This document shows positions 1 to 43,913 of a stretch of DNA of 43,913 nucleotides, in pieces. The notes under the pieces were generated by a model. The model was not told the DNA's origin and did not search any database. It saw only the letters and a program-made list of their open reading frames with translations. The stretch covers positions 1-43,913 of the forward strand of contig NZ_JARHTQ010000049.1 of the NCBI RefSeq assembly GCF_029223525.1. The letters are read 5' to 3'. Source of the stretch: Streptantibioticus ferralitis (GTDB lineage: Bacteria; Actinomycetota; Actinomycetes; Streptomycetales; Streptomycetaceae). The first letter of the stretch is position 1, and each line of letters begins with the position of its first letter. The position numbers were made by a program, and so were the translations under genes.

Positions 1-81
1 AGCACCGTCAACGCCGCTGCCCAACACCGCAACCGACACGCCGTCAGCGTCCTCGATCAGGTGACTGCTCTTCGTGTCCAT
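1..81 (-). CDS. 5' end of a possible subtilase-like protein (runs off window)
   Basis: The ATG at 81-79 has an AAGGG ribosome site just upstream, and 27 codons are visible before the window edge. The visible part contains GVSVAVLGSGVDG, which resembles the first catalytic block of S8/subtilisin and mycosin-type peptidases (usual form AVxDSGVD). If that alignment is right, the usual catalytic Asp is Gly here, so this could be an inactive homologue or another protein. The call rests on one short motif and is tentative. Confidence 0.35.
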   Translation of the reverse strand, partial: MDTKSSHLIEDADGVSVAVLGSGVDGA

Positions 82-179
82 CTGGGGTCCCTTCTGATCG
101 GGTGCCCACCTGATTCATGACACTCCCCCCCCGAAGCTTTCTGATAAGGCCTGACATCTGCTCGCTTGCGGCGTTCGAT

Positions 180-356
180 TCAGCAGGGTGAGGCGCTTGG
201 CTCTGTCCCCGAGATCTGTGCCAGAACCCGAAACTCGTGGACACAATCAGCCAGGGCGGAGTAGACCATGGCCTGGGTGCCGGTAAGCGCGTCGGCTGCT
301 GATTCGATGAGTGCGTTGTCCGGTGGGGATTCCGTTTGGCGGGTGAGGGGCGACAT
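180..356 (-). CDS. Small orphan protein, 58 aa
   Basis: The ATG at 356-354 is preceded by a strong GGAGG site seven bases upstream. The 58-residue product begins MSPLTRQTESPP and ends TEPSASPC. No signal peptide, membrane segment or known domain is recognised. It lies about 100 bp upstream of the subtilase-like start and in the same direction, so the two may be co-transcribed. The central part is a plausible amphipathic helix. The function is unknown; a very short regulatory or precursor peptide is possible but unsupported. Confidence 0.4.
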   Translation of the reverse strand: MSPLTRQTESPPDNALIESAADALTGTQAMVYSALADCVHEFRVLAQISGTEPSASPC

Positions 357-535
357 GTTGGGGCCTCCACGAATGCGGGTCGGTGTGGGGTCCCCGGCCG
401 GGGCGCGGCGTCGGGCCGCGGGGTGCCGTCGGGTGCGTGCGCATCGCCATGTGTTCCCGTGCGGCGGCGTGAACCCCATGGAGCCGTGGAGTGCGCCGAC
501 AAGTCAAGCGGCTCGTCGCTGCTGGTCACGACGGT

Positions 536-632
536 CGCGACGGCTCCTCAGAAGCGCTCCTCACACCGCTCCTGAGGGCCGCTCCTGCAGGAGTGCCTGC
601 AGGAGTGCCTGCGGGAGGCGGGCTGCTCGTGA
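536..632. repeat. Cluster of GCTCCTG-type short repeats
   Basis: This stretch repeats the core (C)GCTCCTG/CTCCTGAG several times. It contains a perfect 12-bp palindrome at 582-593 and two tandem copies of a 12-mer (CTGCAGGAGTGC). It leads into the large hairpin at 634-695, which uses the same core word. No gene covers it convincingly. It may be a structured 3' region of the hydroxylase transcript or a protein-binding array. Confidence 0.5.
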
Positions 633-633
633 G

Positions 634-695
634 GACCGCTCCTGGCAGGTGCTCCTGGGAGGCGACGGGAGCAGGAGCACCTGCCAGGAGCGGTC
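634..695 (-). terminator. Hairpin with 24-bp perfect arms downstream of the FAD hydroxylase
   Basis: The left arm 634-657 and right arm 672-695 are perfect reverse complements around a 14-nt loop. The hairpin lies 57 bp beyond the stop codon of the minus-strand hydroxylase gene. It has no T-run, which is usual for actinobacterial terminators. Its length is well above that of an ordinary terminator. Confidence 0.65.
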
Positions 696-751
696 AGGGA
701 GCAGGTGCGCGTTTTGGAGGTTCCTTGAAATCCGCACTCCCGCTCTTCGTC

Positions 752-2371
752 TCAGTCGGTTGTGGGCTCAAGGGGCTTCACGTTGTTCTGGAGCTTCCTG
801 GCTTGCTGCGGGTGGTTTGGTGAGCCGAACCATCGCTGTGTGGCTGCGCGGAGGGCTTCCAGTTCGGCGGGGTCCGGGCGGGGTGAATCCGACGCCCAGG
901 CCACATAGCAGTCTGGGCGGAGCAGCAGGGCGGTGGCTGCGGGTGCGGTGGGTTGGGGTTGTGCGGTGATGATGCTTATCTGGTCACGTCGATCTGCCAG
1001 TGCCCTGGCGGCTGATGCGTCTTCGGTCAGGTCGAGCAGTAGTGGCCGTGCGCTTCTGGTGAGTTCTGCCAGTCGGACCGTCCCGGTGGGAGTGTGCAGT
1101 TCCAGGTCCGGTGCGAACCGGCCGACCGCTGGGTGGGGATCGGGAACGCCCATGTCGTAGCGGACGTCGGTGCCTGCGGTGAGGTCGGCTAGGTGTTGGA
1201 TGGTGTCCCGGTGGCCGAGCAGTTCGGTGAACAGTTCGCGCAGCGCGGTGACGTCGCTGCCCGGGGCGGTCAGCGCGGACTGTGCCTGGGCGTTCATGAC
1301 CATGCGACCGGCGGCCTGTCGGCGCTCGGTCTCGTAGCTGTCGAGTAGTCCGGGCGAGGCGCTGTCGCGTATCTGGGCGGCGAGTTTCCAGCCAAGGTTG
1401 ATCGCGTCCTGCAGGCCGAGGTTGAGCCCGGGGCCGCCGCCTGCGGTGTAGACGTGGGCGGCGTCGCCAACCAGGAACACCCGGCGGTCCCGGAATCGTT
1501 CGGCAACTCGGGTGTTGCCGCCGGTCAACCGGCGTAGCACGTGCGGCCCTTCGCCCGCAGGTGGACCGAGCGGCAGGTCGGCGTCGAGTATGCGGCGGAT
1601 GCTTGCCCGCAGCTCGTCGAGGCTCATGGGTTCCCCGGTCTCGGGCTGGTCCCACTCTGTGGTGCTGATCAACGGTGGGTGGCCGGGGAACGGTGCGTAG
1701 GAGAACCCCCCGTGCTCGGTGCGGTGGGGCAGGAACGGCAGGATCGTTCCGTAGCCGGGCACGTTCAGGGCGCCGGTCGCGGGGTCCACCCAGTGCGCCG
1801 GGACCGTGGCGTGCGCCGTCCGATTGGTCCTTCGGTCGTAGCTGACGCCGGGGAAACCGATCCCGGACAGCTTGCGCGTGGCGCTGTGCGCACCGTCCGC
1901 GCCGACGACGTAACGGGCCTGCAGCCGGTAGTCCCCGTCCGTACCGGCGACATCGACGGTGACGGCGTCGTCGTCCTGCGACACGCCGACGACCTGGTGT
2001 CCGCGCCGGATCTCCACGCCGAGTTCGGTGGCGCGTTCCTCCAGGACCTGCACGATGCGGCGCTGTGGCACGGGCAGGCTGTACAGCGGGCTGTCCTGCA
2101 GCAGGCTCAGGTCCAGGCCCATCGCGGCGAACATGAAGTAGGCGGAGTTCGGCTGCGGCGGCCCCGAGCTATCGCTGAGGCGCTTGTACAGTCCGCGGCG
2201 GTCGACCATTCTCACCACCTGCCCCAGCAGGCCGTTGGCTTTCGGCTCCTCGCTCGGCTCCAGCAGACGTTCCAGCACGATCGGCCGGATGCCGGCCAGG
2301 CTCAGTTCACAGGCGAGCATCAGCCCGTTCGGGCCGCCTCCGGCGATGATGACATCGGCGATCACAAGCAT
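752..2371 (-). CDS. FAD-dependent aromatic hydroxylase (rifampicin monooxygenase / polyketide hydroxylase type)
   Basis: The 539-residue protein is a class A flavoprotein monooxygenase. It has the FAD-binding GGGPNG near residues 11-16, the DG motif GADGAHS near 160 and the GD motif FLVGDAAH near 295, followed by GGGPGLNLGLQD. The C-terminal thioredoxin-like domain is typical of Rox, PgaE and MhpA relatives of about 500-550 residues. Such enzymes use NAD(P)H and oxygen to hydroxylate aromatic compounds, including antibiotics and phenols. The ATG at 2371 was chosen because AGAGGGGA sits just upstream and the FAD motif starts directly after it; an upstream ATG at 2446 would add 25 unrelated residues. 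It lies downstream of, and probably under the control of, the TetR gene, suggesting inducible detoxification or tailoring. The substrate cannot be read from sequence. Confidence 0.85.
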   Translation of the reverse strand: MLVIADVIIAGGGPNGLMLACELSLAGIRPIVLERLLEPSEEPKANGLLGQVVRMVDRRGLYKRLSDSSGPPQPNSAYFMFAAMGLDLSLLQDSPLYSLPVPQRRIVQVLEERATELGVEIRRGHQVVGVSQDDDAVTVDVAGTDGDYRLQARYVVGADGAHSATRKLSGIGFPGVSYDRRTNRTAHATVPAHWVDPATGALNVPGYGTILPFLPHRTEHGGFSYAPFPGHPPLISTTEWDQPETGEPMSLDELRASIRRILDADLPLGPPAGEGPHVLRRLTGGNTRVAERFRDRRVFLVGDAAHVYTAGGGPGLNLGLQDAINLGWKLAAQIRDSASPGLLDSYETERRQAAGRMVMNAQAQSALTAPGSDVTALRELFTELLGHRDTIQHLADLTAGTDVRYDMGVPDPHPAVGRFAPDLELHTPTGTVRLAELTRSARPLLLDLTEDASAARALADRRDQISIITAQPQPTAPAATALLLRPDCYVAWASDSPRPDPAELEALRAATQRWFGSPNHPQQARKLQNNVKPLEPTTD

Positions 2372-2473
2372 GTTCCCCTCTGCGTAGGTCCGTTCAGGCG
2401 GAAAAGGGCAGGACAAACAGACCCGGCGACAACCGGGTGGGATCAATGGGGTTGGTTGGTTCGTGCGGGTTGC

Positions 2474-3112
2474 CTACGGGACGGGAAGTCCCGCGGTGAG
2501 CTGGCCGAACACCTCGATCAACACCGGTACGACAGGGGTCGGGAAATCGGCCCGCAGACAGTGCTCCACGGCCACCGCGCTGCCCGCGCTGACCACCGCG
2601 GCGACCAGCTTGGGATACACGTCATGTGCCGCATCGGTGCCGGTGCGCTCGGCGATCGCCTTGGCCAGCTCGTCCTGTGCGGCCGCGTTCGCCTTGACGA
2701 TCTCACCCTGCAGCGCCGGTTCGGCCAACATGAGCCGGAGCCCGTCCCTCCAGCGTTGGTCGCGTGTCGGGTCCCCACCTGCTGCGTCTCCCGGCGGCGC
2801 GAACTGGGTCTGCACGGCTTGGACGATCGAATCCCACATGGGCTCGGTGGCCGGCCGGGCGCGCAGCTCGTCGGCGATCCGCAGCATGCGCTCCAGGTGG
2901 CTGGCGGCGATCGCCTCGGCCTTGCTGGTGAAGTAGTTGCGGAAGGTGCGTACGGATACGTTCGCTGCGGCGGCGATGTCTTCCACCGTCACGTTGTCCC
3001 ACCCGTGCTCGACGCACAGGCGGATCGTGGCCTGGCTCAGCGCGACACGGGTCTCTCGCTTCTTGCGCTCTCGCAGCCCGAGGTGAGCGTGAGCATCGTC
3101 TCCCAGCGTCAT
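2474..3112 (-). CDS. TetR-family transcriptional regulator
   Basis: The 212-residue protein has a TetR N-terminal HTH at about residues 16-65 (ALSQATIRLCVEHG, then NVTVEDIAAAANVSVRTFRN and YFTSKAEAI). A variable helical ligand-binding domain follows. It is transcribed toward the FAD hydroxylase with a 102-bp gap, so it probably autoregulates and controls the hydroxylase in response to a small aromatic ligand. An inverted repeat sits about 15 bp upstream of its start and is a good operator candidate. Confidence 0.85.
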   Translation of the reverse strand: MTLGDDAHAHLGLRERKKRETRVALSQATIRLCVEHGWDNVTVEDIAAAANVSVRTFRNYFTSKAEAIAASHLERMLRIADELRARPATEPMWDSIVQAVQTQFAPPGDAAGGDPTRDQRWRDGLRLMLAEPALQGEIVKANAAAQDELAKAIAERTGTDAAHDVYPKLVAAVVSAGSAVAVEHCLRADFPTPVVPVLIEVFGQLTAGLPVP

Positions 3113-3126
3113 GCCGCCACGCTAGC

Positions 3127-3151
3127 AAATCTTGCCGAAAAGGCAAGGTTT
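3127..3151. promoter_or_regulatory. Inverted repeat, likely TetR operator
   Basis: The sequence contains CTTGCC (3131-3136), five spacer bases and GGCAAG (3142-3147). The symmetry extends through AAA/TTT at the outer ends after one mismatch. It lies immediately upstream of the TetR start at 3112, where an autoregulatory operator would be expected, and probably overlaps the promoter of the tetR-hydroxylase unit. Confidence 0.6.
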
Positions 3152-3362
3152 CCGGTGCGGCAAAAATTTACGGGAGGTGGGCCGCGAACAAGGCAGGCTC
3201 ATCCCGCGCGCCGAGGAGGATGAAGTAAAGGTGGGGGGATCGGCTGAGCGTGTTTGGTCAACCCCTGAGTAGCCGGTGGGGAATCACATAGCGCCAATAG
3301 CGTGGGCATCGAGTTGGGCGGGCACTTGGCGTGGGTTTCCCGGGAGGCCCGTGGGGTGTGAC

Positions 3363-3408
3363 GGGTGAGCCCCGTCATGTCCGGCGATCCACTGACGGGG
3401 GCTCACCC
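3363..3408 (-). terminator. Terminator hairpin downstream of the sigma-like gene
   Basis: Arms 3363-3377 and 3393-3408 pair over 15 bp with one bulged C around a 15-nt loop. The hairpin follows the stop of the minus-strand gene ending at 3431 and insulates the integration module from the tetR unit. Confidence 0.6.
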
Positions 3409-3430
3409 TTGTATGGACGTTTCCCTGCGA

Positions 3431-4222
3431 TCAGTGCCAGCCCGTCATCCCTGATTCCTGCGGCGGAACGTGGGAGCGCTGGCGCAGGACATCGACCAGA
3501 GTCTTCTCGGCGGCTGCTCGCTGCCGGAAGATCGTGCGTCGGCTGACGCCCCGCTCGGCGGCGATCGCTTCGACCGGGGTCTGGTCGAGGCGGGTACGAG
3601 CGATCAGATCGGCATCGTCGGGCGCGATCACCTGGTTGCGGACGGCCTGCCACAACACCGTGTACTCATCGGCGGTTGACGCCGCCGGGGCCGCGGCGAC
3701 GGGCGGCGTATCGGTGGTGACCTCCCGGCCGTCGCGGGTGTCCTGGCGTCTTTGGGCGGCTCGGATCAGACGGTGCGCGGCGCGGTCGGCCGCGCGGATC
3801 AGACGGCGGTTCAGCAGCGGGTCGGCCGGGTCGAGTTGGGCGAGTTCGGTCCACAGCCCCGCGAGAGCTTCCTGCTCAACCTCGCATGAATCGAGGTGTG
3901 GTAGGCGCGGCAGCCGGGCCAGCGTGTGGCGCAACCCCGGCACGGCGAACCCGGCCACCACGGTCGTCCACGGCTCGCCCTCGCGACGGGCGCGGAAGGC
4001 GGTCTCACTCCAGACCCGCTCGCGCGTCTGCGGCCTGCAGGAGGGGTGGGCGAGCCGGTCGCGCACCTCGTCGACCGGCAGCAGCTGGTCGCTGGGACGG
4101 CCGGTGAGCAGCGCGGCGGGAAGGGCCACCGGCCGAATCCCGCGCGCCAGGGACAAGAACGCGGCATCCAAGGCGGCCAGCGGGGACCGGGCGGACAAAA
4201 CGGAGGAGGTGGTGCGGTTCAT
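3431..4222 (-). CDS. Sigma-70 region-4-like DNA-binding protein of an integrative element
   Basis: The 263-residue protein has no recognisable core sigma regions. Its C-terminus, about residues 205-250, is a sigma-region-4/LuxR-like HTH (DDADLIARTRLD, then AAERGVSRRTIFRQR). The N-terminal half is rich in Leu, Arg and Ala and unassigned. Proteins of this form sit near excisionase and integrase genes in actinomycete integrative elements. The ATG at 4222 follows AGGAG; no credible coding continues upstream. It diverges from the HTH-integrase pair, which suggests control of that module, but this is inference. Confidence 0.6.
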   Translation of the reverse strand: MNRTTSSVLSARSPLAALDAAFLSLARGIRPVALPAALLTGRPSDQLLPVDEVRDRLAHPSCRPQTRERVWSETAFRARREGEPWTTVVAGFAVPGLRHTLARLPRLPHLDSCEVEQEALAGLWTELAQLDPADPLLNRRLIRAADRAAHRLIRAAQRRQDTRDGREVTTDTPPVAAAPAASTADEYTVLWQAVRNQVIAPDDADLIARTRLDQTPVEAIAAERGVSRRTIFRQRAAAEKTLVDVLRQRSHVPPQESGMTGWH

Positions 4223-5061
4223 CGGGCGACTCCTGATGAGAGCGGCGGAATGCGGACAGCCGCCATCCCGCCAGGCGCCCCTGCCACCACCGCGCCGTCC
4301 GCCGACGCCCTCCCAGCCCCCCGCGAGCCACCAGCCCGCCATCAGCCGGCCACGCCGACCGGCTCGCCGGTGCCGAATCCGCCGACGACCAGCACAGACA
4401 CGGCAGCTGCGCCGAACAGGTGGAGCGCGGAGAAAAATCTTGAAGGAGATTCCTGGCATCCCCGCCAGGCGAGCGATGACGTGATCGCACGGCACGCGAC
4501 TGGCGATAAAACCGCTGAACTGCACGTTCTCCCGCCTGAAGAGGCGTGGAGCTGCCTCAGGGCGGCGCCACGGGCGACCGCGTAGTCACCCGCATCAGGA
4601 AACGCGAGGGTGGCACTGAAGGGCCCCGATTTGTCCATAGAAGGCGTCAGTACGAGGCAACAGGGCGCACCCGGCGCACATCTGTCATGACCCTCACCCC
4701 CGCCCCGCTACCGCTGGGCGGCATCGCATCCACCTGGACACGATCTGCCAACCCCATACCGGCCATCGCGCCCTATCCCGCCGACCCCATTGCAACGCCA
4801 ACAAGCCCAACACCATCCGCGTCACCTGGCGGCCCACACTGCCCCGCTCGGCCGGAACCTCCAACCCGCCAGGCCGCGGCCCCGGGACGCCGTGGTGTGT
4901 CCGTCACGTATCTCCATTGACCTGGGACAACAACCGCTTGACGAACCGACCGAAGTGGAGCGTCCATGGTCGTCGCCCGGTGCGGCAGCCCTGCTACCCC
5001 GCGCTGTCTTTGGTTCGGATCGATACAGGAGACCCATGAACCGATCCGGGACGGTGCGCGC
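4223..5061. other. Intergenic region between sigma-like gene and HTH gene, no gene recognised
   Basis: Open frames exist on both strands, but none has a convincing ribosome site or recognisable domain. A TTGACC word at about 4917 could be part of a promoter for the downstream genes. No tRNA, strong hairpin or repeated att-like sequence was seen. Confidence 0.4.
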
Positions 5062-5244
5062 ATGACACGTGGTGGAAGCAACCGGCTGCTGACCCCGGCA
5101 GAGGTCGCCGAGTGGCTCAGGGTCAGTGAGACCACCGTCAGGAACAGGTACCGCGCCTGGGGGATCAAACCCCAGAAGGTCGGGCGCCTCCTGCGGTTCC
5201 GCGAGCGCGACATCGCGAACTACCTGGACGAGCACTACGGGTGA
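5062..5244 (+). CDS. Excisionase-like helix-turn-helix protein
   Basis: The 60-residue product is almost entirely a winged HTH of the MerR/excisionase (HTH_17, AlpA-like) type: LLTPAEVAEWLRVSETTVRN, then GRLLRFRERDIANYLDEH. Such proteins bend att-site DNA and direct the adjacent integrase toward excision, or act as local regulators. It ends 37 bp before the integrase start and is probably co-transcribed with it. An upstream ATG at 4966 has a better GGAG site and would add 32 residues of no recognised domain, so the start is uncertain. Confidence 0.75.
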   Translation: MTRGGSNRLLTPAEVAEWLRVSETTVRNRYRAWGIKPQKVGRLLRFRERDIANYLDEHYG

Positions 5245-5281
5245 GACCGAGCGCCCGCAGTGAGGAAAGGAGTCAGGCTCG

Positions 5282-6592
5282 ATGCCCACCGTCTACCAAA
5301 AATGCAAAAGCGACAAGCGCAGCGTCAACTACCCCTGCGAGAAGCCCCGATGCGGACATCCGTGGACAGTCCGCTACCGAGAGCCCGGCGGTGCCGGAGC
5401 GCCGGAACGCCAGCGAAGCTTCGAAAAGAAGTCCCAAGCCGACGCATACGCCGAAAAGCTGCAGCACGACAAGTACGAGGGCCTCTACCTCGACCCCAAG
5501 CGCGGAGAGATCACCCTGCGCGCCTACGCCGCCGAGTGGCTGGATCGCCAGATCATCAGCGACTCCACGTACCGCAACTACGAGAGCTTCCTGCGGATCC
5601 ACCTGATCCCCCGCCTCGGCGCCAAGACGATCGCAGGTGTGGAGCGAAAGGACATCGACGCTTTCGTCGCGGCGCTGGGCCGCAAGCTCGCCGCGAGTAC
5701 CGTGTGCGACCGCATGAAAATGGTCACCAGCCTCTTCCAGACCGCCATCAAGGAGAAGAGGCGGGCGGACGACCCCACCGAGGGAGTCAAACTGCCCCGC
5801 AACGCAACTCACGCGGTCGACGAGGACGAGATCCCCACCCTGCACGAGGTCGATCTCATCGCCAAGCAGATCTCACCTCAGTACCGGCTGACCGTGTACT
5901 TGCAAGCCGGGGCGGGACTGCGCATCAGCGAGACACTGGCCTTCACCACCGACTGCCGCCGGACCGACTTCCTGCGCCTGCGCCGACAAGTCAGCTCCAA
6001 GGCACACCGCGACGACTGCGAGACCCGCTTCATCCCCCTCAAGCACCGAGCCGAGGGGGAGTACCGGGACATCCCCCTGCCCGCTTTCCTCGCCCAGGAG
6101 ATCGACGCGCACCTACGCGAGTGGGGCACGGCGACCGCGGCGGGCCAGGAGGTCCTGTTCGCACCACGCGACCGGGGCAAGGGCACCATGCCCACGGCCA
6201 CGACCTACGCCTACCACTTCCGCAAGGCGCTCAACGACGCGGGCATCGTCAAAGCGGACGGGAGGCCGAAGTACACCCCGCACTGCCTGCGCCACTTCTT
6301 CGCCTCGACCGCCCTCGCCCACGGCATCCCGATCCACGAGGTCTCCCGCTGGCTCGGCCACAGATCCATCAAGACCACGGTCGACGTCTACGGGCACCTC
6401 GTTCCCGCCTCCTGGGACCGCTGCCGGACCGTCATGCAGCTGGCCTTGCGGCCTGGGGCACCCACGTCAGAGCAAGTCGAGGCCGATGCCGGACCGGTTT
6501 TGGACGGGCGCTCGCGCGGTGCCGTTCCAAATGCTGGATGGTGGCTCCCGGCGGGCGGTTTCCGCGGTCATAGCTGCTTCTTCCACCTCTAG
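5282..6592 (+). CDS. int: Tyrosine site-specific integrase (copy 1, catalytic residues intact)
   Basis: The 436-residue protein has an N-terminal zinc-ribbon-like segment (YPCEKPRCGHPWTVRYRE), a core-binding domain (about 70-170) and a phage-type catalytic domain. The catalytic set is present: Arg in GAGLRISE, His and Arg in HCLRHFF (codons 6281-6283 and 6290-6292), His in WLGHRSIKTT and the nucleophile Tyr in VDVYGHL. It would integrate and excise a mobile element with the upstream excisionase. The last ~45 residues after LRPG are unlike the family and may be read-through into flanking DNA. A second copy at 28495 shares almost every block, so the two are clear paralogues. Confidence 0.92.
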   Translation: MPTVYQKCKSDKRSVNYPCEKPRCGHPWTVRYREPGGAGAPERQRSFEKKSQADAYAEKLQHDKYEGLYLDPKRGEITLRAYAAEWLDRQIISDSTYRNYESFLRIHLIPRLGAKTIAGVERKDIDAFVAALGRKLAASTVCDRMKMVTSLFQTAIKEKRRADDPTEGVKLPRNATHAVDEDEIPTLHEVDLIAKQISPQYRLTVYLQAGAGLRISETLAFTTDCRRTDFLRLRRQVSSKAHRDDCETRFIPLKHRAEGEYRDIPLPAFLAQEIDAHLREWGTATAAGQEVLFAPRDRGKGTMPTATTYAYHFRKALNDAGIVKADGRPKYTPHCLRHFFASTALAHGIPIHEVSRWLGHRSIKTTVDVYGHLVPASWDRCRTVMQLALRPGAPTSEQVEADAGPVLDGRSRGAVPNAGWWLPAGGFRGHSCFFHL

Positions 6593-6920
6593 TGCCGGTC
6601 GGCTGTCTCTTGGTTTGATGAACTCGCGGTCAGGGGTGGATTTATGTCGATATTAGTGATCTCGGGCTGCTGTGTTGTCCCTGGTCTGTTGAAGTCGGCG
6701 TCGTACTGCGCGGTAGAACCTCTTGAGAGGGCGGGTCCGGTGGGAGCTGTGGAATGGGCCTGCCTCACTGGGCAGGCGGCACGCCCGCCGCCGGCATCGC
6801 CCTGCCCGGCCGCTGCGTGGTGATGCCCGGCAGGCCGGCAAATGCCGAACCGGACAGTCGAGACGTCAGTCATTCGATGGGCCAGACCCACCAGCGGCGG
6901 CACCGCGAACATCATCACTG
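6593..6920. other. Region downstream of integrase 1, no gene recognised
   Basis: This stretch is more AT-rich at its start (about 6593-6720) than its surroundings. It holds no tRNA gene or convincing coding frame. It is where an attachment site would often lie, but no matching repeat was found elsewhere in the window. Confidence 0.35.
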
Positions 6921-7583
6921 TCAGTCGAGAAAGGTAACCGTCTCGTTGAGTGGGGCTCGGGCCACGCGGACGCAGGGTCTGACCGGGTCCGCATGGCCCA
7001 CCGACATGCCGCAGAAGAGCATGAGGGACTCGGAGGGTGACACGATCTCCGCGACGGTCCCGTGGTACACCGACCATGCCATCTGCGGGCAGCTGTGCAG
7101 TCCTTCGGCCCGCAGCAGCAGCATGATGGTCTGCATATACATGCCGACATCGGCCCATTGGGCCGGTCCCATGTCCCGGTCGATGTAGCAGAAGAGGGCG
7201 GCGGGCGCGCCGAAGCAGCTCCAGTTCGCGGTGACCGCTTTGTGTCGTGCGGTTCTGTCCTCGCGTGGAATGCCGAGCGCGGTGTACCGCTGCTCGGCGG
7301 CGGCCCACCGTCGTTCCTGATAGGGGGATTTGAGGTTGGGCGGGTACATGTCGTACTCGGGTTTGTCTCCGGGGTCTCCCGCGGACGCACGTGCGACGGC
7401 GCGTTTCTTGAGTTCGTCCAGCCGCTCACCGGTCAGCACATAGGTGTGCCACGGCTGAAGGTTTGCACCGGACGGTGCCCTGGACGCGGCCGAGAGCACC
7501 CGCTCAAGTACCTCCTTCGGCACGTGATCACGGGTGAACCCCCGCACCGCTCGGCGAGTGTCCACCGCCTCATAGACGTCCAA
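6921..7583 (-). CDS. Nitroreductase-family flavoenzyme
   Basis: The 220-residue FMN oxidoreductase belongs to the nitroreductase superfamily. It begins (TTG)DVYEAVDTRRAVRGF, the usual start with the FMN-phosphate-binding Arg residues. SGANLQPWH near residue 40 and the GMSVGHAD region near the C-terminus are also typical. These enzymes reduce nitro groups, quinones or imines, or oxidise dihydro-heteroaromatics, with NAD(P)H/FMN. The TTG at 7583 fits the conserved start and lies nine bases after AGGAGG. It is a separate minus-strand unit, since a strong hairpin precedes it. A role in late oxidation or reduction of the heterocycle is possible. Confidence 0.8.
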   Translation of the reverse strand: MDVYEAVDTRRAVRGFTRDHVPKEVLERVLSAASRAPSGANLQPWHTYVLTGERLDELKKRAVARASAGDPGDKPEYDMYPPNLKSPYQERRWAAAEQRYTALGIPREDRTARHKAVTANWSCFGAPAALFCYIDRDMGPAQWADVGMYMQTIMLLLRAEGLHSCPQMAWSVYHGTVAEIVSPSESLMLFCGMSVGHADPVRPCVRVARAPLNETVTFLD

Positions 7584-7710
7584 CAGCCAGATCCTCCTGC
7601 ATCGCCTCACCGTTTCGCGGTCGCCCCTTGTACTGGGCGCCCATACTTATGAACGGTTCGGAACGGGGAGAGGTGACTGATGGGCACCGCGATCGAGTCA
7701 CGAGATGCGG

Positions 7711-7740
7711 CCCGGCCGGTGGCGGGTGGCCCCGGCCGGG
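7711..7740 (-). terminator. Terminator hairpin after the flavin reductase
   Basis: Perfect 9-bp arms 7711-7719 and 7732-7740 (CCCGGCCGG) enclose a 12-nt loop, 26 bp beyond the stop of the minus-strand flavin reductase. It separates the thioesterase-to-reductase operon from the nitroreductase gene. Confidence 0.55.
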
Positions 7741-7765
7741 CGTCACGTGTGCGGGTGGGGTGGCC

Positions 7766-8377
7766 TCATCCGTCGACGATGTAGCGGTCCAGGGTGCGGA
7801 CGTAGTCCGCGGCACCCATGCGGCCGACCGACCCCAGCCGATCGAGGTCGAGGTGGAAGTCGGTTTCGTGGATCAGCTCTTCGTCCGCGGCGAGGTGGGC
7901 GACTTCCCCGATGACGACGAAGTGGTCTCCGACCGGCACCACCGCGGACGTCCGGCATTCGAAGGCGATGGGGGAACCGTCGATGCGTGGCGAGCGGACC
8001 CTCCGCCCGGGCAGCGGCCGCAGGCCGGCCAGCTCGTACTCCGACTCGCCGTGCGGCAGGGGCTTCGCTGAGGCGGTGGCGGCCTCGGCGTGTTTCTCGA
8101 TCAGGACGTTGACGGTGAACTCCCCCGTGCCTCCTTCGGCCGGCACCCGGGCGTTGCGGCAGGAGTCCTTCTCCGTGCCGTCGGCCCGCCGACCCGCGCA
8201 GAAGAGCAAGGCCATCGGGGAGTACCCCACCGCCGTGTAGTAGGAGAAGGGCGCCAGGTTGACCGATCCGCTCGGGGAGACCGTGCTCACCATGGCGATT
8301 GGCCGGGGGACCACACTCCACAACAACAGCCGCTCGCGCTGTCGTGTGGTCATGTCCGCTACGTCGATGTCCAGCAT
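7766..8377 (-). CDS. NAD(P)H:flavin reductase-like protein
   Basis: The 203-residue protein has a flavin-reductase-like FMN-binding domain with an N-terminal segment (VVPRPIAMVSTVSPSGSVNL, then APFSYYTAVGYSP) typical of the flavin-reductase/DIM6 family. Such proteins supply reduced flavin to two-component monooxygenases or halogenases, or act as flavoproteins themselves. Its start follows the MbtH stop by three bases, so the genes are translationally linked. With a tryptophan halogenase and a luciferase-like monooxygenase in the same cluster, it may be the flavin donor for one of them. Confidence 0.8.
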   Translation of the reverse strand: MLDIDVADMTTRQRERLLLWSVVPRPIAMVSTVSPSGSVNLAPFSYYTAVGYSPMALLFCAGRRADGTEKDSCRNARVPAEGGTGEFTVNVLIEKHAEAATASAKPLPHGESEYELAGLRPLPGRRVRSPRIDGSPIAFECRTSAVVPVGDHFVVIGEVAHLAADEELIHETDFHLDLDRLGSVGRMGAADYVRTLDRYIVDG

Positions 8378-8380
8378 GGA

Positions 8381-8608
8381 TCAGCCGCTCTCGGTGCCGC
8401 AGGGCTGACTGGCGCCGGGATCGCGCAGGCTCTGGGGGCGCAGGTCCGTCCAGACCCGGTCGACGTACGCAAGGCACTCGTCCAGCGTGCTGGTGAAGCC
8501 GACTGGCGACCAGCCCGCCGGGGTCGCGCTGTCCGCAGGCCAGACCGAGTACTGCCGCTCGTGGTTGATCACGACGTCATGGAGCCGGTTGGTGTCGTCT
8601 GCTGCCAT
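8381..8608 (-). CDS. MbtH-like protein
   Basis: The 75-residue protein shows the MbtH pattern: an N-terminal NHERQYSVWP block and the invariant Trp residues in GWSPVGF and VDRVWTDLRPQSL. MbtH proteins bind NRPS adenylation domains and stabilise or activate them. The partner here is almost certainly the A-PCP didomain at 21508-23268, the only adenylation domain in the window. It lies in an operon with thioesterase and tryptophan dioxygenase upstream and flavin reductase downstream. Confidence 0.93.
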   Translation of the reverse strand: MAADDTNRLHDVVINHERQYSVWPADSATPAGWSPVGFTSTLDECLAYVDRVWTDLRPQSLRDPGASQPCGTESG

Positions 8609-8659
8609 GAAGGCCGCCTTCTGTCTCGTGGGGGGAATGAGGTCCTGGTCCGGTGGGTC

Positions 8660-9379
8660 TCACGCGGGGCTGGGGGCGAGGTCCTCCGCGTGCACAGCGC
8701 CGCGCAATCGCCGCAGCTCCGGGAAGGGGAGCGTGATCCGGCGCATCAGGAACTCCTCCCCGGACGTTCCTCCCGTGCCCTGCTGCCCTCCGACCATCTT
8801 CGACATCACCCCCAGGTGGGCCACCTTCCAGCGCCAGTAGCCGTTGCCCATGTCGAGCAGCGCCTCGGCTACCCGGTGCAGGCCGCCGCCAGTGATCCCG
8901 AGGCGGCAGACATCGGCGACGGTGCAGCCCTGATGGGCGGCGTTCTCGACGAAGGCCCTATACAGCTCGCCCTCCCCCTTGTCGTCCCCCAGCAGTCGGC
9001 TGAGCACCCGGAACTGCTGCGACTGTGCCCCGCTGGCCGTGCCGAGGTAGGGCCGGAACTGGACAAAATGGCGCAGCGGGAGACGTTCCAGGACGAGCAC
9101 CTGCTCGTGCAGGACCCGTAGCAACTCGGCCGCGCGCTGGAGCAGTTCCACGCTGATCTCAGCCCCGTCGGCCGGATGGCAAGGGGAGGACAGCAGGTCC
9201 CTCGCCAGGCTCAGATCCGCGAGGGCCTGCTTGAGCCATAGCTCGCAGGACTGGTGGGCAACGATGAAGAAGTGTTCGGCCAGGACCACGGTCCGGTCGG
9301 CCGTCTCGGGGATTTGCGTCTTCTGGAGCGAGAGTAGTGTCTCTGTCTGGAGATAGGAGGAATAGTTCAGCTCAGCCAT
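8660..9379 (-). CDS. Tryptophan 2,3-dioxygenase
   Basis: The 239-residue haem enzyme opens the indole ring of L-Trp, or of a substituted or beta-hydroxylated Trp, to the N-formylkynurenine. It starts MAELNYSSYLQTE and carries FFIVAHQSCELWLKQAL, whose His corresponds to the substrate-base His of bacterial TDOs. It also has the YWRWKVAH region with the haem-ligand area and the GTGGTSG loop that contacts the substrate ammonium. The length is slightly short of typical (~260-280). The ATG at 9379 has GGAG seven bases upstream and nearly abuts the thioesterase stop (9382). In quinoxaline- and quinaldic-acid clusters a dedicated TDO acts on beta-hydroxytryptophan; here the substrate may also be halogenated. 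Confidence 0.93.
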   Translation of the reverse strand: MAELNYSSYLQTETLLSLQKTQIPETADRTVVLAEHFFIVAHQSCELWLKQALADLSLARDLLSSPCHPADGAEISVELLQRAAELLRVLHEQVLVLERLPLRHFVQFRPYLGTASGAQSQQFRVLSRLLGDDKGEGELYRAFVENAAHQGCTVADVCRLGITGGGLHRVAEALLDMGNGYWRWKVAHLGVMSKMVGGQQGTGGTSGEEFLMRRITLPFPELRRLRGAVHAEDLAPSPA

Positions 9380-9381
9380 GG

Positions 9382-10158
9382 TCAGCTCCGTGTCAGTGAG
9401 TCCGTGTCGAGTGCGGTGTCGAGGGCGGCGACGACGTCGGCGAGCAGGGGTTCTGCGTCCTGGAACGGGTGGAAGTGGTGGCCCTCTCGTTCGAGCAGGC
9501 TGAAAGGCCCGGTGGTGACGGAGGCCCAGCCGGCCAGCACGTCGCCGTCCACGAGCGGATCGTGAACGCCGTGGTAGCAGCGGACTGGGCAGGACAGGGG
9601 GATGGCCCCGGGCTCCGGTCGGTAGTGTTCGTGCGCCGTGATGTCCGCACGCAGCACCGGGAGCAGCGCCTCCGCCAGTTCCGAGTCGTCGGCCACGGCG
9701 GCGTCGACATCGCCCAGGGAGCAGATCAGGGACCACAGTTCGCCGTCGGAGAGCAGTTCGGCACACACACGGCCAGCCGTGCCGGGGGGAGGGCAGCTGG
9801 ACGCCAGCAGACCCGAAGGCGGGCGGCCAAGGGCGCTAAGGGTCAGAGCGGTCTCGTAGGCGACCAGGGCGCCGAGGCTGTGCCCGAACAGCACGGTGGG
9901 CAGCGGCCGTAGGCGCAGGAGTTCGGAGGCGAGTTCCGAACTCAGCGCGCGCACGTCAGCCGATAGCGGCTCGCTGAATCGGTCGCCGTGTCCCGGATAC
10001 TGTGCCGCCAACAACTCGATGGTCGGCGGGAGCCCGGTGGCCCACGTGCCGTAGCCGACCATGGTGCCGCCGGAGTGCGGCAGGCAGACGAGCCGTGCCG
10101 TGGGTGCAGGCGCCTGGGCCAGCGTCCGCAGGCAGTGATCCCGGCGAGTACGAAGCAT
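9382..10158 (-). CDS. Type II thioesterase (alpha/beta hydrolase)
   Basis: The 258-residue protein is of the GrsT/RifR type. It has an N-terminal LVCLPHSGGTMVGY block, nucleophile Ser94 in GHSLGA, Asp in VHDPLVDGDV and His in GHHFHPF. In clusters with a lone A-PCP didomain and a CYP163-type P450, such enzymes hydrolyse the beta-hydroxyaminoacyl thioester to free the amino acid. That role fits here; general editing of mis-primed carrier protein is the alternative. It is the first gene of the minus-strand operon, divergent from the frameshifted P450. AGGAG precedes the ATG. Confidence 0.9.
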   Translation of the reverse strand: MLRTRRDHCLRTLAQAPAPTARLVCLPHSGGTMVGYGTWATGLPPTIELLAAQYPGHGDRFSEPLSADVRALSSELASELLRLRPLPTVLFGHSLGALVAYETALTLSALGRPPSGLLASSCPPPGTAGRVCAELLSDGELWSLICSLGDVDAAVADDSELAEALLPVLRADITAHEHYRPEPGAIPLSCPVRCYHGVHDPLVDGDVLAGWASVTTGPFSLLEREGHHFHPFQDAEPLLADVVAALDTALDTDSLTRS

Positions 10159-10311
10159 GATGCGCTCCTCCGCTTCGGATGTGTCCGTAAGTTCTCACGG
10201 CGAACCGGGGCGGCAGAGCAATCTTTCGGATCTCCGTCACTGCCCTGACCGGCCGCGAAAGACTTCTGACACAACTGGAGCGGCTCGGCTCGGCCCTCTG
10301 TGATGATCCGC

Positions 10312-10327
10312 GTACCGGAGCCGGTAC
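10312..10327. promoter_or_regulatory. Palindrome in the divergent thioesterase/P450 promoter region
   Basis: A perfect inverted repeat GTACCGG-AG-CCGGTAC lies in the 218-bp gap between the divergent thioesterase and P450 genes. It sits about 50 bp before the P450 start. It is a candidate operator, possibly coordinating both arms of the cluster; no cognate regulator is known. Confidence 0.35.
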
Positions 10328-10376
10328 CGGGCACTGCGAGCAGTGCGTTTCCAGTCTTCAGTGGGGATTGCGGACG

Positions 10377-11571
10377 ATGAGCCGAACAGCGGTCGCCTCG
10401 CTCGATCTGACCGACTCGCGCACATTCATGGAGCACGATCCATTCCAGTTCTTTGCCGAAGTGCGGGCGAGCAAGCCGGTGTACTGGCACGCAGCCTCGG
10501 GCGGTCGGCCCGGGTTCTGGGTGGTGGCCGGGTATGCCGACGTAGTCTCCTGTTACGGGGCTTCGGGCGCCCTGGCTTCGGGCCGTGGCACCGTGCTGGA
10601 CGTACTGCTACGCGGCGACGACTCCGCCGGGGGCAGGATGCTGGCAGTCACGGACCGGCCTCGCCACCGGGAACTGCGGGCCCTCATGTGGCGCGCCCTG
10701 TCGCCAAAGGTGCTCGAGGCGGTCGCCCGGAAGGTCGAGCAGCGCACCGCCGCGCTCATCGAGCGCGCCGTCGGCCTGAAAACCTTCGACTTCGCCACCG
10801 AGGTCGCGGAACACGTGCCGATGAACACGATCTGCGATCTGCTGTCCATCCCCGAAGCGGACCGGCCCCAGTTGCTCAGGTGGAGCAAGGGAGCGCTGAC
10901 CGGTGCGGACGAACTCGACTCCCTCGAATCGCGCAACGAACTCGTCCTGTACTTCATGGACTTGGCTGAGCGGCGCCGCGTGGACCCGGGCGACGACGTG
11001 ATCAGCACGATCGCCACCGGGCAGATCCAGGGCGAACCGCTGAGTCTGGAAGAGGTCGCCCTCAACTGCTACAGCCTGATCATCGGCGGTGACGAGTCCT
11101 CGCGGGTGTCCGCCGTCAGCACGGTCAAGGCCCTCGCCGAACACCCCGCGCAGTGGCGGGACCTGCGGGCCGGGCGGGTCGACCTGGACGCCGCGGTGGA
11201 GGAAGCGCTGCTGGGCGACTCCCTCGTTCCACTTCGCCCGTACCGCCACTCGCGACCACGTCATCGGGGGTCGGCAGGTGCGGGCGGGAGACATCGTGTC
11301 GCTGTGGAACATCTCAGCCAACAACGACGAGCAGGTGTTCTCGAATCCGCGCATCTTCGACCTGTTCCGGTCCCCGAACAAGCACGTCGCCCTTGGCCAC
11401 GGACCCCACTACTGCCTGGGGGCCTTTCTCGGCCGGGCCGAACTGCGTGCGCTGCTGAGCGTGCTCGCCGCGACGGTCCGCGATCTGGAGGTCACTGGGC
11501 CGCCCACCCGGATTCAATCCAACTTTCTCAACGGCTACAGCTCGCTGCCGGTGCGTTTTCTCCCGAGGTGA
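10377..11571 (+). pseudogene. CYP163/NovI-like cytochrome P450, frameshifted at about 11211
   Basis: The reading frame from ATG 10377 gives P450 sequence through the I-helix motif (NCYSLIIGGDESSR) to AVEEAL at 11210. It then loses homology, while the +1 frame continues with WATPSFHFARTATRD, the K-helix and meander, and the haem-ligand block ALGHGPHYCLGAFLGR to a stop at 11571. Family members read E-x-L-R-W at the junction, so two bases appear to be missing (CTG-C-TGG). GGDESSR and the overall layout resemble NovI, OxyD and NikQ-type P450s, which beta-hydroxylate an amino acid tethered to a stand-alone A-PCP protein. This would be the tryptophan beta-hydroxylase of the cluster, partnered by the ferredoxin downstream. 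Either the enzyme is inactive or the assembly has an indel. Confidence 0.85.
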
Positions 11572-11624
11572 CGGCCCGGCGGCAGAGGCAAGGGGACCGA
11601 ATGCGAACGGAGAAGAGGAACGAC

Positions 11625-11831
11625 ATGCGTGTGACGGTCGACCAGCAGCGCTGCATCGGCTCGGGAATGTGCGTCCTCGCCGTGGGCGAGGTGTTCGACC
11701 AGCGGGAGGAGGACGGGGCCGTCCACCTGCTGCGGGAGGACGTGCCGAGCGAACTTCAGGACCGGGTACGCCATGCCGCTCGCGTCTGTCCCTCACGGGC
11801 GATCACCGTCCCGCAGGAGACCGATGCCTAG
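11625..11831 (+). CDS. 3Fe-4S ferredoxin, P450 redox partner
   Basis: The 68-residue protein has Cys10, Cys16 and Cys55 followed by Pro (CIGSGMC and VCPSRAI). This is the three-cysteine arrangement of Streptomyces P450-associated 3Fe-4S ferredoxins. It carries electrons from a ferredoxin reductase to a P450. It lies 53 bp after the CYP163-like gene and must have evolved with it. It could also serve the second P450 at 23329. The ATG at 11625 has GAGG seven bases upstream; an in-frame ATG at 11601 would add eight residues. Confidence 0.88.
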   Translation: MRVTVDQQRCIGSGMCVLAVGEVFDQREEDGAVHLLREDVPSELQDRVRHAARVCPSRAITVPQETDA

Positions 11832-11896
11832 GCGGGGCGGGCCCCGGCCGCTTTGTCGCCGATTGCCAAACACGCCCCTTAGCGGAGGAATGGGTC

Positions 11897-13201
11897 ATGC
11901 CGTCCGTCACCGCCCCGCCGTTGGGCGGGCATGCGTTGCTGGTTCTGCTGGTCCAGGCGTCCTTGCTCCTCGGTGTCGCGCTGCTGCTCGGCCGTATCGC
12001 CACGCGGTTCAAACTGCCTGCGGTGTCAGGCGAGTTAACGGCGGGCGTCCTGCTCGGACCCTCAGTGCTTGGTCGGCTCATCCCCGGATTCCACCACTGG
12101 CTCCAGACGACACAGGCGTCCCAGGTTCATCTACTGGATGCGGTCGGCCAGCTCGGGGTGATCCTCCTCGTGGGGACGACTGCGCTGGAGATCGACCCTG
12201 CTCTGGTGCGCCGTACCGGACGGACGTCGCTCACGGTGGGGGCCTTCGGCCTGCTGATTCCCCTCGGGCTCGGCTGTGCCGCGGGTGTCGTGGCGCCCGC
12301 GGCCCTACTGCCGGTCGGCCGCGAACGCGGTCTGTTCGCCCTCTTCATCGGTGTGGCCATGTGCGTGAGCGCCCTGCCAGTGATCGCCAAAATGCTGTCG
12401 GACATGCGGCTGCTGCACCGGGACATCGCTCAACTGACCATCGCCGTCGGTGTGGTGGACGATGTCACCGGCTGGATGCTGCTGTCCGTAGCTTCCGCCA
12501 CGGTGGCGAGCGGGTTCACGCTCGGATCGGTGGCCGAGCCGCTGTGCCGGCTGGTGCTGATCACGGTCTGCGCCACGTTCCTCGGTCGGCCGGCGATCCG
12601 ATGGCTGATGGCCAGGGCGCGGTCCCCGCAGATGGTCACGGGTACGGCGACCGTGGTGATCACCGGGTGCGCCGCGGCCACACAGGCCATGGACATGGAG
12701 GCGTCGTTCGGTGCCCTCGTCGGAGGCCTACTGGTGGGCGCTGCCGGAGCGGAGACGAAGAGGGGCCTGGCGCCCCTGCGTTCCGTCACGCTCTCGGTTC
12801 TCGCACCGCTCTATTTCGCCGAGGCGGGCCTGCGCATGGACCTGTTCGCGCTGGGCACACCGCTGATCGCCCTGGCAGCGCTGTGCGCGCTCGTTGTGGC
12901 GACCGTGGGTAAGTTCACCGGGGCACTGCTCGGCGCTCGCGTCGCGAGGCTCGATCGCCGTGCCGCCCTGGTGCTCGGCGCCGGGATGAACGCGCGCGGG
13001 GTGATCCAGATCATCGTGGCCGGGATCGGTTTGCGGCTGGGCGTGCTGAACACCGCGTCGTACACCATCGTGATGCTGGTCGCGGTGGGTACCTCGCTGA
13101 TGGCGCCGCCAGTGCTCCGCCGCGCCGTGCAGCGCATCGAGGTCAACGACGGGGAGCGGGCCCGTCTCCAGCGGGGCAAGGATCTGGCGGGCGTCTCCTG
13201 A
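11897..13201 (+). CDS. Cation/proton antiporter (CPA2, Kef/NapA-like)
   Basis: The 434-residue integral membrane protein has about 12-13 hydrophobic segments. It shows the CPA2 pattern PAVSGELTAGVLLGPSVLG near residues 40-60 and the VGVVDDVTGW pair of aspartates near residue 190. There is no C-terminal RCK domain. Members exchange Na+ or K+ for protons. Antiporters of this kind recur in actinomycete peptide-antibiotic clusters, where self-protection or ion balance has been suggested. It follows the ferredoxin by 65 bp with GGAGGAA upstream of ATG 11897. Its stop codon sits in the loop of the terminator hairpin. Confidence 0.85.
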   Translation: MPSVTAPPLGGHALLVLLVQASLLLGVALLLGRIATRFKLPAVSGELTAGVLLGPSVLGRLIPGFHHWLQTTQASQVHLLDAVGQLGVILLVGTTALEIDPALVRRTGRTSLTVGAFGLLIPLGLGCAAGVVAPAALLPVGRERGLFALFIGVAMCVSALPVIAKMLSDMRLLHRDIAQLTIAVGVVDDVTGWMLLSVASATVASGFTLGSVAEPLCRLVLITVCATFLGRPAIRWLMARARSPQMVTGTATVVITGCAAATQAMDMEASFGALVGGLLVGAAGAETKRGLAPLRSVTLSVLAPLYFAEAGLRMDLFALGTPLIALAALCALVVATVGKFTGALLGARVARLDRRAALVLGAGMNARGVIQIIVAGIGLRLGVLNTASYTIVMLVAVGTSLMAPPVLRRAVQRIEVNDGERARLQRGKDLAGVS

Positions 13202-13212
13202 GGAGACGCCCG
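13188..13212. terminator. Bidirectional terminator with the stop codon in its loop
   Basis: Perfect 11-bp arms 13188-13198 and 13202-13212 flank the trinucleotide TGA, which is the antiporter stop codon. The convergent ECF sigma gene ends three bases beyond the hairpin, so one element can terminate both. Confidence 0.75.
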
Positions 13213-13214
13213 GA

Positions 13215-14108
13215 CTACGCCTTGAAGGCGCCGAAGTCGATTGCTGCGAGGCGCTCCGGGTCCAGCAGGATCTGGATCTGCGCGATCCGGTCCTGCCGGA
13301 CGGCGAAGCCCATGACGGACACCGGTACGCCCCCCCGGTCGACCAGAACGCCAGGGGCGCCGTTGACGAGGACGGCGGTCACCGTCACGCCGGGCTGACG
13401 GAAGAGCGCGGCCCGCTCCGCCACGAGGCGGGCCCCACGGATCACGGCCGTGGCGGAGGCGAGCGCGAGTCCGCCGTCAGCGTGGAGTTCGACATCCGGG
13501 TCCAGTACGGCCACCAGCCCGTCGAGGTCGCCGCTGCGAGCCGCGGCGAAGAAGGCGTCGACCAGCATGCGCCGGGTCGCGAAGTCGCCACCGGAGTCCG
13601 CCTCGCGGGCGCCTTGCACCCGGCGGCGTGCCCGGCTTGCGAGCTGACGGGTCGCCACCGTCGTACGCCCGATGACGGCCGCGATCTCGTGGAAGGTCAG
13701 ATGGAACATGTCGTGCAGCACGAAGGCCACCCGCTCGGCGGGGGCGAGCGTGTCCAGCACGATCAGCAGCGCGAGGCTGACCGATTCGCTCAACAGCGCC
13801 TCGTCCTCGGGGCCGTGGGACGGCTCGTGCCTGATGGCGGGGTCCGGCAGGTGCACGCCGACTGGGTCCTCCGGCCGCGCGGCGCGTGACCTGAGCACGT
13901 TCAGGCAGATCCGGCTGATCACGGTGGTCAGCCAGGCGGGGAGGTTCTCCACCTCGTCCGCGTTGCTGCGGCTGAGTCTGATCCAGCTGTCCTGTACGGC
14001 GTCCTCGGCCTCGGCGTGCGAGCCCAGCATCCGGTAGGCGACGGTCCTCAGATGTGGCCGGAAGTTTTCGAACTGCTCCGCCAGCCGATCGTGGTCGTGC
14101 ACGGTCAC
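13215..14108 (-). CDS. ECF41-type RNA polymerase sigma factor (SigJ-like)
   Basis: The 297-residue protein has sigma region 2 at about residues 10-80 (RTVAYRMLGSHAEAEDAVQD) and region 4 at about 120-170 (LDTLAPAERVAFVLHDMF, then FHEIAAVIGRTTVATRQLAS). It continues into a ~110-residue SnoaL/NTF2-like C-terminal domain (MLVDAFFAAARSGDLDGLVA). That fused domain defines ECF41, in which it modulates sigma activity without a classic anti-sigma factor. It diverges from the MFS exporter gene and may activate the export or biosynthetic promoters, but no clear ECF41 promoter was found upstream. Confidence 0.88.
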   Translation of the reverse strand: MTVHDHDRLAEQFENFRPHLRTVAYRMLGSHAEAEDAVQDSWIRLSRSNADEVENLPAWLTTVISRICLNVLRSRAARPEDPVGVHLPDPAIRHEPSHGPEDEALLSESVSLALLIVLDTLAPAERVAFVLHDMFHLTFHEIAAVIGRTTVATRQLASRARRRVQGAREADSGGDFATRRMLVDAFFAAARSGDLDGLVAVLDPDVELHADGGLALASATAVIRGARLVAERAALFRQPGVTVTAVLVNGAPGVLVDRGGVPVSVMGFAVRQDRIAQIQILLDPERLAAIDFGAFKA

Positions 14109-14234
14109 ACTCCTCGGTCGCCAGGGGTCATCACTAGTGGGCGGCTAGCCGACCCGACGATCGTGGACCCTACTTGGAGCACGGATGATCACTTCTTCAT
14201 TGCATATCACACAGACATCGCGGGGGGAGATGAC

Positions 14235-15827
14235 ATGAGCCTGTCTCTCACCGAATCGCGGCGTCGGCGGCTGACTCTGTTCGCGATGTGCATGGCGACC
14301 TTCATGACCTCGCTCGATCTGACCATCGTGAACGTGGCACTGCCGTCGATGCAGAGTGAACTGCACATGAGCGCTGCCGAGTTGGAGTGGGTGATCAGCG
14401 CATATTCGCTGAGCCTGGCCGCGATCATCCCGGCCAGCGGAGCGCTCGGCGACCGGTACGGCCGCAAGCGGGTCTTCCTGACAGGGATGATCGTCTTCCT
14501 GATCGGCGTGATCGCCTGCGCCGTGGCCTGGGACGCGGCCTCGCTCATCGCCTTCCGCGCAGTGCAGGGCGTCGGGGGCGCGGCGATGCTCGCCCTGGGG
14601 CTGTCGATCATCACGGAGACCTACCCGCAGGAGCAGCGGGCCGGCGCGATCGGTGCCTGGGCGGCCATCGGCGGCACCGGATTCGGCGCCGGACCTGTCG
14701 GCGGGGGCATCCTGCTCACCTTCTTCAGCTGGCCGTCGGTGTTCTGGATCAACTTGCCCTTCGCCGCCCTGGGCATCGCCTGCACGGCCGTGGCGGTCCG
14801 GGAGTCGCGCAATCCCCAGGCTCGCAAGCTCGACGTGCCTGGGATGGCGCTCAGCTTGCTGGGACTGGTCTGCCTCACGCTCGGGTTCGTCGAGTCGTCC
14901 GACCACTCGTGGGGTGCGGCCCTCGTGGCGTTGCCCCTGGCGGCCGGGGCCGTGCTGCTGCTCGCCTTCTTCTGGTGGGAGCGCCGTGCCCCGCACGCCA
15001 TGCTGCCGCCGGCTCTGCTGCGGGCGCGGAGCTTCGCTAGCGCCTCGGGCATCTACATGCTCTGTTACGGCGGGATGAGCGGCGCGCTCTTCTGGGTCAC
15101 GCTGTACTTCCAGAACGTCGCGGGCTGGTCGGTCCTGCGCACTGGGCTGTCGTGGCTGTTCATGAACATCCCGTTCCTGACGATGGCGCAGTTCGGCGGG
15201 CGGCTCGACTCCCGCTTCCGGGCATCGACGGTGGCTACGTGGGGGACACTGGTGGCCGCAGTCGGCGTGTTCCTGCTCAGCAGGGCGGGAACCACCCCCT
15301 TCGCCGTCAGTGCCCTCGGATACGCGCTGTACGGCGGTGGGTTCGGCACGTTCGTGCCCGCCGTGACCCATGTGGCGATGCGCGACGTGCCCTCAGGAGT
15401 CTCCGGCGCGGCCTCCGGTGTCCTGAACGCGTCACGGCAGATCGGCTCCTCGGTGTGCCTCGCGGTGCTGGGCACCGTGGGTGTCAACGCGGCCGCCTCC
15501 AACTGGCAGGGCAAGGTGTCCGTGCTGGACGGGACGCGCCACGCCACGGCACTCGGGCAGGCGCACAACGTGGGTGGCGGACGCGTACACGCCGTGGTGG
15601 AAACGCTCGGCGCACCATTCCGGCAGCTGGCTGTCGACTCCTTCCTGCACGGCTACCAGCTGGCCGTCGGGATCGCTGCGGTCTGCACGGCCGTGGCCGC
15701 TGGCCTCGCCTGGACGGGGTTCCGGCGCCGGGCCGAGCCGCCGCAGGCCGCCGCGCAGCCGTCCCTGGCCGTCCCGGAACGTGAGGCCATTGTGACCGGG
15801 GACGGCCCCCGCCGACGGAGTCAGTGA
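14235..15827 (+). CDS. MFS drug exporter, DHA2 (EmrB/QacA) family
   Basis: The 530-residue protein has about 14 transmembrane segments. It carries the DHA2 motif LDLTIVNVALPSMQ in TM1, GDRYGRKRVF (motif A) and the antiporter motif C region GGTGFGAGPVGGG. It would export small hydrophobic compounds in exchange for protons. A strong GGGGGAG site precedes ATG 14235. Its position between the two ECF sigma genes inside the cluster makes it the likely product exporter and resistance gene. A strong terminator hairpin follows at 15890. Confidence 0.9.
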   Translation: MSLSLTESRRRRLTLFAMCMATFMTSLDLTIVNVALPSMQSELHMSAAELEWVISAYSLSLAAIIPASGALGDRYGRKRVFLTGMIVFLIGVIACAVAWDAASLIAFRAVQGVGGAAMLALGLSIITETYPQEQRAGAIGAWAAIGGTGFGAGPVGGGILLTFFSWPSVFWINLPFAALGIACTAVAVRESRNPQARKLDVPGMALSLLGLVCLTLGFVESSDHSWGAALVALPLAAGAVLLLAFFWWERRAPHAMLPPALLRARSFASASGIYMLCYGGMSGALFWVTLYFQNVAGWSVLRTGLSWLFMNIPFLTMAQFGGRLDSRFRASTVATWGTLVAAVGVFLLSRAGTTPFAVSALGYALYGGGFGTFVPAVTHVAMRDVPSGVSGAASGVLNASRQIGSSVCLAVLGTVGVNAAASNWQGKVSVLDGTRHATALGQAHNVGGGRVHAVVETLGAPFRQLAVDSFLHGYQLAVGIAAVCTAVAAGLAWTGFRRRAEPPQAAAQPSLAVPEREAIVTGDGPRRRSQ

Positions 15828-15889
15828 TCCACATCACGACGGGGAGGGAAGTCACGGGGGCGGGATGGGGAGGTGCTCCATCCGCCAGG

Positions 15890-15930
15890 GCAGCGTGCCC
15901 GCGCCGCATGACGCGGCGCGGGCACGCTGC
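15890..15930 (+). terminator. Very strong terminator hairpin after the MFS exporter
   Basis: Arms 15890-15907 and 15913-15930 pair perfectly over 18 bp around a 5-nt loop (ATGAC), 62 bp beyond the MFS stop. This is the only strong structure in the 294-bp gap before the next gene. Confidence 0.8.
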
Positions 15931-16121
15931 TGCGCCCGGCCAGACAACTGCATCAATGAGAATGCGCTATCGGGGCCGGGCGGCCATGCTGTTGGCAGAC
16001 CGGTGAGTGGCTCCGCCACAGGTCGCATCGCCATGACAGCCCCGCACCCCCGGGGGCGTGTCCATCGCCGAGCCCAGAAGACAAAACCACCAGATTGCCT
16101 GTTTGCTACGGGGAGACACTC

Positions 16122-16799
16122 TTGAGCGAAGGCGTCAAGTTAATACGCTGGCCCATCGAGGCCGACACGCGGAATGACTGCAGGAAAGCTGGAATTCCCC
16201 GCCTGCTGGTCGTGGAGGCTGGCAACGACGCTCCCATCTGCGTCGACCCCACGGAGGACTGGATCAGGGCACCCGCCCCCCGCGGCGATGTCGAGGCACG
16301 CATACAGGCGTTGGCCCGGCGTGCCTATGGGCGGAAGGTCCCGACCGTCGACTCCACCGGCGTCCTTAATTTCGGCACCGACTCGGTGGCCATCTCCAGT
16401 ATCCAGGTGGGAATCATGGAGCAGTTTGTCGCCCACTACGGCGAAGTGGTCTACCGGTCGGAGTTGGAGCAGGAGGTGGTCAAGGCCACCGGGAAGATCT
16501 CCAGAAACGCCCTCGACCTGCAGATCATGCGACTGCGCCGCCGTATCGCCGCAGTGGGCCTGAGCATCCGGACTGTTTGGGGCCGGATCTGCACCGTCTC
16601 ACCCACCACGGCGGCGGGGACGCGCGAGGCGAGGCCGAAGTCCGTCCGGCTGACCGTCACCGAGGCACTGACGCCGAGCACCGGCACCCCGCGCACGGGG
16701 TCGGTCCCGAAACCGCCGGGTTCGGCGACCAGGGTGACCGCCTTGGTCGTACCCCGCAGGGTCAACTCGCCGTCGATCAAGAACTGGTGCTCGTGCTGA
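16122..16799 (+). pseudogene. Winged-helix regulator, 3' end fused to antisense YceI sequence
   Basis: Up to about 16585 the frame encodes a Streptomyces wHTH regulator. An N-terminal receiver-like segment (PRLLVVEAGNDAPICVDPTE) is followed by an OmpR/PhoB-type DNA-binding domain ending RNALDLQIMRLRRRI and SIRTVWGR. Family members continue GYLL and stop within a few residues. Here the frame runs about 70 more codons through DNA that is the antisense of the YceI gene. TTG at 16122, six bases after GGAG, is the likely start. The DNA-binding domain is nearly complete, so some function may remain. Confidence 0.65.
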
Positions 16800-17104
16800 C
16801 GCACTCGCGTGGAACGGAAGATCAGTTCCTGGTGCTGGTCGGCCGCCAGTACGTCGTCACCGCGGATGTAACCGTCGCGGGCCGAGTAGCCAGTGTCGAT
16901 GCTGTCCGTCTCGATGCGGGCGGTCACCGAGGACTGCTCGACGGTCTCCTCGATCTGGATCGTGCCGTCGAAGACGTTGAAACGACCGTGTACCCGCGCC
17001 ACGCCCAGATGGCGAACAGTGAACCCCACCTCGGAGTTGGGCGCGTCGATGACCCAGGTTCCCACGGTGTATCCCGGGATGAACTCGGCAACGGTTTCGG
17101 TCAT
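16451..17104 (-). pseudogene. YceI-family lipid-binding protein with replaced C-terminus
   Basis: The N-terminal ~175 residues are a YceI beta-barrel: GYTVGTWVIDAPNSEVGFTV, then HLGVARVHGRF, TLRGTTKAVTL and VSRTDFGLASRVP, up to VVGETVQI. YceI proteins bind polyisoprenoid-like lipids and respond to stress. The family normally ends with a final strand such as V-x-L-x-L-E. Here the frame instead continues about 40 Arg/Ser-rich residues, antisense to the wHTH regulator. The join is near 16586. AAGGAG precedes the ATG at 17104. It diverges from an ECF41 sigma factor, a common pairing, so it is probably that sigma factor's target. Confidence 0.7.
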
Positions 17105-17137
17105 GCCACGTCTCCTTATCGGTCGTGCGTCACACGG

Positions 17138-17152
17138 CCCGCGATTCGCGGG
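17138..17152. promoter_or_regulatory. Palindrome between YceI and ECF sigma genes
   Basis: CCCGCG-ATT-CGCGGG is a perfect inverted repeat in the 86-bp divergent intergenic region. A GCGTCACAC word beginning at 17127, directly before it, resembles the ECF41 -35 element TGTCACA, with GGTC about 16-17 bp later. Both could belong to an autoregulated divergent promoter; this is a by-eye match. Confidence 0.4.
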
Positions 17153-17190
17153 TCATGAGTACGACGGACTGTGAACCGGAAAGGTGACCA

Positions 17191-18075
17191 ATGGACCAGC
17201 GCCAATCCCTGGCAGATTGCTTCGAGGAGAACCGCAGGGACCTGCTCGGCCTCTCGTACCGCATGCTCGGCTCCCGGGAGGAAGCGGAAGACGCGGTGCA
17301 GGAGACCTGGCTGCGGCTGGACCGCGCCGACACCGCGGCGGTGCGGAACCTGCCGGGCTGGCTCCGCACGGTCACCTCCCGGGTATGCCTCGACATGCTG
17401 CGCAGCCGGCACGGGGGACGCGAGGAGTGCTGGAGCGGCGACCTCGCGCCGACCACCGTGGCTCCTGACGACGGCAACCCCGAGCATGAGGCGCTCGAAG
17501 CCGAATCCGTCGGCCTCGCGCTCCTCGTCGTCCTCAACACCCTCAGTCCTGCTGAGCGGGTCGCGTTCATCCTGCACGACATGTTCGGCGTCCCGTTCGA
17601 CGAAATCGGCGGGATCCTGGACCGCAGCGAGGCGACTGCCAAGAAGCTGGCCAGCCGTGCCCGGCACAAGGTGCGCGCGCCCCGGGAGCGGCACCGGGTG
17701 GAGATGGACGAGTACCGCGAGGTCGTGGCGGCTTTTCAGGTCGCGGCGCGTACGGGGGACACCGGGATAATCGCTGCGCATCTCGCGCCGGACGTGGTGC
17801 GGCGCGCCGACGCGGCGGCCCTGCCGCCGGGCCGCCCGCTGAAGGCACACGGTGCCACCGCCGTCGCGGGCGAGATCAGCCGGTTCGGTGGTGCCGCACG
17901 GCACGCCGAACCCGCCCTGATAGACGGTCAAGTCGGACTGCTCGTGGCGCCCGGAGGCTGGCTTCGGCTGGCCATTTGCTTCAGCATCGAGAACGGTCTG
18001 GTCAGGGAATATGAGCTGGTTGCGGACCCCGCTCGGCTCATGCGTCTGTGTATCAGGCTGCTGCCTGAAAGGTGA
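17191..18075 (+). CDS. ECF41-type sigma factor, second copy
   Basis: The 294-residue protein has sigma region 2 (LSYRMLGSREEAEDAVQETW) and region 4 (LNTLSPAERVAFILHDMF, then DEIGGILDRSEATAKKLAS). A SnoaL/NTF2-like C-terminal domain begins with YREVVAAFQVAARTGD. It is clearly homologous to the ECF41 factor at 13215-14108 but diverged. It is divergent from the YceI gene and 145 bp upstream of the halogenase, so it may control the main plus-strand operon. Confidence 0.88.
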   Translation: MDQRQSLADCFEENRRDLLGLSYRMLGSREEAEDAVQETWLRLDRADTAAVRNLPGWLRTVTSRVCLDMLRSRHGGREECWSGDLAPTTVAPDDGNPEHEALEAESVGLALLVVLNTLSPAERVAFILHDMFGVPFDEIGGILDRSEATAKKLASRARHKVRAPRERHRVEMDEYREVVAAFQVAARTGDTGIIAAHLAPDVVRRADAAALPPGRPLKAHGATAVAGEISRFGGAARHAEPALIDGQVGLLVAPGGWLRLAICFSIENGLVREYELVADPARLMRLCIRLLPER

Positions 18076-18220
18076 GTCAGGCCTGACGCCGCCTTAGCCC
18101 CGGCAGGAGCGGAAGAGCGTCTTTCGTAAATCTTTTTCCGCCGAACGACCCGGCCGCGGCCCATGCAAGAGTCTGCGTGCAACGTCCAAGGATCTGGCCG
18201 CACCCACCAGGACGGAAATC

Positions 18221-19813
18221 ATGGTCGAGGACATAGTGATTGTCGGCGGCGGAACAGCCGGCTGGATGACCGCCACTTACCTCAAGGCGAGCTTCGGTGA
18301 CCGACTGACCGTCACGCTCGTGGAGTCGAAGGCCGTTTCGACGATTGGCGTCGGGGAGGCCACCTTCAGCACGGTGCGGAACTTCTTCCGGCGCCTGGGG
18401 CTGAGCGAGCCGGAGTGGATGCCCCGGTGTCACGCCTCGTACAAGCTGGCCATCCGGTTCGAGAACTGGAGGGCGAAGGGCCATCACTTCTACCACCCCT
18501 TCGAGCGGCCGCGCATCGTCGACGGCTTGCCGCTGGCCGACTGGTGGCTGCACGACGGCCCCAGCGACCGCTTCGACAGGGACTGCTCGGTGCTGGCCGC
18601 GCTGTGCGACGCCAAGCGTTCGCCCCGCCATCTAGACGGGGGCCTGTTCGAGGAGGTCTTCGAGACCGGGGAGGCACGGGATATGGCCCGCGCGATCCCC
18701 GAGGGCCACGGGACGCAGTTCCCGTACGCCTACTACTTCGACGCCACCCTGCTCGCCCAGTTCCTCAGCGAATACGGGGTGGAACGCGGGGTGCGGCACA
18801 TCCAGGACGACGTCCTCGATGTACGTCTCGACGATGACGGCTCGATCTCCGATGTGCTCACGAAGGACCACGGGGCGATCCGTGGCGACCTGTTCGTCGA
18901 CTGCACCGGCTTCCGCGGGCTGCTGCTGAATAAGGCGCTGGGCGTGCCGTTCGTCTCCTACCAGGAGTCCTTGCCCAACGACAGCGCGGTGGCCTTGCGC
19001 GTTCCCGTGGATGTGGCGACCCATGGCATGCGGCCGTGCACGACGGCCACGGCACAGGACGCCGGCTGGATCTGGACCATCCCTCTGCTCGACCGAATCG
19101 GCACCGGGTACGTCTATTCCAGCGCTTACACCACCCCCGAGGAGGCGGAACGCACGTTGCGAGCGTTCGTCGGGCCGGAGGCCTCCGACCTGTCCGCCAA
19201 CCACATCAAGATGCGGATCGGCCGCAGTGCCGAGTCGTGGGTGAAGAACTGCGTGGCCATCGGCCTGTCGAGCGGCTTCGTTGAGCCGCTGGAATCCACC
19301 GGGATCTTCTTCATCCAGAACGCAGTGGAGCAACTGGTCAAACGCTTCCCCGGCACCTGGGACGACGAGTCGCTGCGCCGGTCCTACAACCGCCAGGTCG
19401 GCGACGTCATGGACGGCGTGCGGGAGTTCCTCTTCCTGCACTACTACGCCGCTGCCCGGTCGGACAACGCGTACTGGCGGGATGCGAAGACCCGCCCGAT
19501 GCCCGACGGCCTGGCCGAGCGCATCGAACAGTGGCGTACCACGCTGCCGGACGAGAACTCCGTTTTTCCACGCTTCCACGGCTTTGAACCGTACTCGTAC
19601 ACCGCCATGATCCTGGGCCTCGGCGGGCTGCCCGTCCGGCCGCTGCCCGCGCTCGGCCGGCTGGACGCGACCGCGGCGCGCGACGAGTTCCAGCGCGTAC
19701 GCGCCCAGGCCTCGGCATTGATCGACCGGCTGCCCGGCCAGTACGAGTACCTCGTCCACCAGGCAGCCGGGTTCGACGACGCCATGGCCGGGCGCCTCGT
19801 CCCCAGTGCCTGA
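18221..19813 (+). CDS. Flavin-dependent tryptophan halogenase (PyrH-like)
   Basis: The 530-residue enzyme has all hallmarks of the family. GGGTAGW at residues 9-15 binds FAD, Lys75 in YKLAIRF is the chloramine/HOCl-relay lysine, WIWTIP near residue 285 is the WxWxIP motif that blocks monooxygenation, and the active-site Glu lies in FVEPLESTGIFF. These enzymes use FADH2, O2 and halide to halogenate free tryptophan on the indole ring. The spacing of Lys75 and the blocks EWMPRC and FYHPFE resemble PyrH-type (Trp-5) and related Trp-6 enzymes more than PrnA-type Trp-7 enzymes; regiochemistry needs experiment. It starts the main plus-strand operon with AGGACGG upstream, followed by a flavin reductase that could supply FADH2. 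Confidence 0.95.
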   Translation: MVEDIVIVGGGTAGWMTATYLKASFGDRLTVTLVESKAVSTIGVGEATFSTVRNFFRRLGLSEPEWMPRCHASYKLAIRFENWRAKGHHFYHPFERPRIVDGLPLADWWLHDGPSDRFDRDCSVLAALCDAKRSPRHLDGGLFEEVFETGEARDMARAIPEGHGTQFPYAYYFDATLLAQFLSEYGVERGVRHIQDDVLDVRLDDDGSISDVLTKDHGAIRGDLFVDCTGFRGLLLNKALGVPFVSYQESLPNDSAVALRVPVDVATHGMRPCTTATAQDAGWIWTIPLLDRIGTGYVYSSAYTTPEEAERTLRAFVGPEASDLSANHIKMRIGRSAESWVKNCVAIGLSSGFVEPLESTGIFFIQNAVEQLVKRFPGTWDDESLRRSYNRQVGDVMDGVREFLFLHYYAAARSDNAYWRDAKTRPMPDGLAERIEQWRTTLPDENSVFPRFHGFEPYSYTAMILGLGGLPVRPLPALGRLDATAARDEFQRVRAQASALIDRLPGQYEYLVHQAAGFDDAMAGRLVPSA

Positions 19814-19838
19814 CGGCATGCCAAGAGGTACCTCCACG

Positions 19839-20444
19839 ATGCCCATACCCATGGCGGGGGCCGACGGCCGCACCGCGGCCGAGCCGGTCTCGGCAACCGC
19901 GTTCAGAACTTTGATGGCGTCCTTCCCGGCCGGAGTTGCGGTGGTGACCGCCGCCGACGAGGGCGGACGGCAGTACGGCATGACCTGCACCGCGGTCTCC
20001 AGCGTGTCGGTCAGCCCACCGACGCTGCTGGTGTGTATGCAGCGCTCCAGCCGCACTCTCGCCGTCCTCACCAGGACGGGCAGCTTCGCCGTGAACCTGC
20101 TGGACGACCAGGCCCGCACGGTCGCCGAACTGTTCGCCACCCGCGGGCGGGACCGCTTCGAGCACGTGTCGTGGACCGCACGGCCGGACTGCGGCGGACC
20201 GCATCTCGAACAGGACACGCACTCCATCGCGGACTGCCGGGTCACCGGTTCGGTCGCCGTCGCCGATCACGTCGTCGTGTTCGGCGAGGTCTTCCGAGTC
20301 ACCACGGAGGACGACGCACGGCCGCGCCCCCTGGTCTACGGAATGCGCGAGTACTGGTCCCTCGGCCACACCGGCGCCGCGCCACAGCACTGTGCCCCCT
20401 CACCGGGCGAACCATCGGACTCGGATACGGAGACGTCGAGATGA
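19839..20444 (+). CDS. Flavin reductase (two-component monooxygenase/halogenase partner)
   Basis: The 201-residue protein of the HpaC/flavin-reductase-like family has the N-terminal FRTLMASFPAGVAVVTA block and GMTCTAVSSVSVSPPTLLVC. The C-terminal half has SFAVNLLDD and HSIADCRV. It reduces FMN or FAD with NAD(P)H and releases it to a partner. It follows the halogenase by 25 bp and overlaps the luciferase-like gene by four bases (ATGA), so it is the natural partner of either. ATG 19839 is chosen; in-frame GTG 19806 or ATG 19818 are alternatives adding 7-11 residues. Confidence 0.88.
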   Translation: MPIPMAGADGRTAAEPVSATAFRTLMASFPAGVAVVTAADEGGRQYGMTCTAVSSVSVSPPTLLVCMQRSSRTLAVLTRTGSFAVNLLDDQARTVAELFATRGRDRFEHVSWTARPDCGGPHLEQDTHSIADCRVTGSVAVADHVVVFGEVFRVTTEDDARPRPLVYGMREYWSLGHTGAAPQHCAPSPGEPSDSDTETSR

Positions 20445-21511
20445 CGAGCTATGGGATATCGCTGCTGCCGGACACCCTGCCGCAGCAGCGCAGCGCCAAG
20501 GACTACTACGCCAACCTGCTGACGGTATCCGAGCTGACTGAGGACCTTGGGCTCGACTACGTCAAGATGACCGAGCACTACCTGCACCCCTACGGCGGCT
20601 ACTGCCCCGACCCGCTCGCCTTTCTGTCCGCCGTCGCGGCGCGCACCAGCAGGGTCCGGCTGATGACCGGCGGCATCCAGGCATCCTTCCACCACCCGAT
20701 CCAGCTCGCGGCGCGCACCGCGCAACTCGACGCGCTCAGCGGCGGCAGGCTGGACGTCGGCTTCGCGCGCGCTTTCCTGCCGTACGAGTTCGACTCCTTC
20801 GGCATCGACATGGACAGCAGCACGGACCGTTTCCGGGCCACCGTCGATGCCGTGGTCAGGCTGTGGACCGAACCCGATGCGAGCGAGGACACGCCGTTCT
20901 TCCGCTACCGGGGCGCGAACTCCCTGCCGTTGCCCACCCAGGACCCGCATCCTCCCGTGTGGGCCGCCGCGCTCCTCACCCGCTCCAGTTTCGAGTGGAT
21001 CGGGGACTCCGGTTACAACCTCCTGATTGCCTCCTCGCCCAGCCGTGAGCAGGTGGGCCAGGTCCGCGAGATGATCGAACTGTACCGGAGCAGGTTCATC
21101 GGGGCACCGAAGAACGCCGGAAAGCAGCCCCGGGTCGCCATCAGCGTCGCGCTGTACCTGGCCGACTCCGACGAGGAAGCGCTGGAGCAGGGCACCGCGG
21201 CGCTGCGTCGGCACTGGGACACCTTCGGCTCGGCCGCGGACGCCTGGCGCAGCCGCACTTCCACCTCGTACCAGGGCTACCGCGAGGCCGTGGTGGACAA
21301 GCACCAGGCCGGCCCGAGCGAGGCCGCGGGCCTGGCGGTGATCGGCTCGCCCCGTAGCGCGGTCGAGCAACTGCGGCAGATCGAGCGGGAACTGGGAACG
21401 GACATCGTCCTGTTCCAGCTCGACTACGGCCAGCAGCCCCTGGAGACCATGGAGCGCAGCCTGAAGCTGTTCGCCTCCGAGGTCCGCCCCCAGCTGGGTG
21501 GGACACGTTGA
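20441..21511 (+). CDS. Luciferase-like FMN-dependent monooxygenase
   Basis: The 356-residue TIM-barrel flavoprotein belongs to the bacterial luciferase family: MTSYGISLLPDTLP, LGLDYVKMTEHY, ARTSRVRLMTGGIQASFHHP and LSGGRLDVGFARAF. Relatives found in NRPS/PKS clusters hydroxylate or oxidise carrier-bound or free intermediates with reduced flavin from a separate reductase, here probably the overlapping upstream gene. Its stop overlaps the TTG start of the A-PCP gene, indicating translational coupling and a shared task. No such gene is part of the core quinoxaline pathway as I recall it, so this may be where the product departs from known chromophores. Confidence 0.85.
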   Translation: MTSYGISLLPDTLPQQRSAKDYYANLLTVSELTEDLGLDYVKMTEHYLHPYGGYCPDPLAFLSAVAARTSRVRLMTGGIQASFHHPIQLAARTAQLDALSGGRLDVGFARAFLPYEFDSFGIDMDSSTDRFRATVDAVVRLWTEPDASEDTPFFRYRGANSLPLPTQDPHPPVWAAALLTRSSFEWIGDSGYNLLIASSPSREQVGQVREMIELYRSRFIGAPKNAGKQPRVAISVALYLADSDEEALEQGTAALRRHWDTFGSAADAWRSRTSTSYQGYREAVVDKHQAGPSEAAGLAVIGSPRSAVEQLRQIERELGTDIVLFQLDYGQQPLETMERSLKLFASEVRPQLGGTR

Positions 21512-23268
21512 CCGGGAGGCCGGTCGGCCGCACGGTGCCCGAGCTGTTCGAGGCGCAGGCGGCGCGCACCCCGGACGCGCCGGCCGTGCTATACAAGCAC
21601 ACCTCGCTCACCTATGGCGCCCTCAACGAGCGGGCCAACAAGCTGGCCCGGTTGCTGATCGACCGGGGCGTGGGCCCGGACCACCTTGTAGCGCTGGCCG
21701 TGCCACGTTCCCCGGAGCTGGTGGTCGCGTTGCTGGCGATCCTCAAGGCGGGCGGCGCCTATCTTCCCCTCGATCCCCGCTACCCCGCGGCCCGCAAGGC
21801 GTTCATGGTCCAGGACGCCGCCCCGCGGCTGCTCGTGCGCGCGGGAGCGGGGCGGGCCGAGGGAGTGGAGCTGGACAACGTCGTCCTCGACTCCCAGTCG
21901 TGCGCTGAGGCCTGCTCCCGGTACAGCGGCGCGAACGTGCGTCAGACCGAGCGCCGGGAGCCACTGTCGGACCTCCACTTGATGTACGTGATCTACACTT
22001 CCGGCTCCACCGGGACACCGAAGGGCGTCGCGGTCACCCACGAGGGCGTCGCGGACCTGGTCGCGACCCAGGCGGACCGGTTCCGGCCGGCTCCTGGCGA
22101 CCGGGTGCTGGCCTGGGCCTCGATAAGCTTCGACGCGGGATTCTGGGACATCGCGCTCGCCCTGCTGCACGGGGGCACCCTCGTGATGGCCGACGACGAG
22201 GATCTGCTGCCGGGCGACGCCCTGCACGAAACCCTGGTCAAGTACGAGATCGACCACGCGGTGCTGCCGCCCGCCGCGCTCAGCGTCACGGACAGCGAGT
22301 CGGTGCTGCTTAGCGGCACGATCATGTCGACCGGTGACGCCTGCACCCCGGCCCTGGTGCGCACCTGGGCACCGAGCCGACGCATGTTCAACGGCTACGG
22401 CCCCACCGAGGTGACCGTCGGCTGCACGATCGCTGGCCCGATCACGGAGGCCGATGGCGTGGGTATCGGTGTCCCGTGGACCGGGGCCCGGGTGCACGTG
22501 CTCGACGAGCGTCTGCGGCCCGTGGCTGTCGGCGAGGAGGGCGAACTGTACCTGGCCGGCTCCGGACTGGCCCGCGGCTACGTGGGCCGTCCGGGGCTGA
22601 CCGCGGCGAGGTTCCTGCCCGACCCCTTCGGGCCGCCGGGCAGCCGCATGTACCGCTCGGGCGACCGCGGCCGACGTGACGCCGACGGCCGGTTCCACTT
22701 CGCCGGCCGGGCTGACGGACAGGTGAAACTGCGGGGATTCCGCGTCGAACTCGGCGAGATCGAGGCCTTCCTCACTGGGCAACCGGACGTGGATCTGGCC
22801 GCGGTGGTCGTCGACGGAGAACTCGCCGACGCGCGGCTGGTCGCGTACGTCACCGCCCGCCCCGGCGCCGTTGTCGACTCCTCGGACCTGCGGGAGCGGC
22901 TGGCCGCCGCCCTGCCGGAGTTCATGGTGCCGACGCGCATCGAGGTACTCGACGCCTTCCCCACGATGCCCAACGGGAAGATCGACCGCGGTGCCCTGGC
23001 CAGCCGGGACGGCACCGCCGTGCTGGAGCGGCCCTGCGCACCCCGGGAGCCGGACTCGCCGGAGGACCGGCTGTACGACACCGTCGCCCGGCTGCTCGAC
23101 CTTCCGAGGGTCGATCCCGAGGCCAACTTCTTCGACCTAGGCGGCAATTCCCTGCTCGCAGGCAGGCTCATCGGCTCGCTGCGTGAGGAGCTGGGCGTAC
23201 GCGTGCCCGTCCGGGCGGTTCTCGGGGCGCGCGATCTGCGGGAGATCGCCCAGTCCTTGAACGGGTGA
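21508..23268 (+). CDS. Stand-alone NRPS adenylation-PCP didomain
   Basis: The 586-residue protein has one A domain (core motifs YVIYTSGSTGTPKG, NGYGPTE, YRSGDRGRRDADGRFHFAGR, PNGKIDRGAL) and one carrier domain with the phosphopantetheine Ser at about 548 (FFDLGGNSLL). There is no condensation domain. By-eye alignment to GrsA gives a tentative specificity code D-A-W-V-M-T-G-V-G-K. Such didomains (NovH, Ecm13 and TioK types) load an amino acid for beta-hydroxylation by a CYP163 P450, with help from MbtH; here Trp or chloro-Trp is the likely substrate. The TTG start at 21508 overlaps the previous stop (TTGA), giving tight coupling. Confidence 0.93.
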   Translation: MTGRPVGRTVPELFEAQAARTPDAPAVLYKHTSLTYGALNERANKLARLLIDRGVGPDHLVALAVPRSPELVVALLAILKAGGAYLPLDPRYPAARKAFMVQDAAPRLLVRAGAGRAEGVELDNVVLDSQSCAEACSRYSGANVRQTERREPLSDLHLMYVIYTSGSTGTPKGVAVTHEGVADLVATQADRFRPAPGDRVLAWASISFDAGFWDIALALLHGGTLVMADDEDLLPGDALHETLVKYEIDHAVLPPAALSVTDSESVLLSGTIMSTGDACTPALVRTWAPSRRMFNGYGPTEVTVGCTIAGPITEADGVGIGVPWTGARVHVLDERLRPVAVGEEGELYLAGSGLARGYVGRPGLTAARFLPDPFGPPGSRMYRSGDRGRRDADGRFHFAGRADGQVKLRGFRVELGEIEAFLTGQPDVDLAAVVVDGELADARLVAYVTARPGAVVDSSDLRERLAAALPEFMVPTRIEVLDAFPTMPNGKIDRGALASRDGTAVLERPCAPREPDSPEDRLYDTVARLLDLPRVDPEANFFDLGGNSLLAGRLIGSLREELGVRVPVRAVLGARDLREIAQSLNG

Positions 23269-23328
23269 CACACCATGGACGGCCGCACGGCGGACCTGTG
23301 CCCACTGCGGCAAGGAATGGAGAGTTCC

Positions 23329-24528
23329 GTGACTGAACAGTTGGTCCACTTCCCGATCCTGAAGGAGGCGGCCTGCCCCTTCGATCCGGCGCCCGCCATG
23401 CGCTCGCTCGGCGACCCGGTCCGGGTCAGGCTCTGGGACGGCAGCACCCCGTGGCTGATCACTGGATACGAACTCGGACGCAAGCTCCTGGTCGATCCCC
23501 GGGTCAGCGCCGACTCGACCAGGCCCGGCTATCCACACTTCGACCTGGGCAGCCGCGAGCGGCGCAAGGACGGCCGCTCCTTCGTCGCCATGGACGACCC
23601 CGAGCACGCCCGCCAGCGCCGCATGGTCTCTTCGCCGTTCGCCATCCGGAACATCGAGGCGCTCAGGGGCGACGTCACCGACATCGTCAACGGGCTCATC
23701 GACGACCTTCTCGCCGGCCCCAACCCGGCCGATCTGGTCAGCCGGTTCGCCTTCCCCACCTCCACCCAGGTCATCTGCCGGATGCTCGGAGTGCCCTACG
23801 CCGACCACGAGTTCTTCCAGGAGCAGAGCACCCTGATGCTGCACCGGGACAGCTCGCCCGAGATGGTGGTGGGTGCCCAGGAGGCGCTGCGCGGGTATCT
23901 CAGGGATCTGATCGACCGGCAGATGAAGGAGCCCGCGGACGGCCTGATCTCCTCGGTGATCGAGACCCAGGTGCACACCGGCTCGCTGAGCCCCGAGCAG
24001 CTGTCGTACATCTCCATGACGCTGCTGGTCGCCGGGTTGGAGACCACCGGGAACATGATTGCCCTCGGCACGCTGGCCCTGCTGCGCAACCCTGACCAGC
24101 TGGCGCTCCTGCGGGAGACCGAGGACCAGACACTGATCAACCGCGCGGTCGACGAGCTGCTCCGTTACCTCAACATCTCGCACTCCGGCCGTCGGCGCGT
24201 GGCCATCCAGGACATCACGATCGGGGAGATCACCATCCGCGCCGGAGAGGGGATCATCCTCGCCAGCGAACTGGCCAACCGGGACCCGGAGAACTTCCCG
24301 GAGCCCGACCGCCTGGACATCACTCGCGAGGCTCAGCATCATCTGGCCTTCGGCTTCGGCTCCCACCACTGCCTCGGCCGCCCGTTGGCCACCCTCGAAC
24401 TGCAGGTGGTGTACGGCACGCTCTACCGGCGCATCCCCAGCCTGCGCCTCGCCATCGACTTCGCCGATGTCCCGTTCAAGTACGACGGCGTGGCCTACGG
24501 CGTCCGTGAGCTTCCGGTGTCCTGGTAG
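23329..24528 (+). CDS. Cytochrome P450, CYP105-like
   Basis: The 399-residue P450 has the I-helix LLVAGLETTGNM, the ExxR helix (DELLRYL) and the haem loop FGFGSHHCLGRPLA with the Cys ligand. All landmarks are intact. The pattern is that of broad-range Streptomyces CYP105/107 enzymes, unlike the CYP163-type GGDESSR of the frameshifted P450, so it is less likely to be the aminoacyl-PCP beta-hydroxylase although it directly follows the A-PCP gene. It may hydroxylate a later intermediate or substitute for the broken P450. GTG 23329 has GGAG upstream; an ATG at 23275 would add 18 residues. Confidence 0.88.
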   Translation: MTEQLVHFPILKEAACPFDPAPAMRSLGDPVRVRLWDGSTPWLITGYELGRKLLVDPRVSADSTRPGYPHFDLGSRERRKDGRSFVAMDDPEHARQRRMVSSPFAIRNIEALRGDVTDIVNGLIDDLLAGPNPADLVSRFAFPTSTQVICRMLGVPYADHEFFQEQSTLMLHRDSSPEMVVGAQEALRGYLRDLIDRQMKEPADGLISSVIETQVHTGSLSPEQLSYISMTLLVAGLETTGNMIALGTLALLRNPDQLALLRETEDQTLINRAVDELLRYLNISHSGRRRVAIQDITIGEITIRAGEGIILASELANRDPENFPEPDRLDITREAQHHLAFGFGSHHCLGRPLATLELQVVYGTLYRRIPSLRLAIDFADVPFKYDGVAYGVRELPVSW

Positions 24529-24567
24529 CCGGACCGCGTGTCCGCACTGTCTCACGAGGAGCCAATC

Positions 24568-25911
24568 ATGCACGACTCGCGTACGTCCGCTCCGGCGGCG
24601 AGCAGCGGCATCGTGGTGGTCGGGGCCGGGCTGGCCGGTCCGGTCGCCGCGATCTACCTGGCCCGGCGGTTCGGCCGGGTTACCGTACTGGAACGGCATA
24701 CAGACCCCCGGCACATCCCGGCTGGGCAGGGCCGGTCCCTCATGGTGATTCTGTCGGACCGAGGGTGGCGCGTGCTGCGCGAACTCGGCCTGGAGAAGGC
24801 CGTGCGCCGGATCTGCGTTCCTCTCACGGCCCGGTGCGGTCACCTGCCGGACGGCAACACCGTGGTGACCCCCTACAGCCGGGACGGAATACCGATCTGG
24901 GCGGTCGAACGGCACCGGCTGCACCGCCTTCTGCTGGACGCGGCCGAGGCCGAGCCGGGGGTACGTGTCCATTTCGAGCGACCGGTCCTCGCAGTGGACC
25001 TGGAGGCACCGGCACTCCTGGTGCGAGCGGGCACCGCCGAGCGGTGGATTACCTGCCAGCATGTCCTCGGCTGCGACGGCGTCCACTCCGTGGTCCGTGC
25101 CGCCCTGGTCGACCAGGGCGCTCAGGAACAGGTCAGCATCCTGGAGCTGGCCTATCAGGAGATCGTCCTGGACCTGCCCTCCTGCGATCGCGGGCTCATG
25201 CACTACTGGCCTGCCGGTGACGCGCTCTTCGGGGCCTTCCCGCTGGTCTCCTCCCCGCTGTTCGCAGGCTCGGTGTTCCTCCGCAGGGAGGGACCTCGTC
25301 CGTCCTACGCTGCTGCGGCCATCGGCCGCGCTCTGGCACAGCAGTTCGCCGAGGTTTTTCCCGCACTGGCTGCCGGCATCCCGGACCTTGAGGAGCAGCT
25401 GGCGACCAAGCCGGTATCCGCCGTGCGGCTCACCCGGTGCGACAGATGGGCCCTGGGCGGCACGGCCGTGCTCGTCGGCGACTCTTGTCATGCCATGGCC
25501 CCCTTCATGGGACAGGGCATGAACTGCGCCTTCGAGGACGTCCGCACGCTCGTGAGCTGCCTGGACCGCGAGCAGGACTGGGAGAGGGCGTTCGCGGCGT
25601 ACGAGCGGATCCGCAAAAGCGACGGCAACGCGATCGCGGACATCTCCTACCAGCACTACCGCACGATGTCCCGGTTGCCGGACCCCCGGCAGGAGGCCGA
25701 GGAGGCCATCGCCCGACGGCTGGTCTCCCTGATGCCGGACCATTTCGTTCCCCTCTACGAACGCTGTGCGTTCAGCGAGGAGAGCTACAGCTCGGCGCGC
25801 GCCGAGGAACGCCGGCTGCGCGAAGTCGCCCGGCGGATCCTCAGCCGCCACGGCTCCGACGCCGCCGACCTGTCCGATCCGCAACTACGCGCGTGCGTCT
25901 CGTCCGCGTGA
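24568..25911 (+). CDS. Kynurenine 3-monooxygenase-like FAD hydroxylase
   Basis: The 447-residue class A flavoprotein has VVVGAGLAGPVAAIYLARR (FAD), GQGRSLMVILSDRGWRVL (the KMO-type substrate loop) and LVGDSCHAMAPFMGQGMNCAFED, which closely follows the KMO signature. KMO hydroxylates kynurenine at C3 with NADPH and O2. KMO-like FAD enzymes in quinoxaline-acid clusters are proposed to oxidise (beta-hydroxy)kynurenine on the way to the ring system. Its place after the A-PCP and P450 genes supports a kynurenine-derived substrate. ATG 24568 follows AGGAG. The far C-terminus lacks an obvious membrane helix, unlike the eukaryotic enzyme. Confidence 0.85.
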   Translation: MHDSRTSAPAASSGIVVVGAGLAGPVAAIYLARRFGRVTVLERHTDPRHIPAGQGRSLMVILSDRGWRVLRELGLEKAVRRICVPLTARCGHLPDGNTVVTPYSRDGIPIWAVERHRLHRLLLDAAEAEPGVRVHFERPVLAVDLEAPALLVRAGTAERWITCQHVLGCDGVHSVVRAALVDQGAQEQVSILELAYQEIVLDLPSCDRGLMHYWPAGDALFGAFPLVSSPLFAGSVFLRREGPRPSYAAAAIGRALAQQFAEVFPALAAGIPDLEEQLATKPVSAVRLTRCDRWALGGTAVLVGDSCHAMAPFMGQGMNCAFEDVRTLVSCLDREQDWERAFAAYERIRKSDGNAIADISYQHYRTMSRLPDPRQEAEEAIARRLVSLMPDHFVPLYERCAFSEESYSSARAEERRLREVARRILSRHGSDAADLSDPQLRACVSSA

Positions 25912-25966
25912 GTCCGCGGCTCACACCAGGTGTGTTCACACAAGAGGGAATTGCCGGGAGGGCACA

Positions 25967-26293
25967 GTGATTTTGGTCGTCTTCAGGTCGCGTTTCTCCA
26001 AGCAGGTCGACGACGCGTACGGAACAACGGAAGAGCATTTGGCCAAGAAGGTGCGGGAGATGGCCGGCGACGATCTCGTCCATCTCAAGAACTACGTGGC
26101 GGAGGACGGCGAGCGCCTGGCTCTGGTGTGGTGGCGGAACCCCGAGACACTGGAGAAGTGGCGCAACGATCCCGAGCACCAGGACGCTCAGCGGCTCGGC
26201 CGTGACAAGTGGTACGAGTTCTTCGAACTGAGCGTCGCCGAGGTCGTCCGCACCAGTTCCAGCGTGGGCCCCGAGGCGTACCCGGCTCCGTGA
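25967..26293 (+). CDS. ABM-like ferredoxin-fold protein
   Basis: The 108-residue protein starts at GTG 25967 behind GGGAGG (ILVVFRSRFSKQVDDAYG, then LVHLKNYVAEDGERLALVWW and WRNDPEHQDAQRLGR). The spacing of the valine-rich first strand and the W-x-P-E-H-x-x-A-Q element match the antibiotic-biosynthesis-monooxygenase (ABM) dimeric alpha-beta barrel family. Such small proteins catalyse cofactor-free oxidations or aromatisations. It is the last gene of the halogenase operon and could help the final aromatisation of the heterocycle; that role is inference. Confidence 0.7.
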   Translation: MILVVFRSRFSKQVDDAYGTTEEHLAKKVREMAGDDLVHLKNYVAEDGERLALVWWRNPETLEKWRNDPEHQDAQRLGRDKWYEFFELSVAEVVRTSSSVGPEAYPAP

Positions 26294-26310
26294 GCCTCCG
26301 TGCCGCTCAC
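26290..26310. terminator. Short inverted repeat between convergent ABM and dehydrogenase genes
   Basis: GTGAGC (26290-26295) and GCTCAC (26305-26310) form a 6-bp stem with a 9-nt loop spanning both stop codons. It is the only symmetry available to end the two convergent transcripts. The evidence is weak. Confidence 0.25.
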
Positions 26311-27332
26311 AGCGCGGCGAGCACCGCGCGCGTCACCTCCCGAGTGCTCAGTGAGCCTCCCAGGTCCGGGGTGACCCGCCCGGCCGCGATCGACCCGGCG
26401 ACCGCCGCGTCGATCGCGGCCGCCTCGGTCTTGTATCCCAGATGGCGGATCATCAGCCCGGCGGTGAGCAGACACGCGAAGGGATTCGCGATGCCCTGCC
26501 CCGCGATGTCCGGGGCCGAGCCGTGCACCGGCTCGAACAGCCCGAAGCCGCTCTCGGGGTTGAGACTCGCCGACGGCGCCAGACCGATCCCGCCAGCCAG
26601 CGCGGCCGCAAGGTCACTCAGGATGTCGCCGTACGAGTTGCTCGCCACGATGACATCAAAGCGGCCCGGTTCGGTGACGAGCTTCATTGCGGCGGCGTCG
26701 ATGTAGAGATGCCTGGTGGCCGTCTCGGGATGACGCTCCGCGCTCCGTCGCCAGCACTCCTGCCACAGGCGGCCGCCGGCCCGCACCGCGTTCGCCTTGT
26801 CCACAAGACACACCTCGCGCCGGGCCGTGAAGAACGCGTAGTCCAGGATCCTGGAGACGCCGTGCCAGGTGTTGATGTCGGCGTCGATGGCCACTTCCTG
26901 CGGTGAGGAGGTACGGAGGTTCCCGCCGATGCCGCTGTAGAGCCCCTCGGTGTTCTCGCGGACGATCACGCAGTCGAGCATGCGGCTGGCCGGGTCCCGC
27001 AGCGGGCTGAGCCGGTCGTGCCACAGCCGGACGGGTCGGCAGTTGGCGTACAGGTCGAAGCTGTGCCGCAGGGACAGCAGAACACCGCGTACGTAGTCGG
27101 TCTCCTCCAGGTCAGGCCGTCCGATGGCCCCCAGCAGGACAGCGGAACTCGCGGACACGCGCGCCAGGTCCGCCTCGTTCAGCGCCAGGCCGTCGCGGCG
27201 GTACCGGTCCGCGCACACATGGTCGAGAACGTCGGCCGACAGACCGATGCCGAGCACGTCCAGCACCTGAAGCGCGCATTCGACGACCTCGGGACCGATG
27301 CCGTCGCCGGGGATGACGGTGATGGAATCCAA
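26307..27332 (-). CDS. Isocitrate/isopropylmalate-dehydrogenase-like enzyme
   Basis: The 341-residue beta-decarboxylating dehydrogenase starts (TTG)DSITVIPGDGIGPEVV. It has VIVRENTEGLYSGIG (substrate-binding Arg and Glu region), the catalytic Tyr/Lys/Asp region (VDKANAVRAGG, SNSYGDILSDLAAALAGGIG) and GLFEPVHGSAPDIAG for NAD(P). The family oxidises a beta-hydroxy-acid and decarboxylates it. In the echinomycin pathway a homologue is proposed to act on the N-(2-aminophenyl)-beta-hydroxyaspartate intermediate before cyclisation; the same job fits here. It converges on the ABM gene with a 13-bp gap. TTG 27332 follows AAAGGTGA; an ATG at 27368 is possible but lacks a good site. Confidence 0.88.
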   Translation of the reverse strand: MDSITVIPGDGIGPEVVECALQVLDVLGIGLSADVLDHVCADRYRRDGLALNEADLARVSASSAVLLGAIGRPDLEETDYVRGVLLSLRHSFDLYANCRPVRLWHDRLSPLRDPASRMLDCVIVRENTEGLYSGIGGNLRTSSPQEVAIDADINTWHGVSRILDYAFFTARREVCLVDKANAVRAGGRLWQECWRRSAERHPETATRHLYIDAAAMKLVTEPGRFDVIVASNSYGDILSDLAAALAGGIGLAPSASLNPESGFGLFEPVHGSAPDIAGQGIANPFACLLTAGLMIRHLGYKTEAAAIDAAVAGSIAAGRVTPDLGGSLSTREVTRAVLAAL

Positions 27333-27571
27333 CGGGTCACCTTTCCTGGGGTCGGAAAAGGGGAGCATTCGCCAACCACTGGAGGATGTCGGTCCGGCGT
27401 ACGGCCAGGCTAGGTGCCTCCCGTTCGCTGACTCTCCGGTTCTGTCACGCTTCATTCACCACGGGGCTCGGACTCCCTCTGGCTTTCCGCGTTACTTGGG
27501 GGCGTTCCCGTGCCGCAGCGCTCGCGGATCACGGCTGGGTGGGTACGGGGAGCCGGGGTGGCCATGGGCGG

Positions 27572-27955
27572 ATGGAAGGTGCGGCGGGTGCGCTGCAGGT
27601 GGCCCTCTGGGCGCTTTGGGAGAGCGCTGTCGCCTACCGGACGGACCGTCCGAACTGGGTGACGCACCAGGGAATCCCGCTGTCGGCAGCGCAGATGGTG
27701 TGGCCGCTCCTGCTGGCGGTGGCCCTGCAGACCCTGTGGAAAACCGCGGGCACCGCGGGGCAGCAGGTCTTTCGGCCGCTGCTGATGTCGGACATCGGGC
27801 CCGGGCGCCTATGGCGGACCGGTACCCCGCCCCGGCCGCCGTCGGCCCGGATGTGCCGAGCGCGGACATCCGCATCGGCTACGCGCGATGGCATGAACGG
27901 GTTCATTGGTTCGATGCCCGTGGAGCACGCGCTACTTGTAGGCACACCTCGGTAG
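27572..27955 (+). CDS. Possible small protein or gene fragment, unknown
   Basis: From ATG 27572 the frame shows strong G/C preference in third codon positions through about 27850 (a Leu/Trp-rich stretch around ALWALWESAVAY and MVWPLLLAVALQTLW). After that it degrades into low-complexity Arg/Pro/Ser. This suggests a real but truncated gene. No family is recognised. It lies in the 1.16-kb gap between the dehydrogenase and integrase 2. Confidence 0.3.
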   Translation: MEGAAGALQVALWALWESAVAYRTDRPNWVTHQGIPLSAAQMVWPLLLAVALQTLWKTAGTAGQQVFRPLLMSDIGPGRLWRTGTPPRPPSARMCRARTSASATRDGMNGFIGSMPVEHALLVGTPR

Positions 27956-28494
27956 TGCTGCCGTTTGAGGCGTCTCGCCGCTGAGTTTGCCGTCCGGTTT
28001 ATTGGCGGTCGCACTTTCAGCTCTGGGACCCTTCTCGTGTCCAGAGGTCTGCTTCATCTGCCCGGACATACAAGGTGGTTGGGTCACCAGCGGCACGGAA
28101 GCGGACGGACCTTCGCCGTCGAGCCGAGCCGCGGCGCCGCCCGAATCGCCCCGACGCTCGGCTGCCCGATATTCCGGACTACATCTCCTGGACACTGTCC
28201 CCGGGCGGCACCGACCCCCACGACACCGCTGGCGCCGCACTAGCCACTTACCGATTCGCCGTCCGCGCCGCCCATCAGGTGCCCTTGTGGCCGGCGGGAA
28301 ACGTGACGCGGCTCGGCGTCGCGATCCACATGATGACACCCGCCCGCGGTGAAGGGTCGGCGGCGAAGCCGCGGCACTGTCCGTCGTACGAGAGACGCAG
28401 ATCGGCTGATCATTCCGTTCGCGCACCTCTGCAGGAGGGTGGCCCTCCCGCGCGACTGTGTTCAGTCCAGTCCAGGCATTGCGGATACAGGCCC
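27956..28494. other. Region upstream of integrase 2, no gene recognised
   Basis: An open frame continues from 28075 into integrase 2 without a stop, but its N-terminal ~140 residues show no homology to the paralogous integrase and no domain. The excisionase-like gene that precedes integrase 1 has no counterpart here. Confidence 0.4.
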
Positions 28495-29754
28495 ATGGCC
28501 TCTGTATTTCAGCGTTGCAGGACCGACAAGCGCAGCAAGTACTATCCGTGTGCGAAGCCGCGTTGTGGACACCCGTGGACGGTCCGGTACCGGGAGCCCG
28601 GAGGGCATACGGGCCGTCAGCGCGAGGTGAGCTTCCCGAAGAAGAGCCAGGCCCGCCAGTTCGCCACCCAGGCCGAGCACCACAAGCACCAGGGACTCTT
28701 CGTGGAGCCCAAGCGCGGTGCCGTCACCGTCCGCGCATACGCCGAGGATTGGCTGGAGCGCCAGCTCGTCGGGGGAAGCACCTACCGCAACTACGAGAGC
28801 TTTCTGCGTATCCACCTCCTTCCGCAGCTGGGTCACAAGACGCTCGCCGGCGTGGAGCGGGCGGACATCGAAAGGTTCGTCGTCGCCCTCGGCACGCGGC
28901 TGGCCGCGAGCACGGTGCATGACCGCGTGACGCTGGTCAGAAATCTGTTCAAGACCGCGGTGGAGGAACGGCGCATCGCCTACAGCCCGGTGGACGGCAC
29001 CAAGCTCCCGCGGGTCGGCACCGGCGCGGTCGACGAGGACGCGATCCCGAGCCGTGAGGAGGTCGACCTCATCGCCTGGCACATCGGGCCGTACTACCGC
29101 CTGTCGGTGTACTTGCAGGCCGGCGCGGGCCTGCGGGTCAGCGAGGCCCTCGCCTTCGCGACCCAATGCCGCCGTGCTGGCGCCATCCGGGTGCGGGAAC
29201 AGGTGAGTTGGACGGCGCACCGGGCCGACTGCCGGGACCGCTTCGGTCCCCTCAAACACCGCATCCCCGGCGCCTACCGTGACGTTCCCCTGCCCGCCTT
29301 CCTGGAGGAGGAGATCGACGTGCACCTGCGGCGCTGGGGTGTTACGCCGGTGGGGGACCGGGACGTGATCTGCGCCCGGCGCGGGGCAGCGGCGGGCACC
29401 ATGCCGACGGCGACCACCTACGGCCCCCACTTCCGGCGGGCGGTGTGGGCGGCCGGCCTCCTCGGCCGGGACCGGGCCCCCAAGTACACGCCGCGCACCC
29501 TGCTCCACTTCTTCGCCTCCACTGCCCTGGCGCACGGCGTCCCCCTGCACGAGGTCTCCCGGTGGCTCGGACACACGTCGATCAAGACGACCGTCGACAG
29601 CTACGGGCACCTCGTGCCCGCCGCGTGGGAGCGCTGCCGGCAGACCCTGCAGCAGACCCTGGGCCCGGCGCCCGCCGACCGCCCCGCGGCGGAGCGGCCC
29701 GCGGTCGCCCACCGGTCCGCCCGGGCGCTGGACGGAGATTTTGGGGAACACTGA
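28495..29754 (+). CDS. Tyrosine integrase, copy 2, two catalytic residues substituted
   Basis: The 419-residue paralogue of the integrase at 5282 shares the N-terminal CAKPRCGHPWTVRYREPGG, the STYRNYESFLRIHL core-binding block, GAGLRVSEAL (first catalytic Arg) and WLGHTSIKTTVDSYGHL (His and Tyr). The box II motif that reads P-H-C-L-R-H-F-F in copy 1 is P-R-T-L-L-H-F-F here. The catalytic His is Arg (codon 29494-29496, CGC) and the catalytic Arg is Leu (codon 29503-29505, CTC), each explained by one base change. The enzyme is probably unable to recombine DNA. The last residues (ALDGDFGEH) are read from the overlapping HIT-gene fragment, so the native C-terminus may be lost. Confidence 0.88.
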   Translation: MASVFQRCRTDKRSKYYPCAKPRCGHPWTVRYREPGGHTGRQREVSFPKKSQARQFATQAEHHKHQGLFVEPKRGAVTVRAYAEDWLERQLVGGSTYRNYESFLRIHLLPQLGHKTLAGVERADIERFVVALGTRLAASTVHDRVTLVRNLFKTAVEERRIAYSPVDGTKLPRVGTGAVDEDAIPSREEVDLIAWHIGPYYRLSVYLQAGAGLRVSEALAFATQCRRAGAIRVREQVSWTAHRADCRDRFGPLKHRIPGAYRDVPLPAFLEEEIDVHLRRWGVTPVGDRDVICARRGAAAGTMPTATTYGPHFRRAVWAAGLLGRDRAPKYTPRTLLHFFASTALAHGVPLHEVSRWLGHTSIKTTVDSYGHLVPAAWERCRQTLQQTLGPAPADRPAAERPAVAHRSARALDGDFGEH

Positions 29755-29938
29755 TCCGTTCTTGCATGCCCACGTGTGGCCGCGTTTCGAGTGGGAGCCT
29801 GCCGAGCTGGTGGGTGCGCTGGTGTGGCTGTATCCGCGTGACCGGTGGAGTGACGAGCGGTCCGGGCTCGGTCCGCAGCACGATGTGCTGTGAGGTGCGA
29901 TGGGCAGCGAACTGGACCGGCTGCGCTCGATGTCCTGA
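29735..29938 (+). pseudogene. 3' fragment of a HIT-family (histidine triad) protein gene
   Basis: In the frame of TTG 29741 the DNA encodes LGNTDPFLHAHVWPRFEWEP, then VWLYPRDRWSDERSGLGPQHD. This matches my recollection of actinobacterial HIT-like proteins, with H-x-H in LHAHVWPR. No upstream half exists, because integrase 2 ends inside it in another frame. A TGA at 29891 interrupts it, then the frame resumes GAMGSELDRLRS to a stop at 29938, so a CGA-to-TGA nonsense change is likely. It may be the gene cut by the arriving element. Confidence 0.5.
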
Positions 29939-30060
29939 CGGCGTGGGCCTTGCGACCGTCAGGTAGGCGGGCCCGGTGATCAGTGACGGTCAGTGGACGG
30001 TCACGGACCTGCCGACAAGCGCCTGCGCCGGATCGTTGCGATGGCGAGCGTGGTTTGAGA

Positions 30061-30567
30061 TCAGGAGACGTTTCCGGCAAGGTCAGGGCTAGGTTCCTCG
30101 GGCCATAGCCGCAGCAGCCAGTGTTCTTCGCCGTGCGGTGTGGTGACGCCTTCGGCGCGCTTGGCGCGGGCGTTGTCGCTGCCGCGGCACCACGCCTCCA
30201 GGACGTAGTCGCCGGGCGTGAGGGGCAGGCGGTGCTGGGCGGCGAAGCGGGAGACGCCCGAGGACAGCGCGATGCGGCCGCCGTCGACTTCTAGGGGTAC
30301 GCGTTCGCTGCGCTCCCACGTCCCGTCGGGCGCGGGCGGTTCGGCCGACCAGGACTCCAGCACGACGTAGGGGTAGTGGTCCCCGAGACCGCTTGCGAAG
30401 ATCGCCGAGGCGCAGGCGCTGGTGACCAACTCGTCTCGGGGAATGGGTGGTTCGTCCTCGGGACCTGTGGCCAGGATGGAGGCGGTGTCGTCGAGGCGGA
30501 ACATGTTGCGTTCCACCAGGACTTCCCCGTCGGCGGTGGACAGCAGCTGCGGATGCCCGGGAGACAT
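30061..30567 (-). CDS. Hypothetical protein, possible immunity partner of the upstream DNase
   Basis: The 168-residue acidic, soluble protein has no signal peptide or recognised domain: DGEVLVERNMFRLDD at the start, YPYVVLESW in the middle and YVLEAWCRG near the end. It looks like a beta-rich single domain. Its ATG follows GAGAGGG and lies immediately after the hairpin that ends the secreted-DNase gene on the same strand. The order of toxin then small acidic protein is what an immunity gene would show, but no homology supports this. Confidence 0.55.
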   Translation of the reverse strand: MSPGHPQLLSTADGEVLVERNMFRLDDTASILATGPEDEPPIPRDELVTSACASAIFASGLGDHYPYVVLESWSAEPPAPDGTWERSERVPLEVDGGRIALSSGVSRFAAQHRLPLTPGDYVLEAWCRGSDNARAKRAEGVTTPHGEEHWLLRLWPEEPSPDLAGNVS

Positions 30568-30581
30568 GGTGCCCTCTCTGA

Positions 30582-30626
30582 GAACTACGGGTGGTGCCGC
30601 GGCGTCCGCGGCACCACCCGTAGTTC
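30582..30626 (-). terminator. 21-bp perfect hairpin between the DNase gene and the next gene
   Basis: Arms 30582-30602 and 30606-30626 are exact reverse complements around a 3-nt loop. On the minus strand it begins 17 bp after the DNase stop and ends 14 bp before the next start codon. It can terminate or attenuate the DNase transcript and would place a stable hairpin next to the downstream ribosome site. Confidence 0.75.
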
Positions 30627-30643
30627 GTGCTCTCGTTGGCTGA

Positions 30644-32050
30644 CTAGTTGGTGACGTCGACCCAGAACGGATCGTTCACCTTGTCGGTGTCGTCCGCAAT
30701 GATGCGCCGGTAGGTGTAGAAGCCGTTCATTACGCCGCCGCCGGAGGCGTTGTCGCTCTTGCTGATCGGTTCGACGGAGAAGTTGTCATCGAGTGTGGCG
30801 CCCTCCAGGGTGCTGGCGAAGGGGTACTCGTCGCACTCCAATCCGTCCTGGGTGTAGTTGGGCCAGTAGAACTGGCAGGTGGGGATGGCGACGTCCCGGT
30901 GTGCCTGGACCAGTGCCGGATCCTGGGTGCGGTGCAATGGGCTGGTGCCCGGCCGGCCCGGGATGACCTTTCCGGCCTTCGGCGGCATCGTCTGGTCCGG
31001 GTGATAGAGCGCGTTGAGGATGTGGTCGGCCGCGCCGCCGGACTGGGCGACGGAGAACATCATGGTCTCGGTGACCCATGGGAAGACGCAGCCGGTGCCC
31101 GCCGCAGTGCCGATGATGTAGCTCGCGGAGTCGCAGCGGAACAGGCTGTCCGGTCCGTCGGCGTTGGCCTGCTCGGCGTCGGGGACGTTGAAATGCCAGT
31201 TGAGGGCGGCGTAGCTGAGCTTGTCGGGCCCCCAGCCGGAGGATTCGGGGCTGGTGTAGTCGTAGAAGCGGTACGCGGTGCCCTCGGCGGCCCAGGCGGC
31301 TACCGGCTCGGTGTATGGGCCGTCGAAGGACTCGGACTGGCAGGCACCGGAGTTGTTCTTGGCAGTGCAGGTGATGTTGGCGGTCAGCACCATGTCCGCG
31401 GTGTCGCCCCAGGTCCACCAGTTGTCGAAGACCTGCAGGACATCGATGGAGCGCCCGCTGTTCTGTGTGTACTGGATGTCGGTGACGTCGGCGTCGGCCG
31501 CGCCCTTGACCGTGCACCACCACAGGAAGCAGTCCTCCTGGAGGAAGTGCAGGCCGTGTGCCTGGCAGGAGACGAAGCGGGACTTCCCCCAGCCGTTGCC
31601 GGAGGACGCCTGATCGTGCTGTCGGCACTCGCTGACGGTCATGTTGTCCTGGTCGCCGGCCGCGTCGGGTCTGGCGGTCTGGGCCGCCTGCTTGGTGAGG
31701 GCGACGGAGCCGGCGTGCGCCTTTCGCGCGGCCTGGTGGGCGGCCAAGGTGTCCCTGGCGGCCCGGTCCTTGGCCGCATGGCCATGGGCATTGAACTCGG
31801 GGCTTTTCGCCGTGCTGTCCAGGATCTGACCGAGCGTCTGGTTTCCGGTCCTGCTCTGCTTGCCGGAGGGCGCGGTCACGGTGAAGACGACTTTGGTGTG
31901 GTGGCGACCGGTGGCCGCGCCGGCGGACGTCGCACCGCCGAGAGCCAACGGAATGGTCAGAGTCAGCACCCCGGTGGCGCCGACGAGGCGGCGCGTCCAT
32001 CGCTTCAGCCCGCCGCGACAGCCCGTTAATCGCTGCTGTGCATGCGTCAT
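30644..32050 (-). CDS. Secreted protein with C-terminal NucA/NucB-type deoxyribonuclease domain
   Basis: The 468-residue preprotein has an N-terminal signal with RR and a hydrophobic core (RWTRRLVGATGVLTLTIPLA) and Ala-x-Ala cleavage near residue 46. A linker rich in Ala and His follows, then a long Trp/Cys-rich middle with at least ten Cys. The C-terminal region contains LECDEYPFASTLEGA, the signature of NucA/NucB nonspecific DNases (usual form DEYPFAST). It is probably exported and degrades extracellular DNA, or is a polymorphic-toxin-like effector; the middle ~250 residues are of unknown function. The ATG at 32050 has AGGGGG upstream, and a palindrome lies in its promoter region. Confidence 0.75.
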   Translation of the reverse strand: MTHAQQRLTGCRGGLKRWTRRLVGATGVLTLTIPLALGGATSAGAATGRHHTKVVFTVTAPSGKQSRTGNQTLGQILDSTAKSPEFNAHGHAAKDRAARDTLAAHQAARKAHAGSVALTKQAAQTARPDAAGDQDNMTVSECRQHDQASSGNGWGKSRFVSCQAHGLHFLQEDCFLWWCTVKGAADADVTDIQYTQNSGRSIDVLQVFDNWWTWGDTADMVLTANITCTAKNNSGACQSESFDGPYTEPVAAWAAEGTAYRFYDYTSPESSGWGPDKLSYAALNWHFNVPDAEQANADGPDSLFRCDSASYIIGTAAGTGCVFPWVTETMMFSVAQSGGAADHILNALYHPDQTMPPKAGKVIPGRPGTSPLHRTQDPALVQAHRDVAIPTCQFYWPNYTQDGLECDEYPFASTLEGATLDDNFSVEPISKSDNASGGGVMNGFYTYRRIIADDTDKVNDPFWVDVTN

Positions 32051-32073
32051 ACAAACCCCCTGTTGTGACGCCA

Positions 32074-32092
32074 GTTCCCAAGCGTTGGGAAC
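32074..32092. promoter_or_regulatory. 19-bp palindrome upstream of the secreted DNase gene
   Basis: GTTCCCAA-GCG-TTGGGAAC is a perfect inverted repeat 24 bp upstream of the DNase start codon. It is well placed to be an operator covering the transcription start. The regulator is unknown. Confidence 0.55.
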
Positions 32093-32208
32093 CGCCAGCA
32101 GTCTTCATCCGCCGATGGAGCAGCTCAACAGCTTTGGGAGATTCGTCCGAAAAGCTGCGGGCGTCTGCCGGGGACTCCGGTAGGCAGGCAGTCGCCGGGC
32201 GCATATAG

Positions 32209-32376
32209 GTGAGTATTGCCCGCGTCTCCCAGATCGAGAGGGGTACGGTGGCGGCCGTGGATGTGCTTGGCTGCCGGGTTGAGCCCTGGGTCGGCGGCTC
32301 GGCCTATTGGCGGACTTCGGGGACCGCACGGTGCGCATGCCGGGCAGCGGCAGACCGGACAGCACGGCTGCGCGGC
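32209..32376 (+). pseudogene. Remnant of an XRE/HigA-type helix-turn-helix gene
   Basis: One frame encodes ARVSQIERGTVAAVDVLG, the recognition helix and following turn of XRE-family antitoxin-like proteins. After about 32300 the homology continues in another frame as LADFGDRTVRMPGSG, the usual C-terminal block. The first helices are missing and the two halves are out of frame. No toxin gene is visible beside it. Confidence 0.5.
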
Positions 32377-32421
32377 CGGGCACGCCGAACGGGATGCGCG
32401 GGCGACGAGTGCACTACGGCT

Positions 32422-32662
32422 GATGGATCCATGCTGGATCGTGTTCCGAAATGGCCGATCGACGCAGGTCGTAGCGGAGTCGCCGATGTTCCGGTTCAAC
32501 GTTTAGGCGGCGCTGTAGCGTTGATGCGGTGATTTAGCAAACGTGCTGGTCAGGCGGGGTCGGTCCCTTTGGGGGTCGGCCCTGTTCGTGTGCCCGTTGC
32601 TGGATCCGTGCTGGATTGGGTGACGGGTCGTCAGCTATCGTCGTCCCTGGTTATCGGTACGG
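32422..32662 (+). repeat. Intergenic ~240-bp element, copy A
   Basis: This block aligns by eye, almost without gaps, to 39291-39530. Shared landmarks in the same order and spacing are a GCTGGAT-N4-GCTGGAT pair, GTTCCGGTTCAA, GGTCAGGCGGG, CGTTCGTGT and a second GCTGGAT pair. The pairs here are at 32422-32439 (first half GATGGAT) and 32599-32616. A third pair lies just outside at 32665-32682. No protein coding is evident. Confidence 0.7.
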
Positions 32663-32664
32663 TT

Positions 32665-32682
32665 GCTGGATCGGTGCTGGGT
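32665..32682 (+). repeat. Extra GCTGGAT-N4-GCTGGGT direct-repeat pair
   Basis: The two 7-mers begin 11 bp apart, the same spacing as in the four pairs inside the two intergenic elements. This one lies immediately after copy A and has no counterpart after copy B. Confidence 0.6.
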
Positions 32683-33030
32683 GGGGCTGACGGGGTGTCT
32701 GCGGAATGGGACGGGTCCGGCTGCGGAATCGGTGGTTGGCGGGCCTGGTGCGGGGCGTGCGGGGTGGCGCTGCCCTTGCACGGCTTCAGCTGCTACACCT
32801 CGGCGGTCAGCTCCTCGGGACAGCTCCTCCCGTATCCGGCGGGGGAACCTGTGGGGCCGCAGGGCTATCTCCCGGCCGCCCGCTCATGGAGTATGCGGCC
32901 CGCGCCGAGTTGCCAAGAGCGCCTACGGCGGCGCTGCGCGCTGAGCTTCGCTCACCCGGGACAACTCTCCCGGCTCCCGGTAGGCCGGGGAGAGGTCCAC
33001 GGGGCGCGCATGGCGCGGGGTGCCGGGGGC
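32683..33030. other. Gene-free stretch with a terminator for the lipoprotein gene
   Basis: No coding is recognised. The stretch contains the 32965-32994 hairpin and several low-complexity GC-rich runs. Confidence 0.4.
32965..32994 (-). terminator. Hairpin downstream of the lipoprotein gene
   Basis: CTCTCCCGGC (32965-32974) pairs with 32984-32994 with one bulged base, loop of 9 nt. It lies 37 bp past the lipoprotein stop on the minus strand. Confidence 0.45.
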
Positions 33031-33687
33031 TTACGGGTGGTACTTCTCCTCGACCGTCTCGGCACCGCCGGACTGGGAGTTCATGGTGACGCGGACAGTC
33101 ACGCTGTCGGTCTTCGCGGCCTTCTCCAGCTGGTCCACGGTGCACTTCGAGGTGCCGTAGCCGTCGTGGCCGATGGTCACGCGGCCGTCGGTGTCGGAGC
33201 AGATCGCGGCCGCGCCGAGGATCCGCGTGGCGTTGGAGACCAAGAATGCCTGGTCCATGCCGCCGCCCTGGGGCTTGACGATCAGCTTGCCGGGCGCGAG
33301 GTACTCCAGCGTGCCGACGATCGTGTGGTGGTCACCCGCGTTGGCGACGCCGCTCCCGCCGGAGGCGGACACCGGCGGGCAGTAGCCGGTCTGCTCGCCG
33401 ATGGTGTTGATTTCGGCGTTGGACCTCCGGTCCCCCGCGTAGTTGATCTGGTTGGTGCAGCTCACCCCAGGCTTCTTGGGGGTGCCCGACGGCTTGGCGT
33501 GGGCGGAGCCTTGGCTGCCCCTGTCAGTGGGTTGGGTGCCGGGCTGTGCGGAACTCGTGGGGGCGGACGAACTGGTGGAGGATCCGGCGGCGGAGGTCGC
33601 GTCGTTGGGTCCGCACGCGGTCAGCGCCAGCCCCGCGGCGACGAGCATGGCAGTCGACAGGCCCCAACGAGCAGTCCTGGTACGCAT
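33031..33687 (-). CDS. Putative lipoprotein, 218 aa
   Basis: The signal peptide ends in the lipobox LTAC with Cys25. A Ser/Thr/Pro-rich linker (about 30-75) follows, then a ~140-residue domain with four further Cys that could form disulfides (VSCTNQINYAG, GYCPP, AICSDTD, SKCTVDQ). It would be anchored on the outer face of the membrane. The C-terminal domain is not assigned. GAGAGGGAC precedes the ATG. It resembles many actinobacterial lipoproteins of unknown function. Confidence 0.75.
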   Translation of the reverse strand: MRTRTARWGLSTAMLVAAGLALTACGPNDATSAAGSSTSSSAPTSSAQPGTQPTDRGSQGSAHAKPSGTPKKPGVSCTNQINYAGDRRSNAEINTIGEQTGYCPPVSASGGSGVANAGDHHTIVGTLEYLAPGKLIVKPQGGGMDQAFLVSNATRILGAAAICSDTDGRVTIGHDGYGTSKCTVDQLEKAAKTDSVTVRVTMNSQSGGAETVEEKYHP

Positions 33688-34501
33688 GGTGTCCCTCTCT
33701 CGCTTTCGACGGTGTCGCCCCGCATCCGGTGGCGATGAGTCTGATCCCGCCCCCGGACGGATCCAACCACCGGCGGCTGCAAAGACTGTGGCACGTACAA
33801 CAACCCAAGTCAGCGCCTGTTACAGCCCCGTGGCGTAACGCCATACACGTCACGACAATCGACACCGGAGCATTGCCACCCAGTCCTCACTTGAGCAGAC
33901 CCAGCAACGGGATTCCACGTTGTGCTGTCCTCCGTCCGAAGAGCCCTGTAACGATCAGCAAGCCCGAGCCCGCGAATACGTAGGACTGTAGGGGAGTGGG
34001 CAGATGTAGCCGGCTGACAGCAAGCACCGCCAAGGGCACAGGGAACGCAGCCGCAGGCTGATGACGAAGGGCTGGTGGGGGTTCGCGACGCGGCAGGGCT
34101 CCTGGTCGTTCGGTTGGTGATCTCACTCATCAACGCCCGGACACAGGAGCCCTGTTGGTCCCGTATCGAGCCATGCTCGATGTTCCGCATGAGGTGGTTG
34201 AGCATGTCGCGCTGCGCCTGATGCACCTTGTAAGGACATGCCTCGGCGCTTTCTGTACTGGCCCCTACGGCACCTTCCGTCTGTACATGGACGCCCGGCT
34301 CGGCTTGGGGCCGGCCCTGGCCGTGCCCCGCTCCGTACCCCGGCGGATGTTGCCGCCCGATCAGTCACGGAGCTGCGATGAAGGACTTGCCGGCCTCACC
34401 GACCCCTGCATGAGCGAGGCCGCCTGGCTAACGCGCGAGGGGTCGGCTCAGGATGAAGGATCCGGCGCGGGCCCCACTGGCTGGACCGTCGAGGCGGTTG
34501 T
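33688..34501. other. 814-bp stretch without a convincing gene
   Basis: Short frames occur on both strands, including a minus-strand one at 33887-34126 with a hydrophobic C-terminal segment (SYVFAGSGLLIVTGLF). None has a good ribosome site and a recognisable domain together. It may contain decayed genes. Confidence 0.4.
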
Positions 34502-35257
34502 CTATGCGCGATCTGAAGGTGGTGTGGCGGTGGCGTCTGGGGTTGTTTCGGTTCTGGTGTAGAGGACCTCGCGACCCTGCTGCGCGGCGTGGATGAGTCC
34601 TTCGCTGACGAAGTCGAGGAAGCGGGCGGCATTCTCCAGGCGGGTGGCGGCCGGGGTGCCGCGGCCGAGGATGCCGACGCCCTGCCGTGCGGTCTCGATG
34701 AACTGGTCGTTGGCCCGGGCGCTGCGGATCGTCGACTGGTACCAGAGGTCGTCGTCGACGATGTAGCGCTCGCGGCGGCGTTCGTCGCGTTCTCGGCGGA
34801 CGAGGTCCAGGCTTTCGAGGAACGTGATCGCTTTGGAGATGGACGCCGGGCTGACCTGGAGGCGCTGGGCGAGTTCGGAGGCCGTGAGGCTGCCGCTGTC
34901 GGTGGTGTAGAGGCAGCCCAGTACCCGGGCCATCATCTTGGGCAGGCCCGAGGTCATGAAGACGGTGGTGAGGGTCTCCTGGTAGTCGCGTACGGCCTCG
35001 GCGTCGCGTCCGTAGGGTTGTTGGAGCGCCTGTGTCCCCTGGGGCGCGGCCTGCTTGCGCCGGTGGGTGCGCTGCTGGGTGGCGCGGTGGGCCAGGTCGG
35101 CGCGGTAGCCGGTGGGGCCGCCGTTGCGCGTCACCTCACGCGTGATCGTGGAGGTCGGACGGTCGAGACGGCGGGCGATCTCGGCGTAGGCCAGGCCGTC
35201 GGCCAGCCCCACCGCGATCTGCTGGCGCTCCTGCTGGGTGAGCCTGCCTCCCGGCAT
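34502..35257 (-). CDS. GbsR/MarR-type regulator with an IS30-like N-terminal HTH
   Basis: The 251-residue protein combines two DNA-binding modules. Residues ~1-45 are an IS30-transposase-like HTH (RLTQQERQQIAVGLADG, then YAEIARRLDRPTSTITREVT). Residues ~95-180 are a GbsR/MarR winged helix (LPKMMARVLGCLYTTDSGSL, then QRLQVSPASISKAITFLESL). The remaining tail is helical. It is divergent from the DUF4097 gene and probably represses it, binding the CGTTGC array in between. ATG 35257 follows AAGGGGG; ATG 35290 would add 11 residues. Confidence 0.82.
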   Translation of the reverse strand: MPGGRLTQQERQQIAVGLADGLAYAEIARRLDRPTSTITREVTRNGGPTGYRADLAHRATQQRTHRRKQAAPQGTQALQQPYGRDAEAVRDYQETLTTVFMTSGLPKMMARVLGCLYTTDSGSLTASELAQRLQVSPASISKAITFLESLDLVRRERDERRRERYIVDDDLWYQSTIRSARANDQFIETARQGVGILGRGTPAATRLENAARFLDFVSEGLIHAAQQGREVLYTRTETTPDATATPPSDRA

Positions 35258-35342
35258 CACGACCCCCTTCATGCCCCACGGGTGCTCCATGGTGCTGTTC
35301 GGTGTTCCTTGACGCCCCCACCGTAGCGTTCATCTTCAATGT

Positions 35343-35467
35343 ATTGCAACGGCCGACTGTTCAATCGTTGCGTTAAGCGAGAGGGCGTTGCAATGATTTC
35401 CGCGCCATGACCTGCATAGATGCTGCCCATAGGCAAAGATCGCGTTGCGTAAATTTGGAAAGCAACG
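35343..35467. promoter_or_regulatory. Array of five CGTTGC/GCAACG half-sites
   Basis: The core hexamer occurs at 35346-35351 (GCAACG), 35366-35371, 35386-35391, 35443-35448 and 35462-35467 (GCAACG). ATTGCAACG (35343-35351) and CGTTGCAAT (35386-35394) are perfect 9-bp inverted arms. The last two sites form a second inverted pair. All lie in the divergent region between the regulator and the DUF4097 gene, which is more AT-rich than its neighbours. Confidence 0.6.
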
Positions 35468-35519
35468 TAGCGTTTTCAGTGTTCTGAAACAGTGAGCCGT
35501 AAGCGTTAGGGAGAGCACG

Positions 35520-36182
35520 ATGCAGAAGTTCGACACCCCCGCCCCGATCTCCGCCGTCCTGGACATCCCGGCGGGACGCGTCCAGTTCATCGCCGCGGAC
35601 CGGGCCGACACCGCGGTCGAGGTCCTGCCTGCGAACGCCTCGAAGGGCCGCGACGTGAAGGCAGCGGAGCAGACCACGGTCGAATACGCCGACGGCGTCC
35701 TGCGGATCGAATCTTCGGCGAAGGACCAGTACTTCGGCCCCTCCGGATCCATCGAGGTGACGGTCAAGCTGCCCGCCGGTTCCCGGGTCGAGGCCAAGGC
35801 GGCCAGCGCCGAACTCCGGACCCTCGGCCGCCTCGGCGACGTCGCTTTCGAAGGCGCGTACCGCCAGATCAAGCTGGACGAGGCTGCGAGCGTCCGTCTC
35901 ACCGCGGTCGACGGCGACGTAGAGGTCGGCCGCCTCGGCGGAGCCGCGAAGATCAGCACCGCAAGGGGCGACATCCGGATCGCCGAGGCCATGGGCGGCA
36001 CGGTCGTGCTCAGCACCCAGTCCGGCGACATCACGATCGGCGCCGCCCGCGGAGTCTCCGCCTCCCTGGACGCCGGCACCGCCTATGGCCGCATCAACAA
36101 CGCCCTCAAGAACGATGGCACCGCCGATCTCGACATCCGCGCCACCACCTCCCACGGCGACATCACCGCCCGCAGCCTGTGA
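35520..36182 (+). CDS. DUF4097-family beta-helix protein
   Basis: The 220-residue protein has repeated short beta strands typical of DUF4097/putative adhesin folds: GRVQFIAADRADTAVEVLP, SIEVTVKLPAGSRVEAK, GDVEVGRLGGAAKISTARGD and GDITIGAARGVSASL. No signal peptide or anchor is present. In Streptomyces such genes commonly sit next to a regulator with a divergent promoter and upstream of an ABC transporter; a fragment of an ABC ATPase indeed follows here. The function is unknown. Confidence 0.8.
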   Translation: MQKFDTPAPISAVLDIPAGRVQFIAADRADTAVEVLPANASKGRDVKAAEQTTVEYADGVLRIESSAKDQYFGPSGSIEVTVKLPAGSRVEAKAASAELRTLGRLGDVAFEGAYRQIKLDEAASVRLTAVDGDVEVGRLGGAAKISTARGDIRIAEAMGGTVVLSTQSGDITIGAARGVSASLDAGTAYGRINNALKNDGTADLDIRATTSHGDITARSL

Positions 36183-36209
36183 CCCGCTCCCTCCAAAGGG
36201 GCACCCCTC

Positions 36210-36272
36210 AACACCAACCCGGCCATCGGGGCGAACGGGCTGCGCACGTCCTACGGCGACAAGACCGTCTGA
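36210..36272 (+). pseudogene. 5' remnant of an ABC-transporter ATPase gene
   Basis: Twenty codons read NTNPAIGANGLRTSYGDKTV and then stop at TGA 36270-36272. This is the start of a drug-type ABC ATPase (A-I-x-A-x-G-L-R-K-S-Y-G-D-K-x-V). The expected start codon position holds CTC instead of ATG, and everything after the first strand, including Walker A, is gone. It lies 27 bp after the DUF4097 stop, where the transporter of a DUF4097-ABC operon would begin. Confidence 0.6.
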
Positions 36273-36505
36273 AGTGCCCCCAAGATCACGGGCAGGTGCA
36301 ACCGGACCTGACCACCACGGGCCCACCGGGCCGAACTCGCGAACGCCATGGACGCCGCCGGGGAGGCGTCCCGCACGGCGAACGCAGCACGGCCACCGCC
36401 CTGGATGCGCGCAGCCACCGCCCAGGACGCGCCCGGCGGCAGCCACACCTCACCGGGCCAACCAACCAACCACCCACCCACGCAACCCACAAGGAGCACA
36501 CAGCC

Positions 36506-37747
36506 ATGTCCCTCTACCTCACCGACCAGCACAGCGGCTTCTCCGAAGCAGGGCTGCGCAGAATCCGCGACGTGCTGGCACGGCATGTGGAGTCCGGGAA
36601 GATTCCTGGACTCGTCGCCCTGGTCAGCCGGGGCGGTGAGACGCACGTCGAAGCGGTCGGGGCGATGCGCCATGACGGTGGCGCGCCGATGCGCCGGGAC
36701 ACGATCTTCCGGATGGCCTCGACGTCCAAGCCGGTCACGATGGCGGCGGCGATGGTCCTGCTGGACGAGTGCAGGCTGCGGCTCGACGACCTGGTGGAGC
36801 CCTGGCTGCCCGAGCTCGCCGACCGCCAAGTGCTCAAGCGGGTCGACGGCCCGCTGGACGACACCGTGCCGGCGCGGCGGCCGATCACCGTACGGGACCT
36901 GCTGACCTCCACCTTCGGGCTCGGCATGGATCTGACGGCGCTGGGCACCCCGATCATGGACGCGGTCTTCGAGCGGGGCATCTTCAGCCAGAGCGCGACA
37001 GCGCTGGCCGCGCCGGACGAGTGGATGCGCCGCCTGGGCACGCTGCCGCTGATGCACCAGCCCGGAGAGCACTGGCAGTACCAGATCAGCAACGATGTGC
37101 TCGGTGTGCTCGTCGCCCGGGTCACCGGGCAGTCGTTCGAGTCGTTCCTGCGCGAACGGATCTTCGGCCCGCTGGGCATGAAGGACACCGGTTTCCATGT
37201 GTCCGCCGGCAAGATCGACCGACTGCCGCCCTGCTACACCCCGAACCCGCAGACCGGGGAGTTCACCGTGTGGGACGAGGCGGTGGGCGGGCAGTACAGC
37301 GCGCCTCCGGCGTTCCAGTCAGGCGGCGGCGGTCTTGTCTCCACCGTCGACGACTACCACGCCTACTTCCGGATGCTGCTGAACCGCGGGACGCATGACG
37401 GCGAACGCATCCTGTCCCGGCCGGCCGTGGAGCTGATGACCACCAACTGCCTCACCCCCGAGCAGCAGGCCGCCCGCAACGACCTGGCCCGCAACAACGT
37501 CCACATCTCCTTCGGCCAGGGACAGCACGGCGGCTGGGGCTACGGCATGGCGGTACGCACCTACCGCGGCGACTACGCGCCGATCGGCCAGTTCGGCTGG
37601 GACGGCGGTACCGGCACCACCGCCTACGCCGACCCGCACAGCGGGCTCGTCGGCGTCCTGCTCACCCAGGTCGGGCTGTCCCTCCCGGCCCCGGCACAGC
37701 TCATCCACGACTTCTGGACCACGCTCTATCAGGCGATCGATGACTGA
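36506..37747 (+). CDS. Serine hydrolase of the class C beta-lactamase family (esterase/peptidase)
   Basis: The 413-residue cytoplasmic protein has the S-x-x-K motif at Ser72-Lys75 (MASTSKPVT), the tyrosine motif region WQYQISNDVLG and a GWDGGTGTTAY third motif. This form is typical of EstB-like esterases rather than true beta-lactamases. There is no signal peptide. AAGGAG precedes ATG 36506. The following gene is a distant relative with a nearly identical leader (GGAGCACAGCC-start-TCCCTC), which suggests tandem duplication or shared control. The substrate is unknown. Confidence 0.82.
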   Translation: MSLYLTDQHSGFSEAGLRRIRDVLARHVESGKIPGLVALVSRGGETHVEAVGAMRHDGGAPMRRDTIFRMASTSKPVTMAAAMVLLDECRLRLDDLVEPWLPELADRQVLKRVDGPLDDTVPARRPITVRDLLTSTFGLGMDLTALGTPIMDAVFERGIFSQSATALAAPDEWMRRLGTLPLMHQPGEHWQYQISNDVLGVLVARVTGQSFESFLRERIFGPLGMKDTGFHVSAGKIDRLPPCYTPNPQTGEFTVWDEAVGGQYSAPPAFQSGGGGLVSTVDDYHAYFRMLLNRGTHDGERILSRPAVELMTTNCLTPEQQAARNDLARNNVHISFGQGQHGGWGYGMAVRTYRGDYAPIGQFGWDGGTGTTAYADPHSGLVGVLLTQVGLSLPAPAQLIHDFWTTLYQAIDD

Positions 37748-37992
37748 CATCGACGACTGACACCGACCTAGCGTCCCGCGTGGGCCCGCCCTTGACCCAC
37801 GACACCCGACAGCCAGGCCCCTGGCCGCGAACCGTCGACATCCCCACAGGATTTGGCCACGGCCCTGTCCGCCAGGGCCGGGTCGCCCGAGGGCGAGATC
37901 CCCTCGGGCGGCCCGACCCGCCGGGCCAGCAGGACCGCACCCTCCGTCCGCTCAATCGCATCCCACCACCACAGATCCAACGGAGCACAGCC

Positions 37993-39240
37993 GTGTCCCT
38001 CACCCTCACCAGGCAGGATCGCCCGGAGCTGCAGAAGGCCATCGAGGAGATCGTCGATTCCGGTTTCGCCGGGGTGCAACTGCGCGTGAACGATGAGCGG
38101 GGCGAGTGGGTCGGCAGCGCCGGGGTGCGCAAGCTGGGCGAGGGCGCCAAGCCGCCGACCAACGGGCGGTTCCGGATAGGCAGCACCACCAAGACCTTCA
38201 CCGCGACCGTGGTGCTGCAACTGGTGGCCGAGGGCAAGATCGGACTGGACAGCCCGGCGGATGACTACCTACCCCAGTTCGGGCTGGACCGGCGGATCAC
38301 GGTGCGGATGCTGCTGCAGCACACCAGCGGGCTGTTCAACTACACCGGCGAGTACTACGACGACGGGACGGTCGCGCCGGGGATCCCCTGGCAGGGCCAG
38401 GAGTACATGGACAACCAGTTCCACACTTACCAGCCGGACGAGCTGGTACGGCTGGCGTTGTCCAAGCCGACGCGGTTTGAACCGGGGACGGACTGGAGCT
38501 ACTCCAACACCGACTACGTGCTGGCCAAGTTGCTGATCGAGGAGATCACCGGCCGCTCGTTGGCCGAGGAGATGCAGCGGCTGATCCTGCGGCCGCTGGG
38601 ACTGTCGGGCACCGTGGTGCCGGGCGCCTCGCCGGAGATCCCCGAGCCGCACGCCCACGGCTACTACCGGTACGAGCACGCCGACCAGTGGAAGGTGGTC
38701 GACGTCACCCGCTTCAACGTCTCCTGGATCTCCGCCGCCGGTGACATGATCTCGACCACCGAGGATCTCCACACGTTCTTCTCCGCGCTGATGAGCGGCA
38801 AGCTCCTGCCGGACTCACTGCTGGCCGAGATGCGCGCGCCGCACCCCAAACTCGGCTACGGCCTGGGGCTGTTCGTGGAGGAGACGGACGGCGGCACCAT
38901 CTTCAACCACAACGGAGGCTTCTTTGGCTGGGCGGCGCTGATGTACAGCACGCCCGACGGCAGTAGGACCCTGACCGCCTCGCTGACCACCGGTGACGCC
39001 GAGCTCGACTTCGCCGCCACGGCCGAGGCGTTCCAGAAGGCGCAGCACAGGCTCGTCAAAGAGGTGTTCGGCAGCGGGCAGGCCGAGCCGGCTCACGAGG
39101 CGGCTCGGGTCGGCTCAGTAGACCGGGCCGAGGAGCACGAACCGGGCCACGCCAAGCTCGCTGAGCTCGGCGTGGCTGCCCCGCCGAGATGTCTTGGGGC
39201 GAGGCGTGTGATCACCCGTCACCTCATCGGGTACCGCTGA
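37993..39240 (+). CDS. Serine hydrolase, D-Ala-D-Ala carboxypeptidase/beta-lactamase-like
   Basis: The 415-residue protein has S-x-x-K at Ser64-Lys67 (IGSTTKTFT), Y-S-N near 165 (WSYSNTDYVLAKL) and the H-x-G equivalent IFNHNGGFFGW. This is the set of the DD-carboxypeptidase/R61-like group. No signal peptide is present from GTG 37993, so it is either intracellular or its leader is lost. The last ~55 residues, after EVFGSGQAEP, have no family counterpart and contain two hairpins, so the stop has probably been lost and translation runs into former terminator DNA. Confidence 0.82.
   Translation: MSLTLTRQDRPELQKAIEEIVDSGFAGVQLRVNDERGEWVGSAGVRKLGEGAKPPTNGRFRIGSTTKTFTATVVLQLVAEGKIGLDSPADDYLPQFGLDRRITVRMLLQHTSGLFNYTGEYYDDGTVAPGIPWQGQEYMDNQFHTYQPDELVRLALSKPTRFEPGTDWSYSNTDYVLAKLLIEEITGRSLAEEMQRLILRPLGLSGTVVPGASPEIPEPHAHGYYRYEHADQWKVVDVTRFNVSWISAAGDMISTTEDLHTFFSALMSGKLLPDSLLAEMRAPHPKLGYGLGLFVEETDGGTIFNHNGGFFGWAALMYSTPDGSRTLTASLTTGDAELDFAATAEAFQKAQHRLVKEVFGSGQAEPAHEAARVGSVDRAEEHEPGHAKLAELGVAAPPRCLGARRVITRHLIGYR
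39083..39108. repeat. Inverted repeat in the 3' tail of the second serine hydrolase
   Basis: CCGAGCCG (39083-39090) and CGGCTCGG (39101-39108) are exact arms around 10 bases. It lies at the point where family homology ends, fitting a former terminator now inside the reading frame. Confidence 0.45.
39147..39175. terminator. Hairpin in the 3' tail of the second serine hydrolase
   Basis: A 7-bp outer stem (CCACGCC/GGCGTGG), one A-C mismatch and a 5-bp inner stem (AGCTC/GAGCT) enclose a 3-nt loop. Together with the repeat at 39083 it suggests the original transcript ended here. Confidence 0.4.
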
Positions 39241-39290
39241 TCGCGGCGGCTACGGCGCCGCGGTGTGATGCGCTGGGTCGGCCCGACCAG

Positions 39291-39530
39291 GCTGGATGCG
39301 TGCTGGATAGGGGCGGTGCAAGCCCTGCATTAGCAGGTGACAGCGGTGCGCCGGAAGTTCCGGTTCAAAGGGTTAGGCGCTGCCATGGCACTGGCATGGT
39401 GATCAAGCGAACCTGTAGGTCAGGCGGGTTCGGCCCTGGTTGGGTTCGGCCCCGTTCGTGTTCCCGTTGCTGGATCCGTCCTGGGCTGGCTGATGTCCCG
39501 TCATATTTGCCATCTCTGGTCACGTTCGGT
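39291..39530 (+). repeat. Intergenic ~240-bp element, copy B
   Basis: This is the second copy of the element at 32422-32662, in the same orientation. GCTGGAT pairs lie at 39291-39308 and 39469-39486 (second half degenerate, CCTGGGC). The first pair lies 178 bp before the second, against 177 bp in copy A. The sequences in between match in many short blocks, so the copies are old or under constraint. No coding is evident. Confidence 0.7.
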
Positions 39531-40035
39531 CCGGCCCGCTCATTCTGTCCAGATCTGGCGACGGTGAGGGCGAGCTCGTGCGGGGGAGTTGTAACCGCTC
39601 GTCCCGTGAGGTGGTGCACAGGCGCGGTGCCGTGCGCGGCCTACCCGTCGTGCACCTCGTGCCTGGTTTCCTCCCTGTCGACGCGCCGCTGACAGGGGTC
39701 CGTCGGCGGGCATCGGGGGAGCGGGGCTGCAGGCCTCGTCGCCGCCGGGGGGAGTGCGACTTTGGTGCCCCAGCATTCGAGTTGGTGGCGCAGCGAACCG
39801 TGCGTGCTGTCGATGTTCACTTCGTCATGGCCTGCGGCGATGTCCTCCATGCTTTGCATGACTACGACCATGCCCGGCCCCGGGGTCGAGAGGTGTCCTA
39901 TTCCAGGCGATGAGGACGGAGCGGCCGCCGTGCTCTGCTGGCCCAAGTCATCTGCGCGGTATGGGCCTTGGGTGCGGGAGATGCCTCCTAGGCTGGCGGA
40001 GCATCAACTGCACGGCTGAGCAGGGTGGAAAGACT
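39531..40035. other. Gene-free stretch upstream of the SWIM protein gene
   Basis: Several open frames overlap on both strands but none carries a recognisable domain. It presumably contains the promoter of the SWIM-domain gene. Confidence 0.35.
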
Positions 40036-41736
40036 ATGGGTGGCCTGACCGAGGCGGATCTGCGGGCGTTGGCCGGTGTGCGTTCCTTCGAGCGCGGGCT
40101 TGGATACCTGGACGCGGTGTCCGGGGTCGAGGTCGGTGACGGCTGGGTGACCGCGACCGTCTACGGCACGCAGCGGTATGTGGTGGAGCTGACGCTGCCC
40201 GAGCCCGGAGGGCTGTCCGGCGAGTGCGACTGCCCGTACGGTCTGGAGGGCAACTTCTGCAAGCACCTGGTCGCCCTCGGCCTGACCGTGCTCGCCCGGT
40301 CGGAGAGCCTGCCGAAACAGCGGAAGGCGGCCCGGGAGCGCGCACAGGACTTCGACACCTGGCTGTCCGACCTCTCCAGGGACGAACTGCTGGCCCTGCT
40401 ACGGGAACAGGTTGCCGAGGACCGGCAGTTGCGCCGCCGTCTGGAGCTGCGGGCCGCGAGCGCCCGGGGAGACCTCGCCGGGGTCCGGGCCCGTAGCCGT
40501 GAGCTGCTCGACTTCGGTCCGTTCGCGCAGTACGGGTACGTCGAGTATGCCGATGCCCGCGCCTATGCCGACCAGGCCGGGCAGGCGGTGTCCGCGATCA
40601 GGGCGCTGACCGGCTCGGGCCGGGCCGCCGACGCGATCACCCTGGCGCGGGAGGCGATGCGGCTGCTGGCCGAGGCGCTGGAGAGTGTCGACGACTCCGA
40701 CGGAGGGCTGGGACAGATCGGTGCCGACCTCGCCGACGCCCACCTCGAAGCGTGCCGTGCGGCGCGCCCGGACCCCGGAGCGCTCGCGCGCTGGCTGGTC
40801 GGCCATGTGCTCGGTGACCTCGACGAGCTCACCGAGATCGATCCGTTCGACTACGAGGATGTCCTCGGTGAACGGGGGATGACCGTCCTGCGGGAGCTGG
40901 CGGTCGAGGCGTGGCGGCGCAACCGTACCGGCTGGGCCGAGAAGTACCTGATGGAACACCTGGCCAAGGCGGGCGGGGATGTCGACGCCGTGATCGCTGT
41001 GCACGCGGCCGACCTCGCGCCGAACGGTCACACGCACCTGGTCATCGCCCGCGAGCTGGACACCGCGCGGCGCAGCGACGAGGCCCTGGATTGGGCGGAA
41101 CGCGGCATCCGGGAGGCCCAGAACCTCGCCGCCGTCGACACGGCCCTGCTCGATTACCTCTGCGACCGCTACGCGCAGGCTGCCCGGCTCCCCGAGGCCG
41201 TCGCGCTGCGTCGCGCCCACTTCAGGGCCCGCCGCACCCTGCTCGCGTGCCAGCAGCTGCGTGCCGCGGCGCGGGCCGCCGAGAGCTGGCCGGCCGAGCG
41301 CGAGGGCGCACTGGCTCTGCTGCGCGCCGACGCCGCAGGGAACCGGCGCGGCGGGAACGGCCAGTACGGCGGGGGTGGCTGGTACGGCGGTGCCCTCCTG
41401 GTCGACGCCCTGCTCGACGACAAGGACCTCGACGCCGCCTGGCTGGCCGCGACCGAAACCGGTGCCCACGACCGGCAGTGGCTCGCTCTCGCCGACCAGG
41501 CCCGCGCTGGCCGTCCCGCTGACGCGCTCGGCGTCTACCTGCGTCTTGCCCAGCCGCTCACCGAACAGACTGGCAACGCGGTCTACGAGCAGCTCGTCAG
41601 CCTGCTGCTGGGCATCCGCGACTGCCACCGCCGTCTGGGCACACCCGACGAGTTCACGGGGTACGTCACCGCCCTGCGCACTGCCCAGAAACGCAAGCGG
41701 AACCTGATGCGCTTGATGGACGAGCGCGGTCTGTGA
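40036..41736 (+). CDS. SWIM zinc-finger protein
   Basis: The 566-residue protein has the SWIM motif C-x-C-x8-C-x-H at Cys64, Cys66, Cys75 and His77 (ECDCPYGLEGNFCKH). It is preceded by the usual strand-rich segment (RYVVELTLPEPGGLSG). The remaining ~480 residues are helical, Ala/Leu/Arg-rich and TPR-like (AADAITLAREAMRLLAEALE, SDEALDWAERGIREAQ), with a Gly-rich loop near residue 440. SWIM proteins of this build are common in actinomycetes; DNA or protein binding is presumed, no reaction is known. ATG 40036 follows GGTGGAAAG. It is bordered by integrase remnants on its 3' side. Confidence 0.85.
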   Translation: MGGLTEADLRALAGVRSFERGLGYLDAVSGVEVGDGWVTATVYGTQRYVVELTLPEPGGLSGECDCPYGLEGNFCKHLVALGLTVLARSESLPKQRKAARERAQDFDTWLSDLSRDELLALLREQVAEDRQLRRRLELRAASARGDLAGVRARSRELLDFGPFAQYGYVEYADARAYADQAGQAVSAIRALTGSGRAADAITLAREAMRLLAEALESVDDSDGGLGQIGADLADAHLEACRAARPDPGALARWLVGHVLGDLDELTEIDPFDYEDVLGERGMTVLRELAVEAWRRNRTGWAEKYLMEHLAKAGGDVDAVIAVHAADLAPNGHTHLVIARELDTARRSDEALDWAERGIREAQNLAAVDTALLDYLCDRYAQAARLPEAVALRRAHFRARRTLLACQQLRAAARAAESWPAEREGALALLRADAAGNRRGGNGQYGGGGWYGGALLVDALLDDKDLDAAWLAATETGAHDRQWLALADQARAGRPADALGVYLRLAQPLTEQTGNAVYEQLVSLLLGIRDCHRRLGTPDEFTGYVTALRTAQKRKRNLMRLMDERGL

Positions 41737-41774
41737 ACCGGGACGGCGTCTCGGGGCCTACGCAACCAGCCCGT

Positions 41775-41840
41775 TCACGCCTCCTGGGACAAGTCCCGAC
41801 CGTGATCCAGGCAGCCTTGCGCTCGTATCCGCCCGTGCCA
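41775..41840 (+). pseudogene. Possible C-terminal scar of an integrase related to copies 1 and 2
   Basis: With one frame change at about 41808, the plus strand reads PVHASWDKSR then TVIQAALRSYPP. This parallels the C-terminal end of integrase 1 (LVPASWDRCRTVMQLALRP). Only about 20 codons can be matched and no catalytic domain precedes it. The assignment is a weak by-eye match. Confidence 0.3.
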
Positions 41841-41869
41841 TGGCCAATGCCGTAGCCGGGCAGGGGCGG

Positions 41870-42350
41870 TGTCAGGCGGGTTCCGATGGGGCTGCCGCGA
41901 GTTCTTGATCAGCAGACTGGCGAAGTGGTGCCGGAGGGCGTGCGGGCCGGTGCCCATCGGTAAGCCTGCCTGCTTGCAGGCGGGGCGCCATGGGCCGTCC
42001 ATGAAGTGGGTGTGGACGACCGGGTCGCCCTCGGGAGCGGTGAAGAGCCAGCCCTCGGGACCGTGGACGGGAAACCCCTTCAGGCGCGCCTCCAGGGTTC
42101 CCCGGGACGGAGGCTCGTGGCGTAGCCCAGCAGGACGAGGCCCCGGTAGCGAGGGGAGATCCTCGCTGCCAGTTGGCGAACCTGGTCGACGGAGAGGGGC
42201 ATGACCGCTTGCGGGGGACCGGAGGCGACTTCGCGTCCACGCAGGGGTTTTCGGGGATCATGCGGTCGCGGACCGCCGTGCGGAAGACTGCGCGAACCGT
42301 GTTCAACACGGTTCGCGCAGTGCCTGGCGGGATGCGGCCGCTACGCGACC
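41870..42350 (-). pseudogene. Decayed tyrosine integrase, third lineage
   Basis: Integrase sequence is spread over at least two frames. TARTVLNTVRAVFRTAVRDR (about 42320-42260) and MIPENPCVDAKSPPVPRKRS come first. In another frame follow LSVDQVRQLAARISPRYRG, LVLLGYATSLRPG, HGPEGWLFTAPEGDPVVHTH and finally box II GPHALRHHFASLLIKN near 41910. The catalytic His and Arg of box II survive but the Tyr region is gone. It is not a close relative of copies 1 and 2, so a separate element has integrated and decayed here. Confidence 0.7.
42287..42321. repeat. 35-bp near-perfect palindrome inside the integrase remnant
   Basis: Arms 42287-42303 and 42305-42321 are exact 17-bp reverse complements around a single central base. 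The DNA still encodes plausible integrase residues (ARTVLNTVRAV), so the symmetry is superimposed on coding sequence. Confidence 0.75.
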
Positions 42351-42661
42351 CGGACGCGTCCGAGGACGAGTAGGGACGTCGGCGCGCCGCGGCGGGGTTC
42401 GCGGTGCCCCGGCCTCCCCGCGGCGGGGTCCAGGAGATCAACGACCTGCCGGATCAGCCGGCGCAGGTCCCGCCCAGCGATGGAGAGTTCGGCTGCGCGG
42501 GGCTTGCAAGCCCGCCGACGGGAGCTGCTAGCGTTATTGGCGGACGTACAGAAGTCACGGTCCGGTCGGTAGTCCGGATGGCGGTTTGATCGCTCGTACG
42601 GTGCCCTTGACGGCATGTCCAGTGCGTCCCTTTTCGTTCATTCATCGAGAAGGGACATGCT

Positions 42662-43876
42662 GTGTCGAATCTGCATGTAATCGTGGCCGGGGGCGGCCTG
42701 GGTGGCCTGGCCCTCGCGCAGGGACTCCGCCGAGCGGGGGTCAGCGTCGCCGTCTACGAGAAGGACGCCTCGGCGTCCTTCCGCAACCAGGGCTACCGCA
42801 TCCGCATCAACTCCGACGGCATCGCCGGGTTGAGGGCCGTGCTGACGCCGCAGGCGTACGAGGTGTTCGTGGCCACCGCGGGAATGCCCGGGCCGCGCAT
42901 GGACACCCTCGACCACCAGCTCAACGTGGTTCACCCGCAGAACCTCCCGGCCGACCCCGGCCTGCCCGGGGGCGGCCACCTTGCGGTCAACCGCATGACG
43001 CTGCGGCAGATCCTGCTGTCCGGCCTGGCCGACAGTGTCCACTTCGGCGCCCAGTTCACCCACTACACCACCGACCTGTCGGGCACGGTGACCGCGCACT
43101 TCGCGGACGGCAGCACCGCTGTCGGCGACGTGCTGGTGGGCGCCGACGGCGTCAACTCGGCGACGCGCCGGCAGTACCTGCCCCGGGCCCAGGTCATGGA
43201 CGCCGGGCTGCGCCTGCTGTACGGCAAGATCCCCTTCGTCGGCCAGGAAGCACGCGCCCTGGTCCCACCCGAGCTGCTGGGGCTGTGGACCACGGTCGTG
43301 GGCCCGGGCCGGCGGTTCGTCGGGCTCGCGCCGGTGCAGTACCGCGAGCCGATGCACAAGGTGACGGCCCGCCTGGCTCCCGACATCGAGCTCCAGGCCG
43401 AGAGCGACTACGTGACCTGCGTCTTCGGTGCCCGCCAGGAGCAGTTTCCCTGCACCGACGCCGAGTTGTTCGCCATGAACGGCGAGGAACTGCAGGCGCT
43501 GACGCTGTCGCTGCTGGAGGGCTGGCACCCCCAGATGCGCCAGATCGTGTCCGGTCAGGACCCGGCCTCGATCTTCCCCGTCTCGGTGCGCAGCAGTGTG
43601 CCCGTCGCCGCATGGGAGACGACCGCGGTCACCCTGCTCGGCGATGCCGTCCACGTCATGAGCCCCGCCATCGGCGTGGGCGCGAACACCGCCCTGCGCG
43701 ACGCACGCGTCCTGGCCGCCCGGCTCGCCGAGGCCGCGGGCGGGCGGCCGCTCCACGAAGCCCTGCACGCCTACGAGAGCGAGATGCTCGGCTACGGATT
43801 CGACGCCGTGCGCGAATCGGCCAAGCGAGGACACGATCTGGTCGGCCAGAACCCGCTGCCCGTCCCCGAAGGCTGA
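42662..43876 (+). CDS. FAD-dependent monooxygenase
   Basis: The 404-residue class A flavoprotein has VIVAGGGLGGLALAQGLRRA at the N-terminus, the DG motif VGADGVNSATRRQYLP near residue 160 and LLGDAVHVMSPAIGVGANTA near 325. It resembles TetX-like, salicylate-hydroxylase-like and other Streptomyces hydroxylases and would oxygenate an aromatic or polyketide-type substrate with NAD(P)H and O2. It starts at GTG 42662, eight bases after GAAGGGA. No neighbour indicates its substrate; the window ends just after it. Confidence 0.85.
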   Translation: MSNLHVIVAGGGLGGLALAQGLRRAGVSVAVYEKDASASFRNQGYRIRINSDGIAGLRAVLTPQAYEVFVATAGMPGPRMDTLDHQLNVVHPQNLPADPGLPGGGHLAVNRMTLRQILLSGLADSVHFGAQFTHYTTDLSGTVTAHFADGSTAVGDVLVGADGVNSATRRQYLPRAQVMDAGLRLLYGKIPFVGQEARALVPPELLGLWTTVVGPGRRFVGLAPVQYREPMHKVTARLAPDIELQAESDYVTCVFGARQEQFPCTDAELFAMNGEELQALTLSLLEGWHPQMRQIVSGQDPASIFPVSVRSSVPVAAWETTAVTLLGDAVHVMSPAIGVGANTALRDARVLAARLAEAAGGRPLHEALHAYESEMLGYGFDAVRESAKRGHDLVGQNPLPVPEG

Positions 43877-43913
43877 CCCCGCGCCCCGCACCCCGCGCCC
43901 CGCACCCCGCACC
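43877..43913 (+). repeat. Tandem CCCCGCR heptamers at the window end
   Basis: About five head-to-tail copies of the 7-mer CCCCGC(A/G) follow the monooxygenase stop and continue to the window edge, so the array may be longer. Confidence 0.7.

Follow-up and report, generated by a model that had tools for sequence, protein, structure and literature searches.

A gene block at 6921-27332 of contig NZ_JARHTQ010000049.1 of Streptantibioticus ferralitis probably encodes, to judge from its sequence, a halogenated version of the pathway to quinoxaline-2-carboxylic acid (QXC), the starter unit of echinomycin-type antibiotics. The window, i.e., the whole stretch of DNA that was analyzed, is 43,913 nt long, and enzyme types were assigned by Pfam and NCBIfam profile searches of its open reading frames (ORFs). 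The echinomycin-type set consists of an A-PCP didomain, an MbtH-like protein, a P450, a thioesterase, a tryptophan 2,3-dioxygenase (TDO), a KMO-like FAD enzyme and an isopropylmalate-dehydrogenase-like enzyme. All the enzyme types listed in a preliminary description of the block were found, with the one caveat that the P450 is broken as sequenced. That description made no mention of a luciferase-like monooxygenase (LLM), two flavin reductases, a nitroreductase, a Na/H antiporter, an MFS pump, two SigJ-type sigma factors, a winged-helix regulator, a 108-aa ABM-like gene and a second P450. Its reading of a halo-QXC-type pathway is supported by the nearest relatives, the clusters of Streptomyces sp. 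CB02056 and of genome G239, which both carry the QXC-type dehydrogenase and the 108-aa gene. The block genes are under purifying selection throughout (pN/pS 0.22–0.57 against CB02056), and all core ORFs other than the P450 are open. No description of a halogenated QXC pathway was found in the literature covered, which is without most subscription journals.

Genes of the quinoxaline-acid type

The assignment of the block to a quinoxaline-acid-type set held up, as homologues match the cluster of S. echinatus CECT 3313 (a stand-in for ecm, qui, and trs) at 47–73% identity and agree with the gene functions assigned in the literature. The A-PCP didomain (21508-23268, plus strand; PF00501, PF00550) is predicted to load L-Trp or halo-Trp, and its Trp-type A-domain code, DAWVMTGVG, is identical in S. 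echinatus and G239. Published work has shown that a Qui18-type A-PCP loads L-Trp in vitro. The MbtH-like partner of the A domain (8381-8608, minus strand; PF03621, 67 bits) is 47% identical to that of S. echinatus. A type II thioesterase (9382-10158, minus strand; PF00975, 117 bits) and a TDO of the secondary-metabolism type (8660-9391, minus strand) are also present. The TDO is 75% identical to that of CB02056, 66% to that of G239 and 60% to that of S. echinatus, and has diverged to 116 bits with the NCBIfam model trp_2_3_diox, the cut-off of which is 391. Its His46 and His192, presumably the haem-site histidines, are invariant in 11 aligned sequences. A counterpart of the esterase Qui3/Ecm14/TrsF was not recognized in the window, and nothing at the left border of the window corresponds to a hydrolase that adjoins the nitroreductase in CB02056. 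Deformylation may be spontaneous (PMC4052310).

The KMO-like FAD monooxygenase (24538-25911, plus strand; PF01494), the counterpart of Qui12/Ecm4/TrsO, is 82% identical to its relative in CB02056, 64% to that in G239 and 54% to the S. echinatus gene that adjoins the dehydrogenase of that cluster. The isocitrate/isopropylmalate-dehydrogenase-like enzyme (26307-27332, minus strand; PF00180 (Iso_dh), 310 bits), the counterpart of Qui13/Ecm3/TrsP, shares 83, 71 and 65% identity with the enzymes of CB02056, G239, and S. echinatus, respectively; LeuB-like copies elsewhere share 42–48%. Plasmid relatives of the dehydrogenase (58–60%) come from NRPS regions that also contain leuC/leuD and an aminotransferase, without an annotated TDO or halogenase, and were set aside as another use of the enzyme family. 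The 108-aa protein (25967-26293, plus strand) is labeled ABM-like because of its Pfam score (PF03992, 23.7 bits, barely over the cut-off of 23.1) and a profile match to PDB 2go8. The ABM score lies under the cut-off for both QXC-type relatives scanned (CB02056 and S. echinatus). A single-sequence model (pLDDT 61) had ABM proteins as its best Foldseek matches, none of them at E <= 0.001. The 108-aa gene and the QXC-type dehydrogenase co-occur in 7 of the 20 other genomes searched, the same seven for both. Both markers are absent from the remaining 13, which are TDO-bearing genomes including Kribbella sandramycini of the 3-hydroxyquinaldic acid (HQA) type, and only a LeuB-like dehydrogenase is found there. 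In wider draws, the 108-aa gene was present in 4 of 394 genomes of the family and 1 of 394 of the class, the window being counted in both. Weaker ABM-like proteins (29–30%) are encoded outside the cluster in four of the seven marker-bearing genomes.

The first P450 (10377-~11571, plus strand; FRAMESHIFTED near 11,215), of the carrier-bound amino-acid beta-hydroxylase type, is not one open frame. The haem-binding C-terminal part is in another frame than the first ~280 aa, and near 11,215 the gene is two bases shorter than its relatives. The P450 with ferredoxin of the preliminary description is of the family expected for hydroxylation of carrier-bound Trp, and a ferredoxin gene (11640-11831, plus strand; PF13459/PF13370) adjoins it, but as sequenced the P450 is split across two frames. 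The orthologue is unbroken in CB02056, G239, and S. echinatus, and the intact CB02056 protein matches PDB 4l0e at 431 bits, with the next match at 278. Since both halves are still constrained (pN/pS 0.22 and 0.35), the break is either recent or an assembly error. An intact CYP105-like P450 (23275-24528, plus strand; PF00067), without a close counterpart in the G239 cluster, was rejected as the beta-hydroxylase because CB02056 has it along with an intact first P450.

Borders and the missing assembly line

The left border of the block carries an excisionase-like HTH gene and a tyrosine integrase (5062-6592, plus strand; PF12728, PF00589), and the right border, 23,213 bases away, a related integrase in the same orientation (28345-29754, plus strand; PF00589 just under the cut-off). 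The DNA of the two integrases is 70% identical over 300 bases and 76% over 273 bases. No tRNA was found at the integration sites and no border repeats of at least 24 bases beyond the integrase genes themselves. The right flank (30600-43913) gave only patchy matches with two congeners. The contig holds no NRPS condensation domain and no relative of the QXC ligase, and the aromatic-acid ligase and two bimodular NRPSs of a quinomycin-type bisintercalator cluster are missing from it. The genome has ten condensation domains in five stretches, which share 25–44% identity with the NRPSs of CB02056, G239, and S. echinatus, except for one 290-aa piece at 53% and one 37-aa piece at 51%. With identities mostly this low none of the five is an orthologue, and an assembly line displaced elsewhere in the genome was rejected. 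At C11:88841, 5–20 kb from NRPS domains, a protein 53% identical to the S. echinatus ligase is at most a possible trans-acting loader.

Because the contig has no assembly line and the P450 is frameshifted as assembled, the block in S. ferralitis is probably a starter-unit cassette that is bordered by integrases and orphaned, and that may have been inactivated recently. The possibility that it is the decaying remnant of a former halo-QXC peptide cluster, now without assembly line and beta-hydroxylase and without a product in S. ferralitis, falls somewhat short of an even chance. It overlaps with the preferred reading, under which the block may or may not be active. The frameshift, the integrases on both borders and the want of a ligase and NRPS on the contig, or of an NRPS orthologue at any of the ten genomic places with a condensation domain, speak for such a remnant, but the other core ORFs are open, both P450 halves are constrained, and a QXC-like acid could serve in trans or leave free.

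Halogenase, accessory genes and related clusters

The nitroreductase-family protein (6921-7610, minus strand; PF00881, 94 bits) is 75% identical to that of CB02056 and has no counterpart in the clusters of G239 and S. echinatus. A flavin reductase-like protein (7766-8377, minus strand; PF01613, 86 bits; 85% in CB02056) is absent from G239. The other flavin reductase (19842-20444, plus strand; PF01613, 126 bits) adjoins the LLM gene (20432-21511, plus strand; PF00296, 168 bits), a pairing also seen in clusters without a halogenase. The LLM is 86% identical to that of CB02056, 74% to that of G239 and 60% to that of S. natalensis, and a search of plasmids returned only 41% matches among the matches listed. 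Transport is represented by a Na/H-exchanger-type protein (11897-13201, plus strand; PF00999, 143 bits; 64% in G239, absent from CB02056) and an MFS transporter, a candidate exporter (14235-15827, plus strand; PF07690, 185 bits). The regulators are two SigJ-type ECF sigma factors (13215-14108, minus strand, PF04542 and PF08281; 17191-18075, plus strand), the second 57% identical to that of G239 and reduced to residues 1–203 in CB02056, and a winged-helix protein (16095-16799, plus strand; PF00486). Relatives of the latter in G239, CB02056, and S. echinatus align up to residue ~164, and its true end probably lies before the end of the ORF. The published QXC route has no step for the LLM, the second P450 or the nitroreductase, and with several extra redox genes there is room for a further-modified product. 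These three enzymes might even divert a QXC-type start to another halogenated kynurenine-derived heterocycle or to an N-oxidized or hydroxylated quinoxaline. Both CB02056 and G239 retain the LLM and its reductase, as does S. natalensis, a genome without the QXC markers, and the second P450 is 84% identical in CB02056; such a diversion is nevertheless unlikely, with the QXC-specific set of dehydrogenase, FAD enzyme and 108-aa gene kept and constrained.

The flavin-dependent tryptophan halogenase (18221-19813, plus strand; PF04820, 454 bits) has VGGGTAGW at its GxGxxG motif, GWIWTIP at GWxWxIP, Lys75 in YKLA and a Glu in EPLEST, the Lys and Glu being what we take to be the catalytic residues. 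Its closest PDB match is 8fov, a Trp 5-halogenase, and its HGFE loop is shared with two labeled 5-halogenases, whereas 5hy5, 5lv9, and 6nsd have HGLPP. The loop presumably tells the regiospecificity class, 5lv9 and 6nsd being, on our assumption, C6-specific, and the enzyme is predicted to act at C5 of L-Trp. It resembles PyrH/8fov-type 5-halogenases in overall sequence, catalytic motifs and loop and differs in its setting next to a QXC-type pathway. The G239 copy is 77% identical (pN/pS 0.30), and the order halogenase-reductase-LLM-A-PCP is common to both. Collinearity with CB02056 ends at window position 18214 and restarts at 19809, the halogenase gene being missing there. This clean presence/absence difference and the G239 gene order support a role for the halogenase within the pathway. 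The finding of the same block without a halogenase in CB02056 could also mean that the enzyme is only a passenger with no link to the QXC genes, and plain QXC the product. This is quite improbable given its constraint and its same position in G239 and the halogenases of the same clade in TDO-bearing clusters of S. daqingensis, G106, and CB03234. The halogenase tree has six rows only, CB03234 having dropped out owing to a stop codon within its aligned stretch.

The S. echinatus cluster shares with the window the A-PCP, MbtH, P450, type II thioesterase, TDO, FAD enzyme, dehydrogenase and 108-aa gene. The window adds the halogenase, LLM, flavin reductases, nitroreductase and CYP105-like P450, is without the NRPS, QXC ligase and a recognized esterase counterpart, and differs in gene order. 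The CB02056 cluster (L059, L112-L115), of which no description in print was found within the same literature coverage, is an orthologous block (68–86% for complete shared genes) with an intact first P450; its MbtH, 50% identical to the window copy, is located elsewhere. It is without the halogenase and antiporter, and two large NRPS genes lie ~12 kb off with a transposase in between. The G239 cluster (L039, L040, and flanks), with a QXC set at 50–74% identity, is a second QXC-type cluster with a halogenase. It is without the nitroreductase, second flavin reductase, ferredoxin and CYP105-like P450, and has a single-module NRPS and tailoring genes alongside. In TDO and A-PCP trees the window falls outside the echinomycin clade. 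The placing of the closest homologues in QXC-type clusters holds for CB02056 and G239 and fails for the next kin, CB03234 in the TDO tree (88/83) and S. natalensis in the A-PCP tree (94/96), both without the QXC markers. HQA sub-pathways (thiocoraline, sandramycin, SW-163) are alike in the A-PCP, MbtH, P450, thioesterase and TDO steps and continue after TDO with an aminotransferase and an oxidoreductase, where the window instead carries the dehydrogenase and FAD enzyme of the QXC type and the 108-aa protein. As far as beta-hydroxykynurenine the two routes coincide (PMC4052310), but a halogenated HQA as product was dismissed as highly improbable, with both QXC markers present here and absent from K. 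sandramycini, and with no TioG-type aminotransferase, in agreement with the preliminary description, among the window ORFs scanned with Pfam (sets of 10, 9 and 10, covering all but a few shorter flank ORFs).

Proposed pathway and its meaning

A route can be proposed from gene content, homology, co-occurrence and gene order, its substrate, step order, halogen position, product and activity being predictions. The halogenase, supplied by a flavin reductase, would add Cl or Br at C5 of L-Trp. Loading of Trp or halo-Trp would fall to the A-PCP and its MbtH partner, the P450 and ferredoxin would hydroxylate the beta carbon on the carrier, and the type II thioesterase would free the carrier-bound product. 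TDO would then open the indole ring, and halo-beta-hydroxykynurenine would be converted to halo-QXC by three proteins, the KMO-like FAD enzyme, the isopropylmalate-dehydrogenase-like enzyme and the ABM-like protein, with the halogen at C6 or C7 according to which side-chain carboxyl leaves. The LLM and the second P450 may modify halo-QXC further.

Feeding experiments have yielded bis-6-chloro- and bis-7-chloro-triostin; the 7-chloro form was shifted to AT-rich DNA and the DNA binding of the 6-chloro form was unchanged (PMC4052310). If a halogenase is encoded in QXC-type clusters, nature may itself set this DNA-preference switch, and the window and G239, with the halogenase, and CB02056, without it, offer a ready-made comparison. 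Published accounts describe the late QXC steps as oxidative rearrangement, oxidation and spontaneous reactions, and no mention of the 108-aa protein was found in them. As it accompanies the QXC-type dehydrogenase, it is a concrete candidate for these steps. A wider proposal, possible but doubtful, is that halogenated quinoxaline chromophores form a natural lineage, with the window block and G239 as halogenated members and CB02056 as one that lost its halogenase, in which a Trp-5-halogenase alters the DNA-reading part, and that the ring-forming steps, as yet unexplained, involve the 108-aa protein as an enzyme that has been overlooked. Because a halogen makes the benzo ring asymmetric, the structure of the product alone would show which nitrogen adjoins the carboxylate.

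Gene content and the quinoxaline-type assignment

The preliminary description had placed a Trp halogenase and the enzyme types of quinoxaline-2-carboxylic acid (QXC) formation together at 6921-27332, and gene calls and domain searches recovered every one of these types. The window spans the whole of its 43,913-base contig in a genome of 8.8 Mb and 110 contigs. The left part of the block contains, on the minus strand, genes for a nitroreductase, flavin reductase, MbtH protein, tryptophan 2,3-dioxygenase (TDO) and type II thioesterase, followed on the plus strand by a first P450 (10377-~11571), a ferredoxin (11640-11831) and an antiporter. Sigma factors, a pump and a regulator occupy the middle on both strands. 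The right part consists, on the plus strand and in this order, of the halogenase (18221-19813), a flavin reductase, a luciferase-like monooxygenase (LLM, 20432-21511), an A-PCP protein (21508-23268), a second, CYP105-like P450 (23275-24528), a KMO-like FAD enzyme and an ABM-like protein of 108 aa (25967-26293). An isopropylmalate-dehydrogenase-like gene (26307-27332) is last, on the minus strand. At 16095-17104, a winged-helix regulator ORF (+) is overlapped over about 350 bases by a YceI-like ORF (-), of which only fragments are left in Streptomyces sp. CB02056. Elsewhere in the window, a serine-hydrolase gene of the Pfam Beta-lactamase family (36509-37747) is followed by an ORF (37993-39240) that resembles it by eye.

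According to the gene table of PMC3578932 and section 3.1 of PMC4052310, QXC is made by seven qui genes (A-PCP, P450, thioesterase, TDO, esterase, FAD oxidoreductase and isopropylmalate dehydrogenase) with an MbtH partner. Six of the seven enzymes and the MbtH partner have recognised homologues in the window, the exception being the esterase, for which none was recognised there. Identities to the echinomycin-type cluster of Streptomyces echinatus CECT 3313 are 58% for A-PCP, 60% for TDO, 47% for MbtH, 51% for the thioesterase, 65% and 73% for the two parts of the first P450, 54% for the FAD enzyme, 55% for the 108-aa protein and 65% for the dehydrogenase. At the level of the species, echinomycin production by S. 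echinatus follows from feeding work (PMC4052310, section 5). The nine-residue A-domain code DAWVMTGVG is identical in the window, in comparison genome G239 and in S. echinatus, and two of its nine residues differ in CB02056. Qui18 has been described as loading L-Trp in vitro, and Qui17 as converting beta-hydroxy-Trp. Overall, the gene content probably specifies a halogenated QXC-type pathway. Among the literature matches listed (titles and abstract openings), none described a halogenase in a QXC pathway; because most subscription journals lie outside this coverage, the silence is weak evidence that a halogenase-bearing QXC pathway is unreported so far.

Distribution of the two QXC markers

The dehydrogenase and the 108-aa protein were searched in the same 20 other genomes (4 + 16), which were picked mostly via TDO, so that the test applies within that group. 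A dehydrogenase copy at 63-83% identity is present in seven of them (CB02056, G239, S. echinatus, Streptomyces sp. ADI96-02, S. narbonensis, Streptomyces sp. I6 and Lentzea flava). The remaining 13, Kribbella sandramycini included, contain LeuB-like copies only, at 42-47%; sandramycin is stated in PMC9962454 to contain 3-hydroxyquinaldic acid (HQA). The 108-aa protein is encoded near the dehydrogenase in the same seven genomes (E <= 2.4e-28), and none of the 13 genomes without the QXC-type dehydrogenase yielded a match to it at E 0.001. Joint movement of both genes, by homologous recombination or horizontal transfer, would leave the same pattern. Judged by gene order in S. echinatus, the 108-aa gene would occupy the ecm5 position. 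The literature search found nothing naming Ecm5 with echinomycin, and the term ABM did not occur among the matches listed. A protein of this type is missing from the qui gene table of PMC3578932 and from section 3.1 of the review PMC4052310. Dehydrogenase relatives at 58-60% also occur on plasmid pSTRVI01 of S. violaceusniger and on a plasmid of Streptomyces sp. NBC_00868. The NRPS regions around these relatives also hold leuC, leuD and a PLP aminotransferase, which is another secondary-metabolite use of the enzyme family.

The halogenase and its probable place in the pathway

Among solved structures, the halogenase scored 796 bits with 8fov (Trp 5-halogenase), 771 with 5hy5 (Trp 6-halogenase), 756 with 5lv9, 742 with 6nsd and 640 with 2wet (Trp 5-halogenase); we take 5lv9 and 6nsd to be 6-halogenases. 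A loop that we assume steers the position of halogenation reads HGFEP in the window, HGFES in 8fov and HGFET in 2wet, and HGLPP in 5hy5, 5lv9 and 6nsd. Since HGFE is shared with the 5-halogenases, C5 of Trp is a reasonably likely predicted target, though the scores with 8fov and 5hy5 are close. On our reading of the published scheme, a halogen at this position is predicted to appear at C6 or C7 of QXC. HGFEP also occurs in the halogenases of G239, Streptomyces sp. CB03234, G106 (a further comparison genome), S. daqingensis and Nonomuraea sediminis.

In G239, a halogenase at 77% identity heads the order halogenase-reductase-LLM-A-PCP, flanked on one side by the FAD enzyme, 108-aa and dehydrogenase genes and on the other by MbtH, TDO, thioesterase, P450 and antiporter genes. 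NRPS, thioesterase and AMP-ligase genes and a class-III aminotransferase lie beyond. Unlike the window, G239 lacks the nitroreductase, second flavin reductase, ferredoxin and CYP105-like P450. The complete genes shared with CB02056 are 68-86% identical, and the genus differs by taxonomic label. CB02056 DNA aligns to 17045-17837, 18109-18214 and 19809-20000, which leaves the halogenase gene missing almost exactly; sigma factor 2 also lacks its 3' end there. Another halogenase, with loop HGLPP, is encoded on a different contig of CB02056. The A-PCP tree joins the window with CB02056 (100/100), then G239 (99/98) and then S. natalensis (94/96). With this tree as guide, loss of the halogenase in CB02056 would be the simpler account, and separate gains the less simple one. 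The flavin reductase gene adjoins the LLM gene in CB02056 and S. natalensis, where no halogenase accompanies it, so the LLM may be the reductase's first partner. In S. natalensis ATCC 27448, TDO, A-PCP, both P450 types, LLM and flavin reductase occur with neither halogenase nor QXC markers, which points to a function of the LLM module outside QXC formation.

Missing parts, borders and related loci

The comparison with the echinomycin cluster proposed in the preliminary description upheld homology of the QXC genes (47-73%) but placed TDO outside the echinomycin-type clade. In the TDO tree, the window and CB02056 group at 100/99, joined at 88/83 by G239 and CB03234. A separate clade unites the echinomycin-type sequences and also takes in S. 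coffeae, a genome without QXC markers. The contig contains neither a condensation domain nor, at E 1e-40, any relative of the S. echinatus ligase. The genome's ten condensation-domain places are all on other contigs, and none is orthologous to the compared NRPSs. In CB02056, about 12 kb and a transposase separate the NRPS genes from the block, so that their link to it is itself putative. A hydrolase adjoining the nitroreductase in CB02056 is a candidate formamidase, and no gene equivalent to it stands at the left border of the block here. That border (5062-6592) carries an excisionase-like gene and an integrase, and the right one (28345-29754) a related integrase, oriented alike and 23,213 bases away. 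No attachment site was found at these borders; origin of the block from an integrative element is possible.

A P450 with its ferredoxin had also been proposed; both genes are present, but the P450 as sequenced is split over two frames, two bases short near 11,215 relative to its relatives, and no such break occurs in the orthologues from CB02056, G239 and S. echinatus. Its two parts have pN/pS of 0.22 and 0.35 against CB02056 (other genes, 0.22-0.57), and as both are constrained, either the gene broke recently or the assembly is wrong at this place. The CB02056 orthologue matches PDB 4l0e, which we take to be P450sky, best at 431 bits (second match, 278), and a hydroxylase of carrier-bound amino acids would fit this match. 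Activity of the pathway in the Streptantibioticus ferralitis strain itself is rather doubtful.

Related halogenases occur in other settings. S. daqingensis and G106 have one at 68-69% beside TDO, A-PCP, MbtH, thioesterase and NRPS genes, without the QXC markers; S. daqingensis further has the P450, together with a class I/II aminotransferase, an SDR and an aromatic-acid ligase. Judged by gene content, loci of this type are candidates for a halogenated HQA-type pathway. The CB03234 halogenase (74%) adjoins TDO (65%), in a locus with a hydrolase, several P450s, an AMP-ligase and a squalene-hopene-cyclase-like gene and no QXC markers. S. echinatus and S. narbonensis carry, about 12-16 kb from their echinomycin-type genes, a second set of halogenase (39-41%), TDO-like gene (27-29%) and A-domain protein, joined in S. 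echinatus only by a hydrolase at 55% to that of CB02056. This second set is reminiscent of the chloro-kynurenine trio of taromycin.
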